Shown piece by piece: positions 1-64,000 of a stretch of 64,000 bases of DNA. Under the pieces are notes generated by a model. The model did no database searches. It was not told the DNA's origin and saw nothing but the letters and a program-made list of their open reading frames with translations. The position numbers were made by a program, and so were the translations under genes. This DNA is from Asanoa ferruginea (GTDB lineage Bacteria; Actinomycetota; Actinomycetes; Mycobacteriales; Micromonosporaceae). The DNA is taken from contig NZ_QUMQ01000001.1 in assembly GCF_003387075.1 (NCBI RefSeq), positions 1,426,001-1,490,000 on the forward strand, given 5' to 3'. The first letter of the stretch is position 1, and each line of letters begins with the position of its first letter.

Positions 1-81
1 ATCCCGTCGTTCTCACTCTCGCGGCGTGAGCATAGACGACAGAAAACACCCTCGTAAGACGGTGAAATGGGGGACGCCCGC

Positions 82-124
82 GGTGTGGTGTCTCGCCGAC
101 CCCCCGCCGGCGGGACACCACACC
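82..124. terminator. Inverted repeat, possible terminator
   Basis: Perfect 11-bp arms GGTGTGGTGTC (82-92) and GACACCACACC (114-124). An inner CGCCG/CGGCG pairing lies in the loop, so one long stem can form. There is no T tract. It may terminate a gene lying outside the window; an operator role is the alternative. Confidence 0.35.
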
Positions 125-233
125 GACGCCACGAACAGCCAGCTCGCGGCCACAGCGCCGGACCAGGCGGGGCGGGACGCCATGAGCGGGTCCCACGCAC
201 GGGGCCAGGTCCGGTCTTCGGTGACTCTAGAAC

Positions 234-251
234 AGTCCCATCCGTGGGACT
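234..251. promoter_or_regulatory. Small palindrome upstream of XRE gene
   Basis: AGTCCCA-TCCG-TGGGACT is a perfect 7-bp inverted repeat with a 4-nt centre. Its position upstream of the XRE regulator would suit an autoregulatory operator. That role is inferred from position only. Confidence 0.3.
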
Positions 252-338
252 AATCGGCCGAACGGCCCGTTGCAATCTGAGCCGTGCGGGTTACCCTTTC
301 CGGTGACGATTCTCGACCGCGGGGAGGGCGACAGGCCG

Positions 339-746
339 ATGGCCACAGATGACTCGCCGCAGGCAGCGTTCGCACGCTTCGTCCGGCGGGCCGTCGACGA
401 TGCCAAGAACGCCCGCGGTTGGACGGTCAACGACCTGGCTTCCGAGACAGGTGTCGGTCGATCGACGCTATTCCGCTGGTTGGCCGGCGACTGGCACGAC
501 TATCCCGAGCTCGCCAAGGTGCAAAACTTCTGCTCCGCACTCGACGTGCCGGTGTCGGCGGCGTTCCGGGCGCTCAACATGCCGGGCCGCAGCCCGGGCA
601 TGACCGCCCGGCCCAGCCGGGTCGACAAGGACCTCCAGGTCATTCTCGACCGGCTGACCGATCCGACGGTTTCCACGGCGGAGAAGCGGCACATCCGCGA
701 AGCGTTGCGCCGCCTGGCCACGAGGCCCATCCGCAAGACCGCCTAA
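339..746 (+). CDS. XRE-family helix-turn-helix regulator
   Basis: A 135-residue protein with an N-terminal Cro/C1-type helix-turn-helix at about residues 24-70. The helices read WTVNDLASETGVGRSTLFRWLAG, here split as WTVNDLASETGV and GRSTLFRWLAG. A basic, helical C-terminal tail follows (AEKRHIREALRRLA). The ATG at 339 is chosen because GGGGAGGG at 321-328 is a good ribosome binding site and the helix-turn-helix starts soon after. The protein has no kinase or peptidase partner domain. Its stop codon overlaps the stop of the convergent membrane protein gene within the bases CTAA. Targets cannot be read from the sequence; a soluble DNA-binding role is likely. Confidence 0.8.
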   Translation: MATDDSPQAAFARFVRRAVDDAKNARGWTVNDLASETGVGRSTLFRWLAGDWHDYPELAKVQNFCSALDVPVSAAFRALNMPGRSPGMTARPSRVDKDLQVILDRLTDPTVSTAEKRHIREALRRLATRPIRKTA

Positions 747-1735
747 GACACCCGCACGGTGAACTGGGCAGTGTGCACCTTGCCGGCCACCTGGAAGTCG
801 AAGAACGCCCGATAGGCACCGGGGCTCGGCGCGGCCATCCAGAACTTGACCGTGCCCGGCACCCGCTGCTCGTCGGGGTGCACGTGCAGATAGCCGAGGT
901 CGCCCTGGCGGAGCACGACCAGGTGCCCGTAGGAGCCGAGGTAGGGCTCCAACTCGGCGACCGGGGTGCCATTGCGGAACACCCGGAACTGGAGCGGCTG
1001 GGTCGCGCCGACGGTCGGGGTGCCCTCGAAGGTGACGGTGAACTCGCCCGCGGTCGCCTCGCGCGCCGCCGCCGGCAGCGCCACCGGCGCGTAGTCGCCG
1101 GCCACCACCAGGTCGGTGCCGAGCGTCGCGGCGATCTGCGCACCGGTCGCGTCGACCACGGTGAAGTCGGCGAACGCCCGCCACAGGCCCGGGGCGCCCA
1201 ACGTCAGCGGGATGCTCCACGTGCCGTCGGACGCCATCGTCGGGTGCAGGTGCTGATAGCCGGAGAGGTCACGGCGGGCCACCACCAGGTGCATCTGCTT
1301 CTCGTGGACGACCGCGAACTGCTTGACCGGCTGCCGGTCGGGGCCCTGCACGGTGAACCGGAAGGGTGCCGCCTTGCCCGCGGCGAAGTCGGTGCCGGCC
1401 GGCACCAGCGTGTAGCCGCTCGCGCTCAGGCTCAGCCCGCCGAGCTCGGCGCCGGCCGTCGCGGTCATCCCGCCGGTGGCGCTGTGGTCGTGGGGCGCGG
1501 TGCCGGGTGCGTGCGTGTGGTTGGCCGGATCCATCGTCATCCCGCCCGCCGCCTGCGCACCGTCGGCCGGGGTCGAGGAGCCGTCGCTGGTCAGCTTGCC
1601 CAGGCCGAACCCGCCGACCAGGGCGAAGACCAGCCCCGCGACGAACAGGCCGACCCGCAGCCCGGACCGGTCCGGACCGTCGGCAGGCGGCGGCGCCGCG
1701 GCGCCGCGGGTCTTGGTCGACGCCGTCTCAGGCAT
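743..1735 (-). CDS. Copper-operon membrane-anchored protein
   Basis: A 330-residue protein with a cytoplasmic N-terminus, one membrane helix (about residues 27-46) and a Met/His-rich segment at about 66-90 (MTMDP, NHTH, PHDH). A large extracytoplasmic region follows, with two beta-rich halves that each carry a paired His motif (HLHP, HVHP). It is the last gene of the csoR operon and its start overlaps the end of the HMA chaperone gene by 8 bases. The Met/His clusters and the operon suggest extracytoplasmic copper binding or buffering. I know similar proteins only as uncharacterised neighbours of csoR, so the exact role is inference. Confidence 0.75.
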   Translation of the reverse strand: MPETASTKTRGAAAPPPADGPDRSGLRVGLFVAGLVFALVGGFGLGKLTSDGSSTPADGAQAAGGMTMDPANHTHAPGTAPHDHSATGGMTATAGAELGGLSLSASGYTLVPAGTDFAAGKAAPFRFTVQGPDRQPVKQFAVVHEKQMHLVVARRDLSGYQHLHPTMASDGTWSIPLTLGAPGLWRAFADFTVVDATGAQIAATLGTDLVVAGDYAPVALPAAAREATAGEFTVTFEGTPTVGATQPLQFRVFRNGTPVAELEPYLGSYGHLVVLRQGDLGYLHVHPDEQRVPGTVKFWMAAPSPGAYRAFFDFQVAGKVHTAQFTVRVS

Positions 1736-1946
1736 CGACGGTGGCCAGCTCGTAGCCGGCCTCGTCGACCGCGGCCCGCACGTCGGTCATGGCCAGCGGT
1801 GCGTCGCTGGTGACCGCGACGGAGCCGGTCGCCAGGTCGATCCGCACGTCGGTGACGCCCGGCAGGGCGGTCAGCTCACCGGTCACGGCGCCGACGCAGT
1901 GCGAGCAGGTCATGCCGGACACGGTGTAGGTGGCGGTGCTGGACAT
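1728..1946 (-). CDS. copZ: CopZ-like heavy-metal-associated (HMA) chaperone
   Basis: A 72-residue single HMA domain with the metal-binding motif GMTCSHC at residues 11-17 (Cys14 and Cys17). The fold spacing (ferredoxin-like, LPGVTDVRIDLATG) is typical of cytosolic Cu(I) chaperones. The ATG at 1946 has a GGAGG ribosome binding site just upstream. It lies 20 bases after csoR and overlaps the membrane protein gene, so the three form one operon. It probably buffers Cu(I) and passes it to CsoR or an exporter. No CopA-type P-type ATPase is present in the window, so the exporter must be elsewhere. Confidence 0.9.
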   Translation of the reverse strand: MSSTATYTVSGMTCSHCVGAVTGELTALPGVTDVRIDLATGSVAVTSDAPLAMTDVRAAVDEAGYELATVDA

Positions 1947-1966
1947 CTGGGTGCCTCCGGGCGGGG

Positions 1967-2278
1967 TCAGGAACGGACGAGCCGGGCGATCGCGTCGGAC
2001 GCCTCTTTGACTTTGGCGGACGGGTCGGTGCCGTTCTCGGCCGCCTCCATCACGCAGTGGGCGATGTGCCCTTCGAGCAGGCCGACGGCCACGGCCTGGA
2101 GGGCCTTGGTCGCCGCCGAGATCTGGGTGAGAACGTCGATGCAGTAGGTGTCCTCTTCGACCATCCGATGAACGCCGCGGACCTGGCCCTCGATCCGCTT
2201 CAGGCGACCCAGCAGGGCACCCTTGTCGGCGGCATACCAGTAGGGACCGGACGCGGAGGTCTCGTCGTTCGTGGTCAT
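1967..2278 (-). CDS. csoR: Copper-sensing repressor CsoR
   Basis: A 103-residue all-helical CsoR/RcnR/FrmR family protein. The Cu(I) ligand triad is present as Cys46 (DTYCIDVL), His71 and Cys75 (GHIAHC), with spacing C-x24-H-x3-C as in characterised CsoR. The DNA-contact arginines sit in the first helix region (RLKRIEGQVRGVHRM). In this family the apo-protein binds a GC-rich operator and releases it on Cu(I) binding. A matching palindrome lies 11 bases upstream of the start codon, so the operon csoR-copZ-membrane protein is very likely autoregulated and induced by copper. Confidence 0.93.
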   Translation of the reverse strand: MTTNDETSASGPYWYAADKGALLGRLKRIEGQVRGVHRMVEEDTYCIDVLTQISAATKALQAVAVGLLEGHIAHCVMEAAENGTDPSAKVKEASDAIARLVRS

Positions 2279-2288
2279 GCGCCCGAAT

Positions 2289-2305
2289 ATACCCCCCGGG
2301 CGTAT
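2289..2305. promoter_or_regulatory. CsoR operator
   Basis: The 17-bp site ATACCCCCCGGGCGTAT is a near-perfect palindrome: one mismatched pair apart from the centre, with ATAC/GTAT ends. This is the form of actinobacterial CsoR operators. It lies between csoR (start 2278, minus strand) and the divergent NlpC/P60 gene (start 2367), so it could affect both. Confidence 0.8.
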
Positions 2306-2366
2306 CCGTGGCTAGCCCGATATGCCCGCATCGTGGCTTCTGCCCGGGCCGACTCGTTAACCGAAG

Positions 2367-3341
2367 GTGCCGATCATCACACGAGGCGGACGCCGCGCAT
2401 TGACCACGGCCGCCGCCCTGCTGGCCCTGCTCGGTCCGCTGGCCGCGCCCGCCGCCGCCGACCCGACCGCCGAGCAGCTCAAGAAGCGCCTGAAGACCGC
2501 CAGCCAGCAACTCGAAGGGGTTGTCGAGCAATACAACGACCTGCGTCTGGAGGTCAAGCGCGGGCGGGCCGAGGCGGAGCGCGTGCGCGCCCGGGTCGCG
2601 CCTCTGGAGCAGACCGCGCAGGCCCGCAGCACCGAGGTGGGCACGATGGCCGCGGCCGCCTACCGGGCCGGCCGGGCGGCGAACGTGATCGGGCTGCTGG
2701 AGGCCGGCTCGCCGCAGGAGTTGGGCGGCCGGCTGGCCCTGCTGGAGGCGCTGGGCACCCAACGCACCCGGGCGATCGAGTCGCTCGCCGCGGCCAACCG
2801 CGACGTCACCGCCGCGCAGGAGACGCTCAACACGCTCGCCGCCAAGGAGCAGGTCCAGGGCAACAAGCTGCTGGCCAAGAAGCGGCAGATCGAGAGCGAG
2901 ATCGCCCGGCTCGACGAGATGCGCTTCGACCTCGGCATCACCGACCCGGGCCCGATCCTGGCCAACCCGCCGCCGCTGCCGCCGGGTGCATCGAGCACCG
3001 CGGTGCGGTTCGTCTACGCGCAGCTCGGCAAGCCCTATATCTGGGGCTCGTCCGGCCCCGAGGGCTATGACTGCTCCGGGCTCACCGCGGCCGCCTGGGC
3101 CGCCGCCGGGATCAGCCTCCCGCACAACGCGCGCGCACAATACGGCGCCGTGAGCCACATCGGCCGCGGCCAACTGCGCCCCGGCGACCTGGTCTTCTAT
3201 TACGGCAACATCCAGCACGTCGGGATGTATGTCGGCGGTGGCCGGATCATCCACGCACCGCAGCAGGGCGAGCGGATCCGCTTCGACCAGGTCGACTACC
3301 AACCCGTCCACGGGTACGGGCGACCCGGCAAAAGCCGCTAG
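2367..3341 (+). CDS. Secreted NlpC/P60 peptidoglycan hydrolase
   Basis: A 324-residue exported protein. It has a signal peptide (about 1-31, ending AAPAAA), a long coiled coil (about 35-190) and a C-terminal NlpC/P60 domain. The catalytic Cys236 lies in YDCSGL, His284 in QHVGMYVGGG and a third polar residue, His296, in IIHAP. The architecture matches actinobacterial RipA/RipC-type D,L-endopeptidases, where the coiled coil controls access to the active site. The start is a GTG at 2367 with only a weak Shine-Dalgarno sequence (CGAAGG directly adjacent). The gene ends in CTAG, shared with the stop of the convergent helicase gene. It is divergent from the copper operon but has no obvious copper link. 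Confidence 0.88.
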   Translation: MPIITRGGRRALTTAAALLALLGPLAAPAAADPTAEQLKKRLKTASQQLEGVVEQYNDLRLEVKRGRAEAERVRARVAPLEQTAQARSTEVGTMAAAAYRAGRAANVIGLLEAGSPQELGGRLALLEALGTQRTRAIESLAAANRDVTAAQETLNTLAAKEQVQGNKLLAKKRQIESEIARLDEMRFDLGITDPGPILANPPPLPPGASSTAVRFVYAQLGKPYIWGSSGPEGYDCSGLTAAAWAAAGISLPHNARAQYGAVSHIGRGQLRPGDLVFYYGNIQHVGMYVGGGRIIHAPQQGERIRFDQVDYQPVHGYGRPGKSR

Positions 3342-5440
3342 CCCGCGACCGCCAGGGCGAACGGGAGCACGGCCGGCGCACCGGCGGCACGCAGCGCGCG
3401 ACTGACCAGCGTCATCGTCCAGCCGGAGTCGACCAGGTCGTCGACCAGCAGCACCGGACCGTCCACGGCGGACAGTGCCGCGGCCAGCTCCGGCCCGATC
3501 TCGAACGCGTCGTGCAGGGCGCGGACCCGTTGCGCGCTGTTGCCGCGGGCGCCACCACCGGAAGGCGGCGCCTGCGGCCCCGGCTCGACCAGCCCGAGCA
3601 TCCGCAGCCGGCCGATCTCGGCGATCCGGGCGGCCAGCGAGCCGACCAGCGCGGGCCGGCGCCGGGACGCGATGCCGACCACTGCGACCGGGCGCTGCGC
3701 CCACGGGTCGGAACCGCGCGACCAGTCCTTGAGCACCTCGACCACGGCGCCGGTGATGTCGTCGGGCACCGGCCCGTCGGGTGCGTCGGTGCCGACCAAC
3801 TCGCGCAGCCGGCCGCCCCAGCCGAGGTCGGAGAGGCGCCCGACGGCTCGGCCCGGCGCTGCCTGGTCGTCGGCCGAGATCTTGCCGCGCACCTCGTCGA
3901 GCCCCGTCGGCCAGAGCTTCTTCGGTGCGATGTCGACCCCGGCCCGGCCGAGGAACGCGTTGGCCGCGGCCAGCGCCGGCGCCGACACCTCGGCGGTGAC
4001 GAACGCGCCGGCGCAGCCGTCACAGCGCCCGCACGGCTCGGCACCGGGGTCGTCGAGGCTGCGGCGCAGGAACTCCATCCGGCAGCCGGTCGTCGCGACG
4101 TACTCCCGCATGCTGTCCTGCTCTTTTTCCCGCGCCGCGGCGACCCGACGCAACCGCGCGGTGTCGTAGACCCACGGCTCGCCGGTGGCCACCCAGCCGC
4201 CGCGCACCCGGCGGACCGCGCCGTCGACGTCGAGCACCTTGAGCATCATCTCGAGGCGGGTGCGGCGCAGGTCGACCATCGGCTCCAAAGCCTGCGTCGA
4301 CAGTGGACGCCCGGCGGCGTCGAGCGCGTGCAGCACCTCGCGCACCTGCTGCTCGGGCGGGAACGCCAGCGAGGCGAAGTAGCGCCAGATCGCCGCGTCT
4401 TCCCGCCCCGGCAGCAGCAGCACCTCGGCGTTCTTCACGGCCCGGCCGGCCCGACCGACCTGCTGGTAGTAGGCGATCGGCGAGGGTGGCGCGCCGAGGT
4501 GCACGACGAAGCCGAGGTCGGGCTTGTCGAAGCCCATGCCCAGCGCCGACGTGGCGACCAGCGCCTTGAGCTTGTTGTCGAGCAGGTCCTGCTCGGCCTG
4601 CTGGCGCGCGGCGTCGTCGGCCTGGCCCGAATAGCTGGCCACCGAATAGCCGCGCTGGCGGAGGAACTCGGCGGTCTCGGTCGCGGCCGCGACGGTCAGC
4701 GTGTAGACGATCCCGGAGCCGGGCAGCGTGTCGAGGTGCTCGCCCAGCCAGGCGAGCCGGGCCGCGGGCGACTCCAGCGACAGCACGCCGAGCCGCAGCG
4801 AGTCGCGCTCCAGCGTGCCGCGCAGCACCAGCGCGTCGCCCAACTGCTCGGCCACGTCGTCGGTGACCCGCTGGTTGGCGGTCGCGGTGGTCGCCAGCAC
4901 CGGGGTGCCGGGCGGCAACTCGGCGAGGAAGGTGCGCAGCCGGCGGTAGTCGGGCCGGAAGTCGTGGCCCCAGTCGGAGACGCAGTGCGCCTCGTCGACG
5001 ACCAGCAGCCCGGTGGTGGACGCCAGCTTGGGCAGCACGTTGTCGCGGAAGTCGGGGTTGTTGAGCCGCTCCGGGCTGATCAGCAGCACGTCTACGTCGC
5101 CGGCGGCGATGTCGGCGTGGATCGCGTCCCAGTCGTCGAGGTTGGCCGAGTTGATCGTGCGGGCCTTGATGCCGGCCCGCTCGGCCGCCTCGACCTGGTT
5201 GCGCATGAGGGCGAGCAGCGGCGAGACGATCACGGTGGGCCCGGTCGAGCCCTGCGCGCGCAGCAGCGCGGTCGCGACAAAATAGACGGCGGACTTTCCC
5301 CAACCGGTGCGCTGGACGCACAGCACCCGGCGTTTCTCCTCGACCAGGGCCGAAATCGCCCGCCATTGGTCTTCGCGCAGCCTCGCGTGGTGGCCCGCGA
5401 GCCGGCGCAGGATCTCTTCAGCCCGCTCCCTCACCCGCAC
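3338..5440 (-). CDS. RecQ-like helicase with C-terminal phosphoribosyltransferase-like domain
   Basis: About 700 residues. An SF2 helicase core carries Walker A (RTGWGKS, Lys about 49), DEAH box (VVDEAHCVSDWGHD, about 149-161), motif III (ATTATA) and motif VI (QQVGRAGR). A Cys cluster (GCRMEF, EPCGRCDGC) fits the RecQ zinc site. The last ~40 residues contain VLLVDDLVDSGWT, the PRPP-binding-loop signature of phosphoribosyltransferases, an unusual fusion for RecQ. It probably unwinds DNA during repair; the C-terminal domain function is unknown. The start is uncertain: GTG at 5440 or GTG at 5434, both inside or beside a strong hairpin. A longer in-frame ATG exists at 5533 but overlaps asnB. Confidence 0.82.
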   Translation of the reverse strand: MRVRERAEEILRRLAGHHARLREDQWRAISALVEEKRRVLCVQRTGWGKSAVYFVATALLRAQGSTGPTVIVSPLLALMRNQVEAAERAGIKARTINSANLDDWDAIHADIAAGDVDVLLISPERLNNPDFRDNVLPKLASTTGLLVVDEAHCVSDWGHDFRPDYRRLRTFLAELPPGTPVLATTATANQRVTDDVAEQLGDALVLRGTLERDSLRLGVLSLESPAARLAWLGEHLDTLPGSGIVYTLTVAAATETAEFLRQRGYSVASYSGQADDAARQQAEQDLLDNKLKALVATSALGMGFDKPDLGFVVHLGAPPSPIAYYQQVGRAGRAVKNAEVLLLPGREDAAIWRYFASLAFPPEQQVREVLHALDAAGRPLSTQALEPMVDLRRTRLEMMLKVLDVDGAVRRVRGGWVATGEPWVYDTARLRRVAAAREKEQDSMREYVATTGCRMEFLRRSLDDPGAEPCGRCDGCAGAFVTAEVSAPALAAANAFLGRAGVDIAPKKLWPTGLDEVRGKISADDQAAPGRAVGRLSDLGWGGRLRELVGTDAPDGPVPDDITGAVVEVLKDWSRGSDPWAQRPVAVVGIASRRRPALVGSLAARIAEIGRLRMLGLVEPGPQAPPSGGGARGNSAQRVRALHDAFEIGPELAAALSAVDGPVLLVDDLVDSGWTMTLVSRALRAAGAPAVLPFALAVAG

Positions 5441-5465
5441 AGTTCTACCAGGGGTGAGGGAGCGG
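5423..5465 (-). promoter_or_regulatory. 14-bp hairpin enclosing the helicase start
   Basis: Perfect inverted repeat CCGCTCCCTCACCC (5423-5436) and GGGTGAGGGAGCGG (5452-5465) with a 15-nt loop. On the minus-strand RNA it sits between the asnB stop and the helicase frame. One candidate GTG start (5440) lies in the loop and the other (5434) in the stem. It could be an asnB terminator without a U tract or a translational control hairpin. Confidence 0.6.
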
Positions 5466-5474
5466 CCGCTCAGA

Positions 5475-7067
5475 TCAATACGGCGCTCGCGCGCCGGTGA
5501 ACCAGCGCAGCGCCCCCGCGAAGTCGCGGGCATGCTCCATCAACGTGTAGTCCTGCCGCACGGCCGACTCGCGGATCGCGGCATCCAGATCGTTGTTGCA
5601 TTTCATCAGGACGTGGTCGAAGTCTCGCCGGATCGGTTCGAGCAGGCCGTACCCGAAGGAATGGTGCACCCGGGCGTAACGGGCCTTGTAGAGCCGCGCC
5701 CGCTCGTGCAGGCCCGACGAGTAGGACATCGGGTTCTTCGGCCGTTGCCGGATGTAGTCGGGCAGGATGTCGGCGAACGCCTCCCGCACGATCCACTTCT
5801 CCTTGCCGCTGCGCATCTTCAGCGACAACGGCATCCGCATTGCGAGTTCCACGAGGGCCAGGTCGAGGAACGGCACCCGGGCCTCGACACCCTGTCCCAT
5901 GCTGGTGCGGTCGACGCGCTGCAACTCCGTACGACAGAGGTTGCGGATCTTGTGTAAGAAGAGGCGGCGGGCCGCTGCCGGGCCGACCTCGTGATACATC
6001 GGGTAGCCGCCGAACAGCTCGTCGGAGCCGTCGCCGGTGAGCACCACCTTGACGCCGGTCTCGTGCACCCGGCGGAACAGCGGCACCGAGACGACGGCGT
6101 TGATGATGTCGCCGTACTCGGAAAGCTCGCCCATCCGGATCGCTTCCCGGATCTCACCCATCCGCACGTCGCGCGGCCGGAGCTCGACCACCTCGTGATG
6201 CACACCGAGGTCGCGGCAGAGCCGCTTGGCGTAGTCGAGGTCCGGGCTGCCCGGCGCGCCGACGGTGAAGGCGACGCAGTCCGGGTGCATCTCGCGCACC
6301 TGGAGCAGCGTCAGCGAGCTGTCCAGCCCACCGGAGAGCACCACGCCGACGGTGAGGTCGGTGTCGACGCGTACCCGGATGCTGTCCTGCAACGCGGCGC
6401 GGACCAGCTTCGCCGCCTCGTCCGGGTCCTCGATCGGCACCTGGTCTTCGCCGAGCCGAAGCAGGTCGACGTAAGGCGTCAGGCGCGGCCCGGTGACCGG
6501 CGTCGCCCAGCCGTGGTGGCCGGGCGGCACCTCGGTGATCCGCGCACCGACCGGCACCAACGCCTTCACTTCCGACGCGATGTGGATCCGCCCGCCGCGC
6601 CGCGACCAGTAGAGCGGCTTCACGCCGAGCGGGTCACGGGCGATGAAGACCCGCCCCGTGGCCCGCTCGACGATCGCGAACGCGAACTCGCCGCGCAGCT
6701 TGCCGACCGCCGCCTCGCCCCACTCGAGGAACGCTTCGAGCACGACCTCGGTGTCGCTCTCGCTGCGCAACTCCCGCCCGGCGGCGATCAGCTCGGCCCG
6801 CAGCTCGCGATAGTTGAAGACCTCGCCGTTGTAACAGAGCACCCAGGCCTCGTCGGGCGAGACCCAGGGCTGCACCGCCCGGTCGCGGTCGACGATCCGC
6901 AGCCGCTGGGTGCCGGCGAGCAACCCCGTCGCCGGCCCCCCACCGATCGTTCGCAGATCATCCGGCAGCTCTTCCTGAATGTCGCCGCGCGGCGTCAGGG
7001 ATTCGAGCATCCGCCGGAAGAGCGCGGGGTCGGCATCGTTGCCGACGATGAGCGCGATACCGCACAA
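5475..7067 (-). CDS. asnB: AsnB-type glutamine amidotransferase (asparagine synthetase family)
   Basis: A 530-residue, two-domain enzyme. The class II glutaminase domain has nucleophile Cys2 directly after the initiator and YNGEVFNY around residue 79. The synthetase domain has the ATP pyrophosphatase loop SGGLDSS (245-251) and GDGSDELFGGY. Family reaction: ATP-dependent amide transfer from glutamine to a carboxylate. The initiator is TTG at 7067, fixed by the need for Cys2. At 530 residues it is shorter than classical AsnB. It follows an M15-like peptidase gene by 9 bases. In mycolata a relative (LtsA/AsnB) amidates peptidoglycan diaminopimelate, so a cell-wall substrate is a reasonable alternative to aspartate. 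That is inference. Confidence 0.85.
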   Translation of the reverse strand: MCGIALIVGNDADPALFRRMLESLTPRGDIQEELPDDLRTIGGGPATGLLAGTQRLRIVDRDRAVQPWVSPDEAWVLCYNGEVFNYRELRAELIAAGRELRSESDTEVVLEAFLEWGEAAVGKLRGEFAFAIVERATGRVFIARDPLGVKPLYWSRRGGRIHIASEVKALVPVGARITEVPPGHHGWATPVTGPRLTPYVDLLRLGEDQVPIEDPDEAAKLVRAALQDSIRVRVDTDLTVGVVLSGGLDSSLTLLQVREMHPDCVAFTVGAPGSPDLDYAKRLCRDLGVHHEVVELRPRDVRMGEIREAIRMGELSEYGDIINAVVSVPLFRRVHETGVKVVLTGDGSDELFGGYPMYHEVGPAAARRLFLHKIRNLCRTELQRVDRTSMGQGVEARVPFLDLALVELAMRMPLSLKMRSGKEKWIVREAFADILPDYIRQRPKNPMSYSSGLHERARLYKARYARVHHSFGYGLLEPIRRDFDHVLMKCNNDLDAAIRESAVRQDYTLMEHARDFAGALRWFTGARAPY

Positions 7068-7076
7068 AGTCTCGGG

Positions 7077-8021
7077 TCACCTTCTCCCGGTTTCGTAGTG
7101 GGTGGCGAACTCGCGCCGCAGTTCGGCGACCGCGACCGGGCTGACGCAGACGTGCCAGGCCTGCCCCTCGTCGATCACGTTGACATCGCCGGCGGCCTGC
7201 CGGTCGAGCAGCACCTTCTCCAACGCGGCACGCGCGGAGAACCGCTCGAACCAGGCCATCTCCACGTCGACCGCCCAGCCGACACAGTGCGCGCTGGGCG
7301 ACATCGCGGCGTACCCGAGATCACGCAGGTGCTGCTGGTGCCGCACGCTGCGGGTCATGCTGGTCACCCAGAGCGCCGGCGTCCCATAAGGCGCCTGCTT
7401 CTGGAAGTCGGCCGCGACCTGCCCGAGCAGCGCGATCGTCTCCGGCCGGCTGTAGGTGAACCGCAGCCCCGCCGTCCGCGGCCAGCGATCCGGCGCGACC
7501 CGCCGGGCCACCGCCCGCACCGCCCGGGTGGCGAACGTCTTGGGCTGCCGCCGGTAGCGGAACGGCAGCAGGCCGGCCCGCCGCAGCTTCTCGATGTCGA
7601 CCAGATCCGGCGACGTGAGCACGTCGGTCGTGGTGGCGAACGGCGTGGTCTGCCCCCACCACATCGCCTCGACCTGCGCGAGCAGGAAGATCCGCACCTG
7701 GGCCGCCAGGTCGATCGCGGAGCTGCGGGTGCTGGGCTTGTAGTTGCGGACCTCTTTGAGCAGCCATTCCACCGTTCCGGTGAGCCCGCGGGGCGTCACC
7801 GAGAGCACGGCGGTGAAGTTAGGCTCCACGAGCCTTTCGATCAGGATGGTCTCGGCTTTCACCGTGTCGCCCGGGTCGCTGTGCCCGGCGAGTTCGATGA
7901 GCAGGTTCTCCACCGCGTCCCGATAGGCGACGAGGTCGGGCCCGGTAGCCGCCGGTCGCGGCGTAGGCAACCGTTTTCGCTGCTCGTTCCTAACCGCGTT
8001 TCCGGGTATTCGAGTTGTCAT
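7077..8021 (-). CDS. M15-like (DUF5715-type) putative peptidase
   Basis: A 314-residue protein with no clear signal peptide. The C-terminal third carries the zinc-peptidase signature S-x-H-x-x-G-x-A-x-D as Ser243-His245-Gly248-Ala250-Asp252, followed by EGQAWH (Glu285, Trp289, His290). This matches D-Ala-D-Ala carboxypeptidases of family M15 (VanY/LAS type). The first 200 residues are helical and unrecognised. The ATG at 8021 follows a purine-rich GGAAGGACGGGGGG. It lies 9 bases before asnB in one transcription unit, suggesting a joint peptidoglycan role. Whether it is catalytically active or exported is not shown by the sequence. Confidence 0.65.
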   Translation of the reverse strand: MTTRIPGNAVRNEQRKRLPTPRPAATGPDLVAYRDAVENLLIELAGHSDPGDTVKAETILIERLVEPNFTAVLSVTPRGLTGTVEWLLKEVRNYKPSTRSSAIDLAAQVRIFLLAQVEAMWWGQTTPFATTTDVLTSPDLVDIEKLRRAGLLPFRYRRQPKTFATRAVRAVARRVAPDRWPRTAGLRFTYSRPETIALLGQVAADFQKQAPYGTPALWVTSMTRSVRHQQHLRDLGYAAMSPSAHCVGWAVDVEMAWFERFSARAALEKVLLDRQAAGDVNVIDEGQAWHVCVSPVAVAELRREFATHYETGRR

Positions 8022-8139
8022 CTGGGCCCCCCGTCCTTCCCCCGTAACAGGCGGGTATTCCGGAACCGAGCCTAATGACATCTTTCGCCCCCGTGAGGAC
8101 GAATGCCGGTTGTGAGCCGTTTTCACCCTTTTTAAGACA

Positions 8140-8345
8140 TTTAAGATCAAAATCCAGATCGGATCCCGGGCCCGCGTGGGGCACGACCGTCGCTCCCGCC
8201 GGAGACCGCTCCGCTCGCCAGGACCGGCGCCAACATCGGCGAGACGGGCCGATTTAAGATCAAATTCGAATCGGCTCCCGGGTCCGCCTGGGGCACGACC
8301 GTCGCTCCCGCCGGGGACCGCTCCGCCTCCGCTCCGCTTGCCAGG
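8140..8345. repeat. Diverged ~85-bp direct repeat
   Basis: Copy 1 is at 8140-8221 and copy 2 at 8253-8345. Both begin TTAAGATCAAA, share GGGGCACGACCGTCGCTCCC and the following CGCCGG-GACCGCTCCG, and end CCAGG. Copy 2 carries an extra CGCTCCGC-type duplication. The start contrasts with its surroundings by being AT-rich. Confidence 0.8.
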
Positions 8346-8434
8346 TCCGCGGTTGGGTTCCGGGGCTACGCCCCTTTCGGCCGGCGGGGGGCCGCCGCCC
8401 GACCGAAGCGGCCCGCACAAAGGGCCGCTCGGCC

Positions 8435-8644
8435 CAAGCGGGCTCCGCCAGCCCGAGGCGGCATTACCCACCCCAAGCAGTCGCCCGGCAAGCGGCTCCG
8501 CCAGCGGGAGCGGCATTACCCACCCCAAGCGGCGGCCCGGCAAGCGGCTCCGCGAGCGGGAGCGGCATTACCCACCCCAAGCAGTCGTCCAGCAAGCGGC
8601 TCCGCTAGCCCGAAGCGGCACTACCCACCCAAGCGGTCGCCCGG
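8435..8644. repeat. Four tandem 52-bp repeats
   Basis: Units start at 8435 (54 bp), 8489, 8541 and 8593 (52 bp each). Each begins CAAGCGG(G)CTCCGC and contains the block CGGCATTACCCACCC or a one-base variant. Units are directly abutted without unique spacers, so this is a satellite-like array and not CRISPR. Confidence 0.88.
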
Positions 8645-8732
8645 CACAAACGTCACCAGCAACCGCAAGCGCCAGACCCAAGCGGCCGCCCGGCCCAAGC
8701 GGCTCCGCCCTGCCCCGGCGTCGCGGGCTCGC

Positions 8733-8825
8733 CGGCGTGGCTACGTCGACACGCCGTAGCGACCCAATCCGCGCGAGATCTGGGTAAATAGATGTAGCTA
8801 TAGCTACATCTATTTACCTAGATCT
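8733..8825 (+). repeat. 93-bp composite palindromic element, copy 1
   Basis: A GC-rich hairpin CGGCGTG-N10-CACGCCG (8733-8756) is followed by a 19-nt spacer ending CCGCGCG (8757-8775). A 50-bp palindrome then spans 8776-8825 with 25-nt arms, one mismatch and the centre GTAGCTATAGCTAC. A second copy lies at 40199-40291 in the opposite orientation, with the same lengths throughout. Confidence 0.9.
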
Positions 8826-8878
8826 GCTGGATCAGCAGGCGCGGCAGCGCCGGGCGCGGATTAGACAACGAAATGTCT

Positions 8879-9025
8879 TGATCGTTTGCGGCGGATCTGC
8901 ACGATTCTGGCCTTGCGGCATGATCATGTGTGTCAGATCGGCACGACGCGCCGCACCAGGTGTCGATGGGCTGCAGACGATCACGCAAACCTGACCTGCC
9001 GGTGCCGGCCAGCCGCAAACGATCA
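8879..9025. repeat. Spaced 14-bp inverted repeat
   Basis: TGATCGTTTGCGGC at 8879-8892 and its exact complement GCCGCAAACGATCA at 9012-9025 enclose 119 bases. An imperfect related motif (GACGATCACGCAAAC) lies inside. It could be a structured non-coding RNA, a mini-element or a decayed transposon remnant; no transposase is present. Confidence 0.5.
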
Positions 9026-9391
9026 CCGACTCGGGCGGCCAGACTCGGCACGCTCACACCTCGGCGCCAACTCGCCGACCCGCCGACTCGCTGCCAAGTC
9101 GGCCGCAGGCCTTCTTGGGCGGTTGACCTTGACTACGCTGTCGACCCTTTCCTCTCTCGTGAATGGCCGGTCGCATGTCGTCTGGCAGCACGCATCGCAC
9201 GCCGGCCGTGGTCGGCGCCGTCCCGACGGTGCTCTTTGCCGCTGGCTAGGCGTCTACTGTGGATGCTCTGCCCACGGCGCCCACGCCCACGCGGCCCACC
9301 CGCCCACGCGACCCATGCCACGCACCGAGGTGACCTGTTGAGGCGTGCGGGAGACCACAGACCTGCTGGTCACCCCTGACCGGGCGCCGCC

Positions 9392-10495
9392 TCAGCTGCG
9401 CGTTCGGGGTTGCCGTCGGGTGAAGGCCGCGCGGATTGGGCCGACGCGGGTGGCCAGGCTGGCCAGGCCGCCCGGGAAGAAATACACCGCAAGGATGAAG
9501 ATGGCGCCCAGTACGAACAGTGGTTGGGAGAGTGGGCCCGGTAGGTCGGTGGCCAGGTTGGTCAGGCGGTTGTCCAGATACATGTACAAGATGCCGCCGA
9601 TGACTGGGCCCCAGCGCGTGCCGGGGCCGCCGAGCACGACCATCACCAGCAGCGACAGGGTCAGCTCCGAGCTGGTCACGTGTGGCGACGCGCCGCCGAC
9701 GACCAGCACGTAGACGATGCCGCCCAAAGCGGCCAGCCCACCCGCGAGGGTGAACGCCACCAGCTTGTAGCGGTAGGGGTCCAGCCCCAGTACGCCCACC
9801 CGGCGCTCGTCGTCGCGCAGGCCCGCGAGCACCCGGCCCGTCGGCGAACCCGCCACCCGGGCCACCACGAAGACGACCACCGCGACGTACGCCAGGGCCA
9901 GCCAGTAGAGGTTGACCGTGTTGGCCACGCCGACCAAGAAGTCGGGCAGGCCCGCGCCGCCGATTGGGAGGCCTTCCTCGCCGCCGGTCAGGCCGCCGAA
10001 GTCGCGGGCCACCAGGATCGCGCCGACCTGGGCGAACGCCAGCGTCACCATCGCGAACGCGATGCCGGCCGTGCGCAGCGCGATCGCGCCGAGCAGAGCG
10101 GCCAGAGTCGTGCTGCCGACCAGGGCGAACACCGCCGCCTGCCACAGCGGCAAGCCGGCGCGGGTGACCAGCACGTCGGTGCCGTAGATGCCGGCCGCGA
10201 AATAGAGCGCGTGCCCGAACGAGAGTAGGCCCGTGCGGCCGAAGAGCAGGTCGTAGCTCGCGGCCAGGCCACCGAAGACCAGGCAGGTGGCCAGCAACTG
10301 GAGGTTGCCGGGCGAGTTGAAGACGCCGTCGAGGATGCCGGGCAGGGGCAGCCTGAAGTAGGGCAGCACGGCGGCCACCACCAGCGCGAGCAGCGGTCCG
10401 AGGCCCAGAAGCCAACGCAACCGCCGAGCAGGCGCGAGTTCCGGCGGCGTCGCCGCGGGCGGCGCCTCGGCGCTCACCGGGACAGCCTGGGTCAT
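9392..10495 (-). CDS. livM: Branched-chain amino acid ABC transporter permease LivM
   Basis: A 367-residue integral membrane protein with about nine to ten hydrophobic helices and a ~30-residue cytoplasmic N-terminus. Family marks include GRTGLLSFGHALYFAAGIY near the second to third helix, and LGLDPYRYKLVAFTLAGGLAALGG in the conserved cytoplasmic loop (cited as LGLDPYRYK and FTLAGGLAAL). It is the last gene of the five-gene importer operon and its ATG overlaps the livH stop by four bases. It forms the transmembrane channel with LivH. The substrate is presumed to be a branched-chain amino acid or related amide; the family also includes urea and short-chain amide importers. Confidence 0.9.
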   Translation of the reverse strand: MTQAVPVSAEAPPAATPPELAPARRLRWLLGLGPLLALVVAAVLPYFRLPLPGILDGVFNSPGNLQLLATCLVFGGLAASYDLLFGRTGLLSFGHALYFAAGIYGTDVLVTRAGLPLWQAAVFALVGSTTLAALLGAIALRTAGIAFAMVTLAFAQVGAILVARDFGGLTGGEEGLPIGGAGLPDFLVGVANTVNLYWLALAYVAVVVFVVARVAGSPTGRVLAGLRDDERRVGVLGLDPYRYKLVAFTLAGGLAALGGIVYVLVVGGASPHVTSSELTLSLLVMVVLGGPGTRWGPVIGGILYMYLDNRLTNLATDLPGPLSQPLFVLGAIFILAVYFFPGGLASLATRVGPIRAAFTRRQPRTRS

Positions 10496-11382
10496 GCCGT
10501 GACCGCCCTTCCGGCGATGCCTTGCGGCCGGACCAGCAGCACGATCGCCAGCAGCGCGACCACGCAGATGTCGCCGAGCCCGGCGGTGCCGTAGTAGTTG
10601 ACGAACTGCTGGAGAAGACCGACCGCGACCGCGGCGTACGCGGAGCCGACCACCGAGCCCATCCCGCCGATCACGACGACGATGAACGCGAAGATCAGCA
10701 GAGAGCCGCCCTGCGCCGGTGAGACGGATCCGAAGTAGACCCCGCCCAGCGCACCGGCCAGCGCCGCCGCCGCGCCGCCGATCGCGAAAACCAGCGTGAA
10801 CGCCTTGCGCACGTCGATGCCCAGCGCGGTCACCATCTCGCGGTTCTCCACGCCCGCCCGGATCACCAGGCCGACCCGGGTGAACCGGAGGAAGAGCAGG
10901 AGCAACGCGAGTACGGCGGCCGCCGCCAACACCAGCAGCAGCGACGCGTTCGGGATGTGCGCGTCGCCGATCGCGGTCACCCGGCGGGTCCACTCAGGGC
11001 GCGGGAACGGCCGCGGGTCGGCGCCCCAGGTTGCCTGGAGCAGCGCCACCCCGGCCAGCGACAGGCCGACCGTGACCAGCACCTGCTCGATCGTCCGGCT
11101 GTAGAGCGGCCGGATCAGCACGAGTTCGACCAGCGCCGCGACGACCGCGCCGCAGACCACGCCGAACGCGGCGGCCAGCACGAAGCCGAAGCCCGTCGGG
11201 CCGGCACCCGGCAGGTGGTCGGCGGCCCACCAGGTCGCGTACGCGCCGACCGACAGGAACAGCCCGTGCGCGAAGTTGAGCACGTCGGCCAGGCCGAAGA
11301 CCAGCGACAGCCCGGAGGCGACCAGGAAGTAGAGCGCGGCCAGGCCGAGCCCGGTCAGCGTCAACAGGATGAACGTCGACAT
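10492..11382 (-). CDS. livH: Branched-chain amino acid ABC transporter permease LivH
   Basis: A 296-residue permease with eight or so membrane helices. Typical LivH segments are LSLVFGLADVLNFAHG near residues 26-41, and the EAA-like loop VENREMVTALGIDVRKAF (cited as ENREMVTALGID). The start codon overlaps the livF stop (TGATG) and its own end overlaps livM by ATGA, so translation is coupled. It pairs with LivM, while LivF and LivG supply ATP hydrolysis. Confidence 0.92.
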   Translation of the reverse strand: MSTFILLTLTGLGLAALYFLVASGLSLVFGLADVLNFAHGLFLSVGAYATWWAADHLPGAGPTGFGFVLAAAFGVVCGAVVAALVELVLIRPLYSRTIEQVLVTVGLSLAGVALLQATWGADPRPFPRPEWTRRVTAIGDAHIPNASLLLVLAAAAVLALLLLFLRFTRVGLVIRAGVENREMVTALGIDVRKAFTLVFAIGGAAAALAGALGGVYFGSVSPAQGGSLLIFAFIVVVIGGMGSVVGSAYAAVAVGLLQQFVNYYGTAGLGDICVVALLAIVLLVRPQGIAGRAVTA

Positions 11383-12110
11383 CAGGCCGGCACCCCCGCC
11401 GAGCCGACGCCGAGCAGCGCACGGGTCAGGTCCGGCTCGCCGAGCAACCGGTCGGCCGCGCCGGTCCAGGCGACGCGACCGGCGGCCAGGACGACCGCGT
11501 CCCGCGCCAACCGGCGTACAACGGCGAGGTTCTGCTCCACCAACAACACCGGCACGTGCTCGGCGACCGCTTCGAGCGCCTCCGCCACCTCCGTCACCAC
11601 CTTCGGGGCCAGACCCTTCGTCGGCTCGTCGACCAGCAGGAGGCGGTTGTCCGCGAGCAGCACCCGACCGATCGCCAGCATCTGCTGCTGCCCGCCGGAG
11701 AGCGTGCCGGCCCGCTGCTTGGCGCGTTTCGACAGCTCGGGAAAAAGCGCATAGACGCGGTCGTACGCCGGTGCCGCGCCCTTGCGTTCGGCCAGCCGCA
11801 GGTTCTCCGCGACGGTGAGCCCGGCGAACACGCAGCGGTCCTCGGGCACGTAGCCGAGCCCGCCGCGGACCAGCCGGTGCGTCGGGGTGTGCAGCGCGTC
11901 GACGGCGCCGATCCGGGCCGAACCGGTGACCTCACCACCGCGTGGTGTCAGGCCGACCAGCGCCCGCAACGTCGTGGTCTTGCCGACGCCGTTGCGGCCG
12001 ACCAGCGCGGTCACCCCCGAAGGCGCGACGGTGAACGAGACACCCTGGAGGATGTGCAGCCCGGCGATGCGGACGCTGAGGTCATCGACGCGCAGGATCG
12101 GCTCGGTCAT
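11382..12110 (-). CDS. livF: ABC transporter ATP-binding protein LivF
   Basis: A 242-residue ATPase with Walker A GRNGVGKTT, signature motif LSGGQQQ, Walker B LLLVDEPTKGLAP and the H-loop region replaced by the LivF-type VLLVEQNLAVV. It is the smaller of two ATPases in the liv operon, overlapping livG upstream and livH downstream. It energises import together with LivG at the inner face of the membrane. Confidence 0.93.
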   Translation of the reverse strand: MTEPILRVDDLSVRIAGLHILQGVSFTVAPSGVTALVGRNGVGKTTTLRALVGLTPRGGEVTGSARIGAVDALHTPTHRLVRGGLGYVPEDRCVFAGLTVAENLRLAERKGAAPAYDRVYALFPELSKRAKQRAGTLSGGQQQMLAIGRVLLADNRLLLVDEPTKGLAPKVVTEVAEALEAVAEHVPVLLVEQNLAVVRRLARDAVVLAAGRVAWTGAADRLLGEPDLTRALLGVGSAGVPA

Positions 12111-12865
12111 AGCCCCTCACCCAGGTAGGCCTCCTGCACGCCCCGGTGTGCCATCACGGCCTCGGGGGTGTCGCAGGCGAGCAGCGCGCCGTGGTGCATC
12201 ACGGCGATGCGGTCGGCCAGCTCCAGGATCACGTCCATGTGGTGCTCCACCATGAGGACCGACCGGCCAGTGGCGTCGGCACCCCGGGTCAGGCCGCGGA
12301 TGACCGCGACCAACTCGGGCACGTCTTCGGCGCTGACACCGGCCATCGGCTCGTCGAGCAGCAGCACGGTCGGCTCGCCGGCGAGCAGCAGGGCGATCTC
12401 CAGCTTGCGCTTCTCGCCGTGCGCCAAGGTGCCGGCCAACACGTCGCCCCGGTGGCCAAGGCCGACGGTCTCCAGCACCCCGTCGGCCGCCGAAGCAACG
12501 TCCTTGAACGACGCGGCCCGCCGCCACAGGGCCATCGAGCCGCCACGGTGGGCCTGGACGGCCAGCCGGACGTTCTCGCGTACCGGAAGCGAACCGAAGA
12601 CCGACGACGACTGGAAGGTCCGCCCGAGACCGCGCCGCGCGCGGCGGTGGGGCGGTAGGGCGGTGACGTCGTCATCGCCCAGCCAGACCGTGCCCGCGGT
12701 CGGCTTACGCAGCCCGCTGACCAGGTTGAACAGCGAGGTCTTGCCGGCGCCGTTGGGCCCGATGACGCCGAGGAACTCGCCGGGGGCGAGGGCGATGTCG
12801 ACACCGTCGACGATCGCTACCTCGCCCACCCGCCAGGTCAGCCCCTGTGTGCGGAGCACGGCCAA
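12107..12865 (-). CDS. livG: ABC transporter ATP-binding protein LivG
   Basis: About 252 residues. Walker A is GPNGAGKTS, the signature region is LAHGEKRKLEIA (LivG-type LSxGxQ variant with His), Walker B is LLLDEPMAGVS and the H-loop is LMVEHHMDVI. There is no ATG near the expected start. TTG at 12865 is chosen because AAGGG sits nine bases upstream; GTG at 12859 is an alternative. Five bases separate it from the binding-protein gene and its stop overlaps livF by ATGA. Confidence 0.9.
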   Translation of the reverse strand: MAVLRTQGLTWRVGEVAIVDGVDIALAPGEFLGVIGPNGAGKTSLFNLVSGLRKPTAGTVWLGDDDVTALPPHRRARRGLGRTFQSSSVFGSLPVRENVRLAVQAHRGGSMALWRRAASFKDVASAADGVLETVGLGHRGDVLAGTLAHGEKRKLEIALLLAGEPTVLLLDEPMAGVSAEDVPELVAVIRGLTRGADATGRSVLMVEHHMDVILELADRIAVMHHGALLACDTPEAVMAHRGVQEAYLGEGL

Positions 12866-12870
12866 CTCGC

Positions 12871-14064
12871 TCAGCCCTTCATCGCGGCCGCCGGTGGGGC
12901 GACCTCCTCGGGGGTGAGCGCCTTCTCGAGCTTGGCCGTGGTGCCGGTGAGGGTGGCCTGATACATCGGCTGGAGCAGGGCGTGGTCCTCGGCCCGGATA
13001 GTCAGCTTGCCCTTGACGCCGTCGAAGCTGTAGCCCTCGAGCGCGCTGACCATCTTGTCGACGTCGTCGCCACCCTCCTGGACCGCACGGACGATCATCT
13101 GTGCCGCCGTGAAGCCATCGGGGTTGAACAGGTCGAGCGTGCCGCCGACCGCGCTGCGGGCCGCCTGCGCGGCCGGGTTGTCGCTGGCGCCGTCGAAGTA
13201 GTGCGACAGGAACGAGATCTTCGCCCCGGCCGCGCCGAAGGTCGGCCAGGAGGCCCGGATGTCGAGGCCGGTGACCACCGTGGTGCTGGCCAGGATGCCC
13301 TGCTGGTCGAGGGTCTGCCACATCGCCGGGGCGGTGGTGCCCGCCCAGGCCACGAACAGCAGGTCCGGCTTCGCCGCCTTGAGCTGGCTGGCGAACGGGG
13401 TGAACTCGGTCGCGCTGGCCGGGGCGAGCACGCTGGTCACGGTCGCGCCGGCACCCCCGATGACCGCCTTGACCGCGGCCTCGTTGCTCTTGCCGAACGC
13501 GCTGTCCTGCCCGAAGACCACGACCTTCTTGCCGGCCGCGTCGCCGATGAACGACTTGGCCGTCATCACGTCCTGGTAGGACTGCCGTCCGGAGCGGAAC
13601 GTGTATTTGTTGACCCCGGTGATCGCGTCGGTCGCGGCCGGGCCGGAGATGAACAGCACCTTGTTCTGCGCGGCCAGGGGCGCGACCTGCAGCGCGACGC
13701 CGGAGGCTGTCGAGCCGGCAATGATCTTCGTGCCCTTGCCGATCAGGTCCTTGACCGCGGCGACCGCCTTGGCCGGATCACCGGCGTCGTCGACCTCGGT
13801 CACCTCGATCGCCCGGTCGCCCACCTTGTTGGTGCCGTTGGTGGCGTACGCGAGCCCGGCCTTGAATCCGTCGATGTATTGCTTGCCGTAGGAGGCCAGC
13901 GCCCCTGTCTGGGAGTGGACGATGCCGACCTTGACCGGGGCCGTGCTGGCGCCGCCACCCCCGGTTGCCGTTTCCTGCGGGCTGCCGCAGCCCGTGGCGG
14001 ATACCGCCACCGCTATCACTGTCGCGGCGGTGACGAACGCCCGCCGCATCGCCTTTACCGTCAT
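12871..14064 (-). CDS. livK: Amino acid ABC transporter substrate-binding lipoprotein
   Basis: A 397-residue exported lipoprotein. The signal peptide ends in a lipobox with Cys26 (VSATGC), followed by a Gly/Thr-rich linker. The mature part has the type I periplasmic binding fold of the Leu/Ile/Val-binding family (KVGIVHSQTGALASYGKQ, cited as VGIVHSQTGALASYG; GPAATDAI; SVLAPASATEF). It is the first and promoter-proximal gene of the operon, so it is likely the most abundant product. Upstream is a 27-bp palindrome. The gene sets the specificity of the importer; the ligand cannot be read from sequence alone. Confidence 0.9.
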   Translation of the reverse strand: MTVKAMRRAFVTAATVIAVAVSATGCGSPQETATGGGGASTAPVKVGIVHSQTGALASYGKQYIDGFKAGLAYATNGTNKVGDRAIEVTEVDDAGDPAKAVAAVKDLIGKGTKIIAGSTASGVALQVAPLAAQNKVLFISGPAATDAITGVNKYTFRSGRQSYQDVMTAKSFIGDAAGKKVVVFGQDSAFGKSNEAAVKAVIGGAGATVTSVLAPASATEFTPFASQLKAAKPDLLFVAWAGTTAPAMWQTLDQQGILASTTVVTGLDIRASWPTFGAAGAKISFLSHYFDGASDNPAAQAARSAVGGTLDLFNPDGFTAAQMIVRAVQEGGDDVDKMVSALEGYSFDGVKGKLTIRAEDHALLQPMYQATLTGTTAKLEKALTPEEVAPPAAAMKG

Positions 14065-14074
14065 GGCGACACAC

Positions 14075-14101
14075 GGTAGGGGTCACAGTGTGACCCCTAC
14101 C
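14075..14101. promoter_or_regulatory. 27-bp palindrome in front of the liv operon
   Basis: Perfect 13-bp arms GGTAGGGGTCACA (14075-14087) and TGTGACCCCTACC (14089-14101) around a single central base. The lack of a loop argues for a protein-binding operator rather than a terminator. It starts 11 bases upstream of the livK start codon, so bound protein would block initiation. Confidence 0.65.
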
Positions 14102-14146
14102 ATGTGGCGTGCGCCTATATATACGCCGATGAGATGTGCGGGACGC

Positions 14147-15262
14147 TTAGCGGTGCGTCGATGCGGGCAGCGCGGCGCGGGCGGCCACGGCAGTGTCCGG
14201 CTGGTCGGCGAACACGCCGTCGAGGCCGAGCGAGAAGAAGAGTTCGTACTCGGACGTGATGTCGCCGCGCGCGTTGGGGTCGGTGCCGATCCGATGGTCG
14301 ACCGCGAGGAACTGGTTCTCCGCCCGGAACGTCCAGGCGTGCACGATCAGCCCGTAGCGGTGCGCGTCGCGGATCACCGCGGTCGGCGCGAGCAGCTTGC
14401 CGGTGGCGTCCCGGGGCACCAGCAGGTTCTTGTTGGCGCCGATGCCGTCGGCGTAGCCCGAGATCCACCGCAGGTTGGCCGGCGAGACCAGGTCCTGGTA
14501 GGTGCGCGGGTCGCCGGCGACGACGAAGTCGTAGGGCCGGCCGGCGGCGTCGATCAACTGGGCCAGCCGCACGTCGGTCATCCGGGCCAGCTTGCGCAGG
14601 TTGGCCGTCTCGAACGACTGGACGATCACCGGCGAGCTCTTCCGGGTCAGGTCGTTGGCACGCAGGACGCGCACCAGCGGCTCCTCCAGCGCGAGCCCGA
14701 TCGACTGGAAGTAGGTCGGGTGCTTGGTCTCCGGGTAGATGCCGATCGTCCGGCCGAGCCGCTTGCTCTCGGCCCGGGCCAGGTCGATGACCTCCTGGAG
14801 GGTCGGGATCGGCAACTGGCCGTCGAAGGCGGTGTTGGCCACCCGCACCTGCGGCAGCCGCTCCTTTGCCCGCAGCGTCTTGAGCTCGGCCAGGGTGAAG
14901 TCTTCGGTGAACCAGCCGGTGACGGCGATCCCGTCGATGGTCTTGGTGGTCTTGCGCGCCGCGAACTCCGGGTGGTCGGCGACGTTGGTGGTGCCCGAGA
15001 TCTCGTTCTCGTGCCGGGCCACCAGCTTGCCGTCCTTGGTGGACACCAGGTCGGGCTCGATGAAGTCGGCGCCCAGCCGGATGGCCAGCCGGTAGGACTC
15101 GAGCGTGTGTTCGGGCCGGTAGCCGCTGGCGCCGCGGTGGCCGATGACCAGCGGCTCGTCGTGGTCCTGGCGCTGGCTGGCCACTGCGGCGGCGGGCGCG
15201 ATGCCGGTCGCCGCGATGCCGGCGCCGGCCAGGGTGAGGGATAGAGCAGTACGTCGTCGCAT
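14147..15262 (-). CDS. Secreted glycerophosphodiester phosphodiesterase
   Basis: A 371-residue GlpQ/UgpQ-family enzyme that hydrolyses glycerophosphodiesters to glycerol-3-phosphate and an alcohol. A Tat-like signal (MRRRTALSLTLAGAG, cleavage about residue 28) marks export. Catalytic and metal motifs are visible: IGHRGASGYRPEHT (HRG near residue 42), FIEPDLV (Glu/Asp), DGKLVARHE and IYPETKHP. Length and motif order match secreted actinobacterial members. It is transcribed alone; the gap to the liv operon holds a palindrome. Confidence 0.9.
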   Translation of the reverse strand: MRRRTALSLTLAGAGIAATGIAPAAAVASQRQDHDEPLVIGHRGASGYRPEHTLESYRLAIRLGADFIEPDLVSTKDGKLVARHENEISGTTNVADHPEFAARKTTKTIDGIAVTGWFTEDFTLAELKTLRAKERLPQVRVANTAFDGQLPIPTLQEVIDLARAESKRLGRTIGIYPETKHPTYFQSIGLALEEPLVRVLRANDLTRKSSPVIVQSFETANLRKLARMTDVRLAQLIDAAGRPYDFVVAGDPRTYQDLVSPANLRWISGYADGIGANKNLLVPRDATGKLLAPTAVIRDAHRYGLIVHAWTFRAENQFLAVDHRIGTDPNARGDITSEYELFFSLGLDGVFADQPDTAVAARAALPASTHR

Positions 15263-15330
15263 GGGCCGCAGTCAATCGATCTCGGGCGACCGGGGCTTGA
15301 CACGGCGGTGAACGTGGTAAGAAATGCCTG

Positions 15331-16665
15331 ATGCGCCGCACCCTGCAACACCCCGCCCGGCTTGTGCCGTTGGCGTTTCTCGGCGCCGTCGTGGTCGGGA
15401 CGCTGCTGATGATGCTGCCCGGGGCCCGCGTCGAGCCGGGCGGCACGCCGTTCGTCACCGCCCTGTTCACGGCCACCTCCGCGGTCTGCGTGACCGGCCT
15501 GTCGGTGGTCGACACGGCGACCTACTGGACCGGCTTCGGCCAGGTGCTGCTGACCGTGCTCACCCAGATCGGCGGTTTCGGCATCATGGCGCTGGCGACG
15601 CTGCTCGCGCTGCTGGTCTCACAGCGGCTGGGGCTGCGCAGCCGGCTGATGGCCCAGGCCGAGGACTCGTCGCTGAAACTCGGCGACGTGCGCTGGGTGT
15701 TGGGGCGGATCGCGCTGACCCAGGCGGCCTTCGAGATCGTCATCGCGGTGATCGTCGGCGGCCGGTTCTGGCTGGGGTACGACTTCCCGCTCGGCAAGGC
15801 CGCCTGGTACGGCGTGTTCCACGCGGTGCAGGCGTTCAACAACGCCGGCTTCGCGCTGTTCAGCAACTCGCTGGTCGGGTTCGTCGACGACGCGTGGATC
15901 TGCGTGCCGCTGACCATCGGGGTGATCGCCGGCGGCATCGGCTACCCGGTGCTGTTCGAGTTGTTCCGCGAGATCGGCAAGCCGTCGAAGTGGTCGACGC
16001 ACACCCGGCTGACCGTCTTCGGCGGCATCGTGCTGCTGGTCTTCGGCTTCCTCACGATCCTCGGCCTGGAGTGGAACAACCCCGGAACGCTCGGCCCGCT
16101 CGGCGTCGGCGAGAAGGTGCTGGCCGCCTTCTTCCAGGACGCGATGACCCGCTCCGGCGGGTTCAACACGGTCGACGTGGGTGCCTTCCACAGCGAGACG
16201 CTCGCGGTGTCGACCGGCTTGATGTTCATCGGCGGCGGCAGCGCCAGCACCGCCGGCGGCATCAAGCTGACCACGTTCTTCCTGCTCGCCTTCGTGATCC
16301 TGGCCGAACTGCGGGGCGAGCCCGACGTGGTGATCGGCAAGCGGCGGATAGCGGAGAGCACCCAGCGCCAGGCGATCACCGTCGCGCTGCTCGGCGTGGG
16401 GCTGGTCGCGGCCGGCACGTTCGGGCTGCTGGAGGCGACCGACGGCGTCGCCTTCGACGCGGCGCTCTTCGAGGTGACCTCGGCGTTCGCCACGGTCGGG
16501 CTGAGCACCGGGATCACCCCGACCCTGCCCAATTCCGGGCAGATCATCCTGGTCGTGCTGATGTTCATCGGCCGGGTGGGCACAATCGCGGTAGGGTCGG
16601 CGATCGCCCTCAACACCCAGCGCCGGCTCTACCGATACGCGGAGGAGCGACCCATCGTTGGCTGA
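15331..16665 (+). CDS. ktrB: K+ uptake membrane subunit (TrkH/KtrB family)
   Basis: A 444-residue potassium channel-like transporter made of repeated membrane-pore-membrane units. Selectivity-filter loops show the family glycines: SAVCVTGLSVVD, NNAGFALF, RSGGFNTVD, SAFATVGLSTG. It forms a complex with the RCK subunit encoded next, whose start lies inside the end of this gene (8-base overlap). The ATG at 15331 has only a weak Shine-Dalgarno sequence (GGTAAG). Confidence 0.93.
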   Translation: MRRTLQHPARLVPLAFLGAVVVGTLLMMLPGARVEPGGTPFVTALFTATSAVCVTGLSVVDTATYWTGFGQVLLTVLTQIGGFGIMALATLLALLVSQRLGLRSRLMAQAEDSSLKLGDVRWVLGRIALTQAAFEIVIAVIVGGRFWLGYDFPLGKAAWYGVFHAVQAFNNAGFALFSNSLVGFVDDAWICVPLTIGVIAGGIGYPVLFELFREIGKPSKWSTHTRLTVFGGIVLLVFGFLTILGLEWNNPGTLGPLGVGEKVLAAFFQDAMTRSGGFNTVDVGAFHSETLAVSTGLMFIGGGSASTAGGIKLTTFFLLAFVILAELRGEPDVVIGKRRIAESTQRQAITVALLGVGLVAAGTFGLLEATDGVAFDAALFEVTSAFATVGLSTGITPTLPNSGQIILVVLMFIGRVGTIAVGSAIALNTQRRLYRYAEERPIVG

Positions 16666-17323
16666 CATCGGAGACGACGACAACGTCGTGGTGATCGGGC
16701 TCGGCCGCTTCGGCGGCGCGGTCGCCGGTACCCTACAGAAGCTCGGCCACGAGGTGCTCGGCATCGACAGTGACCCCAAGCTGGTGCAGGAGTGGTCGGA
16801 GCGGCTCACCCATGTGGCCGAGGCCGACGCGACCGACGAGGAAGCCCTGCGCCAACTGGGCGTCGCCGACTTCACCCACGCGGTGGTCGGCATCGGCACC
16901 CACATGGAGCAGAGCGTGCTGACCGTGCTGGCGCTGGTCGAGATCGGCGTGCCGCACATCTGGGCCAAGGCGATCTCGGCGAAGCACGGCAAGATCCTGT
17001 CCTCGGTCGGCGCGACGAAGGTGATCTACCCGGAGTCGGCGATGGGCGACCGGGTCGCCCACCTGATCACCAGCCGCATGATCGACTTCATCGAGTTCGA
17101 CGACGACTTCGCGATCGCCAAGACCCGCGTGCCGAGCGCGAAGGTCGGCCAGACGCTGGCCGACCTGCACCTGCGCACCAAACACGGCGTCACGGTCGTC
17201 GGGGTGAAGGAGCCGGGCAAGCCGTTCGCGTTCGCGAACCCCGACACCGTCATCCCGGAGAACGCCACGCTGATCGTCTCCGGTCCCGCCGCCAAGGTGC
17301 AGAAGTTCGCGGCGACGACCTAA
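16658..17323 (+). CDS. ktrA: K+ uptake regulatory RCK subunit (TrkA/KtrA family)
   Basis: A 221-residue cytoplasmic regulator with one nucleotide-binding RCK_N domain (VVVIGLGRFGGAVA near residues 10-23, acidic IDSD at the end of beta-2) and a C-terminal RCK_C domain. The size fits single-RCK KtrA rather than the doubled TrkA. The initiator is TTG at 16658, preceded by GGAGGAG at 16641-16647. Its TAA stop shares bases with the stop of the convergent kinase gene. Confidence 0.92.
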   Translation: MADIGDDDNVVVIGLGRFGGAVAGTLQKLGHEVLGIDSDPKLVQEWSERLTHVAEADATDEEALRQLGVADFTHAVVGIGTHMEQSVLTVLALVEIGVPHIWAKAISAKHGKILSSVGATKVIYPESAMGDRVAHLITSRMIDFIEFDDDFAIAKTRVPSAKVGQTLADLHLRTKHGVTVVGVKEPGKPFAFANPDTVIPENATLIVSGPAAKVQKFAATT

Positions 17324-18900
17324 CCCTTGCCGGGCTTCTTCGGTTTGTCGTTCTTGGGCCCGGGGCCCTTGCCGCTCGAGTCCTTCTTCGGCTTGGCCGG
17401 CGGTTGTGGTGGCTGGGCCTGTTGCCGGACCGTCGTCGTGGTCTTGGTGGGCGCGGTGGTCGCGGTGGTCGCCGTCGACAGCTTCGGGGTGCAGAAGGCA
17501 CCGTCCAACCGGAACTCGACCGGGAAGGCGTTGGACCGCGCGTAGCTGCCGGTCAGCCGCATCCCCTTCGAGCCACCGGCCGGCACGGCCGCCGACCCGC
17601 CGGTCGGGCGCAGCACCACCGTGCTGCCCTTCTGCTCGACCTTGGCCGACGCGGCCCGGGTCAGCTTCTGATCGCCCGGGAAGGTGAACGCCAGCGACCA
17701 GTCGGTCACCGGCGTCTTGCCGGCGTTGACGACCGTCACGTCGGCGTCGAAGGCCCGCCCCGAGTCGCGCCGCAGCGCGTAGCGGACCTCGCATGCCGGC
17801 CGCTCGGGGCCGAGGGTGGCGGGTGCGGCGACTGTCTCGACGGCGGCCGCGCTCGGTGCGCCCTCGCGGGTCGCGGCGAGCAGCATGCCGCCGGCGCCGA
17901 GCACGACCACGGCCGCCGCGGCGGACAGCACCAGCCGGCGCCGGCCGGCCAGCAGTTGGCGCACCGACGGCCGGGCTCCGGGCGTGATGCCGGCGGCCGG
18001 CACGAACCCCCGGGCCGCCTCGGCGGTGGGGTCCTCCGTGCGGGGCAGGATCGTCGTGCCGCCGGTGACCATGGCCGCACCCGGTGCCGGCGATACCGGC
18101 CGCGGCACGTGACCACCCGCGGCGGCGAGCGCTTCGACCACCTCGGCGCTGGTCGGCCGCTCGTCGGGCGCCTTGGCCAGGCAGCTCAGGCAGAGCGCGG
18201 CCACCGCGGGCGGCAGGTCCTCGATCTCGGGCAGCGGGGCCGGCTCGGCGTGCAGATGCGACCGGAGCAACTCCGTGCGGGACGTGGCCGGCCACGGCAG
18301 CCGGCCGGCAAGGCAGCGGTAGAGCAGCAGACCGAGGCCGTAGACGTCGGCGGCCGCCGAGACCTGACCGCCGTCGAGCCGCTCCGGCGCGATGTAGGCC
18401 GGGGTGCCGAGCAGCGAGCCGTCCGGGCCGACCTCCTGCTCGCCGATGACGGCCGAGATGCCGAAGTCGAGCACCTTGGCGCCGACCGCGGTCAGCATCA
18501 CGTTGCTGGGCGTCACGTCGCGGTGCACGACCCCGCGCGAGTGAGCGGCGGCCAGCGCTGAGGCGATCTCGATGCAGATCGCGACGGCGTCGGGCCACGG
18601 CATCGGCGTCGTGACGGCGGCCAGCGGCACGCCGTCGACCAACTCCATCACCACATAGGGCACACCGCTGGACTCGCCGTAGTCGTACACGTTGGTGATG
18701 TGTGGGTGGCTCAGCCGCGCGGCGGCCTGAGCCTCGGTGCGGATCCGCTGGCGGAAGGCGGGGTCGGCGGCGAGCGACGACGCGAGCACCTTGACCGCGA
18801 CCTGGCGGCCGAGCACCTCGTCGTAGCCGCGCCAGACCACGGACATCCCGCCCGCGCCGAGCCGCTCGACCAGCCGATAGCGGCCACCCACCCCATCCAT
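17320..18900 (-). CDS. Ser/Thr protein kinase with extracellular CBM2-like domain
   Basis: A 526-residue transmembrane kinase. The kinase domain (about 7-262) has the Gly loop LGAGGMSVV, Lys37, catalytic HRD (126-128), Asn133 and DFG (145-147). In the catalytic loop the usual Lys after HRDL/V is Thr130 (HRDVTPSN). A single membrane helix (about 322-344) follows. The outer part has a ~100-residue domain bounded by Cys370 and Cys470 with conserved Trp401, like family 2 carbohydrate-binding modules. A Pro/Lys/Thr-rich tail ends the protein. It could sense polysaccharide or cell wall; typical actinobacterial kinases carry PASTA or beta-propeller sensors instead. Its stop overlaps the ktrA stop. 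Confidence 0.88.
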   Translation of the reverse strand: MDGVGGRYRLVERLGAGGMSVVWRGYDEVLGRQVAVKVLASSLAADPAFRQRIRTEAQAAARLSHPHITNVYDYGESSGVPYVVMELVDGVPLAAVTTPMPWPDAVAICIEIASALAAAHSRGVVHRDVTPSNVMLTAVGAKVLDFGISAVIGEQEVGPDGSLLGTPAYIAPERLDGGQVSAAADVYGLGLLLYRCLAGRLPWPATSRTELLRSHLHAEPAPLPEIEDLPPAVAALCLSCLAKAPDERPTSAEVVEALAAAGGHVPRPVSPAPGAAMVTGGTTILPRTEDPTAEAARGFVPAAGITPGARPSVRQLLAGRRRLVLSAAAAVVVLGAGGMLLAATREGAPSAAAVETVAAPATLGPERPACEVRYALRRDSGRAFDADVTVVNAGKTPVTDWSLAFTFPGDQKLTRAASAKVEQKGSTVVLRPTGGSAAVPAGGSKGMRLTGSYARSNAFPVEFRLDGAFCTPKLSTATTATTAPTKTTTTVRQQAQPPQPPAKPKKDSSGKGPGPKNDKPKKPGKG

Positions 18901-18946
18901 GACCCAACTGTTGCCCGCTGCTCCGCGGATCGAACCTAGAAGGTCA

Positions 18947-19816
18947 CTATCGGTCAGCCGGTGTGAAGGCCGCGGCGTTGGCGCGGGCGAACTCGCCGAT
19001 GCCGCGCGCCGGGTGACCGGTGATCGCCGCCACGTCGCCGGTGACCCGTGCGAACCCGCCGTCGCGGATGAGGCCGAAGACCCCGGCGAGGTGCTCGGCG
19101 AGCCAGTCGGGGAGGCCGGCGCCTTCGAAGCGGGGCCGGGCGGCCTCCTCGGTCAGGTCGATGTAGTCGACCCAGCGGCCGGTGGCCGCGGCGAGCGCGA
19201 CGGCCACCTCGGAGAACGTCACCGCGGCGGGCCCGGTGAGCTCGTAGGTCCGCTTCGCGTGCCCGTCGGTGGTCAGCGTCACGGCCGCGACGGCGGCGAC
19301 GTCGGCGATGTCGACCATCGCGACCGGGCGTCCGGCGGTCGGCGCGTAGAGGGTGCCCGCGTGGGCCACCCCTTCGGCCACCATCAGCAGGTTGGTCATG
19401 AAGAAGGCCGGCCGCAGCACCACGGCGGGCACGCCCGAGCGCTCCAGGTGCGCCTCGACTTCGCCGTGCCAGCGGAACGCGGGCAGCCGCGACGCGGGAT
19501 CGGCGTGCATGGCCGACAGCTTGACGATTTGGTCGACGCCGGCTTCGGCGGCGGCGTCGATCATCGCGGTTTCGAGGGCCACCTTGCGCGGCCCGTCGGC
19601 GGCGCTCAGATAGACCCGGTCGACGCCGGCCAACGCCCGCCGCAGCGAGGCCGGGTCTCCGAGGTCGCCGACGACCAGGTCGACGTCGCCCAGTCTGGCC
19701 GCGGCCGCCCGTGGGTCGCGGACCAGGGCCCGGACGGTCGCCGCGCGGGCACGCAGCTCACGAACCACGTGCGCGCCGACGTTGCCGGTCGCTCCGGTGA
19801 CGAGAATGGTGGTCAT
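18947..19816 (-). CDS. NmrA/SDR-type NAD(P)-binding oxidoreductase
   Basis: A 289-residue atypical short-chain dehydrogenase of the NmrA/NAD(P)H-binding type. It has the Rossmann motif VTGATGNVG at residues 5-13 and a substrate-binding half typical of quinone-oxidoreductase-like proteins. There is no classical YxxxK pair, as is usual in this group. The ATG overlaps the upstream FAD oxidoreductase stop by four bases, so both are one operon controlled from the divergent SARP promoter. Confidence 0.85.
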   Translation of the reverse strand: MTTILVTGATGNVGAHVVRELRARAATVRALVRDPRAAAARLGDVDLVVGDLGDPASLRRALAGVDRVYLSAADGPRKVALETAMIDAAAEAGVDQIVKLSAMHADPASRLPAFRWHGEVEAHLERSGVPAVVLRPAFFMTNLLMVAEGVAHAGTLYAPTAGRPVAMVDIADVAAVAAVTLTTDGHAKRTYELTGPAAVTFSEVAVALAAATGRWVDYIDLTEEAARPRFEGAGLPDWLAEHLAGVFGLIRDGGFARVTGDVAAITGHPARGIGEFARANAAAFTPADR

Positions 19817-21174
19817 CGCAATGCCTTTCCGTTGCTGTCCGCTGGCGGGATGTTGTGGTTGAGGTGGAAGACGTTGTCCGGGTCCCAGACGCGCTTGAGC
19901 GCGCGGAGCCGGGTCCAGTTGGCGTCGGTGAAGGCGCTGCGGGTGCGGGTGGGATCGGTCAGCAGGGTGAGGAACGTTCCGCCCGTCGCGTGCGGCGCGA
20001 GCCGGTCGCGCAGCCGGTCGAGATGGGCGTCGACAACCGAGCGATCCGCATTCGGGTACGGGCCGACGGCCATCACGGAGAACGGCACGTCGCGGTGTCC
20101 GGCCGGGCCGGCGCCCGGTGCCGGGTGGGCCATCGCACCGCCCCAGTGCCGCACCTCCACAAAGGCCAGTGGCGAGTCGTCCGCTCCGGCCTCGACAATC
20201 GCGTCGAGCGCGTCGCCGGGCAGGTCGTGGAACATCTCGAACTCCTGCCGGTTGGCCATCGGCGGCGCGTCGGGGCCGTTCGTCGCGATGGCGGCGTCGG
20301 CGAAGGTGCGCGGCGCGAACGCGTCCACCAGGGGCGGGCCCGCCGCGGCCAGCAGGGGCCCGAGCGCCGGCCGGCCGTCGTCGCCGTGGTGGAACGCCCG
20401 GATGGCCAGCACCCGCCGGCCGCGAAGATGCTCCGGCACGACCGGGGCCGGCGGCAGGCGCAGGAGCAGCACGGCCGTGTTCATTTGCCAGGGCTCGTCG
20501 GGTGCCCACTGCCGGTAGGCGTCGAGCACGGCCCGAGCGCGTTCCAGCGGGTAGAACGACATGCCCGCGTAGACGCGGCCGGCCGGGTAGAGCCCGAACT
20601 CGAGCGACGTGACGACGCCGAAGTTCCCGCCGCCCCCGCGCAGCGCCCAGAACAGGTCGGGATGCTCGCGCGCGCTGGCGGTCAGCATGGTGCCGTCGGC
20701 GGTGACCACCTCGGCGCTGACCATGCTGTCGGCGGCGAAGCCGAACGTCCGGGACAGCCAGGACTGGCCGCCGCCGAGCGTGTAGCCGGTCACCCCGACC
20801 GTCCCGCACCGGCCGGCGAGCCCGGCTAGGCCAAACCGCCCGGCGGCCCGGTTGACGTCGGTCCAGATCGCGCCGGGGCCGACGCGGGCGACACCGCGGG
20901 TCGGGTCGATCTCGATGTCGGCCATCGCCGAGGTCTTGAGCAGCAGCGCGCCGTCGGCGCCGGCCACGGTGCCGTGGCCGGTCGCCTGCACGGCCAGGGG
21001 CAGGTCGCGGGTGCGGGCGGCCAGCACGGCCGCCCGCACGTCGGACGGCCGTTCGGCGACGGCCACGACCGCCGGCCGCAGGTCGATGGTGCGGTTCCAG
21101 CCGAGCCGGTGGTCGTCGTAGCCGGGATCGCCCGGGCGGAACGTCCGCAGCGCCGGGATCTCGATCGTTGTCAT
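19813..21174 (-). CDS. FAD-linked (berberine bridge-like) oxidoreductase
   Basis: A 453-residue flavoprotein with a PCMH-type FAD-binding domain (ATGHGTVAGADG; the His may carry the covalent flavin). The loop GGGQSWLSRTFG follows, with a BBE-like C-terminus ending NLNHNIPP. This family oxidises sugars, alcohols or secondary metabolites with O2. It is first in a two-gene operon divergent from the SARP gene; the shared 78-bp intergenic region contains three direct repeats expected for SARP binding. The substrate is unknown. Confidence 0.87.
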   Translation of the reverse strand: MTTIEIPALRTFRPGDPGYDDHRLGWNRTIDLRPAVVAVAERPSDVRAAVLAARTRDLPLAVQATGHGTVAGADGALLLKTSAMADIEIDPTRGVARVGPGAIWTDVNRAAGRFGLAGLAGRCGTVGVTGYTLGGGQSWLSRTFGFAADSMVSAEVVTADGTMLTASAREHPDLFWALRGGGGNFGVVTSLEFGLYPAGRVYAGMSFYPLERARAVLDAYRQWAPDEPWQMNTAVLLLRLPPAPVVPEHLRGRRVLAIRAFHHGDDGRPALGPLLAAAGPPLVDAFAPRTFADAAIATNGPDAPPMANRQEFEMFHDLPGDALDAIVEAGADDSPLAFVEVRHWGGAMAHPAPGAGPAGHRDVPFSVMAVGPYPNADRSVVDAHLDRLRDRLAPHATGGTFLTLLTDPTRTRSAFTDANWTRLRALKRVWDPDNVFHLNHNIPPADSNGKALR

Positions 21175-21207
21175 GTGGCCGAAGTTAGGCAATGACCGGC
21201 CTGGGAC

Positions 21208-21236
21208 GGATGTGTCGTGGATGTGGTCCGGATGCG
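21208..21236 (+). promoter_or_regulatory. Three 11-bp-spaced heptamers (SARP-type site)
   Basis: GGATGTG at 21208-21214, GGATGTG at 21219-21225 and GGATGCG at 21230-21236 are separated by exactly 4 bases, giving an 11-bp period. Direct heptamer repeats with this spacing are the known recognition form of SARP regulators. The site lies between the divergent oxidoreductase (start 21174) and the SARP gene. Confidence 0.75.
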
Positions 21237-21252
21237 GTCCTACCCTGAGGCG

Positions 21253-22860
21253 GTGATCGTGCAGGTGCTCGGTACGGCCACCGTCAACGCTTCGCCCCCC
21301 GTGCGCCTGGAGCGCAAGGCGCGCGAAGCGCTGAGCGTGCTGACCGTGTTTGCCCCGGCCGCGCCCACTCTCGACGAGCTCGCCCGGCTGCTGTGGGACG
21401 ACCCGCCACCGTCGGCCGTCAAGACGCTGCGCGCGCACCTGTCGCGGATCCGGGCCGCGCTGCGGGCGGCGGGCGCCGACCCCGGCATCGAACGCGTCGG
21501 CCGCGACGGCTACCGGCTGGCGATCGATCTCGCGGAGACCGACCTCGGTCTCGTGGCCGACGCCCGCGCCCGGGCCCGCCGGCTGCGGGCCGACGGGCGC
21601 CCCGACAGTGCCGCCGCCGTGCTCGCCGAGGCCCGCGCCCGGTGGCGGGGCGACCCGGAGCTGCCGGACACGACCGCCGCCGCCGCGCTGGCACAGGGCT
21701 GGCGCCGGGAACGCCGGCTCCTGGTGCAGGAACACCTGGCCTGCCTGGTCGACGGCCACGACCCGGCCCAGGCGATCAGCGAGCTGGAGCGGCTCACCGC
21801 CGAAGACCCGCTCGACGAGCCACTGTGGGTGCATTACGTCCGAGCGCTGCACCGGGCCGGCCGCCAGAACGAGGCGCTGCGGGCCGCGGCGGCCGCGCGG
21901 GCGGCACTTGTCGAGGTCGGGCTCGACCCCACGAGCGCGCTGCGCGACGCCCAGGCCGAGGTCTTCGCGCCACAAGCGCCACCCGCGCCGCCGGCGCCGC
22001 CCGCCCCGACCGCCGCGGCGGCGGTCACCATCGCCTATGCCACGGGGGATGACGGCGCGACCGCGTACACCCGGCTGTCCTCTTCGGGTCGTGACCTGGT
22101 CGTGCTGAACCCCGCGATGCTCACCATCGACGGCCTGCTCGACGAGCAGCACGCCCGGAGCGCCCTCGCCCACCTCGCACGGCACGCCGCCGTCAGCTGC
22201 TTCGACCGGCGCGGCATCGGGCTGTCCGACCCGCTCGACGAGCGGCGCTCCCCGCTGGACCAGTGGGTCGCCGATCTGCGGCAGGTGCTGGACGCGCTGG
22301 CCGTCGACCGGGCCGACCTGTTCGCCAACTTCGACACCGGGCTGATCGCCCTGGAGTTCGCCGCCCGCTATCCGCAGCGGGTGCGCTCACTCGTCCTCAC
22401 CCAGTGCTATCCGACCTACCTACGCACGGCGGACTACCCCTACGGCCTGGACCCGGCCACGACCGAGGGGCTCATCCGCGACTCGGTCGCGCCCGGCGAT
22501 CCCGCGCGCCGCATCGACACCGTCGCGCAGGCCGCACCCAGCGTCGCCGGCGACGAGGCGTTCCGCAGCTGGTGGAACCGCATCGGCCAGCGGGCCGCCG
22601 GGCCGACGGTGGCCACCGCCATCCGCACCGTCGCCACCCGCACCGACCTGCGCCACCGGCTCGCCGCGGTCACCGCGCCGACGCTCGTGCTGCACCGCCG
22701 CAACTGTGTCAACGTCGACGTCGGGCATGCCCGCTATCTCGCGGAGCACCTGCCCGACGCCCGGCTGCGGCTCACCGCCGGCACCGACGCCCTGTGGTTG
22801 ACCGACAGCACCGACCAGCTCGACCACGCCGTGGAGTTCCTGGCCGAGCCGCGACGGTGA
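21253..22860 (+). CDS. SARP-type regulator fused to a degenerate alpha/beta-hydrolase
   Basis: About 535 residues: a winged helix OmpR-like DNA-binding domain (about 1-85), a bacterial transcriptional activation domain (about 90-240), a Pro/Ala linker and a C-terminal alpha/beta-hydrolase fold. The nucleophile elbow, normally GxSxG, reads ANFDTG, with Asp in place of Ser. The usual catalytic GxHxxF region reads GTDALW. The hydrolase part therefore looks inactive and may bind a ligand. GTG at 21253 is preferred because the SARP fold starts right after it and the operator heptamers lie upstream. A GTG at 21217 would place the operator inside the gene. It probably controls itself and the divergent oxidoreductases. 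Confidence 0.83.
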   Translation: MIVQVLGTATVNASPPVRLERKAREALSVLTVFAPAAPTLDELARLLWDDPPPSAVKTLRAHLSRIRAALRAAGADPGIERVGRDGYRLAIDLAETDLGLVADARARARRLRADGRPDSAAAVLAEARARWRGDPELPDTTAAAALAQGWRRERRLLVQEHLACLVDGHDPAQAISELERLTAEDPLDEPLWVHYVRALHRAGRQNEALRAAAAARAALVEVGLDPTSALRDAQAEVFAPQAPPAPPAPPAPTAAAAVTIAYATGDDGATAYTRLSSSGRDLVVLNPAMLTIDGLLDEQHARSALAHLARHAAVSCFDRRGIGLSDPLDERRSPLDQWVADLRQVLDALAVDRADLFANFDTGLIALEFAARYPQRVRSLVLTQCYPTYLRTADYPYGLDPATTEGLIRDSVAPGDPARRIDTVAQAAPSVAGDEAFRSWWNRIGQRAAGPTVATAIRTVATRTDLRHRLAAVTAPTLVLHRRNCVNVDVGHARYLAEHLPDARLRLTAGTDALWLTDSTDQLDHAVEFLAEPRR

Positions 22861-22866
22861 GCCGGC

Positions 22867-24411
22867 TCAGCCGCCGTTGGCGAGGAGCTGGTCGACCGGG
22901 GCGTATTCGTCGGTGAGCGGCTCGGCGTCGCCGACGAACGCGGCCAGTTCGGCGCCGGTGACGATCGTGGCGTGACCGCCGTCGTCGTCGGCGCTGATCC
23001 CGGTCGCGAGCTGGTCCATTGGCAGCGGCGCGGGTGACGCCACGATGACGAAGTTGGAGCCCTGCTCGCCGGCCAGCGACCGGGCCGGCGCGATCAGCGC
23101 GACGTGCGGGAACTCGGCGGCGACGGTGGCGACCTCGGCCTTGATGAAGCGCAGCGGTGGATAGTCGATGACGTTCTGCGCGTAGATGCCGTCCGGCCGG
23201 ACGACCCGGCGGATGTCGGCGGCCATCTCCCGGGTGGCCAGGTGCCAGGGCACCACGAGATGGCCGAACGCGTCGCCGATCACCAGGTCGGTGCTGGCCG
23301 ACGCGCGCTTCGCGAGCAGCATCCGGGCGTCGCCGACCTTCGTCGTCAGGTCGGCGCCCTGGCGCACCCCGAGCTCGCGTTCGTCGAGCTTGACCAGCGC
23401 GCCGTCCAGCTCGTACACCTCGTTGCTGGTTCCGGGTCGGGTCGCGGTGAGATAGCGCGGCATCGTGAAGCCGCCGCCGCCGAGGTGCACGGCGTCGATC
23501 CGCTGGCCGGGCGGCTTGACGGCGCCGGCGACCGCACCGAGCCAGCGCGTGTAGGCGAACTCCAGATAGGTCGGGTCGTCGAGGTCGACGAAGGAGTGCC
23601 GGGCCGAGTTGAGGAACAGCGTCCGGCCGCCCTCGCGCGCCGGGTCCGGCACGACCGCGGCGCAGTGGTAGGCGGTCTCGATGTCGCACGGCGTCGGCGC
23701 GGCCGCGGAGAGCCCGGCGCCGGCCAGGCCGATGACCGCGAGCACCGCGCCGGCCCGGCTGGTGCCGGCCAGCGGCAGCTTGTCGGTGCGGCGCAGGTAG
23801 ACGCCGATGGCCAGGCCCGCGATGCCGAGGGCGACGGCGAGCCCGATCAGGATGACCGACGTGGGCAGCGCCGCGACCAGGATGAAGCCGGTGACCAGCG
23901 TGGCCGTGACCGCGCCGAGGGTGCCCACGCTGGACAGCTTGCCGACCACCTGGCCGGTGTTGCGCAGGTCGCTGAGCTGGAGCTTGACCACCAGCGGCGT
24001 GACGGCGGAGAGCAGGAACGCGGGGATGAAGATCGCCAGCGCGGTGAGCAGCAGGATGCCGCTGACCGCGTTGCCGCGCAGTGCCTCGCCGGCGTAGCGG
24101 ACCACCGGCAGCGTCACCGCGGTCGCGATGCCGGCCAGCACCAGCGCCCCGGGCAGCAGCGTGCGCGGGTTGTGCTTGTCGGCGAGCCGGCCGCCGGTCC
24201 AGGCGCCGTAGGCGATCGCGGCCAGCGCTATCCCGATCACCGAGCTGGTCACCTGGAGCGTGACGCCGAGGTAGGGGCCGACGAGTCGCAACGCGACGGT
24301 CTCCAGCACGAGGACCGCGCCGCTGGCGAAGAACACGAGGAAGGCGGCCAGCCCGCCGGGAAGCGGGCGGCGCTCAGACGTCTCGACCGCGGCCGCGGTG
24401 CTCTGATCCAT
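22867..24411 (-). CDS. Membrane-fused spermidine synthase-like protein
   Basis: A 514-residue protein. The N-terminal half (about 20-235) has seven or eight membrane helices. The C-terminal half is a Rossmann methyltransferase-like spermidine synthase fold with AVHLGGGGFTMPRY, the acidic YELDGALVKLDE and VGDARMLL, and DLVIGDAFG. The family name is fused MFS/spermidine synthase, but aminopropyl transfer is not proven for these proteins. The ATG at 24411 gives a short cytoplasmic leader. It lies 6 bases from the convergent SARP gene with no terminator between them. Confidence 0.82.
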   Translation of the reverse strand: MDQSTAAAVETSERRPLPGGLAAFLVFFASGAVLVLETVALRLVGPYLGVTLQVTSSVIGIALAAIAYGAWTGGRLADKHNPRTLLPGALVLAGIATAVTLPVVRYAGEALRGNAVSGILLLTALAIFIPAFLLSAVTPLVVKLQLSDLRNTGQVVGKLSSVGTLGAVTATLVTGFILVAALPTSVILIGLAVALGIAGLAIGVYLRRTDKLPLAGTSRAGAVLAVIGLAGAGLSAAAPTPCDIETAYHCAAVVPDPAREGGRTLFLNSARHSFVDLDDPTYLEFAYTRWLGAVAGAVKPPGQRIDAVHLGGGGFTMPRYLTATRPGTSNEVYELDGALVKLDERELGVRQGADLTTKVGDARMLLAKRASASTDLVIGDAFGHLVVPWHLATREMAADIRRVVRPDGIYAQNVIDYPPLRFIKAEVATVAAEFPHVALIAPARSLAGEQGSNFVIVASPAPLPMDQLATGISADDDGGHATIVTGAELAAFVGDAEPLTDEYAPVDQLLANGG

Positions 24412-24436
24412 TTTGTCAGGGTACGGGGACGGCCCG

Positions 24437-25468
24437 TTACAGCATGGATAGGTGCACGTGGTTGGTGTGGTTGGCGGCCGGATCGCTGCCGCCGTTGTAG
24501 GACTTCCAACCCGTGCCCGGCATCCAGATCCTTCGATACCAGATGACGTAGAGCACGCCGAGCGCGTCGGCGTTCTTGATGAAGTAGGCGGCCAGGTTGT
24601 CGCCGTAGGTCTTGTCGCCGCCGGTCGCGCTCTTGTTCTGGAAGCCGCCGGCCGCCGCCGAGAAGTCGCAGGCCCGGCCCTTGGGGTGCTCGCCGCCGCC
24701 GCCGGAGCGGTGGCAGGAGACGTAGCGCTTGAACCCGTCGGCCTGCGCCTCGCGCAACGCGTGCAGGGTGCGCGGAGTGATGCAGCCGCTCGCCGGCGTC
24801 GGGTCGTCGACCGAGCACGACTCGCTCGGCCAGGAGCCGTCGGAGTTGCGCTTGGCCGGCTGGGCCGCCGGTGAGTTGGGGTTGATGTAGCCGGCGCTGG
24901 TGGTGCCGCCGCCGACACTGCGCAGCGCGCGCTCGGCGTCGGCCTTGCGCTGGGCCAGCGTCGCGACCTGCTTCTTCTGCTCCTGCACTTCGGCGTCGAG
25001 TTGGGCCTTGGCCTGCTGCGCGGCCTCGTGCGCCTCCTGGTAGCCGCGCAGCGCGCCCGCGTCGCGCTGCGCCATCATCTCGAGGCTGCCGGCGCGGCGC
25101 AGGAAGTCATCTGGCGAGGCGCTGTTGAGCAGGGCGGACAGCGGGGTGAGCCGGCCCGTGCGGTAGGACTCGAGGGCCATCGCGCCGACCTGGGTGCGCA
25201 TCACGTCGACCTGGGTGTCGAGCGCGGCCACCTCTTTGTTGAGCCGGAAGGCCCGCCGCTTGGCGTCGTCGAGCTTGCGCTGCGCCTCGATCTGCCCCTT
25301 GGCCGCGGCCTCGAGGTTGTCACGCAGTTTCTTCTCGTCGTTTTCCTTGGGCGCGGGGTTGGGCGCGGCGATCGCGCCCGTCTGTGGCGCACCGACCCCG
25401 ACGACCACGGTCGCGAGCAGCAGGGCGAGCAGGGATACCCACCGGCGCCGCGTCACCGTCCGAGGCAC
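24437..25468 (-). CDS. Secreted coiled-coil protein with M15-like C-terminal domain
   Basis: A 343-residue exported protein. It has a signal peptide (about 1-35), a coiled coil (about 40-180), a short Asn/Ser linker and a C-terminal domain. That domain contains GEHPKGRACDF and NHTNHVHLS, the His/Asp and His-x-His spacing of LAS/M15-like zinc peptidases. Four Cys residues may form disulfides. The start is GTG at 25468. The coiled coil plus cell-wall enzyme layout resembles the NlpC/P60 protein at 2367. A peptidoglycan role is likely; catalytic activity is inferred. Confidence 0.75.
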   Translation of the reverse strand: MPRTVTRRRWVSLLALLLATVVVGVGAPQTGAIAAPNPAPKENDEKKLRDNLEAAAKGQIEAQRKLDDAKRRAFRLNKEVAALDTQVDVMRTQVGAMALESYRTGRLTPLSALLNSASPDDFLRRAGSLEMMAQRDAGALRGYQEAHEAAQQAKAQLDAEVQEQKKQVATLAQRKADAERALRSVGGGTTSAGYINPNSPAAQPAKRNSDGSWPSESCSVDDPTPASGCITPRTLHALREAQADGFKRYVSCHRSGGGGEHPKGRACDFSAAAGGFQNKSATGGDKTYGDNLAAYFIKNADALGVLYVIWYRRIWMPGTGWKSYNGGSDPAANHTNHVHLSML

Positions 25469-25566
25469 TGCGATTCCCTTCCGTCACAATCGATCCCCCG
25501 CTGGCCGCCGGACAGAGTACCCGATCAGGAGCGGTCCGGCGCTCCCCGAAAATCGGCCGGCGCCGA

Positions 25567-26376
25567 TCAGGGGATCAACGCACCGGCCACGGCCTGCCAG
25601 GTCTGCTCGTCGGCGGCGGCCAGCAATCCCTCGCCCGGGTCCGGGGAGATCGCGTAGTCGGCGCCGTCGAGCCGGCGGACGACACCACCCGCTTCGCGCA
25701 CCAACAGCGCGCCCGGCGCGTGGTCCCAGGGCCACGTCCGCCAGAACATCGTGAACTGCTGCCGGCGGGAGATCAGGTCGAGGTATTCGCGCCCGGCGCA
25801 GTGCTGGCCACCAGTCACCTCACCCAACCGGCTCTTCCCGTTTGTCACCTTCGCCCGCAGATCGGCGGGGTAGTAGGTGGCCGGCGCGATGCCCCGGATC
25901 TGCTCCACCGGCAGCGGCGTGGCCGGCTCGACCCGCACGTCGTTGAGGAACGCGCCACCGCCGTCGAGAGCGTGGCCCATCAGGTCGTCGATCGGGTCGT
26001 AGATCCAGGCGCCGACCGGGCGGCCGGCCTCCAGCAGCGCGACCATCACGCAGAACGGTGAACGGCCGGAGGCGTAGTTGGCGGTGCCGTCGATCGGGTC
26101 GACGATCCACGCGGGCGCGTCGCCGGCCAACTGGCGGAGCACCGCCGGATCGGCGGAAACCGCTTCCTCGCCGACCACGACGGACCCGGGTAGCAGGTCG
26201 AGCAGGCCGGCGGTGAGCACCTCCTCGGACCGGCGGTCGGCGACGGTGACCACCTCGCCCGGGCCCTTCTCGCTGATCTCGGAGGCTTGCAGGTGCTGAT
26301 ATGACGGGAGGACGACGGTCGCGGCGGTGTGCCGCACGAGCGCGCCGACCTGGCCGCTGAGCTGAGCGTTGATCAC
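25567..26376 (-). CDS. Inositol monophosphatase-family phosphatase
   Basis: A 269-residue Mg2+-dependent phosphatase. Metal-binding motifs are visible: GEEAV (about 69-73), WIVDPIDGTANY (about 90-101) and WPWDHAPGALLVREAGG near residue 220 (cited as WDHAPGALLVREAGG). Substrates in the family include inositol-1-phosphate, histidinol-phosphate and PAP, and sequence cannot decide. GTG start at 26376 with AAAGGA just upstream. It follows the response regulator gene on the same strand by 15 bases and may be cotranscribed with the signalling operon. Confidence 0.88.
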   Translation of the reverse strand: MINAQLSGQVGALVRHTAATVVLPSYQHLQASEISEKGPGEVVTVADRRSEEVLTAGLLDLLPGSVVVGEEAVSADPAVLRQLAGDAPAWIVDPIDGTANYASGRSPFCVMVALLEAGRPVGAWIYDPIDDLMGHALDGGGAFLNDVRVEPATPLPVEQIRGIAPATYYPADLRAKVTNGKSRLGEVTGGQHCAGREYLDLISRRQQFTMFWRTWPWDHAPGALLVREAGGVVRRLDGADYAISPDPGEGLLAAADEQTWQAVAGALIP

Positions 26377-26391
26377 ACTGTCCTTTGGAGC

Positions 26392-26844
26392 TTAGTTTCG
26401 CGGTGGGAGCTTGACGACGCTGACGAAGAACTCGTCGATCTGGCGTACGACCGAGATGAATTGCTCGAAGTCAACGGGCTTGGTGACATAGGCGTTGGCG
26501 TGGAGTTGATAGCTGCGCAGGATGTCTTCGTCGGCGGCCGAGGTGGTCAGCACCACGACCGGGATCTGGCAGAGTTCCTGATCTTTCTTGATCTCCTCCA
26601 GCACCTCGCGGCCGTCGCGGCGGGGCAGGTTGAGGTCGAGCAGGATCAGGTCGGGCGCCACGGCGTCCGCGTAGCGCCCCTCGCGGCGCAGGTAGGCCAG
26701 CGCCTCCGCGCCGTCGGAGACGACCGTCAGCCGGTTGCGCAGCTTGTGCTCCTCGAACGCCTCCTGCGTCATGAGCACGTCGCCCGGGTCGTCTTCGACG
26801 AGGAGCACCTCGATAGGGCTCTTGCCGTCGGCTGGTGCGGTCAT
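26392..26844 (-). CDS. Single-domain response regulator
   Basis: A 150-residue receiver domain without an output domain, similar to Rcp1-type regulators paired with phytochrome-like kinases. The acidic pocket is Glu17-Asp18-Asp19, the phosphoacceptor is Asp70 (LILLDLNLP), with conserved Thr (VLTTSA) and Lys (VTKPVD). It is the third gene of the phosphatase-kinase-regulator operon, 13 bases after the kinase. Output is probably protein-protein. Confidence 0.92.
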
Positions 26845-26857
26845 GCCAACGCCTCTC

Positions 26858-28474
26858 TCATGCCAGTTGAGCCTTCATGTCGGTCGAGTCGTGAGTGGGT
26901 TCGGCCTGCGCGGGTGGCTGCTCCGCAGGCGCGTCGTCGTCGGAGGGATCCACGGCCAGCACCGGGAGGGTGAACCGGATGACGGTGCCCTCGGCGACCT
27001 CGGCGTCGACCCAGATCCGGCCGCCGTGGTATTCGACGATCTTCTTGGCGATGGCCAGCCCGATCCCGGTGCCGGGATAGGCGTCCTTGGAGTGCAAGCG
27101 CTGGAAGATCACGAAGATCTTGTCGGCGAACTCGGGCTCCACGCCGATGCCGTTGTCGGCGCAACTGATCTCCCATTCGTCGCCGATCCGGCGCGCGGAG
27201 ACCTCGACCCGGGGCGGCACGCCCGGCCGGCGGAACTTGAACGAGTTGCTGACCAGGTTGGTGAGCAGGTTGGTCAGCAGCGCGTCTTCGCCGAGCACGG
27301 TCGGCAGGTCGTGCCAGACCAACTCGCCACCGGCGTAATCCCGGGCGCTCTCGGTCTGGCTGCCCACGACGGTCATCACCTTGTCGAGGTCGACCTCGGT
27401 GAAGCCGGCGGTGGCCCGGCCGATCCGGGAGAACGCCAGCAGGTCGTTGATCAACCGCTGCATCCGCTGCGCGCCGTCGACGGCGAACGCGATGTATTGG
27501 TCGGCCCGCTCGTCGAGCTGCCCGGCGTAGCGGCGCTGGAGGAGCTGGCAGAAGCTGGCCACCTTGCGCAGCGGCTCCTGGAGGTCGTGCGACGCGACGT
27601 AGGCGAACTGCTCCAGGTCACGGTTGGACCGGATCAGCTCCTCGGCCTGCCGCTGTAGCTGGCCGTTGACCCACTCGATCCGCTCCCGCGCGGCACCGAC
27701 CTCCGCCAGGTCGTCGGCGATCTGCTGGCGCATCGAGTCGATGTCGGCGGCGAGCCGGCTCAGCTCCGGCGGACCGGTGCCGGTGATCTTCCGCGAGTAG
27801 TCGCCCGCGCGCACGTCGCGCACCTGGTCGGCGAGATCGGTCACCGGGCCGATCACCACCCGGTTGAGCGACAGGAGCAGCGCGACGCCGGCGACGATGA
27901 TCACCGCAGCCGCGACGATCAGCAGGAAGACCAGCGTGTTGCCGGTGTTGCGAGCCTTGGCGGCGGCGTCGTCGCGCAGTTTCAGCATCTGCTGCTGCAA
28001 CTCGTCGACGGAGGCCCGAATCTCGTCGAAGCGCGTGCGGGCCGCATCGGTGACGAAGGTGCGGGCGGTGGTCACGTCGGGCGCGGCGACGACCGGCTCG
28101 GCGACGCTGGAGCGCCACGCGGCCGCCTGCTGCTCGACCCGGTCGAGTTGGTGCGCGATGTCGGGATGATCGGTGAGCAGCGGGCGCATCACGGCGATCA
28201 GCTCGCGCTCGTTGGCGAGGCCGGCGGTGTAGGGGCCGAGGTCGGACCGGTCGCCGCTGACCGCGTACCCCCGGATGCCGGTTTCCTGGTTGACGAGCGC
28301 CGTTTGCAGCGCGGCGGTGCTGGTGCGCAACGGACCGGTCTTGTCGAGCAGCGTGTCGAGATGGTTGCGGTTCTGCGCGGCGACCGCGGCGGCGACGACC
28401 GCGATCAGCACCAGCAGCACGCCGACCACGGCGGTGAGGACACCCACCCGACGGCGCAAGGTCCACGTTCTCAT
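26858..28474 (-). CDS. CHASE3/HAMP sensor histidine kinase
   Basis: A 538-residue membrane kinase. Helix 1 is at about 11-33 and an extracytoplasmic CHASE3-type domain at about 36-175 ([13 protein letters not shown]). Helix 2 is at about 180-204 and a HAMP linker at 205-258. The phosphoacceptor His296 lies in [12 protein letters not shown], followed by a HATPase domain ([27 protein letters not shown]). The [10 protein letters not shown] box is the phytochrome-like type. The start overlaps the upstream phosphatase stop by ATGA. It likely phosphorylates the receiver encoded downstream and perhaps the receiver fused to the phosphatase. Confidence 0.93.
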
Positions 28475-29679
28475 CGGCCACCCCCGGCGCTGACCAGCAA
28501 CATTGCGACATCATCGGCGAGCGCGCCGCCGTTGGCGTCTTCGGCCCGCCCGACCAGCCAGCCGGGCAGGTCGGCGAGCGCGACTCCCTTGGCCGCGGCG
28601 ACCAGGTCGACCAGCCCGGTCACGTCGAGCCGCTCGTCGCCGCCGCCGACCCGACCCTCGATCAGGCCGTCGGTATACATCAGCAGCGACCAGTCGTCGC
28701 TGTCGAACTCGAGGTCGTAGGCCTGGGGTGGGCGCGGTGCCACCCCGAGCAGGAGCCCGTTGGGCGCGGGCACGGGTGCGACCCGACCGCCGCGCAGCAG
28801 CAACGGGGACGGATGGCCGGCGAGCCGCACGGTCGCGCGGTTGGCCGCCAGGTCGATCCGGGCCGTGGCGACGGTGGTGAACGTCTCGCGCAGCCGGCGC
28901 TCGCTGATCAACACCTGCTCCAGGGCGGGCAGCACCGCGTCGTCGGGCACCCCGGCCAGCACCAGCGCGCGCCAGGCGACCCGGAGCATCACGCCGAGCG
29001 CGGCCTCGTCGGCGCCGTGGCCGCAGACGTCGCCGACGATCAGGTCGACCCGGTCGGGCGTGCTCTGCACCACGTCGTAGAAGTCGCCGCCGATCAGCGC
29101 CGCGTGCCGGCCCGGGCGGTAGAACGGGTGCACCCGGATCCGTTCGGTCTCCATCAGCGGGCGGGGCAGCAGGCCACGCTCCAGCCGGGCCGACTCGGCC
29201 TGGCGCAACTCGACCTCGCGGAGCCGCAGGGAATCTTCGTCGGCGCGCTTGCGCTCGACGGCGTAGCGCAGGGCGCGGGTCAGCAGGACCCCGTCGACCT
29301 GTCCCTTGACCAGGTAGTCCTGGGCGCCCTCGGCGACCGCGACGACACCGAGGTGCTCGTCTTGGCGGCCGGTGAGCACGCAGACCGCGGCGCCGCCCGA
29401 CAGCGCCAGCACCTGCCGGAGCCCGTCGAGCCCCTGCGCGTCGGGCAGGCCCAGGTCGAGCAGCACGCAGTCGGCGCTGGCCATCAGCGGGCGCGCTTCG
29501 GCCAGGCTCTTCGCGTTGACCAGGTCGACCGCCGCCTCGGCCTCGTCGAGCAACTCGCTCACCAGGAAGGCGTCGGCGTCGTCGTCTTCGATGAGCAGCA
29601 CGCGCAGGCGCTGCCCGGCGGACCGCTGGCGGCCCCCCTGGGGCGGCACCGCGACCGCCGCCAACCGCTGCTCGCTCAC
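28471..29679 (-). CDS. Receiver domain-PP2C (SpoIIE/RsbU-type) phosphatase
   Basis: A 402-residue protein. The N-terminal receiver domain has EDDD at 31-34 and phosphoacceptor Asp75 (CVLLDLGLPD). A short coiled linker follows, then a C-terminal PP2C-type phosphatase with IGGDFYDV, GDVCGHGADEAA, LYTDGL-like LLMYTDGL and ALADDVAML. The layout is that of response-regulated phosphatases that act on anti-sigma-factor antagonists. GTG at 29679 is preserved by GAGAGG about eight bases upstream; longer frames upstream lack this. It is the first gene of the three-gene signalling operon, translationally coupled to the kinase. No anti-sigma antagonist partner is in the window. Confidence 0.92.
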   Translation of the reverse strand: MSEQRLAAVAVPPQGGRQRSAGQRLRVLLIEDDDADAFLVSELLDEAEAAVDLVNAKSLAEARPLMASADCVLLDLGLPDAQGLDGLRQVLALSGGAAVCVLTGRQDEHLGVVAVAEGAQDYLVKGQVDGVLLTRALRYAVERKRADEDSLRLREVELRQAESARLERGLLPRPLMETERIRVHPFYRPGRHAALIGGDFYDVVQSTPDRVDLIVGDVCGHGADEAALGVMLRVAWRALVLAGVPDDAVLPALEQVLISERRLRETFTTVATARIDLAANRATVRLAGHPSPLLLRGGRVAPVPAPNGLLLGVAPRPPQAYDLEFDSDDWSLLMYTDGLIEGRVGGGDERLDVTGLVDLVAAAKGVALADLPGWLVGRAEDANGGALADDVAMLLVSAGGGR

Positions 29680-29830
29680 GTCACCAGCCTCTCGTATGGA
29701 AGCTTGCCCCCACTCAACTGACCCCGCGGTAGGCAACCGTATGGCACCGTGCACCCACCGTGCCAGGCGGACCCGCCCGTCGTTCACGCCCTGGTTCTAA
29801 GGTGTTCTCACTTTGCGCGAAGGAGGCGTG

Positions 29831-32224
29831 GTGTCCGCTGAAGTCAAGGAGCCGACCGCACCGGTTCAGGCCCCGGCCGAGCGGGCATTCGCCCGCCCCG
29901 GACGCCGGGCCTGGACGGCTCTCGTGGCCCTCGTGGTCCTGGGCGCCATCGGCGCGATCTCGTTGCTCGACATCCGCCCACCCGCCCCGAAGCCGGCATC
30001 CGCGCCGGCCACCGAGTTCAGCGCCGGCCGGGCCGCCGACCACATCGCGACCGTCGGAGCGCGCACGCACGTGGCCGGAAGCGCGGCCAACGACACGGTG
30101 CGTGACTACCTGGTTACTACGCTGTCGGGTTTCGGACTGAAGACCTCGGTGCAGGACACCGTCGGGGGCGAGGCCGGCGACTTGAGCGGCAGTTCCGGGG
30201 CCGCAGCCGTCGCACACGTCCGCAACGTGGTCGCGGAACTGCCCGGCACCGACCCGACCGGCACCGTGTTCCTCGTCGCACACTACGACTCGGTCCAGGT
30301 CGGGCCCGGCGGCAACGACGACGGAGCGGGCACGTCGTCGGTGCTCGAGGTGGCCCGCGCCCTGGCACAGGGCGCCAAGCCGCGCAACAACGTGGTGTTC
30401 GTGCTGACCGACGCCGAGGAGGCCTGCCTCTGCGGCGCGCTCGCGTTCGCGTCGGCACATCCGCTGGCCAAGGACGGCGGCGTCGCGCTCAACCTCGAGG
30501 CGCGCGGCAGCACCGGCCCGGTCATCATGTTCGAGACCTCGCGCGACAACGCGAAGCTGGTCTCCCTCTTCCGCAGCGCGGCGCCGCACCCGGTGGGCAC
30601 CTCGTTCGCCGTCGAGGTCTACCGGCTGCTCCCCAACGACACCGACTTCACCGCGTTCCTCGGCAACAACTTCGTCGGCCTCAACTCGGCCTACATCGAC
30701 GGCGGTGCGGTCTACCACACCCCGCTCGACACCCCGGCCTCCGTCGACCGGCGCACCCTCCAGCAGCACGGCGAGAACGCGCTCGGCCTGGTCCGGGCGT
30801 TCGGCGCGACCGACTTGGCCGACCTGCGGGCCAGCGGCGACGCCACCTACTTCCCCGTGCCCGGCACGCTGGTCACCTATCCGGGCTGGCTCACCTGGCC
30901 GCTGGCCGGCCTCGCGCTGCTCGCGGTCATCGCGCTGGCGGTGCTGACGGTCCGCTCGGGGCGGGCGAGCTGGGGCAAGGTAGCGAGCGGCTTCGGCCTC
31001 GGCCTCGTGCCGATCGTCGCGGCACCGCTGGCCGCACAGCTCCTCTGGATCCTGGTCACCGCGATTCGCCCCGGGTACGCGTCGCTGCTCGACCCCTACC
31101 GGCCCCTGCTGTGGCGACTCACCGTCATCCTGCTCGCCGCGACCGTCCTGCTCACCTGGTATGCCCTGCTCCGCCGCCGGATCGGCCCGGCCGCGCTGGC
31201 GGTCGGTGGCCTGGGCTGGCTGGCCGTGCTCGGCCTGGTGCTCGCGGCGGCCACGCCCGGCGGCTCCTACCTGGCCGCGCTGCCGGCGTTGGCCAGCGCG
31301 ATCGGCGGCATCGTGGCGCTGCGGCTGCGCGGCACCTGGACGGCCGTGCCGCTCACGGTCGGCGCCGCGGTCGGCGTGGTCATCCTGGTGCCCACGGTGG
31401 TGCTGCTCTTCCCGGCGCTCGGCATGGCGATGGGCGGGGTCGGCGCGCTGTTCGCGACCCTGCTCGGCCTGGCCGCGCTGCCGATCATCGACCTGCTGCT
31501 GCCACCGGCCGGCGGGCAACGCGGCACGGTGGCCCGGCGGGACAGGCGGATCGGGCTCGGCGTGCCGGTGCTGGCCCTGGTGGCGACGCTGGCCCTGGCC
31601 GGCTCGGCGTTCGCGGTCGACCGCTTCGACCCGACACACCCGATCCCGACCCACTTGATGTACGCGCTCGACGCCGACAACGGCCAGGCGCGCTGGGTCA
31701 GCTACGAGTCATCGCCGCAAGCGTGGACGGCCGGCTATCTGAAATCCAAGGAGAACCTGGGCGCGCAGTTCCCGGAGATCGGCGACTCGACGATCCGGAC
31801 CGGGCCGGCGCAGGCGGCCACGCTGCCGCCGGCCGCGCTGACCGTGGTGTCCGACTCGACGGCGGGCGGCGTACGCACGCTGCGCTTGAAGCTCGCACCA
31901 CAGCGCCAGGTGCGCCTGGCGGCCCTGCACGTCGACGGCGCGACGGCCACAGTGGACAAGGCAAGCGTCGACGGCTTCGAGGTGCCGGTCGACCGCACCG
32001 GGCCGTGGTCGTTCGGCCTCATCTTCCACGCGCCACCGGCGGGCGGGTTCGAGGTCTCGCTGACCCTCCGCCCGACCGGCGCGGGCCCGGTCCGCTTCCG
32101 CGTCGAAGACGGCAGCGACGGGCTGGAAGGTCTGCCCGGCTTCAAGCCCCGGCCGGCCGGCGTCGGCGTGATGGGCAGCCACAGCTCGGAGCTGGTCCTG
32201 GTGGCGAAGAGCTACACGCTTTGA
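29831..32224 (+). CDS. Membrane-anchored M28 metallopeptidase
   Basis: About 797 residues. A short cytoplasmic N-terminus and one helix (about 29-46) are followed by an M28 aminopeptidase-like domain. The zinc ligands are all present: His151 (VAHYDS), Asp163 (GNDDGAG), Glu196/Glu197 (DAEEACLCG), Glu223 (NLEARG) and His296 (VYHTPLD). The second half has eight or nine membrane helices and a final extracytoplasmic beta domain. This matches the Fxna/ERMP1-like membrane M28 group. The start is GTG at 29831 after AGGAGG at 29821-29826; GTG at 29828 is possible. Convergent with the surface protein gene across a strong terminator. Confidence 0.9.
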   Translation: MSAEVKEPTAPVQAPAERAFARPGRRAWTALVALVVLGAIGAISLLDIRPPAPKPASAPATEFSAGRAADHIATVGARTHVAGSAANDTVRDYLVTTLSGFGLKTSVQDTVGGEAGDLSGSSGAAAVAHVRNVVAELPGTDPTGTVFLVAHYDSVQVGPGGNDDGAGTSSVLEVARALAQGAKPRNNVVFVLTDAEEACLCGALAFASAHPLAKDGGVALNLEARGSTGPVIMFETSRDNAKLVSLFRSAAPHPVGTSFAVEVYRLLPNDTDFTAFLGNNFVGLNSAYIDGGAVYHTPLDTPASVDRRTLQQHGENALGLVRAFGATDLADLRASGDATYFPVPGTLVTYPGWLTWPLAGLALLAVIALAVLTVRSGRASWGKVASGFGLGLVPIVAAPLAAQLLWILVTAIRPGYASLLDPYRPLLWRLTVILLAATVLLTWYALLRRRIGPAALAVGGLGWLAVLGLVLAAATPGGSYLAALPALASAIGGIVALRLRGTWTAVPLTVGAAVGVVILVPTVVLLFPALGMAMGGVGALFATLLGLAALPIIDLLLPPAGGQRGTVARRDRRIGLGVPVLALVATLALAGSAFAVDRFDPTHPIPTHLMYALDADNGQARWVSYESSPQAWTAGYLKSKENLGAQFPEIGDSTIRTGPAQAATLPPAALTVVSDSTAGGVRTLRLKLAPQRQVRLAALHVDGATATVDKASVDGFEVPVDRTGPWSFGLIFHAPPAGGFEVSLTLRPTGAGPVRFRVEDGSDGLEGLPGFKPRPAGVGVMGSHSSELVLVAKSYTL

Positions 32225-32228
32225 GACT

Positions 32229-32292
32229 TTGCTCTGCACCCTTGTAGGCACCACCCGAGCGTTCGGATGGTGCCTACAGGGGTGCAGAGCAA
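32229..32292. terminator. Bidirectional terminator with 30-bp arms
   Basis: A long hairpin between two convergent genes. The arms start TTGCTCTGCACCC (32229) and end GGGTGCAGAGCAA (32292), 30 nt each with two mismatches and a four-base loop GCGT. There is no strong T tract, but the position between convergent stops supports termination in both directions. Confidence 0.85.
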
Positions 32293-32297
32293 GGAGG

Positions 32298-33704
32298 TCA
32301 GGCGGCCCGGTGGCGGCCGATCAACCTCGGGCGGCCGCGGCGCCGCCGGCGGATCAAGGCCATGCCGACCCCCGCGAGCACGAAGACGAGCAGGACACCG
32401 GCCAGGCGCAGGACGTTCGCGTTGCCGACCAGGCGGTTGTCGTCGGAGCGCAGGGTGACCGCCGCGGGTGCGGCGCTGCCGGTCGCGGCCGGCGTCGTGG
32501 CCGGGTTGCCACCGTCCACGTCGCTGGGCTGGTTGTCGACCTCGGCCGAGGTGGCCGAGCCGGCGCCGCTCACGTTGATGCCGGTCGTCGACGCGGTCGC
32601 CGCGGCGATCGGGTTGCCCGACGGGGTGTCGCCGGTCGGCTCGTTGACGAGGTCGCCGGCATCGCCCATCGCGCCGCCCTGGTCACCCCCGAAGGAGCCG
32701 ACCGAGCCGCCGCCGTCGCTGAACGACCCGCCGCCGTCGGAGAACGATCCGCTGCCGCCGGAGAACGAGCCGTTGCCGCCGAACGACGTACCGGGGTCGC
32801 CGCCGAGCACGGCGCCCGGGTCGGCCGGGATGCCGCCGTTGTCGATGACCCCGCCGTTGTCGACGTATCCGCCGAACTCGCTGCCGGGGACGACACCGCC
32901 GTTGGGGTAGACGCCGCCGTCGCTGAACGCCGTGTCGGGCACGATGCCGGGCACGCCGGCGCCGTCGGAGTAGTAGCCGGTGGTGTCGACCTGGCCGGGG
33001 TCGGTCACGGCCGGCGGCACCACCGGAGCCGGCGCCGGGACAGGGTCCGCGTCGGGCTCGGTCAGGTCGACCGATCCGTGCGGCAGATCAGCGAGCCCGA
33101 GCGTAGGAGTAGCGGTCGGCGTCGGCGTGGGCCGCGCAGTCGGCGTCACGGTCGGCGTCGGAGTGGGAGTAGGCGTCGGGGTCGCCCGCCCCGCCACCGG
33201 ATCGAGCATCGGCGCGACGACGGCCTCGCCGAACACCGCCGGTTCGGTCGGGCTGGCCTGCGGCGACGACTCCGCGGGGCAGGTCTGTGCGATCGCGAGG
33301 TTGCGGACCGTACCCGTGATGGCCGCTGTCGCGGCCGTCAGCCGGCCGCCCTTGTCGACCACCAGCCAGGCCCGGGTGTCCGCGATCCCAGCGCCGTCAC
33401 CCGGCGCCTTCCGCGACACCTCCTGCCCGTCGGGCGTCGTGAAGGTGGCGCTCAGGGCGACGATGTCACCGGTGCGGACGCGGTCGCCGGGCAGTTGGAA
33501 GAGCCACACATCCCGATCCGGGTAGGGGCCACCGCCCAGCCTGGCCTCGCAGGCGTGCTTGCCGACCTCCGCGGCCGTCGCGGGCACGCTGGTCGGCAGC
33601 ACGTCGACGTACATCTCGGCACTGGCCACCGTCGGCACGGCGACACCCAGCCCGCCACCAATTGCCGCCGCGGCCAAGGCCGCACCCAGCGATCGTCCTC
33701 TCAT
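32298..33704 (-). CDS. Surface-anchored low-complexity protein
   Basis: A 468-residue exported protein of no recognised family. It has a signal peptide (about 1-29), a globular N-terminal domain with Cys pairs (about 30-140), a Thr-Pro repeat stalk near 175-200 and a long Gly/Ser/Asp-rich region. That region includes short repeats such as GSFSDGGGSFSDGGG. A C-terminal membrane helix (about 432-450) and a basic tail (RRRRRGRPR) follow. The tail fits a membrane-retained wall protein, although a sortase LPxTG signal is absent. The stalk suggests display through the cell wall. Function is unknown. Confidence 0.78.
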   Translation of the reverse strand: MRGRSLGAALAAAAIGGGLGVAVPTVASAEMYVDVLPTSVPATAAEVGKHACEARLGGGPYPDRDVWLFQLPGDRVRTGDIVALSATFTTPDGQEVSRKAPGDGAGIADTRAWLVVDKGGRLTAATAAITGTVRNLAIAQTCPAESSPQASPTEPAVFGEAVVAPMLDPVAGRATPTPTPTPTPTVTPTARPTPTPTATPTLGLADLPHGSVDLTEPDADPVPAPAPVVPPAVTDPGQVDTTGYYSDGAGVPGIVPDTAFSDGGVYPNGGVVPGSEFGGYVDNGGVIDNGGIPADPGAVLGGDPGTSFGGNGSFSGGSGSFSDGGGSFSDGGGSVGSFGGDQGGAMGDAGDLVNEPTGDTPSGNPIAAATASTTGINVSGAGSATSAEVDNQPSDVDGGNPATTPAATGSAAPAAVTLRSDDNRLVGNANVLRLAGVLLVFVLAGVGMALIRRRRRGRPRLIGRHRAA

Positions 33705-33791
33705 CCCGCTCCCCCGAATCAGACATGAGACGCACCCAGGTGCGATCGTGCCCGATTGGCGGATGAAATGTGGGGAATTGTCTAATTCACC

Positions 33792-34046
33792 TTATTTATG
33801 CCTGAAGTGTACGAAGACCCGGCCGAAGTTCTTCGAGTCCTTCTCCACCCGGTGGTAGAGCTGCTTGACGTCCTTCTGGTCGAGGAAGCGCAGCACCTTC
33901 TTCTTCAGCGCGCCCGAACCCTTGCCGGGGATGATCTCGACGAGGGTGGCCTTCTTGGCCACGGCCTCGTCGATGATCCCGCGGAGCGCCCGATCGATGT
34001 CGTGCCCGCGGTTGTAGATCTCGTGCAGGTCGAGCTTGAGCTTCAC
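33792..34046 (-). CDS. Small Smr-domain protein
   Basis: An 84-residue stand-alone Smr domain with LDLHE near the N-terminus and the loop IIPGKGSGALKKKV. Smr domains bind or cleave nucleic acids, and bacterial MutS2 carries one. The start overlaps the TPR gene stop by ATGA. The length is a minimal Smr fold with nothing added. A nuclease or RNA-binding role is inferred from family only. Confidence 0.85.
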   Translation of the reverse strand: MKLKLDLHEIYNRGHDIDRALRGIIDEAVAKKATLVEIIPGKGSGALKKKVLRFLDQKDVKQLYHRVEKDSKNFGRVFVHFRHK

Positions 34047-34408
34047 CGGGGCTTGACCTTGGATTCGACCCGCTGGAGCGCCTGCGCGTAGTCACGGTGG
34101 TCGGCGTGCATCGCCACCGCGATCCGCAGGTGGGTCAGCGCCTCCGAGTCGCGACCCTGCCGTTCGAGGGTGCGGCCCAGCACGTGGTGCGCGTAGTGGT
34201 CGCTCGGGTCCTTGTCGACGAGCGCCCGCAACTGCTCCTCCGCGCGGCCGAGTTGGGCCGACTGGAAGTAGGCGCGGGCCAGCAACTGGCGGACGGACGC
34301 GTTGTCAGGCTCGACCGCCACGATCGGCTCGAGCAACCGCGCCGCGCCGCTCGGGTCGCCGGCTTCGAAGAACAGGTTCGCCCGGCGGTATTCCTCCAGG
34401 AGATCCAT
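34043..34408 (-). CDS. Small TPR protein
   Basis: A 121-residue helical protein with two to three tetratricopeptide repeats (NASVRQLLARAYFQSAQLG, cited as RQLLARAYFQSAQL; DHYAHHVLGRTLERQG). TPRs mediate protein contacts. It is translationally coupled to the Smr gene, so the two may form a nucleic-acid-linked complex. It lies 18 bases after the ROK kinase gene on the same strand. Confidence 0.82.
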   Translation of the reverse strand: MDLLEEYRRANLFFEAGDPSGAARLLEPIVAVEPDNASVRQLLARAYFQSAQLGRAEEQLRALVDKDPSDHYAHHVLGRTLERQGRDSEALTHLRIAVAMHADHRDYAQALQRVESKVKPR

Positions 34409-34426
34409 TTGCCACCTCCACCTCTC

Positions 34427-35179
34427 TCAGGGCCGCCTCAGCGACCACGCCCGCACACCACCGAGGATGCCGGCGGTGTTCGGCACCACGACCACGTCGT
34501 CACCCATCCGGGTCAGCTGCTCGGGCCGGACCAGCCGGGAGTTGCCCCCGCCGAGGTAGAGCCGGTCCCAGAGGAAGACCGGCCGCAGCCCGTCGACCAC
34601 CGTGCGGACCCGCCTCGACCAGAACGCGTCGCCCAACCGGCGCCGCTCGTGCTCACCGATGTACGTGTCGTAACTCATCCCCCAACGCACGGGTGCCTGG
34701 GAGAATTCCAGGTGCGGTGCGAGCTGCCCGCCGTCGAAGAGCGCGCAGCCCAGGCCGGTGCCGAGCGTGATCACCAGCTCCAGCCCGGCCCCGGCGACCA
34801 CACCCGCACCGTGCACCTCGGCATCGTTGAGCACCAGCACCGGCGTGCCGAACGCCTCGGCCAGCGCCGCCTGCGCGTCGAACCCGCTCCAGTCGGTGAC
34901 CAACTCGGGGTCGACCTTCGTCCGCGGGCCCGACCGGGTCACGTAGTGCGGGGTCGCCACCACCACCCCGTGCCTGATCATGCCCGGCATGCCCACCGTG
35001 ACCCGGTCGGCCGTCGGCAACCGGGCGGCAAGGTCGATGAGGGTCTTCACGAAGAGCGAGGTCGGCAGGGGGTACGGCGTCGGCACCCGCAACGGCCGGG
35101 CCCGCATCGTGCCCGCCTCGTCAAGGACCGAGGCCTTGATCCCACCGCCCCCACAGTCGATGGCCAACGTCGTCACCAC
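34427..35179 (-). CDS. ROK-family sugar kinase (polyphosphate glucokinase-like)
   Basis: A 250-residue kinase with the ATP/phosphate loop IDCGGGGIKAS near residues 7-17, VGMPGMI, LNDAEVHGAG and TLGTGLGCALF. Length and motifs match actinobacterial polyphosphate glucokinases, which phosphorylate glucose with polyP or ATP, but catalytic preference cannot be told. One of two adjacent GTG codons (35179 or 35176) starts translation. It leads a probable operon with the TPR and Smr genes. Confidence 0.82.
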   Translation of the reverse strand: MVTTLAIDCGGGGIKASVLDEAGTMRARPLRVPTPYPLPTSLFVKTLIDLAARLPTADRVTVGMPGMIRHGVVVATPHYVTRSGPRTKVDPELVTDWSGFDAQAALAEAFGTPVLVLNDAEVHGAGVVAGAGLELVITLGTGLGCALFDGGQLAPHLEFSQAPVRWGMSYDTYIGEHERRRLGDAFWSRRVRTVVDGLRPVFLWDRLYLGGGNSRLVRPEQLTRMGDDVVVVPNTAGILGGVRAWSLRRP

Positions 35180-35261
35180 ACGATCAGTCTGCCGTCCCCC
35201 GCCGCGTCACGGGAAACGGAGCGGAAGATCGCCTGGTTCTCCAGATACCATCGGCGACGCT

Positions 35262-36884
35262 ATGACGACGCTGATCGCCAAGGACCTCGCCGCCGGACAC
35301 GGCGACAAGATCCTTTTCGCCGACCTGGAGCTGGTCGTCGCCCCCGGCGACGTGATCGGCCTGGTCGGCCCCAACGGTGCCGGCAAGTCGACCTTGCTCC
35401 GGACGCTCGCCGGGGTCATCCCGGCCGAACAGGGCAGCATCGCGCTCAATCCGCCCACCGCGACCGTCGGCTACCTCCCGCAGGAGCCCGACCGGCGCCC
35501 GGGCGAGACGGTGCGGGCGTTCCTCGGCCGGCGCACCGGTGTCACGGCCGCCCAAGCTGATCTCGACGCGGCGACCGAGGCGCTCACCGAGGGCCGGGTG
35601 GGCGCCGACGAGGCGTACGCCATCGGTCTGGATCGTTGGCTCGCGCTCGGCGGGGCGGATCTTGACGAGCGGCTCGACGACGTCAAGCTCGGCTTCTCGC
35701 CCGACCTGGCGATGACGGCACTCTCCGGCGGTCAGGCGGCTCGGGCCGGGCTGGCGTCGCTGCTGCTCAGCCGCTACGACATCTTCCTGCTCGACGAGCC
35801 GACCAACGACCTCGACCTCGACGGCCTGGCCCGGCTCGAGGAGTTCGTCACCGGCCTGCGCGCCGGCACGGTGCTGGTCAGTCACGACCGCGAGTTCCTG
35901 GCCCGCACGGTGACCCGGGTCCTCGAACTCGACCTGCACCAGCAGCAGATCAACCACTTCGGCGGCGGCTACCAGTCCTATCTCGACGAGCGCGAGGTGG
36001 CCCGCCAGCACGCCCGCGACGACTACGAGGAATACGCGCAGACGCGGTCCAACCTGGAGGCGCGGGCGCGCACTCAGCGCAACTGGATGGAGACCGGCGT
36101 CCGCAACGCCCGCCGCAAGGCGAAGGACAACGACAAGATCGGCCGCAAGTTCCGCGCCGAGGCGACGGAGAAGCAGGCCGCCAAGGCCCGCCAGACCGAG
36201 CGGCTGATCGAGCGCCTGGAGGTGGTCGACGAGCCGCGCAAGGAGTGGGAGCTGCGGATGACCATCGCCGCGGCACCGCGCGCCGGCGCGATCGTGGCCA
36301 CCCTGCGCGCGGCCACCGTGCAGCGGGGCGGCTTCACGCTCGGGCCGGTCGACCTCCAGATCGACTGGGCCGACCGGGTGGCGATCACCGGTCCCAACGG
36401 CTCAGGCAAGTCGACCTTGCTGGCCGCGCTGCTCGGCCGGCTGCCAGTAGACAGTGGTTCAGCGCATCTGGGCCCGGGCGTGGTGGTCGGCGAGGTCGAC
36501 CAAGCGCGCCGCGCGTTCGACGGCGACGAGCCGATCGTCGACGCGTTCCGGGCCGCCGTGCCCGGGATGCCGCCGGAGGAGTCGCGCACGCTGCTGGCCA
36601 AGTTCGGGCTGCGCAGTGATCACGTCGTGCGCCCCGCCACGACCCTGTCGCCGGGCGAACGCACCCGGGCCGGGCTCGCCCTGCTCCAGGCCCGCGGCGT
36701 CAACCTGCTCGTCCTCGACGAGCCGACCAACCACCTCGACCTGCCCGCGATCGAGCAACTCGAGTCGGCGCTGGCCGGCTACCCGGGCACGTTGCTGCTG
36801 GTCACCCACGACCGCCGGATGCTCGACGCGGTCAGCGTCAACCGCCGGCTGGCCGTCTCGGGCGGGCGCGTGTCCGAGCTTTAG
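35262..36884 (+). CDS. ABC-F ATPase (ribosome-associated)
   Basis: A 540-residue protein with two ABC cassettes and no membrane segments. Cassette 1 has GPNGAGKST, LSGGQAARAG and LLDEPTNDLD. Cassette 2 has GPNGSGKST, LSPGERTRAG and LDEPTNHLD. The linker (about 235-320) is highly basic with NARRKAKDNDK, as needed to enter the ribosomal E site. Family roles are translation regulation or antibiotic target protection. ATG at 35262; upstream is the divergent kinase gene. Downstream are ArsR, FMN reductase and an ABC exporter on the same strand. Confidence 0.92.
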   Translation: MTTLIAKDLAAGHGDKILFADLELVVAPGDVIGLVGPNGAGKSTLLRTLAGVIPAEQGSIALNPPTATVGYLPQEPDRRPGETVRAFLGRRTGVTAAQADLDAATEALTEGRVGADEAYAIGLDRWLALGGADLDERLDDVKLGFSPDLAMTALSGGQAARAGLASLLLSRYDIFLLDEPTNDLDLDGLARLEEFVTGLRAGTVLVSHDREFLARTVTRVLELDLHQQQINHFGGGYQSYLDEREVARQHARDDYEEYAQTRSNLEARARTQRNWMETGVRNARRKAKDNDKIGRKFRAEATEKQAAKARQTERLIERLEVVDEPRKEWELRMTIAAAPRAGAIVATLRAATVQRGGFTLGPVDLQIDWADRVAITGPNGSGKSTLLAALLGRLPVDSGSAHLGPGVVVGEVDQARRAFDGDEPIVDAFRAAVPGMPPEESRTLLAKFGLRSDHVVRPATTLSPGERTRAGLALLQARGVNLLVLDEPTNHLDLPAIEQLESALAGYPGTLLLVTHDRRMLDAVSVNRRLAVSGGRVSEL

Positions 36885-36886
36885 GC

Positions 36887-36915
36887 TTGACTTATATAAA
36901 AGGCTGCTAGACAGT
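36887..36915 (+). promoter_or_regulatory. AT-rich promoter/operator before arsR-like gene
   Basis: TTGACT (36887-36892) resembles a -35 box. The near-palindrome CTTATATAAAAG (36891-36902) has the AT-rich form seen in ArsR-family operators. TAGACA at 36908-36913 could be a -10 box close to the GTG at 36922, implying a very short leader. The reading is tentative. Confidence 0.4.
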
Positions 36916-36921
36916 CGAGAC

Positions 36922-37257
36922 GTGCACGCGTTCGACGTCCTCGGCGACCCGGTCCGGCGCCGGATCCTCGAGTTGCTGGCCGACGGCGAGCTCGCGGCCG
37001 GCGAGATCGGCGCCGTGATCCAGGCCGAGTTCGGCATCTCGCAACCGGCCGTGTCGCAACACCTGCGGGTGCTCCGCGACAACGGCTTCACCACCGTCCG
37101 CGCGGCCGGCACCCGGCGGCTCTACGCGGTCGACGCCACCCCGTTGCAAGCGGTCGACGCCTGGTTGGACCGCTACCGCCGGTTCTGGAGCCAGTCGCTC
37201 GACGCGCTGGAGACCGAGCTGGCCCGCGGCCGGCGCGCCCGCCGCGACCCCCGCTAG
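36922..37257 (+). CDS. ArsR/SmtB-family winged-helix repressor
   Basis: A 111-residue DNA-binding protein with FDVLGDPVRRRILELLADGE in helix 1-2 (cited as LGDPVRRRILELL) and recognition helix SQPAVSQHLRVLRDNG. There are no Cys metal sites, so it may sense something other than metal. GTG start at 36922. The stop lies in a perfect palindrome (37252-37270), and the FMN reductase follows by 54 bases. It probably controls itself and the reductase-DrrAB genes. Confidence 0.85.
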   Translation: MHAFDVLGDPVRRRILELLADGELAAGEIGAVIQAEFGISQPAVSQHLRVLRDNGFTTVRAAGTRRLYAVDATPLQAVDAWLDRYRRFWSQSLDALETELARGRRARRDPR

Positions 37258-37270
37258 ATCGGATCTAGCG
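37252..37270. promoter_or_regulatory. 19-bp palindrome before FMN reductase
   Basis: CGCTAGATC-G-GATCTAGCG is a perfect 9-bp inverted repeat that overlaps the arsR-like stop codon and precedes the reductase gene by about 40 bases. An operator for the adjacent regulator is plausible. Confidence 0.55.
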
Positions 37271-37311
37271 AGGCGTCTCGCGCCTTCCCAGTGAGAGGGG
37301 AGGTGGTCACC

Positions 37312-37881
37312 ATGACCGAGACGCCGTTGCGGTTGGCGGTGATCATCGGAAGCACCCGCGAGGGCCGGGTCGGCGACCGGATCGCACACTGGTTCGTCGC
37401 ACAGGCCGGCGGGCGTCCCGACCTCACGGTCGCGATCGTCGACCTCGCCGAGTTCGCGTTCCCGGCCGGCTACCCGGCCCGGCCGACACCGCAGATGTCG
37501 GCGTTCGCCGCCGAGATCGGCCGCGCGGACGCGTTCGTCCTGGTCACCCCCGAGTACAACCACAGCTTCCCGGCCTCGCTCAAGCAGGCGATCGACTTCG
37601 CCTACGACGAGTGGCACGCCAAGCCGGTCGGCTTCGTCTCCTACGGCTGCCGGTCGGCCGGGCAACACGCGGTCGATCAGCTCCGCACGGTCTTCACCGC
37701 CCTGCACGCGGTCACCGTCCGCGACGGGGTCGGCGTCGACCTGCTCGACGGCTGCGCCGACCTCGACTCCCGGCTGGCCGACTATCTCCCGGTGCAGGCC
37801 GCCCAGGTGCTGCTCGACCAGCTCTGCTGGTGGGGCCGCACGCTGCGGGCCGGCCGCGCCGCACACCCCTATGTCTCGTGA
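37312..37881 (+). CDS. NAD(P)H-dependent FMN reductase
   Basis: A 189-residue flavodoxin-like reductase with the FMN loop GSTREGR near residues 14-20 and [16 protein letters not shown] near residue 80. Such enzymes reduce FMN, quinones or azo compounds. ATG at 37312 follows GGGGAGG. Twenty-six bases separate it from the exporter ATPase gene, so drug or redox stress is a likely shared theme. Confidence 0.88.
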
Positions 37882-37907
37882 GTCTTTTGTCAACGGAGGG
37901 AACGATC

Positions 37908-38896
<989 letters not shown>

Positions 38897-38900
<4 letters not shown>

Positions 38901-39739
38901 GCACCGCCACCGATGTCCCGACCGTCTTCGTGCCCTCTCCCGAGACGCTGAGCGCCGTCCTCGCGCCCGGTGCCCGACCGCCAAGGCCGAGCGCCTGGTC
39001 GGCCTCGGTCACCTTCGGCTGGCGCGCGATGCTGAAAATCAAGCACGTCCCGGAACAACTCTTCGACGTGACGGCCTTCCCGATCATCATGACCCTGATG
39101 TTCACCTACCTCTTCGGTGGTGCGATCAAGGGCAGCACCGGCGCCTACCTACAGTTCTTCCTACCCGGCATCATGGTCACCAGCGTCGTAATGATCACCA
39201 TGTACACCGGCGTCGGCCTCAACACCGACATCGAGAAAGGCGTCTTCGACCGCTTCCGTACCCTCCCGGTCTGGCGCCCTTCCGCTCTGGTCGGCATGAT
39301 CTTCGGCGACGTGCTCCGCTACATCCTGGCCGCCCTGGTCATCCTCAGCGTCGGCCTGATCCTGGGCTTCCGCCCCGACGGCGGCCCGATGGGCGTCCTG
39401 GCCGGAATCGGCCTACTGGTCGTCTTCTCGTTCGCGTTCTCCTGGGTCTGGACCATGTTCGGCCTGGTGCTCCGCAGCGAGAAATCGGTGATGGGCGTGA
39501 GCATGCTGGTCCTGTTCCCGCTGACCTTCCTGAGCAACGTCTTCGTCGAACCCATCACGATGCCCGGCTGGCTACAGGCCTTCGTCAAGGTCAACCCGAT
39601 CACCCACCTGGTCGACGCCATCCGCTCAGTGATGGCCGGCACCCCCGACGGCATGAGCATCATGTGGACCCTGCTCTGGAGCGCCGGCTTCGTCGTGGTC
39701 TTCGGCTTCCTCACCATGTACCGCTACAACCGCAGATGA
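38897..39739 (+). CDS. DrrB-type ABC-2 exporter permease
   Basis: A 280-residue permease with about six membrane helices and the ABC-2 family loop near [15 protein letters not shown]. It is the partner of the preceding ATPase, with overlapping genes and joint function in drug or lipid export. A strong terminator hairpin begins 21 bases after the stop. Confidence 0.92.
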
Positions 39740-39760
39740 CCTTAGGTAGGTCCAACGACG

Positions 39761-39789
39761 CGGCCCCCGCGCATTCAGCGCGGGGGCCG
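39761..39789 (+). terminator. Terminator after the DrrAB operon
   Basis: Perfect 12-bp arms CGGCCCCCGCGC and GCGCGGGGGCCG with a 5-base loop ATTCA. The stem is very GC-rich and follows the permease stop codon by 21 bases. No long T tract follows. Confidence 0.85.
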
Positions 39790-39810
39790 TGCCTGCTGCC
39801 TTGCTGGATT

Positions 39811-40121
39811 TCAATTATGAATGGTGGCACATATCGTGCCGAAACCACTGTAGGTGCCGTCGATTTTGCGCCAGAACCTCGTGCAGATCTTTGACTGATC
39901 CGGGAAGCTCCTGTTCAGGGAAATCTTCAGCCACGACGCCTGGGACGACGGTAGAGTCGCACTGGCGTTTTGGAACCATCGATCCGGTGAATCGAAGTGG
40001 AAGCCCGGTCCCCATACCTCCGAGTGTCCGTAGTATTTGTAGAGCGGGGCCAAATTCACATAAGGGGTTAGAAAACGGAAGCCACAACAAGCGCCAGCAA
40101 CATTCCCGCGAGCTTGCGCAT
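39811..40121 (-). pseudogene. Frameshifted small secreted protein
   Basis: The ATG at 40121 has an ideal ribosome binding site (GGAGG, 5-base spacing) and encodes a good signal peptide, MRKLAGMLLALVVASVF. Translation then meets TAA. One frame away, without further stops to 39811, is a ~86-codon stretch. Its third codon positions are strongly G/C, and it reads LTPYVNLAPLYKYYGHSEVW onward to FGTICATIHN. Restoring one T in the TTTT run (near 40072-40075) joins them into a ~102-residue secreted protein with two Cys residues. It may be a real mutation, a sequencing error, or frameshifting. No family is recognised. Confidence 0.55.
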
Positions 40122-40198
40122 TCGTCCTCCAATCGGGTTCGGTCCCTATCGAGGAAGTTAGTCCGCACGCACCAATAGCGGAATGACTGGCAGCACGC

Positions 40199-40291
40199 AG
40201 ATCTAGGAAAAGCGATGTAGCTATAGCTACATTTCTTTTCCTAGATCTCGCGCGGGTTGGCCGTGACCGGCGTGGCGACATCGACACGCCG
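40199..40291 (-). repeat. 93-bp composite palindromic element, copy 2
   Basis: Same plan as 8733-8825 but inverted. A 50-bp palindrome (40199-40248; 25-nt arms, two mismatches, same GTAGCTATAGCTAC centre) is followed by a 19-nt spacer beginning CGCGCGGG (40249-40267). The hairpin CGGCGTG-N10-CACGCCG lies at 40268-40291. Arm, loop and spacer lengths are identical to copy 1, while several palindrome bases differ. Confidence 0.9.
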
Positions 40292-40334
40292 GCCGCACGG
40301 CGTCGCTCGAGCGGGCGGGACCGCAACCCTTTGA

Positions 40335-40410
40335 CACACAGGGCACTCCCGCCGGTGAACGGGCCGGGCCCCCACACAGGGCACTCCCGCCGGTGAACGG
40401 GCCGGGCCCC
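40335..40410. repeat. Perfect 38-bp tandem duplication
   Basis: Copies at 40335-40372 and 40373-40410 are identical. Each begins CACACAGGGCACTCCCGCC and ends GGGCCGGGCCCC. Exact identity suggests a recent duplication. It lies just after the stop of the minus-strand AAA gene. Confidence 0.92.
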
Positions 40411-40418
40411 GGCTTGCG

Positions 40419-43400
40419 CTACAAGCGCCAGGTGATCGGGTCGGTCGGGGCGTAGCGGCAGGTGGCTCCCGTCGAGACGGCGTCACGGAGGTGCGTCGCG
40501 AGGTGTGGGTGGCGGTCGTCGAGTTTGCGGAGGGTGTCGCGGATGCGGGCCGTCACCGTTTTGCGGGCCCGCTCCGCCTCGTCGCCCAGCAGGCGGGTGC
40601 GACCGCCCAGGCCGGCCGCGGTGCGGAGTTCGTCGATCAGGGCCCGCCGTTCGGAGTCGAGCACCTCGACCTTGCCGTGGTCGCCGCGGTTGGCGGCTCT
40701 GTCGATCGCCTCGTCGAGTTGGCTCAAGCGGCGCTTGTAGCGGTCTTTCGCCTCGTCGTCGAGGATCGGGTCGCCGCCCATCCGGCGGGCGGCCAGCAGC
40801 TCCGGCCCGGCGGCCGGATCGAGCAGCACGACCGCCGCGATGTCGTCGCCGGGATGGCTGAGCAACTCGTGCAGGTCGCGCAACCCCTTGGCATCGGGGA
40901 GATGCACGACCAGACCAGCGAAGCCGAGCCGCCACACATCGCCGTCGCGGCGAAACTCCGCCGGCACCGCTACGTCGACCTCCCGAGCGGCGTCGCGGCC
41001 GCCTCGATCGCTCTCGCTTCCCCTTCTGTCGCGGGCCGCAGGCGCCGATCGATCGGCCAGACCGTCGCCGCCGTGGCCACGACCGCCTGGCGGACCCACC
41101 GACCGATCGCCCAGACCGTCGCCGCCATGGCCAACACCGCCGGCCGCACCCGCTGACCATTCGCCCAGACCCTCGCTGCCGCGGCGACCGACACCGCCCG
41201 GCGAGGTGCGCTCGTTGGCGGACCCCGACTGGTGGGGTGCGCGGCGCACAGCAGAACGCAGGTCGGCATCCGCCGTCGACGTAGTGAAGGAACCCTCCGG
41301 CGCGGAGAGGCCCCGCCGGGCTGCCAACCGGCTGGCCAGGGCGCGCGCTTCTTCCGCCACATGTGGCATGTCGAGGGCGTCAGCGTCACGTTCCACTTCG
41401 GACAGCAACCCGGTCGGCGACTCACCCTGGGCGAGCAGCGCGGACGCCAGCCCGACTCGGGCCAGGACCGACCACGGCCGCGCGCCCAGGCGGTCAGCCG
41501 CCACGTGGGCACGGCTGAAGGCTGCCGCCGCCTCCGCCCAGTGACCTTCGGCCGCGGCCAGGCGGGCCAGCCAGAGCTCGACCGGGCCGCTGATGTCGCA
41601 GCCGTAGAGGGAGACCAGCCAGTCGGTCGCGTGCGGCTCGAACGCGGCGCGGGCCCGGGCGCACAGGTCTGGGTCGCGGGTGAGCACGGCGAGCTCTGCT
41701 GTCAGGCGCAACAGCAGCGGCTCCATCCACTGCGGGTAGGTGCGGTCGGACGCGTCGACTTCGGCCAGGTGCGTCAGCCCGGGGCCCGGGTCGCCCTGCG
41801 CGACGGCGGTGAGGGCGGTCACCAGCGGGTAGTAAGGCGCGTGCGCCTTGGCCCGGCGTTCGATCACCCGCGCGGCCTCGGCGAACCGGCCGCGCAGCAT
41901 CAGCAGCGCCCACTGGACGTGTTGGCCCATGTAGGCGTTTTCGTCGTGGTCGCCGTCGATGAAACCGGCCGTTTCGCGTTGCAGCGCCGCGGCCTCGGTG
42001 AATTCGCCGCGCAGGGTCGCGATGATGCTGCGGTCGACCGACGACATCATTCGGGCCATCGCGACATCGGTCTGCTCTGTCATCGCGTGCAGCGCCTGGA
42101 GCTGCTCGTAGTAGGCCGGGTCGCCCAGCTCGAGCAGCGCCACCCAGCGCAACGACACGGCGAACGTCGCCGACTGCCAGTCGCCGGCGCGGCGGGCCAC
42201 CGTCTCCATCTCGACCATCAGCGCCGCGCGTTCGCGGGCCGAGCCCAGGCCCCAGATGGCGTCGTGGCGGCTCCACAGGCTGAAAGCCAGCGCCTCGTCG
42301 TCACCGTCGGCGCGGGCCAGCAGCTCGGTGCGGGCGATCAGGTCACCGACGAGCCGTTGGCGGGACAGTCCCTCGGCCGGGCCGCCGACGAAGCGTGCGT
42401 GTGCCTCACGGAGCAGCGCCTCGATCGCCGGGGCCTTGCTGCTATTGGGACCACGATGCCGCTCGGCCACCAGCGCGACCCGGGCCAGCACCGCGGGCTC
42501 GTCGAGCGGGCGGGCCAGCGCGGCCGCGGCCTGGACCTCGGCCCACGCGTTGTCGCGGGAGCTGCCGTGGGACAGCGTCGTCGCCAGGTCGAGGTGGATG
42601 ATCGCACGGCGGGCCGGGTCTTCGGCCCGCTCGGCCGCGCGGCGGAAGTGGTTGGTCGCCTCTTCCGGCGCGAGCCGGTCGGACGCGTCGCGGGCCGCGG
42701 CGACCAGGTGCTCGACCGCCACCGTCCACTCGACGCAGTCGCCGGCCGCGTAGGCGTGTCGGGCCAGGTCGGCCGGGAACAACCGGCCGCGTAGCGCGGG
42801 GGTGTCGCCGACCGCGGTCACCACCGCCGTGTGCAACCGGCGCCGGCCGTCGTCGGACAGCTCGGCATAGAGCGTCTCGCGGACCAGGTCGTGGCCGAAC
42901 GCGAACTGGCCGCCCCCGCGCCCGACCACCAGCCGGGCCGCGATCGCCTCGTCGAGCAGGCGGTCGACCTGTGGCACCGGTGCCGCGACGACGGCGGCCA
43001 GCAGTTGGCGGTGGAACTCGTGGCCGAGCACCGACGCCGCGGTCAGCAGGGCGACCAACTCGGCCGGCAGCAGGTCGACCCGGCGGCGCACCGCGTCGCG
43101 GACACCCGGCGCGATCGTCGTCAGCGAGCCGTCGGCCCGCCACAGCCGGGCGGTCTGCTCGACGAAGAACGGGTTTCCGCCAGTGCGCCGGTGCACCTCG
43201 GCCACCAGGTCGGCGCCGGCCGCCCGGCCCGCCGCGCGCTCGATCAGGGCGCCCACCTCGGCCGGCTCGAGGCCGGTCAGTGTCACGGTGGTCGCCTTGG
43301 CCTGCAACGGCAGCAGCACCGGCCGCAGCGGGTGCCCGGCCGCCTCGACCTCGACGTCGCGGTAGGTGCCGATCAGCAGCAGCCGCTCGAACCAGGTGTG

Positions 43401-43883
43401 TTGCGTGGCGAACTCGAGCAGGCGCAGCGAGGCCGGGTCGGCCCAGTGCAGGTCGTCGAACACGACCATGACGGGCGCGTGTTGCGCGGCGGCGACCAGG
43501 GCGGCGGTCACCCCGTCGTAGAGGGTGAACTCGTCGCCCTCGGTCGCCTGGCCGAGCAGCACCGCGAGCCCGTTGCCGCCGGCCTCTTCGATCGCCGACC
43601 ACTCGTCATGGCCGGACTGCCGGCGCAGCCCGCGCAGCGCCTGCACCCACGGCCAGTAACCGGGTGCGCTCTCCGAATCCCAGCAGCGCCCACCGATCAC
43701 GGTCACCCCGCGACCGCGCGCCTCCTCGACGGCACCGGTCACCAGCGTGGTCTTGCCGATCCCGGCCTCGCCGGTGACCAGCACGAACCCGCCGTGGCTG
43801 CCGGTCAGCCGGTCGATCTCGGCGCGCAGCACCGCGGCGGGGTGCTCCCGCCCGATGACCGTCTCCCCCACCCGGGTGCCCAT
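40419..43883 (-). CDS. Giant AAA/NB-type ATPase regulator-like protein
   Basis: 1154 residues. N-terminal NTPase (about 10-330) with Walker A GEAGIGKTTL, Walker B VVFDDLHWADP and sensor-like motifs. A long helical TPR-like region (about 340-880) follows, then a linker with three ~18-residue Gly-rich repeats (about 896-943, GGDGLGDRS/GGDGLADRS). The C-terminal domain (about 965-1154) has WRLGFAGLVVHLPDAKGLRDL and a basic coiled tail. The first half resembles LAL/MalT-type regulators, but no LuxR or OmpR helix-turn-helix is found at either end. It could be a signalling scaffold. The C-terminal domain I know only as uncharacterised in actinobacterial ATPases. Confidence 0.78.
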   Translation of the reverse strand: MGTRVGETVIGREHPAAVLRAEIDRLTGSHGGFVLVTGEAGIGKTTLVTGAVEEARGRGVTVIGGRCWDSESAPGYWPWVQALRGLRRQSGHDEWSAIEEAGGNGLAVLLGQATEGDEFTLYDGVTAALVAAAQHAPVMVVFDDLHWADPASLRLLEFATQHTWFERLLLIGTYRDVEVEAAGHPLRPVLLPLQAKATTVTLTGLEPAEVGALIERAAGRAAGADLVAEVHRRTGGNPFFVEQTARLWRADGSLTTIAPGVRDAVRRRVDLLPAELVALLTAASVLGHEFHRQLLAAVVAAPVPQVDRLLDEAIAARLVVGRGGGQFAFGHDLVRETLYAELSDDGRRRLHTAVVTAVGDTPALRGRLFPADLARHAYAAGDCVEWTVAVEHLVAAARDASDRLAPEEATNHFRRAAERAEDPARRAIIHLDLATTLSHGSSRDNAWAEVQAAAALARPLDEPAVLARVALVAERHRGPNSSKAPAIEALLREAHARFVGGPAEGLSRQRLVGDLIARTELLARADGDDEALAFSLWSRHDAIWGLGSARERAALMVEMETVARRAGDWQSATFAVSLRWVALLELGDPAYYEQLQALHAMTEQTDVAMARMMSSVDRSIIATLRGEFTEAAALQRETAGFIDGDHDENAYMGQHVQWALLMLRGRFAEAARVIERRAKAHAPYYPLVTALTAVAQGDPGPGLTHLAEVDASDRTYPQWMEPLLLRLTAELAVLTRDPDLCARARAAFEPHATDWLVSLYGCDISGPVELWLARLAAAEGHWAEAAAAFSRAHVAADRLGARPWSVLARVGLASALLAQGESPTGLLSEVERDADALDMPHVAEEARALASRLAARRGLSAPEGSFTTSTADADLRSAVRRAPHQSGSANERTSPGGVGRRGSEGLGEWSAGAAGGVGHGGDGLGDRSVGPPGGRGHGGDGLADRSAPAARDRRGSESDRGGRDAAREVDVAVPAEFRRDGDVWRLGFAGLVVHLPDAKGLRDLHELLSHPGDDIAAVVLLDPAAGPELLAARRMGGDPILDDEAKDRYKRRLSQLDEAIDRAANRGDHGKVEVLDSERRALIDELRTAAGLGGRTRLLGDEAERARKTVTARIRDTLRKLDDRHPHLATHLRDAVSTGATCRYAPTDPITWRL

Positions 43884-43921
43884 GACCCATAGACGGTATC
43901 GGAACCCCCCGACACAATCCG

Positions 43922-45145
43922 CTACCCGAGCTGACCCGGGTAGAGCAGCGCCAGCTCCCGCGGATAGGTCGCGATCAGCCGCAACTCGTCATCGGTGAGC
44001 GGCCGTCCGGTCGCCGCGTTGCAGAGCTGCACCAGCTTGAAGGTCAGCTCCGGCTCCACCACCGGGATCCCAAGCCCCTCCATGACGTGCCGGAAGCCGG
44101 CCATCCCGCCGTATTCACCGGTCAACACCACCCGGCCGGCGCGCGCGTGCCAGTCGGCCGGGTCGGGACCGAGCAGCTCCTCGTCGTACAACTCATAGTT
44201 TCGATGGTCTTTGAGCGCCCCGTCGGCGTGAATGCCGGACTCGTGCGCGAACGCGTTGCGCCCCACCCCGGGCTGGTTGATCGGCAACGGCTGCCCGAAT
44301 GCGTAGGAAGCCCACGCCGCGAACCGCCGCGCCCACGTCAGGTCCAGCGGGTCACCGATCGACACCTCATCAGAGATGCCGAACCCGTTGCGCAGCGCCA
44401 GGATCGTCGACACCAGATCGGCGTTGCCGGAGCGCTCGCCGATCCCGTTGACACACGTGTTGATCCAGGCGTCCTGGCCGGCTTCGAGGTCACCGAGCGC
44501 GCCGGCCACCGAGTTGGCCACCGCCATGCCCAGGTCGTTGTGGCAGTGCGTCTCGATCGGCATGCCGACCGCGCTGGCCAGCTTGGCGAAGCGCTCGCCG
44601 ATGTGCCCGGGCGTCTCGCCGCCGATCGTGTCGCAGTAGCGCACCCGGTCGGCACCGGCCTCCTTGGCCGCCAGCGCGAACTCGGTCAGGAACGTGAAGT
44701 CGGTGCGCGAACCGTCTTCCGCGTTGACGCCCACGGTCGCGACGCCGGCCTCCTTGGCCGCCCGCACCGCGCCCACCATCTCGGCGATCACGGCCGCGCG
44801 GTCGAACTTGCCGCGGAATTTGTTGCGCAACATCTGGTCACTGGTCGAGATCGAGAGGTTGTAGTGCTTGAGCCCCAGCGGCGCCGACGCGACCACGTCA
44901 CCGGCGACCGCGCGACACCAGCCGGACAGCCGCAGGTCGCCGAACGCGCCGGCCTCGGCGAGCGCGACCTGCGCCCGCACATAGGGCACCTCGTGGAAGA
45001 GGAACGGAAAGCCGATCTCGGACTGCGCGACGCCCAGCCGGCCCAGGTAGAAGTTGACCATCGTCTTGCCGAACTTCGACAGCCCGGTCCGGGCGGTCTG
45101 CACGCCGTCGCGGTTGGTGACGTCGAGGAAATGGATGCGTGGCAT
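43922..45145 (-). CDS. Homocitrate synthase-like DRE-TIM metallolyase
   Basis: A 407-residue member of the isopropylmalate/homocitrate synthase group, which condenses acetyl-CoA with a 2-oxo acid. Metal and substrate motifs are DVTNRDGVQ (8-16, a variant of DxTLRDGxQ), GVNAEDGSRTD, ETHCHNDLGMAVANS and HESGIHADG. There is no LeuA regulatory domain, so feedback by leucine is unlikely. The ATG is at 45145. It is divergent from an HTH-citrate synthase across a 76-bp region with a palindrome. Some anaerobe (Re)-citrate synthases belong to this family, so true citrate formation is a possible alternative. Confidence 0.82.
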   Translation of the reverse strand: MPRIHFLDVTNRDGVQTARTGLSKFGKTMVNFYLGRLGVAQSEIGFPFLFHEVPYVRAQVALAEAGAFGDLRLSGWCRAVAGDVVASAPLGLKHYNLSISTSDQMLRNKFRGKFDRAAVIAEMVGAVRAAKEAGVATVGVNAEDGSRTDFTFLTEFALAAKEAGADRVRYCDTIGGETPGHIGERFAKLASAVGMPIETHCHNDLGMAVANSVAGALGDLEAGQDAWINTCVNGIGERSGNADLVSTILALRNGFGISDEVSIGDPLDLTWARRFAAWASYAFGQPLPINQPGVGRNAFAHESGIHADGALKDHRNYELYDEELLGPDPADWHARAGRVVLTGEYGGMAGFRHVMEGLGIPVVEPELTFKLVQLCNAATGRPLTDDELRLIATYPRELALLYPGQLG

Positions 45146-45182
45146 AACCTCAGGTTGACACCAGGTGTTGCGCGCAGTCAAT

Positions 45183-45198
45183 GTTGACTAAAGTCAAC
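45183..45198. promoter_or_regulatory. Palindromic operator in divergent promoter
   Basis: GTTGACT-AA-AGTCAAC is a perfect 7-bp inverted repeat, 24 bases upstream of the citrate synthase start and 38 upstream of the homocitrate synthase-like start. A second small palindrome, AACCTCAGGTT, lies at 45146-45156. The site may be read by a GntR-type factor or by the HTH domain of the citrate synthase. Confidence 0.6.
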
Positions 45199-45221
45199 CC
45201 AGTCGAGGGTACGGAGGAACG

Positions 45222-46412
45222 ATGCAGCAGCTCACGGGCTGGTTGACGGCGGCCGAGGCGGCCGAGCGGCTCGGTGTGAAGCCAGCCACCCTCTATGCCT
45301 ACGTCAGCCGGGGCGTGCTGGCCCGCCGCCGCGCGCCGGAGGGGCAGAGCCTCTTCGACCCCGCCGAGGTCGAGCGCCTCGCGCGGCGCGGCCGGCCCCG
45401 GCGCGCGACCGGCTCGTCCGAGGTGGTGATCGAGTCCCGGATCACCTCGCTCGGCGCGGACCGCCCGTTCTACCGGGGTCATGACGCCCTCGACCTGGCC
45501 GCCGGGGCATCCTTCGAGGAGGTCGCCGAGGGGCTGTGGACCGGCGAGTTCACCCCCGGCGAGCGCGACTGGCGGGCCGGCGAGACCGGGCTGGCCGTCG
45601 GGCGCGCGGCCGGTGCGGCGTTGCCGGGCAACGTGTTGCTGCTCGACCGGATCCAGGCGATCGTGCCGGCCCTGGCCGTGACCGACCCGCTGCGCGGCAA
45701 CCTCGACCCGGCGGCGGTGGTCGATGTCGGCCGGGCGCTGATCGCCGGCATCGTCGACTGCCTGCCCGAGCGGGGCGCGGCGACCGGCACCGGCATCGCG
45801 GCCCGGCTCGCCGCCCGGTTGGGTGCGGAAATGCCCTTCATCGATGGCGTACGCGCTGCGCTGGTGCTGCTCGCCGACCACGAACTCGCCGCCTCCACGC
45901 TGGCCGCCCGGGTGGCCGCGTCGGTGCGGGCCGACCCCTACGCGGTCGTGACGGCGGGCCTGGCCACGGTCAGCGGCGCCCTGCACGGCGGCGCCTCGCT
46001 GGGTGCCGAGGCGCTGCTCGACGCGGTGGCCGACCCGGCGGAGGCCGGCGACGTGATCGGCCTGCGACTGCGCCGGGGTGAGCGGATCCCGGGTTTCGGC
46101 CACACGGTCTACAAGTCCGGCGACGGACGCGCCGGCGTGCTGCTCGACCGGGTCCGCGCGGCCGCTCCTGACCATCCGGTGCTGCTGACCGCCCAGGCCC
46201 TGCTCGACGCGGCCCGCCGCCGCAAGCTGCCCGAACCCAACATCGACTTCGCCCTCGCCACCCTCACCAAGACCGCCGGCCTGCCGACCGGTGCCGGCGA
46301 GGCGATCTTCGCGGTCGCCCGGATCGCCGGCTGGCTGGCCCACGCCATGGAGGAATACGAGCGCCGCACACCACTACGGCTCCGCGCCGTCTACATCGGA
46401 GCAGGCGGATAA
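45222..46412 (+). CDS. Citrate synthase with N-terminal helix-turn-helix
   Basis: A 396-residue fusion. Residues 1-60 form an excisionase/MerR-like helix-turn-helix (LTAAEAAERLGVKPATLYAY) with a basic tail. Residues 70-396 are a short citrate synthase with the catalytic residues His255 (ALHGGA), His294 (PGFGHTVY) and Asp342 (PNIDF) all present. An active enzyme and a DNA-binding module are thus on one chain. Citrate or methylcitrate formation are both possible. The start at 45222 has GGAGG nearby. Divergent from the homocitrate-synthase-like gene. Confidence 0.87.
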   Translation: MQQLTGWLTAAEAAERLGVKPATLYAYVSRGVLARRRAPEGQSLFDPAEVERLARRGRPRRATGSSEVVIESRITSLGADRPFYRGHDALDLAAGASFEEVAEGLWTGEFTPGERDWRAGETGLAVGRAAGAALPGNVLLLDRIQAIVPALAVTDPLRGNLDPAAVVDVGRALIAGIVDCLPERGAATGTGIAARLAARLGAEMPFIDGVRAALVLLADHELAASTLAARVAASVRADPYAVVTAGLATVSGALHGGASLGAEALLDAVADPAEAGDVIGLRLRRGERIPGFGHTVYKSGDGRAGVLLDRVRAAAPDHPVLLTAQALLDAARRRKLPEPNIDFALATLTKTAGLPTGAGEAIFAVARIAGWLAHAMEEYERRTPLRLRAVYIGAGG

Positions 46413-46475
46413 TCACTTCCGCCGGACCGCACAGCCGGGTTACGTTCGTCGGAGCGAATTGAGAGGGGCAGGCCG

Positions 46476-46487
46476 ATGCGGATCTGA
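46476..46487 (+). CDS. Three-codon leader ORF (Met-Arg-Ile)
   Basis: ATG CGG ATC TGA follows GAGAGGGG (46461-46468) at a 7-base spacing, a better ribosome binding site than many genes here have. A hairpin starts on the base after its stop. This is the form of ribosome-mediated attenuators of ABC-F resistance genes, in which a ribosome stalled by an antibiotic on the leader changes downstream folding. Confidence 0.55.
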   Translation: MRI

Positions 46488-46511
46488 GGTTGTCGACGCT
46501 TTCCGACAACC
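46488..46511 (+). promoter_or_regulatory. Leader hairpin before ABC-F gene
   Basis: GGTTGTCG (46488-46495) pairs with CGACAACC (46504-46511) across an 8-nt loop. It lies between the mini-ORF and the ABC-F ribosome binding site CGGAGGA (46512-46518), so the stem ends right at the ribosome binding site. Confidence 0.6.
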
Positions 46512-46523
46512 CGGAGGACCGCC

Positions 46524-48119
46524 ATGTCTCCTGCCATCCATATCTCCGACCTCACCTTCACCTGGCCCGACGGCGAGCCCGTCTTCGAGGGCCTCGATTT
46601 CGTCATCGGCCCCGGCCGCACCGCGCTCGTCGGTGCCAACGGCGCCGGCAAGTCGACGCTGTTGCGCCTGGTCACCGGCGCGCTCACGCCGACCCGGGGC
46701 ACCGTCCGGGTCGACGGCACGCTGGGCTATCTGCCACAGGACCTGACCCTCGACGCCGGCCGCCGGGTCGACGACGTGCTGGGCATCGCCGCGACCCGGC
46801 GGGCGCTGGCCGCCGTCGAACGCGGCGCCACCGACGAGGCCCTGTTCGCCGCGATCGGCGACGACTGGGGCGTCGACGACCGGGCCCGCGAGACGCTCGA
46901 CCCGCTGGGCCTGCACCACGTCGACCTCGACCGGCCGGTCGGGGCGCTCTCCGGCGGCGAGGCGGTGCTGCTCGGCCTGGCCGGGCAGTTGCTGCGGCGG
47001 CCGCGCGTACTCCTGCTCGACGAACCGACCAACAACCTCGACCGGGCGTCGCGGCAACGCCTCTACGAGACGGTGACCGCGTGGTCCGGCGTCCTGCTGG
47101 TGATCAGTCACGACCGCGAGCTGCTCGAACTGGTCGACCAGGTGGCCGAGCTGCGCGACGGCGCGGCGCGGCTGTTCGGCGGCACGTTCAGCGAATACGA
47201 GGCGGCGCTGGCCGCCGAGCAGGAGGCCGCGCAACGGGCGCTGCGGGCCGCCGAGGGCGATGTGCGGCGACAGAAGCGCGAGCTGGCCGACGCACACGTC
47301 AAGCTCGCGCGGCGGGTCCGCTACGGGCAGAAGATGTGGGACACCAAGCGCGAGCCGAAGGCCGTGATGGCCGAGCGCAAACGGCAGGCCCAGGTTTCTG
47401 CCGGCAAGCACCGCGGCCTGCACGAAGACCGGCTCGCGGGCGCCCGGGAGCGGCTGGCGACGGCCGAGGAGGCGATCCGCGACGACGCGACCATCCGGGT
47501 CGACCTGCCGGCGACCGCGGTGCCCGCCGCCCGCCGGGTGCTCAGCGTCCGCGCCGCGGTGCTGCGCAACGGTGCCCGGTTCGACCTCGACGTCTACGGC
47601 CGCGAGCGGGTCGCGCTGCTCGGCGCCAACGGCACGGGGAAGACCACGCTGCTCGCGACCCTCGCCGGCCGGCTCCCGGCGGCGAGCGGCACGATCGAGG
47701 TCGACGTGCCGTTGCGGTTGTTGCCGCAACGACTCGACGTACTCGATGACGGTCTGTCGATCGTGGAAAACGTGCGCCGGCTCGCGCCCGCGGCCGACGA
47801 GAACACGATCCGGGCGCGGCTGGCCCGGTTCCTGTTCCGCGGCGCGCGAGCCGAGCAGCCGGTCGGCAGCCTCTCGGGCGGCGAACGCTTCCGGGCGACG
47901 CTGGCCGCGTTGTTATTGGCCGAGCCGGCACCGCAACTCCTGCTGCTCGACGAGCCGACCAACAACCTCGACCTGGCCAGCGTGCGGCAACTGGGCGAGG
48001 CGCTGGCGGCATACCGGGGCTCGCTGGTGGTGGCCAGCCACGACCTGCCGTTCCTGCACACCCTCGGCATCACGCGCTGGATAACGCTCGACGGCGTGTT
48101 CCGCGGCGTGCGGCCGTAG
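46524..48119 (+). CDS. ABC-F ATPase with leader attenuator
   Basis: A 531-residue two-cassette ABC-F protein. Cassette 1 has GANGAGKST, LSGGEAVLLG and LLDEPTNNLD. Cassette 2 has GANGTGKTT, LSGGERFRAT and LLDEPTNNLD. The inter-domain linker (about 225-330) is basic and helical. It is likely a ribosome-protection or translation factor. It has a TTA leucine codon at 47913-47915, rare in such DNA. The short uORF and hairpin ahead suggest control by translation inhibitors. ATG at 46524 has CGGAGGA five bases before. Confidence 0.91.
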   Translation: MSPAIHISDLTFTWPDGEPVFEGLDFVIGPGRTALVGANGAGKSTLLRLVTGALTPTRGTVRVDGTLGYLPQDLTLDAGRRVDDVLGIAATRRALAAVERGATDEALFAAIGDDWGVDDRARETLDPLGLHHVDLDRPVGALSGGEAVLLGLAGQLLRRPRVLLLDEPTNNLDRASRQRLYETVTAWSGVLLVISHDRELLELVDQVAELRDGAARLFGGTFSEYEAALAAEQEAAQRALRAAEGDVRRQKRELADAHVKLARRVRYGQKMWDTKREPKAVMAERKRQAQVSAGKHRGLHEDRLAGARERLATAEEAIRDDATIRVDLPATAVPAARRVLSVRAAVLRNGARFDLDVYGRERVALLGANGTGKTTLLATLAGRLPAASGTIEVDVPLRLLPQRLDVLDDGLSIVENVRRLAPAADENTIRARLARFLFRGARAEQPVGSLSGGERFRATLAALLLAEPAPQLLLLDEPTNNLDLASVRQLGEALAAYRGSLVVASHDLPFLHTLGITRWITLDGVFRGVRP

Positions 48120-48254
48120 GGCGGGCATCCCGTCCACATGGGATCCCCCCTGGTTGCGGGCGTCCCGGTTTGTCAAGATGCCGACTGTCTTAACCCATCC
48201 ACGGGCGACTAATGTGCACCTGCCCGGCGCAATGACTAGCGAGAGGGCGAGCAG

Positions 48255-49031
48255 ATGGGACTAGCAAGGCTTCTGCTGGGTCTGGTCGTCGCGGTCGCCC
48301 TCCCGGCAAGCGTGCCAAGACTCCTACTAGGGCACTGGCGCGTGCTGCTTTTCACGGGCATTTATGGTGCGTATACGGTTTTCCCGGTGATTGACGGCTG
48401 GGCCGCATTCAGCGTGTGGTTCGTAACCATTGTCGCCGGACAAGCCGACGTACTCATAAGAAAATCGACGACACGACCCATTATCGCCGTCGAAACGGCC
48501 GCGGATCGGACCACCTCGACCGGCATATTACGAAGATTCGGCATAGCCGCAGCATCGGCCCCATCAACAGCCCTGGTAGTGGTTCCAATAGTTGTTGCGT
48601 GGCTGGCATTTTACGGCGCCAGTTCGGGAAAAGCGGTCACTCGCCTCATCCAGAGCGACGAAATTGGAATCGTGATATCGGGCCTTCTGTTGGCCGTGTT
48701 CGTGGGAAACGAGGTGGTGGCGCTCTTCGTACGCCGCTACCTACCCCTACTTGGCCAAGCTCAAGGTGGAGTTAACCGAATCGTTCCGCTCGGAATCTAT
48801 GTCGGCTGGGTCGAACGTGCGGTCGTGTTCGCTTTCGTGGCTGGCGGGCAATCGGACGCCGCCGCTCTCGCCATCGCCGCCAAGGCTCTGGTTAGATTGC
48901 CGCAGGTCCAAGACGAACAAAAAGGCTCGATACTGGGACAATACATCATCATGGGCACACTGAGCAGCACTCTTATATCAGTTATCGCCGCCGTAGCAGT
49001 GCGACTGGCGATTGGCCTACCCGCACTATGA
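48255..49031 (+). CDS. Multispanning membrane protein of a compositionally atypical cassette
   Basis: A 258-residue protein with about seven hydrophobic helices. The C-terminal part has GWVERAVVFAFVAGGQSDAA, then AAKALVRLP and QYIIMGTLSSTLISV. I remember similar wording (G..ERxLxxxLxxxGQxxAxxxxxAAKSxxRF and GTLLS) in uncharacterised, often phage- or accessory-linked membrane proteins of the DUF3307 group. This is recall, not a search. Base composition is visibly less GC-rich than the neighbours, with ATA, AGA and a TTA codon (48528-48530). GAGAGGG precedes the ATG. The end overlaps the next gene by ATGA. Confidence 0.78.
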   Translation: MGLARLLLGLVVAVALPASVPRLLLGHWRVLLFTGIYGAYTVFPVIDGWAAFSVWFVTIVAGQADVLIRKSTTRPIIAVETAADRTTSTGILRRFGIAAASAPSTALVVVPIVVAWLAFYGASSGKAVTRLIQSDEIGIVISGLLLAVFVGNEVVALFVRRYLPLLGQAQGGVNRIVPLGIYVGWVERAVVFAFVAGGQSDAAALAIAAKALVRLPQVQDEQKGSILGQYIIMGTLSSTLISVIAAVAVRLAIGLPAL

Positions 49032-49444
49032 TCAACTTCCTGCATAATCCGTGTTTTGTCGCGCTCCTCAAGCTGGGCTTGCCGACCGAGGACTTCGCGA
49101 TCGCCGGCAGCGGACCACTCTTTGCACGCGGCTGGATCGAAGAAATAAGTGATGTCGATGTTGTTGCCAGGGGTGCGGCTTGGCGGCAGGCGGCGGCGTT
49201 GGGCAAGATTGCCAGAGCGCCCTTCTTCCCTGTCAATAGAGTTACCATAGCCGACGGCAAGGTAGAGGTGCTCGATGGGTGGTTCCCCGAGATCTGGGCC
49301 GTTGACGACTTAATTGACAACGCCGACGTCTTTCAAGGTTTGCGCTTTGTCCAGCTTTCGGTTGTGCTAACCACGAAAAGACTCCTCGGCCGCCCCCGCG
49401 ACAAGGCCCACCTGCGGCTAATCGAAAGCCACGAATTGTCTTGA
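49028..49444 (+). CDS. Nucleotidyltransferase-like protein
   Basis: A 138-residue protein with a nucleotidyltransferase-like signature: AIAGSGPLFARG near residues 25-35, followed by SDVDVV with Asp42 and Asp44 (G-S...D-x-D). The predicted core is a minimal NTase domain, and a third acidic residue cannot be fixed. It is coupled by ATGA to the membrane protein upstream and shares its low-GC character, including a TTA codon at 49310-49312. The two genes look like a transferred cassette. Target and reaction are unknown; toxin-antitoxin and nucleotide-signal roles are open. Confidence 0.7.
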   Translation: MINFLHNPCFVALLKLGLPTEDFAIAGSGPLFARGWIEEISDVDVVARGAAWRQAAALGKIARAPFFPVNRVTIADGKVEVLDGWFPEIWAVDDLIDNADVFQGLRFVQLSVVLTTKRLLGRPRDKAHLRLIESHELS

Positions 49445-49522
49445 GCTGGTTCGACGCGTGAGTGAGAGCACGATCAGCGCGCGGCTCACCCTCCCGAGGA
49501 CGCGGCGCCATAGGGTGGTGAG

Positions 49523-49918
49523 GTGCTGCGGTTTCGAATCAGCGAGGCGGCTGAGCTGCTCAGCGTCAGTCCCGACACGGTGCGCCGGTGGATCGACGCC
49601 GGCCGCCTCCCCGCCGAGCGCGACGAGCACGGGCACCGCCTGATCGAGGGCACCGAGCTCGCCGCGTTCGCGCGGGCACAACACGAGCAGGCCGAGACCG
49701 GCGAGACCTCGGCCCGCAACCGGCTGCGCGGCATCGTCACGGCGGTCGTCAAAGATGCCGTGATGGCCCAGGTCGACATCCAGGCCGGCCCGTTCCGGAT
49801 CGTGTCGTTGATGAGCCGCGAGGCCGTCGACGAACTCGACCTGCGGGTCGGCTCGGTCGCCACCGCCGTGATCAAATCGACGACCGTCGTGGTGGAGAAG
49901 GCACCGACGCGGCGTTAA
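49523..49918 (+). CDS. HTH-TOBE domain protein (molybdate-responsive type)
   Basis: A 131-residue protein with an N-terminal excisionase/MerR-like helix-turn-helix (RISEAAELLSVSPDTVRRWI) and a C-terminal Mop/TOBE domain (SARNRLRGIVTAVVKDAV, cited as RNRLRGIVTAVVKD; SREAVDELDLRVG). Proteins of this form bind molybdate and act as regulators or storage. No mod transporter genes are next to it. GTG at 49523 fits the fold; the Shine-Dalgarno is weak. Confidence 0.85.
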   Translation: MLRFRISEAAELLSVSPDTVRRWIDAGRLPAERDEHGHRLIEGTELAAFARAQHEQAETGETSARNRLRGIVTAVVKDAVMAQVDIQAGPFRIVSLMSREAVDELDLRVGSVATAVIKSTTVVVEKAPTRR

Positions 49919-49928
49919 GCTCATCGAT

Positions 49929-51944
49929 GTGAAGCCTGTCGATCGCCGCACGGTGTTGCGGGTCGGCGGCGCCGCTGTCGCTGTCGCCGCCGGGGTCACC
50001 GGCTTCGCCGACCGGTCGCTGGCCGCCGCGCTCGTCTCCGCCGACCTCGTCGTCTACGGCGCCACCGCGGGCGGCCTGGTGGCCGCGATCCAGGCCCGCC
50101 GGATGGGCCGCACCGCGATCGTGCTGGAGCCCTCGACCCACCTAGGCGGCCTGACCACCGGCGGGCTCGGGCAGACCGACACCGGCAACGGCGCGGCCAT
50201 CAAGGGCATCGCGGGCGAGTTCTACCGGCGGATCCACGCCAAATACGCGGGTACGCCGGTGACACCGACCTCGCCGGCCCGGTTCACCTTCGAGCCGCAC
50301 GTGGCCCGCGCGGTGTTCGACGAGATGCTGGCCTCGGCCGGTGTGCCGGTCTATCTCGGTGTGCGGTTGGCTTCGGTCACCCGGTCCGGCAACCGGTTGC
50401 TGGAGGTGGTCGGCGACAACGGCCAGACCTACCGCGGCGCGATGTTCATCGACGCGTCCTACGAGGGCGACCTGATGGCCCGGGCCGGGGTGTCGTTCAC
50501 GGTGGGGCGCGAGGCCAACGCGACCTACGGCGAGACCATCAACGGCGTGCAGCTGCGCAGCGGGCACCAGTTCAACTTCCCGGTCTCGCCCTACGTGGTC
50601 GCCGGGAGCCCTGGATCCGGCCTGCTGCCCGGCATCTCGGCGGCGGCGCTCGCACCGGCCGGGTCGGCCGACGACCTGATCCAGGCCTACAACTACCGAA
50701 TGTGCCTGACCCAGGCGGCGTCCCGTCTGCCGTTCCCCAAGCCGGCGGGCTTCGACCCGGTGCACTACGAACTCGCGGCGCGCTACATCCAGGCCGGCTG
50801 GACCGGGCCGTTCTTCACCACGCACGGCGTCGGCAACGGCAAGACCGACTCCAACAACAACGGCGCGTTCTCGACCGACTTCATCGGCGCCAACTACGCC
50901 TATCCGACCGCGTCCTACGCGGCCCGGGAGAGCATCGCGGCCGACCACCGCACCTATCAGCAGGGCTTCATGTGGTTCCTGGCCAACGATCCGCGGGTGC
51001 CGGCCGCGATCCGCAGTGCCACCGCGTCCTGGGGCCTGGCGGCCGACGAGTTCACCGCGACCGGCGGGTGGCCGCCGCAGCTCTACGTCCGCGAGGCCCG
51101 CCGGATGGTCTCCGCGCACGTGATGACCGAGCGCAACTGCCGCGGCCAGGAGCCGGTGCCGGACCCCGTCGGGCTGGCCAGCTACACAATGGACTCACAC
51201 AACTGTCAGCGGGTCGTGGTCGGCGGCGTGGTCAAAAACGAGGGCGACGTGCAGATCGGCGTGCCCGGCCCCTACGGCGTCAGCTTCCGCTCGATCGTGC
51301 CCACCGAGGCGCAGTGCGCCAACCTGCTGGTGCCCGTGTGCCTGGCGGCCAGCCACATCGCCTACGGCTCGATCCGGATGGAACCGGTCTTCATGATCCT
51401 GGGCCAGTCCGCCGCGACCGCCGCGGTGCTGGCGATCTCTGCGGCGTCACCGGTCCAGCGGGTGCCCTATGCGACGCTGCGGTCCCGGCTGGTCGCCGAC
51501 GGGCAACTCGTGGAGTGGCCCCCACCGGCCGGCCCCGGCGAGGTGATCGTCGACAGCAAGGGCGCCGGCGTGACCCGCGCCGGCACCTGGGTGACCAGCA
51601 CGGCGACGCCCGGCTATTGGGGTGCCGACTACGAGCACGACGGCAACACCGCCAAGGGCGTCAACCGGCTGCGCTTCCGGCCGACCCTGCCGTCGTCCGG
51701 CACCTACACCGTCTACCTGCGCTGGACCGCCGACCCCAACCGGGCGAGCAACGTGCCGATCGACATCGTCCACGGCGGCGGCCTGACGACCCGCACGGTC
51801 GACCAGCGCGTCACCGGCGGCCAGTGGGTAGCGCTCGGTTCCTACTCGTTCGCCGCGGGAGCCGACGGCAGCCTGCTGATCCGCACCGAGAACACCAACG
51901 GCTACGTGATCGCCGACGCCGCCCGCTGGGTGCTGACACCCTGA
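49929..51944 (+). CDS. Tat-exported FAD-dependent oxidoreductase with C-terminal golvesin-like domain
   Basis: A 671-residue exported protein. A twin-arginine signal ([18 protein letters not shown]) is followed by a Rossmann FAD-binding domain, [19 protein letters not shown]-family blocks include [12 protein letters not shown] and [15 protein letters not shown]. From about residue 535 a beta-rich domain ([35 protein letters not shown]) matches the golvesin C-terminal/xanthan-lyase-like type. It may act on extracellular carbohydrate. GTG start at 49929, 10 bases after the TOBE gene stop. Confidence 0.85.
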
Positions 51945-52014
51945 ATGTCCGTTCGGTGAAGGCGGGTTCGGTAAGATGGCCATCGTCGAACCCCGCACCC
52001 GAAGGACCGCACCA

Positions 52015-52617
52015 ATGCCCCCAGCCGAGTCGGTGACGCGCAAGGTCAAGGCCGCGCAGACCCGCGCGGCGCTGCTGGCCGCGGCCCGCACCCTGTTCAG
52101 CGAGCGCGGCTATCTCAACACCAAGATCACAGACATCACCGCGGCGGCGGGGCGGGCGACCGGGTCGTTCTACGAGCATTTCGCTAGCAAGGACGAGTTG
52201 CTCCAAGCGCTGCTGGCCGAACTCGACAGCGCCGCCGACGAGAAGGCCGACCTGTCGCACCCTGCGGATCACGACCTAACCGACCGCGCACAGCTCCGCG
52301 AGCACCTGGCCATCGCCTGGTCGGTGATGAACGACCACCGCCCGGTGACCGTCGCCCTCTTCCAGTCGATGATCGCCGACGACCCGGCGTCCGGGCGGGC
52401 CTGGCGCGACCTGACCTCGCGGTCCGGGACGCTACGCGAGCACCTCGAACACCTGCGCGACCGCGGCCATCCCCTCCCCGGCGACCCAGAGCTGGTCGCG
52501 GCCGCCATGGCCGCGCTGCTGGGCACCCTCAACTACGCGTTGCCAGACGCCGACCCCGACACGGTGGTCGACACCCTGACCAACCTCCTCCTTTCGGGCC
52601 TCGCCGGCCCCCACTGA
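52015..52617 (+). CDS. TetR-family regulator
   Basis: A 200-residue regulator. The N-terminal HTH has [18 protein letters not shown] and recognition segment [15 protein letters not shown]. The C-terminal ligand domain is unrecognised. The ATG at 52015 is preferred over ATG at 51976 because AAGGA lies 8 bases upstream. It is followed by a gene-free region and a long palindrome. Confidence 0.87.
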
Positions 52618-52668
52618 CCCGCGCCGATCGGGTGCCGCCAGCCACCCGGTCCGGGGGTCCCGCTAGCG

Positions 52669-52749
52669 CGTACATGTTTTGTTATGTGCGCACATAACAA
52701 AACATGTACGGCGCGACGGCATCACCCACCGGGCGACGCGACACGCCCG
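52669..52749. repeat. Divergent member of the palindromic element family
   Basis: A 42-bp perfect palindrome (52669-52710, AT-rich, centre TATGTGCGCACATA) is followed by 19 bases beginning GCGCG. A small hairpin CGGGCG-N8-CGCCCG follows (52730-52749). The 19-nt spacer and GCGCG edge match the two 93-bp elements although the palindrome sequence is different. Confidence 0.7.
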
Positions 52750-52821
52750 AGCACGCGGCATCGGGGACACGCTGCCGAGTGAGCGCGTCGCTGGCGCTGA
52801 ACGGCGGCACGGACCACGGAC

Positions 52822-52843
52822 GCGATGCGATGCGATGCGATGC
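52822..52843. repeat. GCGAT pentamer tandem repeat
   Basis: Four consecutive GCGAT units followed by GC form a small microsatellite in the gene-free gap. It probably arose by slippage; no function can be read from it. Confidence 0.8.
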
Positions 52844-53014
52844 GGCGGCAGCCGATCCGCCGCCCGCGACGCGTGCTCACGCAGCACAGCACGGCCCAGT
52901 CCGCAGCCGGCCACCCATCCGTTGCCAGAGGTCGGGTCCGTGATCCGCCCCAACCGGCACCGACGACCTGCTCCGGCGGCTGGGTCGGGTGCGGTCCGCC
53001 AAACCATGCGGCGA

Positions 53015-53311
53015 TCAGAAGTCGGCAAGCTCGATCGCCACCGTCGCGGTGTCGCCGACGTCGAGGGACTCGGCCCGGCGGATGGCGCGTTTCATCGGCA
53101 GCACGTAGCCGTCGCTGCCCGGGAAGATCGATGTGCGCCAGGCGCTGCCGCCCACGGTGACCTTCACGCGCAGCGAGCCGAATCCCCGCCGCGCGCCCCC
53201 GGTCAGCTCGCGGATCTCCTCGGACGCGTCGGCCGGCACCGTGACGAACACCCAGGTGTCTTCCCGCCGGGCGTCCCACACCCACAGCGCAGCCTCGAAA
53301 ACGTAACGCAC
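53015..53311 (-). CDS. DUF1905 small protein
   Basis: A 98-residue soluble beta-rich protein of the DUF1905 family, with the pattern FVTVPADASEEIREL and GFGSLRVKVTVGGSAWRTSIFP (cited as RVKVTVGGSAWRTSIFP). The role is unknown. GTG start at 53311. Divergent from the aldo-keto reductase gene with 55 bases between, so the palindrome there may affect both. Confidence 0.85.
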   Translation of the reverse strand: MRYVFEAALWVWDARREDTWVFVTVPADASEEIRELTGGARRGFGSLRVKVTVGGSAWRTSIFPGSDGYVLPMKRAIRRAESLDVGDTATVAIELADF

Positions 53312-53333
53312 GCGGTCAGCATCACACCCGGGT

Positions 53334-53362
53334 CTGACAGTCCCGATCCGGAGCTAGGCTCC
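53334..53362 (+). promoter_or_regulatory. AKR promoter with shared palindrome
   Basis: GGAGCTAGGCTCC (53350-53362) is palindromic apart from its centre and ends four bases before the ATG. CTGACA (53334-53339) could be a -35 and TAGGCT (53355-53360) a -10, which would give a leaderless mRNA starting near the ATG. The same 13-mer precedes two other AKR genes. Confidence 0.65.
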
Positions 53363-53366
53363 AAAA

Positions 53367-54341
53367 ATGAAGAACCTTGCGCTCGGCAGCGGCCTCGACG
53401 TCTCCCGCCTCGGCCTCGGCTGCATGGGCATGTCCGCCTACTACGAGGGCCACGGCGACGACACCGAGTCGATCCGCACCATCCACCGCGCACGAGAGTT
53501 GGGCATCACGCTGCTCGACACGGCCGAGGTCTACGGGCCCTTCCGCAACGAGGAACTGGTCGCCCGCGCGGTCGCCGGGCGCCGCGACGACTACGTGATC
53601 GCGACCAAGTTCGGTCAGCTCACCCACAGCGACGGTGAGGTCACCCGCAAGCTCAACAGCTCGCCGGCGAACATCCGGATCGCCGTGGAGGGCTCGCTGC
53701 GCCGGCTCGGCACCGACCGGATCGACCTCTACTACCAGCACCGGGTCGACCCGACCGTGCCGATCGAGGAGACCGTCGGCGAGCTGGCCACGCTCAAGCA
53801 GGAGGGCAAGATCCTCCACATCGGACTTTCCGAGGCCAGCCCCGAGACCATCCGGCGCGCGCACGCCACCGCCCCGATCACGGCGCTCCAGTCGGAGTAT
53901 TCACTGTGGACCCGCGACCCGGAAGCCGAGGTGCTGCCGCTGCTCCGCGAGCTCGGCATCGGCCTGGTCGCCTATTCGCCCCTTGGCCGCGGCTTCCTCA
54001 CCGGCCAGTTCACCGCGCCGAGCGACCTGAGCAGCGACGATTTCCGCAGCTCGAGCCCACGCTTCACCGAAGGCAACTTCGCACACAACCTGCGGATCGT
54101 CGACGAGGTACGAGCGGTCGCCCAGGACGCGGCCGCCACCCCGGCGCAGGTGGCGATCGCCTGGCTCTACGCGCAGGGCGACGACATCGTGCCGATCCCG
54201 GGCACGACCAAGGTGTCCCGCCTGGAGGAGAACACCGTCGCCGAGGGCATCACGCTGACCGACGAGCAGGTCAGGCGCCTCGACGCGATCCAGCCGCCGG
54301 TCGGCGACCGCTACGCCGACATGAGCTCGATCGACCGCTGA
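53367..54341 (+). CDS. Aldo-keto reductase
   Basis: A 324-residue NADPH-dependent reductase with TIM-barrel fold. Family residues are visible: [21 protein letters not shown] (catalytic Asp and Tyr), YYQHRVD and the NADP-binding [14 protein letters not shown]. The pattern matches the AKR13-like group. There is no Shine-Dalgarno sequence; the palindrome lies at the start. Substrate unknown. Confidence 0.93.
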
Positions 54342-54344
54342 CAG

Positions 54345-55304
54345 TCACTCCTGAGACCGACGCTCCCGGGCCCGCCGCTTGCCTTCGTGCATGGCGACCA
54401 CCCGGGCGATCGGAATCGTGTGCCCCTCCTCGACCAGGCCGGGGTCGAGCCGCTGCGGCGGCGGCATCAGCGACGCCCACGGATCATCGGACCCGAGCAG
54501 GGAAGCGGCCGTGTGCACGGTGTAATCCGTGGGCACCGCCGCCTCCAACACGTCCCACCCGAGCGGGAACGACACCGGCACACCAGGCCGTAGCCGCGGG
54601 CTGAAGGCGGCCACCACGGTCGCGCCGCCCGCTCGGGTCGAGTCCAGGAAGACCTTGCCCTCGCGCTGCTCGACGATGAACGCGGTGGTCGCCAGCGCCG
54701 GGTCGAGCCGCTCGGCGCGCGCCGTGATCGCCCGGGTGGCCGCCGCGACGTCGTCATGAGCCGGACCATCAGCCAGGGGTACGAACACGTGCGCGCCCTT
54801 GGCCCCACTGGTCTTGGCCGCACCCGCCATGCCGCAAGCCGTGAGCACCTCGCGCACCAGCAGCGCCGCCTGGGCCGCCAGCCGGAACGGGCCGCCCTCG
54901 GGCGGGTCGAGGTCGAGAATCAGGTGGCTGGGGTGCGCGGGATCCGCACTGGTCGACAGCGCCGGGTGATATTCGACCGCGCGCTGGTTGGCGAACCAGA
55001 TCAGCGTGCGGCGGTCGTTGCACAGCCCGTAGCTGACCATCCGGCGCGAGCGGTCGGCCCACACATCGGCCCGCGCGACCCACTCGGGCGTGTATTTGGG
55101 CAGGTTCTTCTGCATGAACGGCGGCTGACCGGGACGCACCCGGATCACCGACAGCGGCCGGTCGCGCAGGGCCGGAATCATCCGGCCGTGCACCGCGTCG
55201 AGATAGTCGACCAGGTCGCGCTTGGTCGCGCCGGCGCCGTCGAACAGCTCCTGGTCGAGATTGGTCAGCGGCACCCCGTCGCGTTCTTCGCCTTTGGCGG
55301 GCAT
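54345..55304 (-). CDS. Stand-alone LigD-type polymerase/primase
   Basis: A 319-residue archaeo-eukaryotic-primase-like domain as found in LigD, used to fill gaps during non-homologous end joining. Visible motifs are HLILDLDPPEG (catalytic Asp-x-Asp), a Lys/Ser-rich KTSGAKGAHVFVP and the third acidic residue in FLDSTRAGG. It lacks the ligase and nuclease domains, and no Ku gene is nearby. It is convergent with the AKR gene with 3 bases between. Confidence 0.9.
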   Translation of the reverse strand: MPAKGEERDGVPLTNLDQELFDGAGATKRDLVDYLDAVHGRMIPALRDRPLSVIRVRPGQPPFMQKNLPKYTPEWVARADVWADRSRRMVSYGLCNDRRTLIWFANQRAVEYHPALSTSADPAHPSHLILDLDPPEGGPFRLAAQAALLVREVLTACGMAGAAKTSGAKGAHVFVPLADGPAHDDVAAATRAITARAERLDPALATTAFIVEQREGKVFLDSTRAGGATVVAAFSPRLRPGVPVSFPLGWDVLEAAVPTDYTVHTAASLLGSDDPWASLMPPPQRLDPGLVEEGHTIPIARVVAMHEGKRRARERRSQE

Positions 55305-55405
55305 AAGCCCTATGTTTCCACGCCCACCCGGCGGCGCGGATGAACCACGTCATCAAGCGCATGACCTGAGCATCCGCGCCGCCGGTGGTGCCGAACTCGC
55401 CACTG

Positions 55406-55759
55406 TCAGTCGGGTGGGGGGGCGTGCATCAACCAACGCATGACGAGTCCGGCGATGTAGGCCAGGCCGAAGGCGACGAACTGCCACAGGGCGTCGTGGC
55501 CCCGCCAGGACAGCACGCCCATGTCGCCTGCGACGAAGCCGACGAAGAGGAAGTAGGTGATCACGGCGAGGGCGAGGCTGTAACGCCAGTCGGGAATCAG
55601 GACCGCGCCCACGATGACCGCGATCGTCATGCCGGCCAGCCCCAGGGGCAGTGGGACCGAGGCGAGCATGACAGTGAGTACGACGACCGCGACCGAGCCG
55701 ATTCCGAGCTCGATACCGGGAGTCACCCTGGGGGCCGTCGGGTGACGGGTTGTTGCCAT
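55406..55759 (-). CDS. Small four-helix membrane protein
   Basis: A 117-residue protein with about four hydrophobic helices and no recognised family. The conserved-looking loop FVAGDMGVLSWRGHD lies between helices 3 and 4. It is divergent from the TetR-MFS pair with about 150 bases between. Function unknown. Confidence 0.72.
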   Translation of the reverse strand: MATTRHPTAPRVTPGIELGIGSVAVVVLTVMLASVPLPLGLAGMTIAVIVGAVLIPDWRYSLALAVITYFLFVGFVAGDMGVLSWRGHDALWQFVAFGLAYIAGLVMRWLMHAPPPD

Positions 55760-55910
55760 GAGCCCAGCTCAGCGCGGGCGCAAGCGGTTTGCCACGATCT
55801 TGACGGCTTCGCTATGCGGGGTGACCGCCTCTTGACGTACCCCTGATTGTGCCTTGCTTCACATTCTAAAAAGTTTCGCGTTCTGCAAGATCATCGGGTA
55901 CGGTCTGCGC

Positions 55911-56525
55911 GTGACCACTTCCCCCGCGCTCGGCCGCCGCGACCGCAAGAAGCTGGAGACCCGCGCCGCGCTTTCCGCCGCGGCGCTGCGGCTCGTGGCC
56001 GCCAACGGGCTCGAGCACGTCACGGTGGAGCAGATCAGCGAGGCGTGCGACGTCTCGTCGCGCACGTTCTTCAACTACTTCGCCAGCAAGGACGAGGCAC
56101 TGATCGGCGGCGACTCCGACATCGCCCAGACGCTCGAGATGTTTCGCGCGCTGCCTGCCGGCACCAGCCTGGTCGAGGCGCTGCGGCTGGCGTTCGTGCC
56201 GGTCATCCTCCAGATGGAAGACCACCGCGAGACGATCAGCCTGCGTCTACGGGTGATCCACGACAACCCGCAGTTGCTCCCCCGGCTGCTGGCCACCGGT
56301 GTCGAGTCCGAGATGGCGGTCGCCGCCGCGATCGCCGACCGGCTCGACCTGCCCGCTGACCACCCCTTCCCCGCCGTGGCCGCCGCCGTCGTGGGCGCCG
56401 CGTTCCGGGTCGCGCTGATGCGCTGGGCCACCGAAGACCACCCCGCCACCCTCGCCACGCTGGCCGACGAGGCGTTCGACGTCGTGGCCAGCGGCCTCAC
56501 ACCCCCCACCACAAAGGACAGTTGA
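55911..56525 (+). CDS. TetR-family repressor of the adjacent exporter
   Basis: A 204-residue TetR regulator with HTH helix VEQISEACDVSSRTFFNYF and a ligand-binding C-terminus. GTG start at 55911. Its stop overlaps the MFS start (TGATG), so the two are cotranscribed. This arrangement is typical of drug-inducible exporters with a self-limiting regulator. Confidence 0.88.
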   Translation: MTTSPALGRRDRKKLETRAALSAAALRLVAANGLEHVTVEQISEACDVSSRTFFNYFASKDEALIGGDSDIAQTLEMFRALPAGTSLVEALRLAFVPVILQMEDHRETISLRLRVIHDNPQLLPRLLATGVESEMAVAAAIADRLDLPADHPFPAVAAAVVGAAFRVALMRWATEDHPATLATLADEAFDVVASGLTPPTTKDS

Positions 56526-58117
56526 TGACCGACGTCACCACCTCGCCCGACCCGACCGCGGCCGAGCCGCTGGATCCTGACGCCGCACCCGCCCGGATGT
56601 CGCGCCGTGAGGTGCTGTCCGCGCTGTCCGGCCTGATGGTCGGCCTGTTCGTGTCGATTCTCGCCTCGACGATCGTCGGCAACGCGCTGCCGCGGATCAT
56701 CGCCGACCTGCATGGCAGCCAGTCCGTCTACACCTGGATCGTCACCACCGAGCTGCTCGCGATGACCGCCACCGTGCCGCTGTGGGGCAAGATGGCCGAC
56801 CTCTACAGCCGCAAGCTGCTGATCCAGCTCTCCCTGTGCCTGTTCGTCGCCGGCTCGCTGATCGCCGGCTTCACGCCCAACGTCGAGATCCTGATCGTCA
56901 GCCGGGTCGTGCAGGGCGTGGGCGCCGGCGGCATGACCGCCCTCGCGATGATCGTGATGGCGGCGATGATCCCGCCGCGCGAGCTGGGCCGCTACTCCGG
57001 AATCTTCGGCGCCGTGTTCGGCGTCGGCACGATCGCCGGCCCACTGATCGGCGGCGTGCTGGTCGACACGAGCTGGCTCGGCTGGCGCTGGTGCTTCCTG
57101 TTCGGCGTGCCGTTCACCCTGCTGTCGATCTACCTGCTCCAGCGCACCCTGCACCTCCCGGTCGCCCGCCGGAAGGTCACGATCGACTGGCTCGGCGCTT
57201 TCCTGATCATCGCGGGCATCTCCACCCTGCTGATCTGGTCGACCCTGGCTGGCAGCAAGTTTGCCTGGGCGTCGTGGCAGACGGCGGCGCTGGTCGCGGG
57301 CGGCATCGTGATCCTGGCGCTGGCCGTGCTGGTCGAGTCGCGCGCCGCGGAGCCGATCATCCCGCTCGGCATCTTCCGCAACCGCACCGTCTCCCTGACC
57401 ACCGTCGCGTCGATCCTGGTCGGCGTCGCGATGTTCGGCGGCACGGTCTTCCTGGCCCAATACTTCCAGGTCTCGCTCGGCAAGTCGCCAACCGTCGCCG
57501 GCCTGATGAGCCTGCCGCTGATCTTCGGCCTGCTGGTCTCGTCGACGGTGGCCGGCCAGCTGATCACCAAGCACGGCCGGTGGAAGGCCTACCTGGTGGC
57601 CGGCGCGCTGATCATGACGGTCGGCATGCTGCTGCTCGGCACGATCGGCGCCACCACCAGCGTCGTGCTGATCTCGGTCTACATGGCGGTGCTCGGCATC
57701 GGCGTCGGCATGCTGATGCAGAACCTGGTGCTGGCCGCGCAAAACGACGTGCCGGCCGCGGAACTCGGCGCCGCCACGTCGGTGCTGACGTTCTTCCGGA
57801 GCATGGGCGGCGCGATCGGCGTCAGCGCTCTGGGCGCCGTGCTGGCCAGCAAGGTGACCAGCGGCCTGACCGAGCGCCTCGGCGCACCGGCGGGCGGCGG
57901 CTCCGGCAGTGCGGCTGTCCCCAACCTGGCCGACCTGCCCGAGCCGGTGCGCCGGATCGTCGAAGACGTCTACGGCAACGCCACCGCGGACCTGTTCCTG
58001 ATCGGTGCCCCGATCGCGTTCCTCGCGGTGCTGGCGGTCGTCTTCATCAAGGAGAAGCCGCTGTCGACGCTGAGCGGTGACGAGCGCCGGGCCCAGGAGG
58101 CGCCGGCCATCCACTGA
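56525..58117 (+). CDS. EmrB/QacA-type MFS drug exporter (DHA2)
   Basis: A 530-residue transporter with about fourteen membrane helices. Motif A-like GKMADLYSRKLL and motif C-like GAVFGVGTIAGPLIGG are present. It should export drugs or toxic metabolites by proton antiport. ATG at 56525 follows AAAGGA. It is translationally coupled to the TetR gene and is followed by a strong terminator. Confidence 0.93.
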   Translation: MTDVTTSPDPTAAEPLDPDAAPARMSRREVLSALSGLMVGLFVSILASTIVGNALPRIIADLHGSQSVYTWIVTTELLAMTATVPLWGKMADLYSRKLLIQLSLCLFVAGSLIAGFTPNVEILIVSRVVQGVGAGGMTALAMIVMAAMIPPRELGRYSGIFGAVFGVGTIAGPLIGGVLVDTSWLGWRWCFLFGVPFTLLSIYLLQRTLHLPVARRKVTIDWLGAFLIIAGISTLLIWSTLAGSKFAWASWQTAALVAGGIVILALAVLVESRAAEPIIPLGIFRNRTVSLTTVASILVGVAMFGGTVFLAQYFQVSLGKSPTVAGLMSLPLIFGLLVSSTVAGQLITKHGRWKAYLVAGALIMTVGMLLLGTIGATTSVVLISVYMAVLGIGVGMLMQNLVLAAQNDVPAAELGAATSVLTFFRSMGGAIGVSALGAVLASKVTSGLTERLGAPAGGGSGSAAVPNLADLPEPVRRIVEDVYGNATADLFLIGAPIAFLAVLAVVFIKEKPLSTLSGDERRAQEAPAIH

Positions 58118-58126
58118 CCGATACGT

Positions 58127-58163
58127 CGAGAGACCCCCTGCCTTCGTGGCGGGGGGTCTCTCG
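58127..58163. terminator. Bidirectional terminator
   Basis: Arms CGAGAGACCCCC and GGGGGTCTCTCG (12 bp, perfect) with an inner GCC/GGC pairing around TTCGT. It separates the convergent MFS and AKR genes. Confidence 0.92.
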
Positions 58164-58193
58164 CGGTCTACCCTCGCATGCGCTCGACCAGGA

Positions 58194-59042
58194 TCAGGAC
58201 GTGCGGGTCAGGCTCGCGATCTCGGCCTGGGAGAGCTTCAGGTCGAGTGCGGCCAGGTTGTCTTCCAGGTGGGCGAGGTCACCCGTACCCGGAATGGGCA
58301 GCATCGCCGGCGACCGCCCGAGCAGCCAGGCGAGCACCACCTGGCGGGCCGAGGCGGAGTGCCGCTCGGCGATCTCGTGGATGGTCGGGTTCTTGTCGAG
58401 GTCCTGGATCGGCGCCCACGGCAGGAACACCATCGACTCCTGCTCGCACAGGTCGACGATGGTCTCGGAGGCCCGGTCGTCGACGTTGTAGCGGTTCTGG
58501 ATCGACACGATCGGCGTCATCCGCTGCGCGATCCGGATCTGCTCTTCGTCTACGTTGGACAGACCGATATGCCGGATCTTGCCCTGGTTCTTCAGCTCGA
58601 CGATCGCGCCGAGCGAGTCTTCGAACGGCACCTTCGGGTCGGGCCGGTGAAACTGGTAGAGGGGAATCTCGTCGAGCTTCAGCCGGCGAAGCGAGCCCTC
58701 GGCGACCTCGACCAGGTGCTCGGGGCGCCCGTCGGCCGGCCAGGCCATGTTGGGCCCGGGCCGGAGCAGGCCACCTTTGGTGGCGATGACCAGATCTTCC
58801 GGGTACGGGTAGAGCGCCTCGGCGATCAGCTCCTCGCTCACGTCGGGGCCGTAGGAGTCCGCGGTGTCGATGAAGTTGATGCCGGCGTCGACGACCCGGC
58901 GCAGCACGGCGATGGCTTCGCCCTTGTCGGCCGGCGGACCCCAGATGCCCGGCCCGGTGATGCGCATGGCGCCGTAACCGAACCGGTTGACGGTGAGATC
59001 CCCGCCGACGTCGATCGTCCCCGCGGAGCTGGCGTTGGGCAT
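58194..59042 (-). CDS. Aldo-keto reductase, paralogue A
   Basis: A 282-residue reductase, close paralogue of the next gene (both begin with NASxAGTIDVGGDLTVNRFG, cited as GTIDVGGDLTVNRFG). Catalytic region FIDTADSYGP, YQFHRPDP and PIPGTGDLAHLEDN are present. ATG at 59042 follows GGAG. The shared palindrome lies about 62 bases upstream of the ATG. Confidence 0.93.
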   Translation of the reverse strand: MPNASSAGTIDVGGDLTVNRFGYGAMRITGPGIWGPPADKGEAIAVLRRVVDAGINFIDTADSYGPDVSEELIAEALYPYPEDLVIATKGGLLRPGPNMAWPADGRPEHLVEVAEGSLRRLKLDEIPLYQFHRPDPKVPFEDSLGAIVELKNQGKIRHIGLSNVDEEQIRIAQRMTPIVSIQNRYNVDDRASETIVDLCEQESMVFLPWAPIQDLDKNPTIHEIAERHSASARQVVLAWLLGRSPAMLPIPGTGDLAHLEDNLAALDLKLSQAEIASLTRTS

Positions 59043-59103
59043 GGTGCAGACACTCCAATCCGATGTCGGAGGCAGGCGCGACACGCCTACCCCCTACCGA
59101 ACT

Positions 59104-59116
59104 GGAGCCTAGCTCC
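59104..59116 (-). promoter_or_regulatory. Shared AKR palindrome, second site
   Basis: Read on the minus strand as GGAGCTAGGCTCC, identical to the site at 53350-53362. The TAGGCT inside could be a -10 box for the AKR gene that starts at 59042. Confidence 0.65.
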
Positions 59117-59150
59117 GCTCCGGGCGTGGCTCCCAGTCCCGCTTTTCTGA

Positions 59151-60017
59151 TCAGCCACCCGTCTTCTGGATGGCCGCGATCTCGGCGTGCGTAAGTTCCA
59201 GATCGAGCGCGCCGAGGTTGTCGTCAAGGTGTGCTGGGTCACTCGTACCCGCGATGGGCAGAATCGACGGCGACCGCCCGAGCATCCAGGCCAGCATCAC
59301 CTGGCGCGGTTCGGCGTCGTGCCGCTCGGCGATCTCGCGTACGGTCGGGTTCTCGGCGGCTCCGGTCATCGGCTCCCAGGGCAGGAACACCATCTGCTCC
59401 TGCTCGCACAGGTCCACAATCGACTCCGGCCGGCGATCGTTGAGGTTGTAACGGTTCTGGACCGAGACAATCGGCACCATCCGCTGCGCGACCCGGATTT
59501 CCTCTTCGGTCACATTGGACACACCGACATGCACGATCTTGCCCTGCTCCTTGAGCTGCACGACGGCGCCCATCGAGTCTTCGAACGGCACCTTCGGGTC
59601 GGGCTTGTGAAACTGGAAGAGCGGGATCTGGTCGAGCCTCAGCCGCCGAAGCGACCCCTCGCACGCCTCGATGATGTGCTCCGGCCGCCCGTCTTTGGGC
59701 CAGAACCCGTCGGGCTCGCCGTCGTCGGGACCAGTGCGGACCAGACCGGCTTTGGTGGTGATGACCAGATCGTCCGGGTAGGGATAGAGCGCCTCCGCGA
59801 TCAGCTCTTCACTCACGTTGGGCCCGTAGGAGTCGGCCGTGTCGATAAAGTTGATCTCGTTCTCGACGGCCCGACGCAGGACCGCGATGGCGTCTTCTCG
59901 GTTGGTCGGCGGCCCCCAGATGCCCGGCCCGGTGATCCGCATGGCTCCGAACCCGAACCGGTTGACCGTAAGGTCTCCGCCGACGTCAATCGTCCCCGCA
60001 GCGCTGGCGTTGGCCAT
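59151..60017 (-). CDS. Aldo-keto reductase, paralogue B
   Basis: A 288-residue reductase similar along its whole length to the adjacent paralogue, evidence of a tandem duplication. Catalytic motifs FIDTADSYGP and FQFHKPDP are retained, with PIAGTSDPAHLDDN in the NADP region. ATG at 60017. The shared palindrome lies about 37 bases upstream. Confidence 0.93.
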   Translation of the reverse strand: MANASAAGTIDVGGDLTVNRFGFGAMRITGPGIWGPPTNREDAIAVLRRAVENEINFIDTADSYGPNVSEELIAEALYPYPDDLVITTKAGLVRTGPDDGEPDGFWPKDGRPEHIIEACEGSLRRLRLDQIPLFQFHKPDPKVPFEDSMGAVVQLKEQGKIVHVGVSNVTEEEIRVAQRMVPIVSVQNRYNLNDRRPESIVDLCEQEQMVFLPWEPMTGAAENPTVREIAERHDAEPRQVMLAWMLGRSPSILPIAGTSDPAHLDDNLGALDLELTHAEIAAIQKTGG

Positions 60018-60054
60018 GTCACGCACCCCAATCCCTCGTGAGCGACCTCCCTTC

Positions 60055-60067
60055 GGAGCCTAGCCCC
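60055..60067 (-). promoter_or_regulatory. Shared AKR palindrome, third site
   Basis: Read on the minus strand as GGGGCTAGGCTCC, one base different from the other two sites. It has the same orientation relative to its gene and includes TAGGCT. Confidence 0.6.
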
Positions 60068-60106
60068 GCCTCCCCGCAAGGGACATATGGGCGATTTGTC
60101 CGTTGC

Positions 60107-60634
60107 TCAGCGCCGCGCGAGGCGGAGGCTGCGGTGCGCCGGCCATTCCAGCGCCACGGTGCCGCCGACCGGAACCGTGCGCCACCGGTCTTCGGCGGCG
60201 TGGAGTGCGGCGATCGCGGCCCGCACGAGGTCGGCCGGCGGTGCGTCGGCTGGCCGGGTCGCGAACCATTGCGCGGTCAGCTTGGCCAGGTCGGCGCGCG
60301 GTTTGGCGGCCGCCGCCTCGACGAACCCACCCAACAACTCGGCGCGCTGGATCCGGTCGCGATAGGCCCGGATCAATGCCGCTGACTTGTCGGCCGCATG
60401 CGGCGGGCGGCGGCCGGACTGATGGGCCATGCTCTTGAAGACCACGCCGCCCGCTATCGCGCCCCAGATGCCATCCGGCAGGCGCATCGCGTCTTCGACC
60501 GTGAAGTGCACGAGGTCGTGCGGTAGCTCGCCGGTAATGGGACCGGCGCTCATCCGGTAGACCACTTTGTCGTCACGCTCGATCAGGATCGAAGCCCACA
60601 CGTGGTCGGGTGGTCGCTCGAAGGTCACCCGCAT
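60107..60634 (-). CDS. Uncharacterised soluble protein
   Basis: A 175-residue protein of no family I recognise. The N-terminal part is beta-like (VWASILIERDDKVVYRM), the central part contains HDLVHFTVEDAMRLP, and the C-terminal half is helical and Ala-rich. The composition is normal for the region and the ATG at 60634 is the first in the frame. Function unknown. Confidence 0.7.
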   Translation of the reverse strand: MRVTFERPPDHVWASILIERDDKVVYRMSAGPITGELPHDLVHFTVEDAMRLPDGIWGAIAGGVVFKSMAHQSGRRPPHAADKSAALIRAYRDRIQRAELLGGFVEAAAAKPRADLAKLTAQWFATRPADAPPADLVRAAIAALHAAEDRWRTVPVGGTVALEWPAHRSLRLARR

Positions 60635-60683
60635 GCCTACAGAGTGATCCCGCCGATCGTCGCGCTCAACCGGATATCGCTCC

Positions 60684-61424
60684 TCAGCTCAGCTGGTCGG
60701 AGCGGCCGGCCTCGATGCGCGACCACTGGGCGATCGGACGACCATTCGTACGCCAGACCTGTGGGTTCGTCGCGTCTCCCCACGGCTGTGGCCAACCGTC
60801 CGGAGAGTCCTCCCACCCCTCTTGGCGCCCGTAGACGGTCATGTCCAGCAGCCCGTGTGTGGGCGACATGATCTCGACGCCGCGACCGCCGGTGTAGTAG
60901 GTCTCGAAGACCCGATCGCCGTCACGGACGTAGCAGACCAGGTGGTGCCGCTGCCAGTCGCGACCTTCCAGGAGTTGCGGCGCGGTCAGCTCGGCCGAAT
61001 ACCACGGCATTTCCAGGCCCAGGAAGTCCCGATAGCGGATGCTTTCCTGATAAGGACCCTTACACAGCACGGCGTAGGTGGCGTCGCGGGAATGGATGTA
61101 GGCCAACTCGCGAACCTGGCTGTTGAAGAACGTGCAGCCCTCGCATTGCTCCGCGGCGGTCCGACCGGGCCACCACGCGTGGAAGTAGGCGATGAGCTGC
61201 TTGCGGCCTTCGAAGACGTCGAGGATCGTGACCGGCCCGTCGGGACCGATGACCTCGATGCTGGCGTCGACCTCCACCATCGGCAGCCGCCGCCGCGCCG
61301 CCGCGATCGCGTCTCCCTCGCGGGTGTGCGCCTTCTCCCGGGCGAACAGTGCTTCCCGTGCCTCCTGCCAGCTCTTCCGGTCGACCACCGGAGGAAGGGC
61401 GGGGCTGGGTGTGTGGTCGTTCAT
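60684..61424 (-). CDS. DUF899-family thioredoxin-like protein
   Basis: A 246-residue member of the DUF899 group with a thioredoxin-like fold. The segment CEGCTFFNSQ may be a redox-active Cys pair, and WYSAELTAPQ and YYTGGRGVE follow. Family members are often found near regulators of ArsR or SRPBCC type. The gene lies 23 bases from the ArsR gene on the same strand and may share its promoter. Confidence 0.85.
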   Translation of the reverse strand: MNDHTPSPALPPVVDRKSWQEAREALFAREKAHTREGDAIAAARRRLPMVEVDASIEVIGPDGPVTILDVFEGRKQLIAYFHAWWPGRTAAEQCEGCTFFNSQVRELAYIHSRDATYAVLCKGPYQESIRYRDFLGLEMPWYSAELTAPQLLEGRDWQRHHLVCYVRDGDRVFETYYTGGRGVEIMSPTHGLLDMTVYGRQEGWEDSPDGWPQPWGDATNPQVWRTNGRPIAQWSRIEAGRSDQLS

Positions 61425-61447
61425 GATTCGCCTCCAATTGCTCGGGT

Positions 61448-61777
61448 TCAGCCGAGGTGGTCGCGCAGGGCGGCCAGCGGACCGTCCCAGTCGCGGGCCA
61501 GCGCGGCCAGGTATTGCTGGGCGACCTTCATGGATGCGGAGTCCAGCCGGTAGCGCACCCGGCGCCGCTCCCCTGGCTCGGCCACGACCAGCCGGGCCTC
61601 GGCCAGCAGGTTGAGATGTTTCGCGATGGCCTGCCGGGTGATCGGCAACCAGGCGGCCAGATCGGTCGCGGTGGCGGGCCCGTTCCTGGCCAGGGTGGCG
61701 AGGATGCTCCGCCGCGTCGGATCGGCCAGGGCGGCGAACACTTCCTCGGCCACCGCTTCCGGGTCAGGCTTGTCCAT
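61448..61777 (-). CDS. ArsR-family regulator of an SRPBCC pair
   Basis: A 109-residue winged-helix repressor with FAALADPTRRSILATLARNG (cited as ADPTRRSILATLA) and recognition helix TRQAIAKHLNLLAEA. No Cys metal ligands are present. It overlaps the preceding SRPBCC gene by 14 bases. ArsR-SRPBCC pairs are common in bacteria and often autoregulated; a matching operator and promoter lie upstream of the pair. Confidence 0.9.
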   Translation of the reverse strand: MDKPDPEAVAEEVFAALADPTRRSILATLARNGPATATDLAAWLPITRQAIAKHLNLLAEARLVVAEPGERRRVRYRLDSASMKVAQQYLAALARDWDGPLAALRDHLG

Positions 61778-62201
61778 CGAGGTATTCGACCAGCTCGCCC
61801 AGTTCGTTGGCCCAGCCGCGGGTGTTGCCGGTGTAGGCCACATCGTGCTGTTGTTCGTCTGGCAGTTGCCCGAACCCGGTCTCGACCACGGTCAGCGTGG
61901 TGCCGCCGTCGGTGGCGTCGAGCGTGAATTCCACATAGGTGCGTCGCGGGTCGTCGTCGGGAAGACCGTAGATCGACCACGTGTAGGCGAAGACGCGCGG
62001 AGGTTCGAGACGCTCGATGGTGAGCACCTTGACGTCACCGCTGTCCCACTCGAGCCTGGCCTGGCCGCCGACGCGCAGATCGACCTCGGCGCGGTGCCCG
62101 AACCAGGTGCCCAGCCCCTCCGCGGTGGTGAGGGCCGCCCACACACGCTCGGGTGGATGGGCCAATTGAAGCGTGCGCTCGATCCGATCCGGGAATGTCA
62201 T
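61764..62201 (-). CDS. SRPBCC/AHSA1-domain protein
   Basis: A 145-residue START/Bet v1-like lipid-cavity fold of the Activator of Hsp90 ATPase group, with ERVWAALTTAEGLGTWFG near the N-terminus and TLTVVETGFGQLP near the C-terminus. It is encoded before the ArsR gene and in its operon. The ATG at 62201 has GAGGAGG six bases before. The ligand is unknown. Confidence 0.9.
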   Translation of the reverse strand: MTFPDRIERTLQLAHPPERVWAALTTAEGLGTWFGHRAEVDLRVGGQARLEWDSGDVKVLTIERLEPPRVFAYTWSIYGLPDDDPRRTYVEFTLDATDGGTTLTVVETGFGQLPDEQQHDVAYTGNTRGWANELGELVEYLDGQA

Positions 62202-62224
62202 GCCCACCTCCTCATCGCAACCAA

Positions 62225-62265
62225 CCGGTTGCCATAAACCTATGGCAACCGGACGGTTGCGTCAA
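62225..62265 (-). promoter_or_regulatory. Promoter with ArsR operator
   Basis: On the minus strand: TTGACG (-35, 62260-62265), a 17-nt spacer and TAGGTT (-10, 62237-62242). A perfect palindrome with 12-bp arms CCGGTTGCCATA and TATGGCAACCGG (62225-62252, 4-nt centre) covers the -10. Binding there would block RNA polymerase at the SRPBCC-arsR operon. Confidence 0.85.
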
Positions 62266-62277
62266 CCCCGGCGTCGC

Positions 62278-62721
62278 CTACGACCGGTCGAAGATGAGGT
62301 CGAAGTCCTTGCGCCAGGTCAACCCTTGATCGTCGGACGCCTCCCAGCGACCCGCGATGCGGTCGGGGCCTATGTCGGCGATGAACCGCTGGAACATGTC
62401 GGGATCTTCGCGACTCAGGCTCCAGTGCGAGCCGTCGAACGCCATGGCGAATACCCGGCAAACCCCGCGTTCATCGTGGTAGAGCGCGGTGTAGGCGTCT
62501 TGAGCGTCGCTGCGCCCGAGCACCAGGACCATCTCGCTCGTGGCCTTGCCGACATCGCCCGTCATCGTCCAGCGGAAGACCACGAACGCGTCGCCGAGCC
62601 ACTCCACGGTCGCGGAGCCCCCCACCTCCCGGTCGGCCGGCTCCAGGAACCACGCGTTCCGCAGCGTCGTGCGCCACGACCCGACCAGAACGTCCAACTG
62701 CTCCATAGCCGCGTTACGCAT
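62278..62721 (-). CDS. DUF1579-like small protein
   Basis: A 147-residue beta-barrel-like protein. Its start LDVLVGSWRTTLRNAW and the end WEASDDQGLTWRKDFDL resemble the DUF1579/lipocalin-like group. ATG at 62721 follows GAGGAAG. It lies upstream of the SRPBCC-arsR operon, on the same strand. Function unknown. Confidence 0.72.
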   Translation of the reverse strand: MRNAAMEQLDVLVGSWRTTLRNAWFLEPADREVGGSATVEWLGDAFVVFRWTMTGDVGKATSEMVLVLGRSDAQDAYTALYHDERGVCRVFAMAFDGSHWSLSREDPDMFQRFIADIGPDRIAGRWEASDDQGLTWRKDFDLIFDRS

Positions 62722-62741
62722 CGGCTTCCTCCTCGGCGTGC

Positions 62742-63278
62742 CTATCCGGTTGACGTCGTGCCTGCTCGGACCGGTGCCGCCGAATCGAGAACGGCCCTCA
62801 ACCGGGCGCGAGCGCGCTCAAGACGTTTGCGCGTCGCGGCGGCGGAAAGCCCGAGGGCGGCGGCGGCCTGGGCCGGAGTCAGATCCTCCCAGGCGATGAG
62901 GGTGAGCAGTTCCCGATCGTCAGCACTGAGCCGATCGAGGGCCGCGCGCACCGCCGAGGTCGTGTCGTCAGGAACCGCGACCGGCTGAGTCCGCAGGTGC
63001 TGGCGCAGCCGGTTGGCGAGCTGATCGCGCCGCGAGTTGCCGCGGCGGTGGTTGGTCAGGACACCGCGCGCGATCCCGATCAGCCACGCCCGGGCCTGGG
63101 CAGGATCGGTGGGCACGTCGTCGAGGCGCCGCCAGACCACGACGAAGACGTCGGCCATCAGGTCGGCACTGGCGTGCTGGGGCTCGGTGCGCCGGGCGAG
63201 ATAGCCCAGCACGGCCCGCCCGTGCTCGTTCATCAACTCGGTGAAGCGGGCTTCCGCCGGAGGCACCCATGCGGTCAC
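62742..63278 (-). CDS. ECF-type RNA polymerase sigma factor
   Basis: A 178-residue sigma-70 family protein. Region 2 is at about 10-75 (YLARRTEPQHASADLMADVF, cited as ASADLMADVFVVVW), and region 4 has LTPAQAAAALGLSAAATRKR. The spacing fits an ECF sigma. GTG start at 63278, four bases inside the end of the preceding gene. That gene encodes a membrane protein that may be its anti-sigma factor. Confidence 0.9.
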   Translation of the reverse strand: MTAWVPPAEARFTELMNEHGRAVLGYLARRTEPQHASADLMADVFVVVWRRLDDVPTDPAQARAWLIGIARGVLTNHRRGNSRRDQLANRLRQHLRTQPVAVPDDTTSAVRAALDRLSADDRELLTLIAWEDLTPAQAAAALGLSAAATRKRLERARARLRAVLDSAAPVRAGTTSTG

Positions 63279-63931
63279 CGGATGCCGTCCAGGGGCAGGC
63301 CGGCACAGTTGTTGTCGAGCTCGACGGCGACGCGCGCCTGGTCACCGGCGGCCGCGGCCGCGGCGACCTGTTCGAGATTGGCCACCACCCCGCCGCCGTC
63401 GGTGGCCCGGATCGCCGGCGCGGCGATCGCCAGCCGCAGTGCGGTGACCGCCTCGGCCTCGGCGGCGGCGTCGCCGGCAGCGTGCCGGGCCTCCCAGGCC
63501 ACCAGCCAGGTGCACACCCCGTAGTGGCTGACCATGCTCTGCACGCTGAGGTCGGAGATCTCAACGGGCCGCGCCACGCCCTGCGCGCGCACCTGGGCCA
63601 GATAGGCGGCGCGGTCCGTGCCGGGAGGCAGCCGAAGCTGAGCGGTGTAGTCGTCGAGCGCCCGGGCGGCTTCGGGTGAAGCGGAGTTGTGCCAGACCGC
63701 GAAGCCGGCGGCCGCAGTCGCCAGCACCAGACCCGCGGCCACCGGTATGGCCCACACCCGACGCCAACCCCGGGACACCGCGCCCAGCGGTGCCCTGGCC
63801 GGCCGCGCCTGGATCACCTCGGTAGCCAAAGTGCCCAGCACGTCGCCGAGTTCACCGTCCGCACCCAACCGCACCGGCGGCGCCGCGTGCCGCACCAGAT
63901 CGTCCAACGGGTCACTGTCCAGGATTGCCAT
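63275..63931 (-). CDS. Putative membrane anti-sigma factor
   Basis: A 218-residue protein with a cytoplasmic N-terminus, one membrane helix (about 60-80) and an extracytoplasmic helical domain. The zinc anti-sigma motif HxxxCxxC is absent, so recognition is by position and topology only. It overlaps the ECF sigma gene by four bases, but anti-sigma genes more often follow their sigma gene. ATG at 63931 follows GAGGGAG. Confidence 0.65.
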   Translation of the reverse strand: MAILDSDPLDDLVRHAAPPVRLGADGELGDVLGTLATEVIQARPARAPLGAVSRGWRRVWAIPVAAGLVLATAAAGFAVWHNSASPEAARALDDYTAQLRLPPGTDRAAYLAQVRAQGVARPVEISDLSVQSMVSHYGVCTWLVAWEARHAAGDAAAEAEAVTALRLAIAAPAIRATDGGGVVANLEQVAAAAAAGDQARVAVELDNNCAGLPLDGIR

Positions 63932-64000
63932 CGTGGCTCCCTCTCACGTCGTCGTCAGACAAGAGATGTCCGCCATGACCCCGCCCGTGACAGGCTGCCG

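What the first reader, a model, noticed from the sequence alone, without database searches (positions are those of the whole stretch)
8733..40291. Repeated 93-bp hairpin-spacer-palindrome element in opposite orientations
Copies at 8733-8825 and 40199-40291 (inverted) share a 7-bp-arm hairpin with a 10-nt loop, exactly 19 nt of spacer ending in CGCGCG, and a 50-bp near-perfect palindrome with the same centre. Palindrome arms differ between copies, yet each stays self-complementary, which suggests selection for structure. Each copy sits in a gene-free gap. This is directly visible and I know no named family for it.
Basis: partly seen in the sequence, partly recalled or inferred. Interest (0 to 1): 0.85.

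Follow-up and report, generated by a model that had tools for sequence, protein, structure and literature searches.

The report
Dispersed 50-bp palindromes at gene ends
The two odd palindromes belong to a scattered family of 50-base hairpins that sit mostly at the ends of genes in actinobacteria, probably stopping or protecting transcripts from both sides, and one group of jumping genes uses them as landing sites.

Summary
Its core is an exact 50-bp palindrome (module A), listed at 40 places in this 9.07-Mb Asanoa genome and found in 6 of 6 Asanoa genomes, 66 of 300 family genomes, 78 of 397 order genomes and 22 of 394 class genomes. The arms differ but co-vary: 200 two-sided changes against 65 in shuffles. 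The 93-bp unit is part of a mosaic with fixed order C (151 nt) - A - B (small hairpin). Copies prefer convergent gene gaps: 23 of 40, against 7 of 81 background gaps. In other genomes 15 of 25 convergent copies lie within 45 nt of both stops. On each strand an inner stem is followed by a T-rich tract. I read it as a two-way terminator-like 3'-end hairpin that also spreads as a REP/BIME-like repeat. This genome has no Y1 (RAYT-type) transposase. An IS30-family clade sits at palindrome centres: 12 of 12 copies looked at in three genomes, one decayed case and one exception elsewhere. My paper searches found no description. Termination is untested.

The parts
8776..8825 (.). Module A, copy 1: 50-bp palindrome AGATCTGGGTAAATAGATGTAGCTA|TAGCTACATCTATTTACCTAGATCT
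8757..8775 (-). 19-nt spacer between A and B, copy 1
   Evidence: spacing classes
8733..8756 (-). Module B, copy 1: CGGCGTG-N10-CACGCCG hairpin (element order C-A-B reads on the minus strand)
8877..9027 (-). Module C, copy 1: 151-nt repeat with four GATCRTNTG-type sites, two forward and two reverse
40199..40248 (.). Module A, copy 2: 50-bp palindrome AGATCTAGGAAAAGCGATGTAGCTA|TAGCTACATTTCTTTTCCTAGATCT
40249..40267 (+). 19-nt spacer between A and B, copy 2
40268..40291 (+). Module B, copy 2: CGGCGTG-N10-CACGCCG hairpin (A-B reads on the plus strand; no C match listed here)
7077..7913 (-). neighbouring gene as called; the open frame extends to 8543 and matches DUF5715; copy 1 lies upstream of it
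9392..10420 (-). neighbouring gene as called; the open frame extends to 10993 and matches BPD_transp_2; copy 1 lies downstream of its stop
38897..39739 (+). neighbouring gene, ABC2 membrane; converges on copy 2
40419..43883 (-). neighbouring gene, AAA_16 ATPase; converges on copy 2

Best explanation
The palindrome is a bidirectional 3'-end hairpin that is also a dispersed repeat. Transcribed from either side, it gives nearly the same hairpin of about 23 bp with a 4-nt loop. Inside each arm the zones resemble an intrinsic terminator read on both strands: an inner stem next to the loop, then a T-rich tract paired with an A-rich tract of the other arm, then a sequence-conserved base GATCTWGG/CCWAGATC. 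I infer that it ends, or caps against exonucleases, the transcripts that run into it, most clearly where it is the only thing between two convergent genes. Because both strands must form the hairpin, a G-U change on one strand is an A-C mismatch on the other, so changes persist mainly as compensated pairs. In Asanoa the palindrome has multiplied with modules C and B into a BIME/BOX-like mosaic in gene-free gaps. An IS30-family clade uses its centre as landing site. Shown here: the family, co-variation, placement, zones, module order, IS positions. Inferred: termination or 3'-end protection. Unknown: how it is copied.
For: Dispersed copies: 27 exact-pattern places against 0 for the reversed control; 40 places listed by the model. 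Co-variation: 81 two-sided cells against 32.3 shuffled in 36 Asanoa-genus copies; 200 against 65.3, and 94.0% of cells paired against 73.9%, in 40 copies of many genera. Placement: 23 convergent, 16 tandem, 1 divergent of 40 loci, background 7, 43, 31 of 81 gaps (Fisher P 1.5e-8 and 6e-6). In other genomes 25 of 62 classified copies are convergent against 2 of 36 background gaps; in 15 of those 25 both stops lie within 45 nt, leaving no room for another terminator (three pairs are the same site in two species, so 12 sites). Zones: at least 5 T in 8 nt after the inner stem in 46 of 72 Asanoa strands against 1.5% of intergenic background; terminator-like calls on both strands of copy 2 (2 found, shuffles mean 0.8). 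Compensated pairs between species at shared gene neighbourhoods: L128/L133 5, L095/L097 4, L128/L141 3, L100/L101 1. G-U not above A-C: 17 to 11 (P 0.34) and 9 to 8, as a two-strand function predicts.
Against: In the trpD-ctaF gap a separate G+C hairpin with T-rich tail follows the ctaF stop, and the palindrome, where present, lies beyond it (by eye), so there it is not the main terminator. In this genome copies are often hundreds of nt from the nearest stop. The terminator scan finds no site at copy 1. The T tract is weaker in order-level copies (11 of 50 strands) and looks absent in several class-level ones (by eye). A terminator needs no conserved GATCTWGG. In four gaps compared over Asanoa, the element is in 0, 1, 1 and 3 of 5 relatives. 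Same-site pairs also show uncompensated change: L133/L141 (aligned on both flanks) has two pairs broken in one species, L143/L152 two one-sided changes, and every pair has one-sided changes but L144/L149, which differs only in the loop. In the Asanoa-only alignment two of five co-variation measures do not exceed shuffles (395 and 134 of 500 reach them). The cross-genus copies were found with a model that rewards pairing, so their percentage paired leans upward. Five of 62 copies elsewhere lie in divergent gaps and 2 of 70 overlap a gene call.
Confidence: 0.55

Rival explanations
1. REP/BIME-like selfish or neutral repeat: a short palindrome copied by some trans-acting enzyme that settles at gene ends only because insertions elsewhere are removed; no host role.
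For: Lineage-specific consensus (GATCTAGG in most Asanoa copies, GATCTTGG in most others), modules C and B at many loci in one order (14 of 14 orientations agree), presence/absence between species, three palindromes about 140 bp apart in one gap of G002, no shared neighbour family (at most 2 of 78).
Against: No Y1 transposase in this genome and no other copying enzyme found; tight fit between convergent stops in other genera; compensated changes at shared neighbourhoods; no target duplication seen by eye.
Confidence: 0.25
2. DNA-level site: a dimeric or multimeric protein binds the two GATCTWGG ends at a fixed distance, or an extruded cruciform, for instance for chromosome organisation; C with its regularly spaced sites and B belong to the same complex.
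For: Mostly constant 50 bp and near-invariant ends, two A-B spacings about one helical turn apart (16 starts at 18-21 nt, 10 at 8-10 nt), C sites about 42 bp apart in both arms (by eye), no RNA strand bias, IS30 elements at the centre.
Against: A protein site needs conserved bases, but columns 10-17 and 20-21 vary and stay mostly paired. No partner protein identified.
Confidence: 0.15
3. The co-variation is mutational: long palindromes correct one arm from the other by template switching during replication, so such a palindrome stays symmetric without selection.
For: Both arms co-vary at most variable columns and several copies are perfect; a mechanism known in general (recalled).
Against: Symmetry ends near 25 bp per arm in most Asanoa copies; placement at gene ends needs another cause; same-site pairs carry uncorrected changes.
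Confidence: 0.15
4. The palindromes are products of the IS30-family element (scars or carried arms).
For: 12 of 12 IS copies looked at in three genomes sit in palindrome centres; in G164 the arms are alike in all four.
Against: The IS is in 1 of 6 Asanoa genomes, palindromes in 6 of 6; in this genome three IS copies with identical transposases lie in palindromes with different arms, so those arms pre-date the insertions.
Confidence: 0.03

Closest known systems
REP / BIME elements
   Same: Short palindromes, many intergenic copies, mosaics with other modules, frequent between convergent genes, targets of specific IS elements (PMC1525189: abstract and passages read).
   Different: Symmetric 50-bp palindrome with conserved ends and no Y1 transposase in this host. 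That paper speaks of REP targeting in five IS families, IS3, IS110, IS4, IS256 and IS5; IS30 is not among them.
Bidirectional intrinsic terminators of convergent genes
   Same: Symmetric hairpin, A tract and T tract around an inner stem, tight fit between two stop codons.
   Different: Such terminators ordinarily share no sequence between loci (recalled); these share a family sequence across genera and form dispersed repeats, and the T tract is paired inside a longer stem.
BOX elements of Streptococcus pneumoniae (recalled, no call)
   Same: Modular intergenic repeats with fixed module order.
   Different: No sequence relation tested; the palindromic module here also stands alone.
IS1630 and other IS30-family elements
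   Same: IS30-type element that targets inverted repeats (title of a 1999 reference, and passages of PMC3317919).
   Different: IS1630 is described there as having diverse target specificity, with duplications of 16-26 bp in four copies; here the duplication reads as 3 bp (by eye) and the target is one sequence family.

Membership tests
REP/BIME family with RAYT | many intergenic palindromic copies in one genome | tested here: met
   (0 of 40 loci inside a called gene)
REP/BIME family with RAYT | a cognate Y1 (RAYT) transposase in the genome | tested here: not met
   PF01797: 0 matches in this genome; 1 partial match with a stop in 1 of 6 Asanoa genomes; the control search rings in E. coli
REP/BIME family with RAYT | conserved tetranucleotide (GTAG/GGAG) at the 5' foot of an asymmetric hairpin (recalled) | tested here: not met
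   the palindrome is symmetric with GATC near both ends
Bidirectional intrinsic terminator | placed after stop codons in convergent or tandem gaps, not in divergent ones | tested here: met
   exceptions 1 of 40 and 5 of 62 divergent; in this genome often far from the stop
Bidirectional intrinsic terminator | G+C stem followed by a T tract on both strands | tested here: inconclusive
   T-rich in 46 of 72 Asanoa strands, 11 of 50 order-level strands, and the tract is itself paired
Bidirectional intrinsic terminator | stops transcription | not testable with these tools
   no transcript data
MITE / non-autonomous transposon | flanking target duplication and an autonomous partner with the same ends | tested here: inconclusive
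   no duplication seen by eye; no transposase family shared by neighbours; genome-wide partner search not done
Rfam RNA families | score at or above a family's gathering threshold | tested here: not met
   0 matches in the window; 9 sub-threshold matches in 8600-9150
IS30 family (the inserted element) | HTH_38 plus rve transposase with terminal inverted repeats | tested here: met
   PF13936 and PF00665 above cut-off; inverted repeats ending TTGCAACACC

The most novel reading that the evidence does not exclude
A mobile family of ready-made two-way terminators: a 50-bp palindrome with a fixed sequence code at its base and loop spreads through actinobacterial genomes into convergent gene gaps, becomes the working transcript end of both genes there, is kept by compensatory evolution, and has its own IS30 lineage that exploits it as a safe landing pad. 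The conserved base and the side modules would imply a still unknown protein that recognises the hairpin and copies or uses it.
Probability: 0.3. Interest if true: 0.8.

Novelty: new variant of a known kind. Interest (0 to 1): 0.58.

Why it matters
If right, terminators can behave as mobile, sequence-defined repeats, and actinobacteria have a REP-like system without the RAYT enzyme. It gives defined sites at which two-way termination and mRNA end protection can be measured, and a natural landing site for an IS30 element outside genes.

Tried and rejected
Rfam: nothing at threshold. RAYT origin: no Y1 transposase in this genome. Shared neighbour gene: no Pfam family in more than 2 of 78 neighbours (two of the 80 neighbours, the IS transposase of L053 and a low-complexity frame of L070, were left out). 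One-strand structured RNA: G-U not enriched over A-C, and one C copy (L084) folds no better than shuffles (z -1.29). IS30 scar: identical IS copies lie in palindromes with different arms. The two viral contigs (L046, L047) match 18 bases in AT-rich DNA without the arms. The Parabeggiatoa match (L080) is 44 bp long instead of 48, with other letters inside, and looks like chance. Paper searches that gave nothing on this element; the nearest papers came from the listings.

Limits. Other genomes were scored on at most 15-20 candidates each, or 150, and the match lists are cut, so copy numbers are lower bounds and a zero is weak; thresholds differ (E 0.01, 1e-3, 1e-4, 1e-5). Gene calls come from my own codon-usage caller, trained on loci of this genome and its genus and used on other genera too; 40 loci, one (L053) split by the IS; 37 of 40 loci, 3 dropped for low symmetry; 22 could be oriented by B or C; 75 loci offered, 70 used, 62 classified, 2 overlapped a gene call, 6 at edges; two of the loci are Asanoa relatives. 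A3: 18 of the 36 rows of A2 plus 22 of 27 family loci; 4 left out for another length, 1 as a duplicate. The four gaps followed between species are 4 of 8 queried, three of them chosen because a palindrome was already listed nearby. Script one search stopped with an error after its first parts; only the printed parts are used.
Full report
What is there. Both stated copies are at the stated coordinates. The window is G000:C1:1426001-1490000 of a one-contig genome of 9,071,909 bases. Its genus is Asanoa: contigs of the same-genus genomes G001 and G003 have the lengths of named A. hainanensis and A. ishikariensis contigs that hold the same elements.

The family. An exact pattern for the arms, GATCTAGGNAAA-N20-28-TTTNCCTAGATC, has 27 places in this genome and none for the reversed control. 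In the GTDB contigs it occurs in A. hainanensis (2), A. ishikariensis (1) and one Parabeggiatoa contig that looks like chance; the window's own genome may be left out there. A covariance model of 36 copies (R1) lists 40 distinct places in this genome and matches in 6 of 6 Asanoa genomes at E 0.01, and in 66 of 300 genomes and 20 of 44 genera of the family at E 0.001. A second model of 40 copies from many genera (R2) finds 78 of 397 genomes of the order at E 1e-4, 18 of them outside the family, and 22 of 394 of the class at E 1e-5, 19 outside the family. The length is mostly 50 bp; a minority of matches are shorter or longer. Many other genera read GATCTTGG where most Asanoa copies read GATCTAGG. 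The species-rich genus g4 is probably Micromonospora (inferred). Some class-level matches keep only the long palindrome and a GTCGC..GCGAC-like centre; whether these are one family is open.

Co-variation. In the 36 Asanoa-genus copies 92.7% of cells pair (83.2% in shuffles), with 81 two-sided changes (32.3 in shuffles); two of the five measures do not exceed shuffles there. In the cross-genus set the figures are 94.0% (73.9%) and 200 (65.3), 17 of 23 pairs change on both sides, and no shuffle and no slid version reaches any of the five values. There are 23 one-sided standard cells and 55 unpaired cells of 920. Counts are of sequences, not events, and the cross-genus copies were found by a pairing model. 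Between species at shared gene neighbourhoods, compensated pairs number 5 (L128/L133), 4 (L095/L097), 3 (L128/L141) and 1 (L100/L101), with one-sided changes beside them; L133/L141, L143/L152 and L144/L149 have none, and in L133/L141 two pairs are broken in one species. In L095/L097, L100/L101, L128/L133 and L128/L141 the flanks align close by on one side only; in L133/L141, L143/L152 and L144/L149 on both.

Modules. The start motif of B, CGGCG[TC]G, stands 18-21 nt (16 occurrences) or 8-10 nt (10) from A; 25 of 37 copies have one within 25 nt, while farther out there are about 1.5 per 10 nt. The complete hairpin by strict pattern is near 8 of 34 copies. C is a repeat of about 151 nt with 24 long matches in this genome; 15 of the 24 have A on the same side, one of them split by the IS, and 9 have none listed (my count). 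Where both B and C motifs are seen they are on opposite sides of A (14 of 14). C holds four GATCRTNTG-type sites, two forward and two reverse, about 42 bp apart in each arm (by eye). In G002 three palindromes stand about 140 bp apart in one gap.

Placement. With a codon-usage gene caller, 40 loci of this genome give 23 convergent, 16 tandem and 1 divergent gap, none inside a called gene; the other gaps of at least 100 bp in the same loci give 7, 43 and 31 (tests). In other genomes 62 classified copies give 25 convergent, 32 tandem and 5 divergent, against 2, 20 and 14 of 36 background gaps of at least 70 bp. In 15 of those 25 both stops lie within 45 nt of the palindrome (12 sites if same-site pairs count once). 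In this genome the gaps are wider.

Same gaps in sister species. Four gaps that hold a copy here were compared over six Asanoa genomes. trpD-ctaF: copies in G000 (1), G001 (1), G003 (1), G002 (3), none found in G004 and G005. aroE-aroC: G000 and G001 (in G004 the neighbour of aroC differs). Aminotransferase: G000 (1) and G001 (2). Aldehyde dehydrogenase: G000 only. So copies come and go, yet some gaps hold one in several species. In trpD-ctaF a separate G+C hairpin with T-rich tail follows the ctaF stop, and the palindrome, where present, lies beyond it (by eye).

Anatomy. Both strands of the palindrome show an inner stem, a T-rich tract at about columns 34-41 and the conserved base. At least 5 T in 8 occur in 46 of 72 Asanoa strands, 11 of 50 order-level strands and 1.5% of 5016 intergenic background windows; the strands are related, not independent. 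The scan tool marks terminator-like sites on both strands of copy 2 (2 found, shuffles mean 0.8) but none at copy 1.

IS30. The half copy at L053 is split by an element whose transposase has HTH_38 and rve domains. This genome holds three copies with the same protein and one 90% alike, besides one weak partial match; all four sit at the centre of a palindrome, with a 3-bp duplication by eye. In G164 (76% identical) and G111 (76-78%) the four listed copies each are also at palindrome centres. The G164 flanks beyond the palindrome differ by eye, but the four G111 copies have similar flanks outside the palindrome, so they may be one target repeat or duplicated sites, not four independent choices. 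The one copy in G181 sits in what looks like a decayed palindrome; the one in G014 does not. More distant relatives were not assessed in full; some lie in other inverted repeats. PMC1525189 (abstract and passages) speaks of REP targeting in five IS families, IS30 not among them; IS1630 is an IS30-type element that targets inverted repeats (reference title and passages in PMC3317919).

Mechanism. The tight convergent cases, the avoidance of divergent gaps, the zones and the two-sided co-variation point to a hairpin that acts in transcripts from both sides. A passage of PMC8355165 says that nearly 90% of M. tuberculosis terminator structures lack a U trail or have a mixed one, while the title of a reference in it says that mycobacterial polymerase requires a U-tract, so hairpin-only termination is disputed; 3'-end protection is the milder form of the same idea. 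The lineage-specific sequence, the module mosaic and presence/absence point to copying as a repeat. No Y1 transposase is found in this genome, so the copying route is unknown. DNA-level binding and template-switch correction remain as rivals.

Novelty. No paper on this element appeared in the searches, in an open-access library that lacks most subscription journals. I rate it a new variant of a known kind (REP-like repeat and two-way terminator).

Noticed in passing
L121-L124 (this genome); L242-L249 (G164, G111): An IS30-family clade sits at the centre of these palindromes: 12 of 12 copies looked at in three genomes (the four in G111 have similar flanks), one decayed case in G181, one exception in G014.
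   Followed up: yes
window 8877-9027; 24 long matches in the genome: Module C of about 151 nt with four GATCRTNTG-type sites, two forward and two reverse; 9 of 24 have no palindrome listed beside them.
   Followed up: partly
L177:1249-1576 (G002): Three palindromes about 140 bp apart in the trpD-ctaF gap.
   Followed up: partly
L178 and L179, near the trpD stop: In the two Asanoa genomes without the palindrome at trpD-ctaF the gap carries another short palindrome, GTTAGGAACGG.CCGTTCCT; similar AGGAAGGGCCCCTT repeats stand near IS30 relatives in L203 and L204.
   Followed up: no
trpD-ctaF gap in L071, L075, L176, L177, L178; also L077: A further repeat, about GACCGTCGCTCCCGCCGGGGACCGCTCCGCT..GCCAGGTCCGCG, lies between the ctaF terminator and the palindrome in several Asanoa species and beside another copy.
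   Followed up: no
L209, L211, L213 (genus g34): More distant IS30 relatives are flanked by other inverted repeats (such as GTGAGGCTGAGATACCTT), as if other palindrome families are targets too.
   Followed up: no
L225, L226, L229, L233, L240 (other families of the class): Long palindromes with a GTCGC..GCGAC-like centre but different arms; perhaps a wider superfamily.
   Followed up: partly
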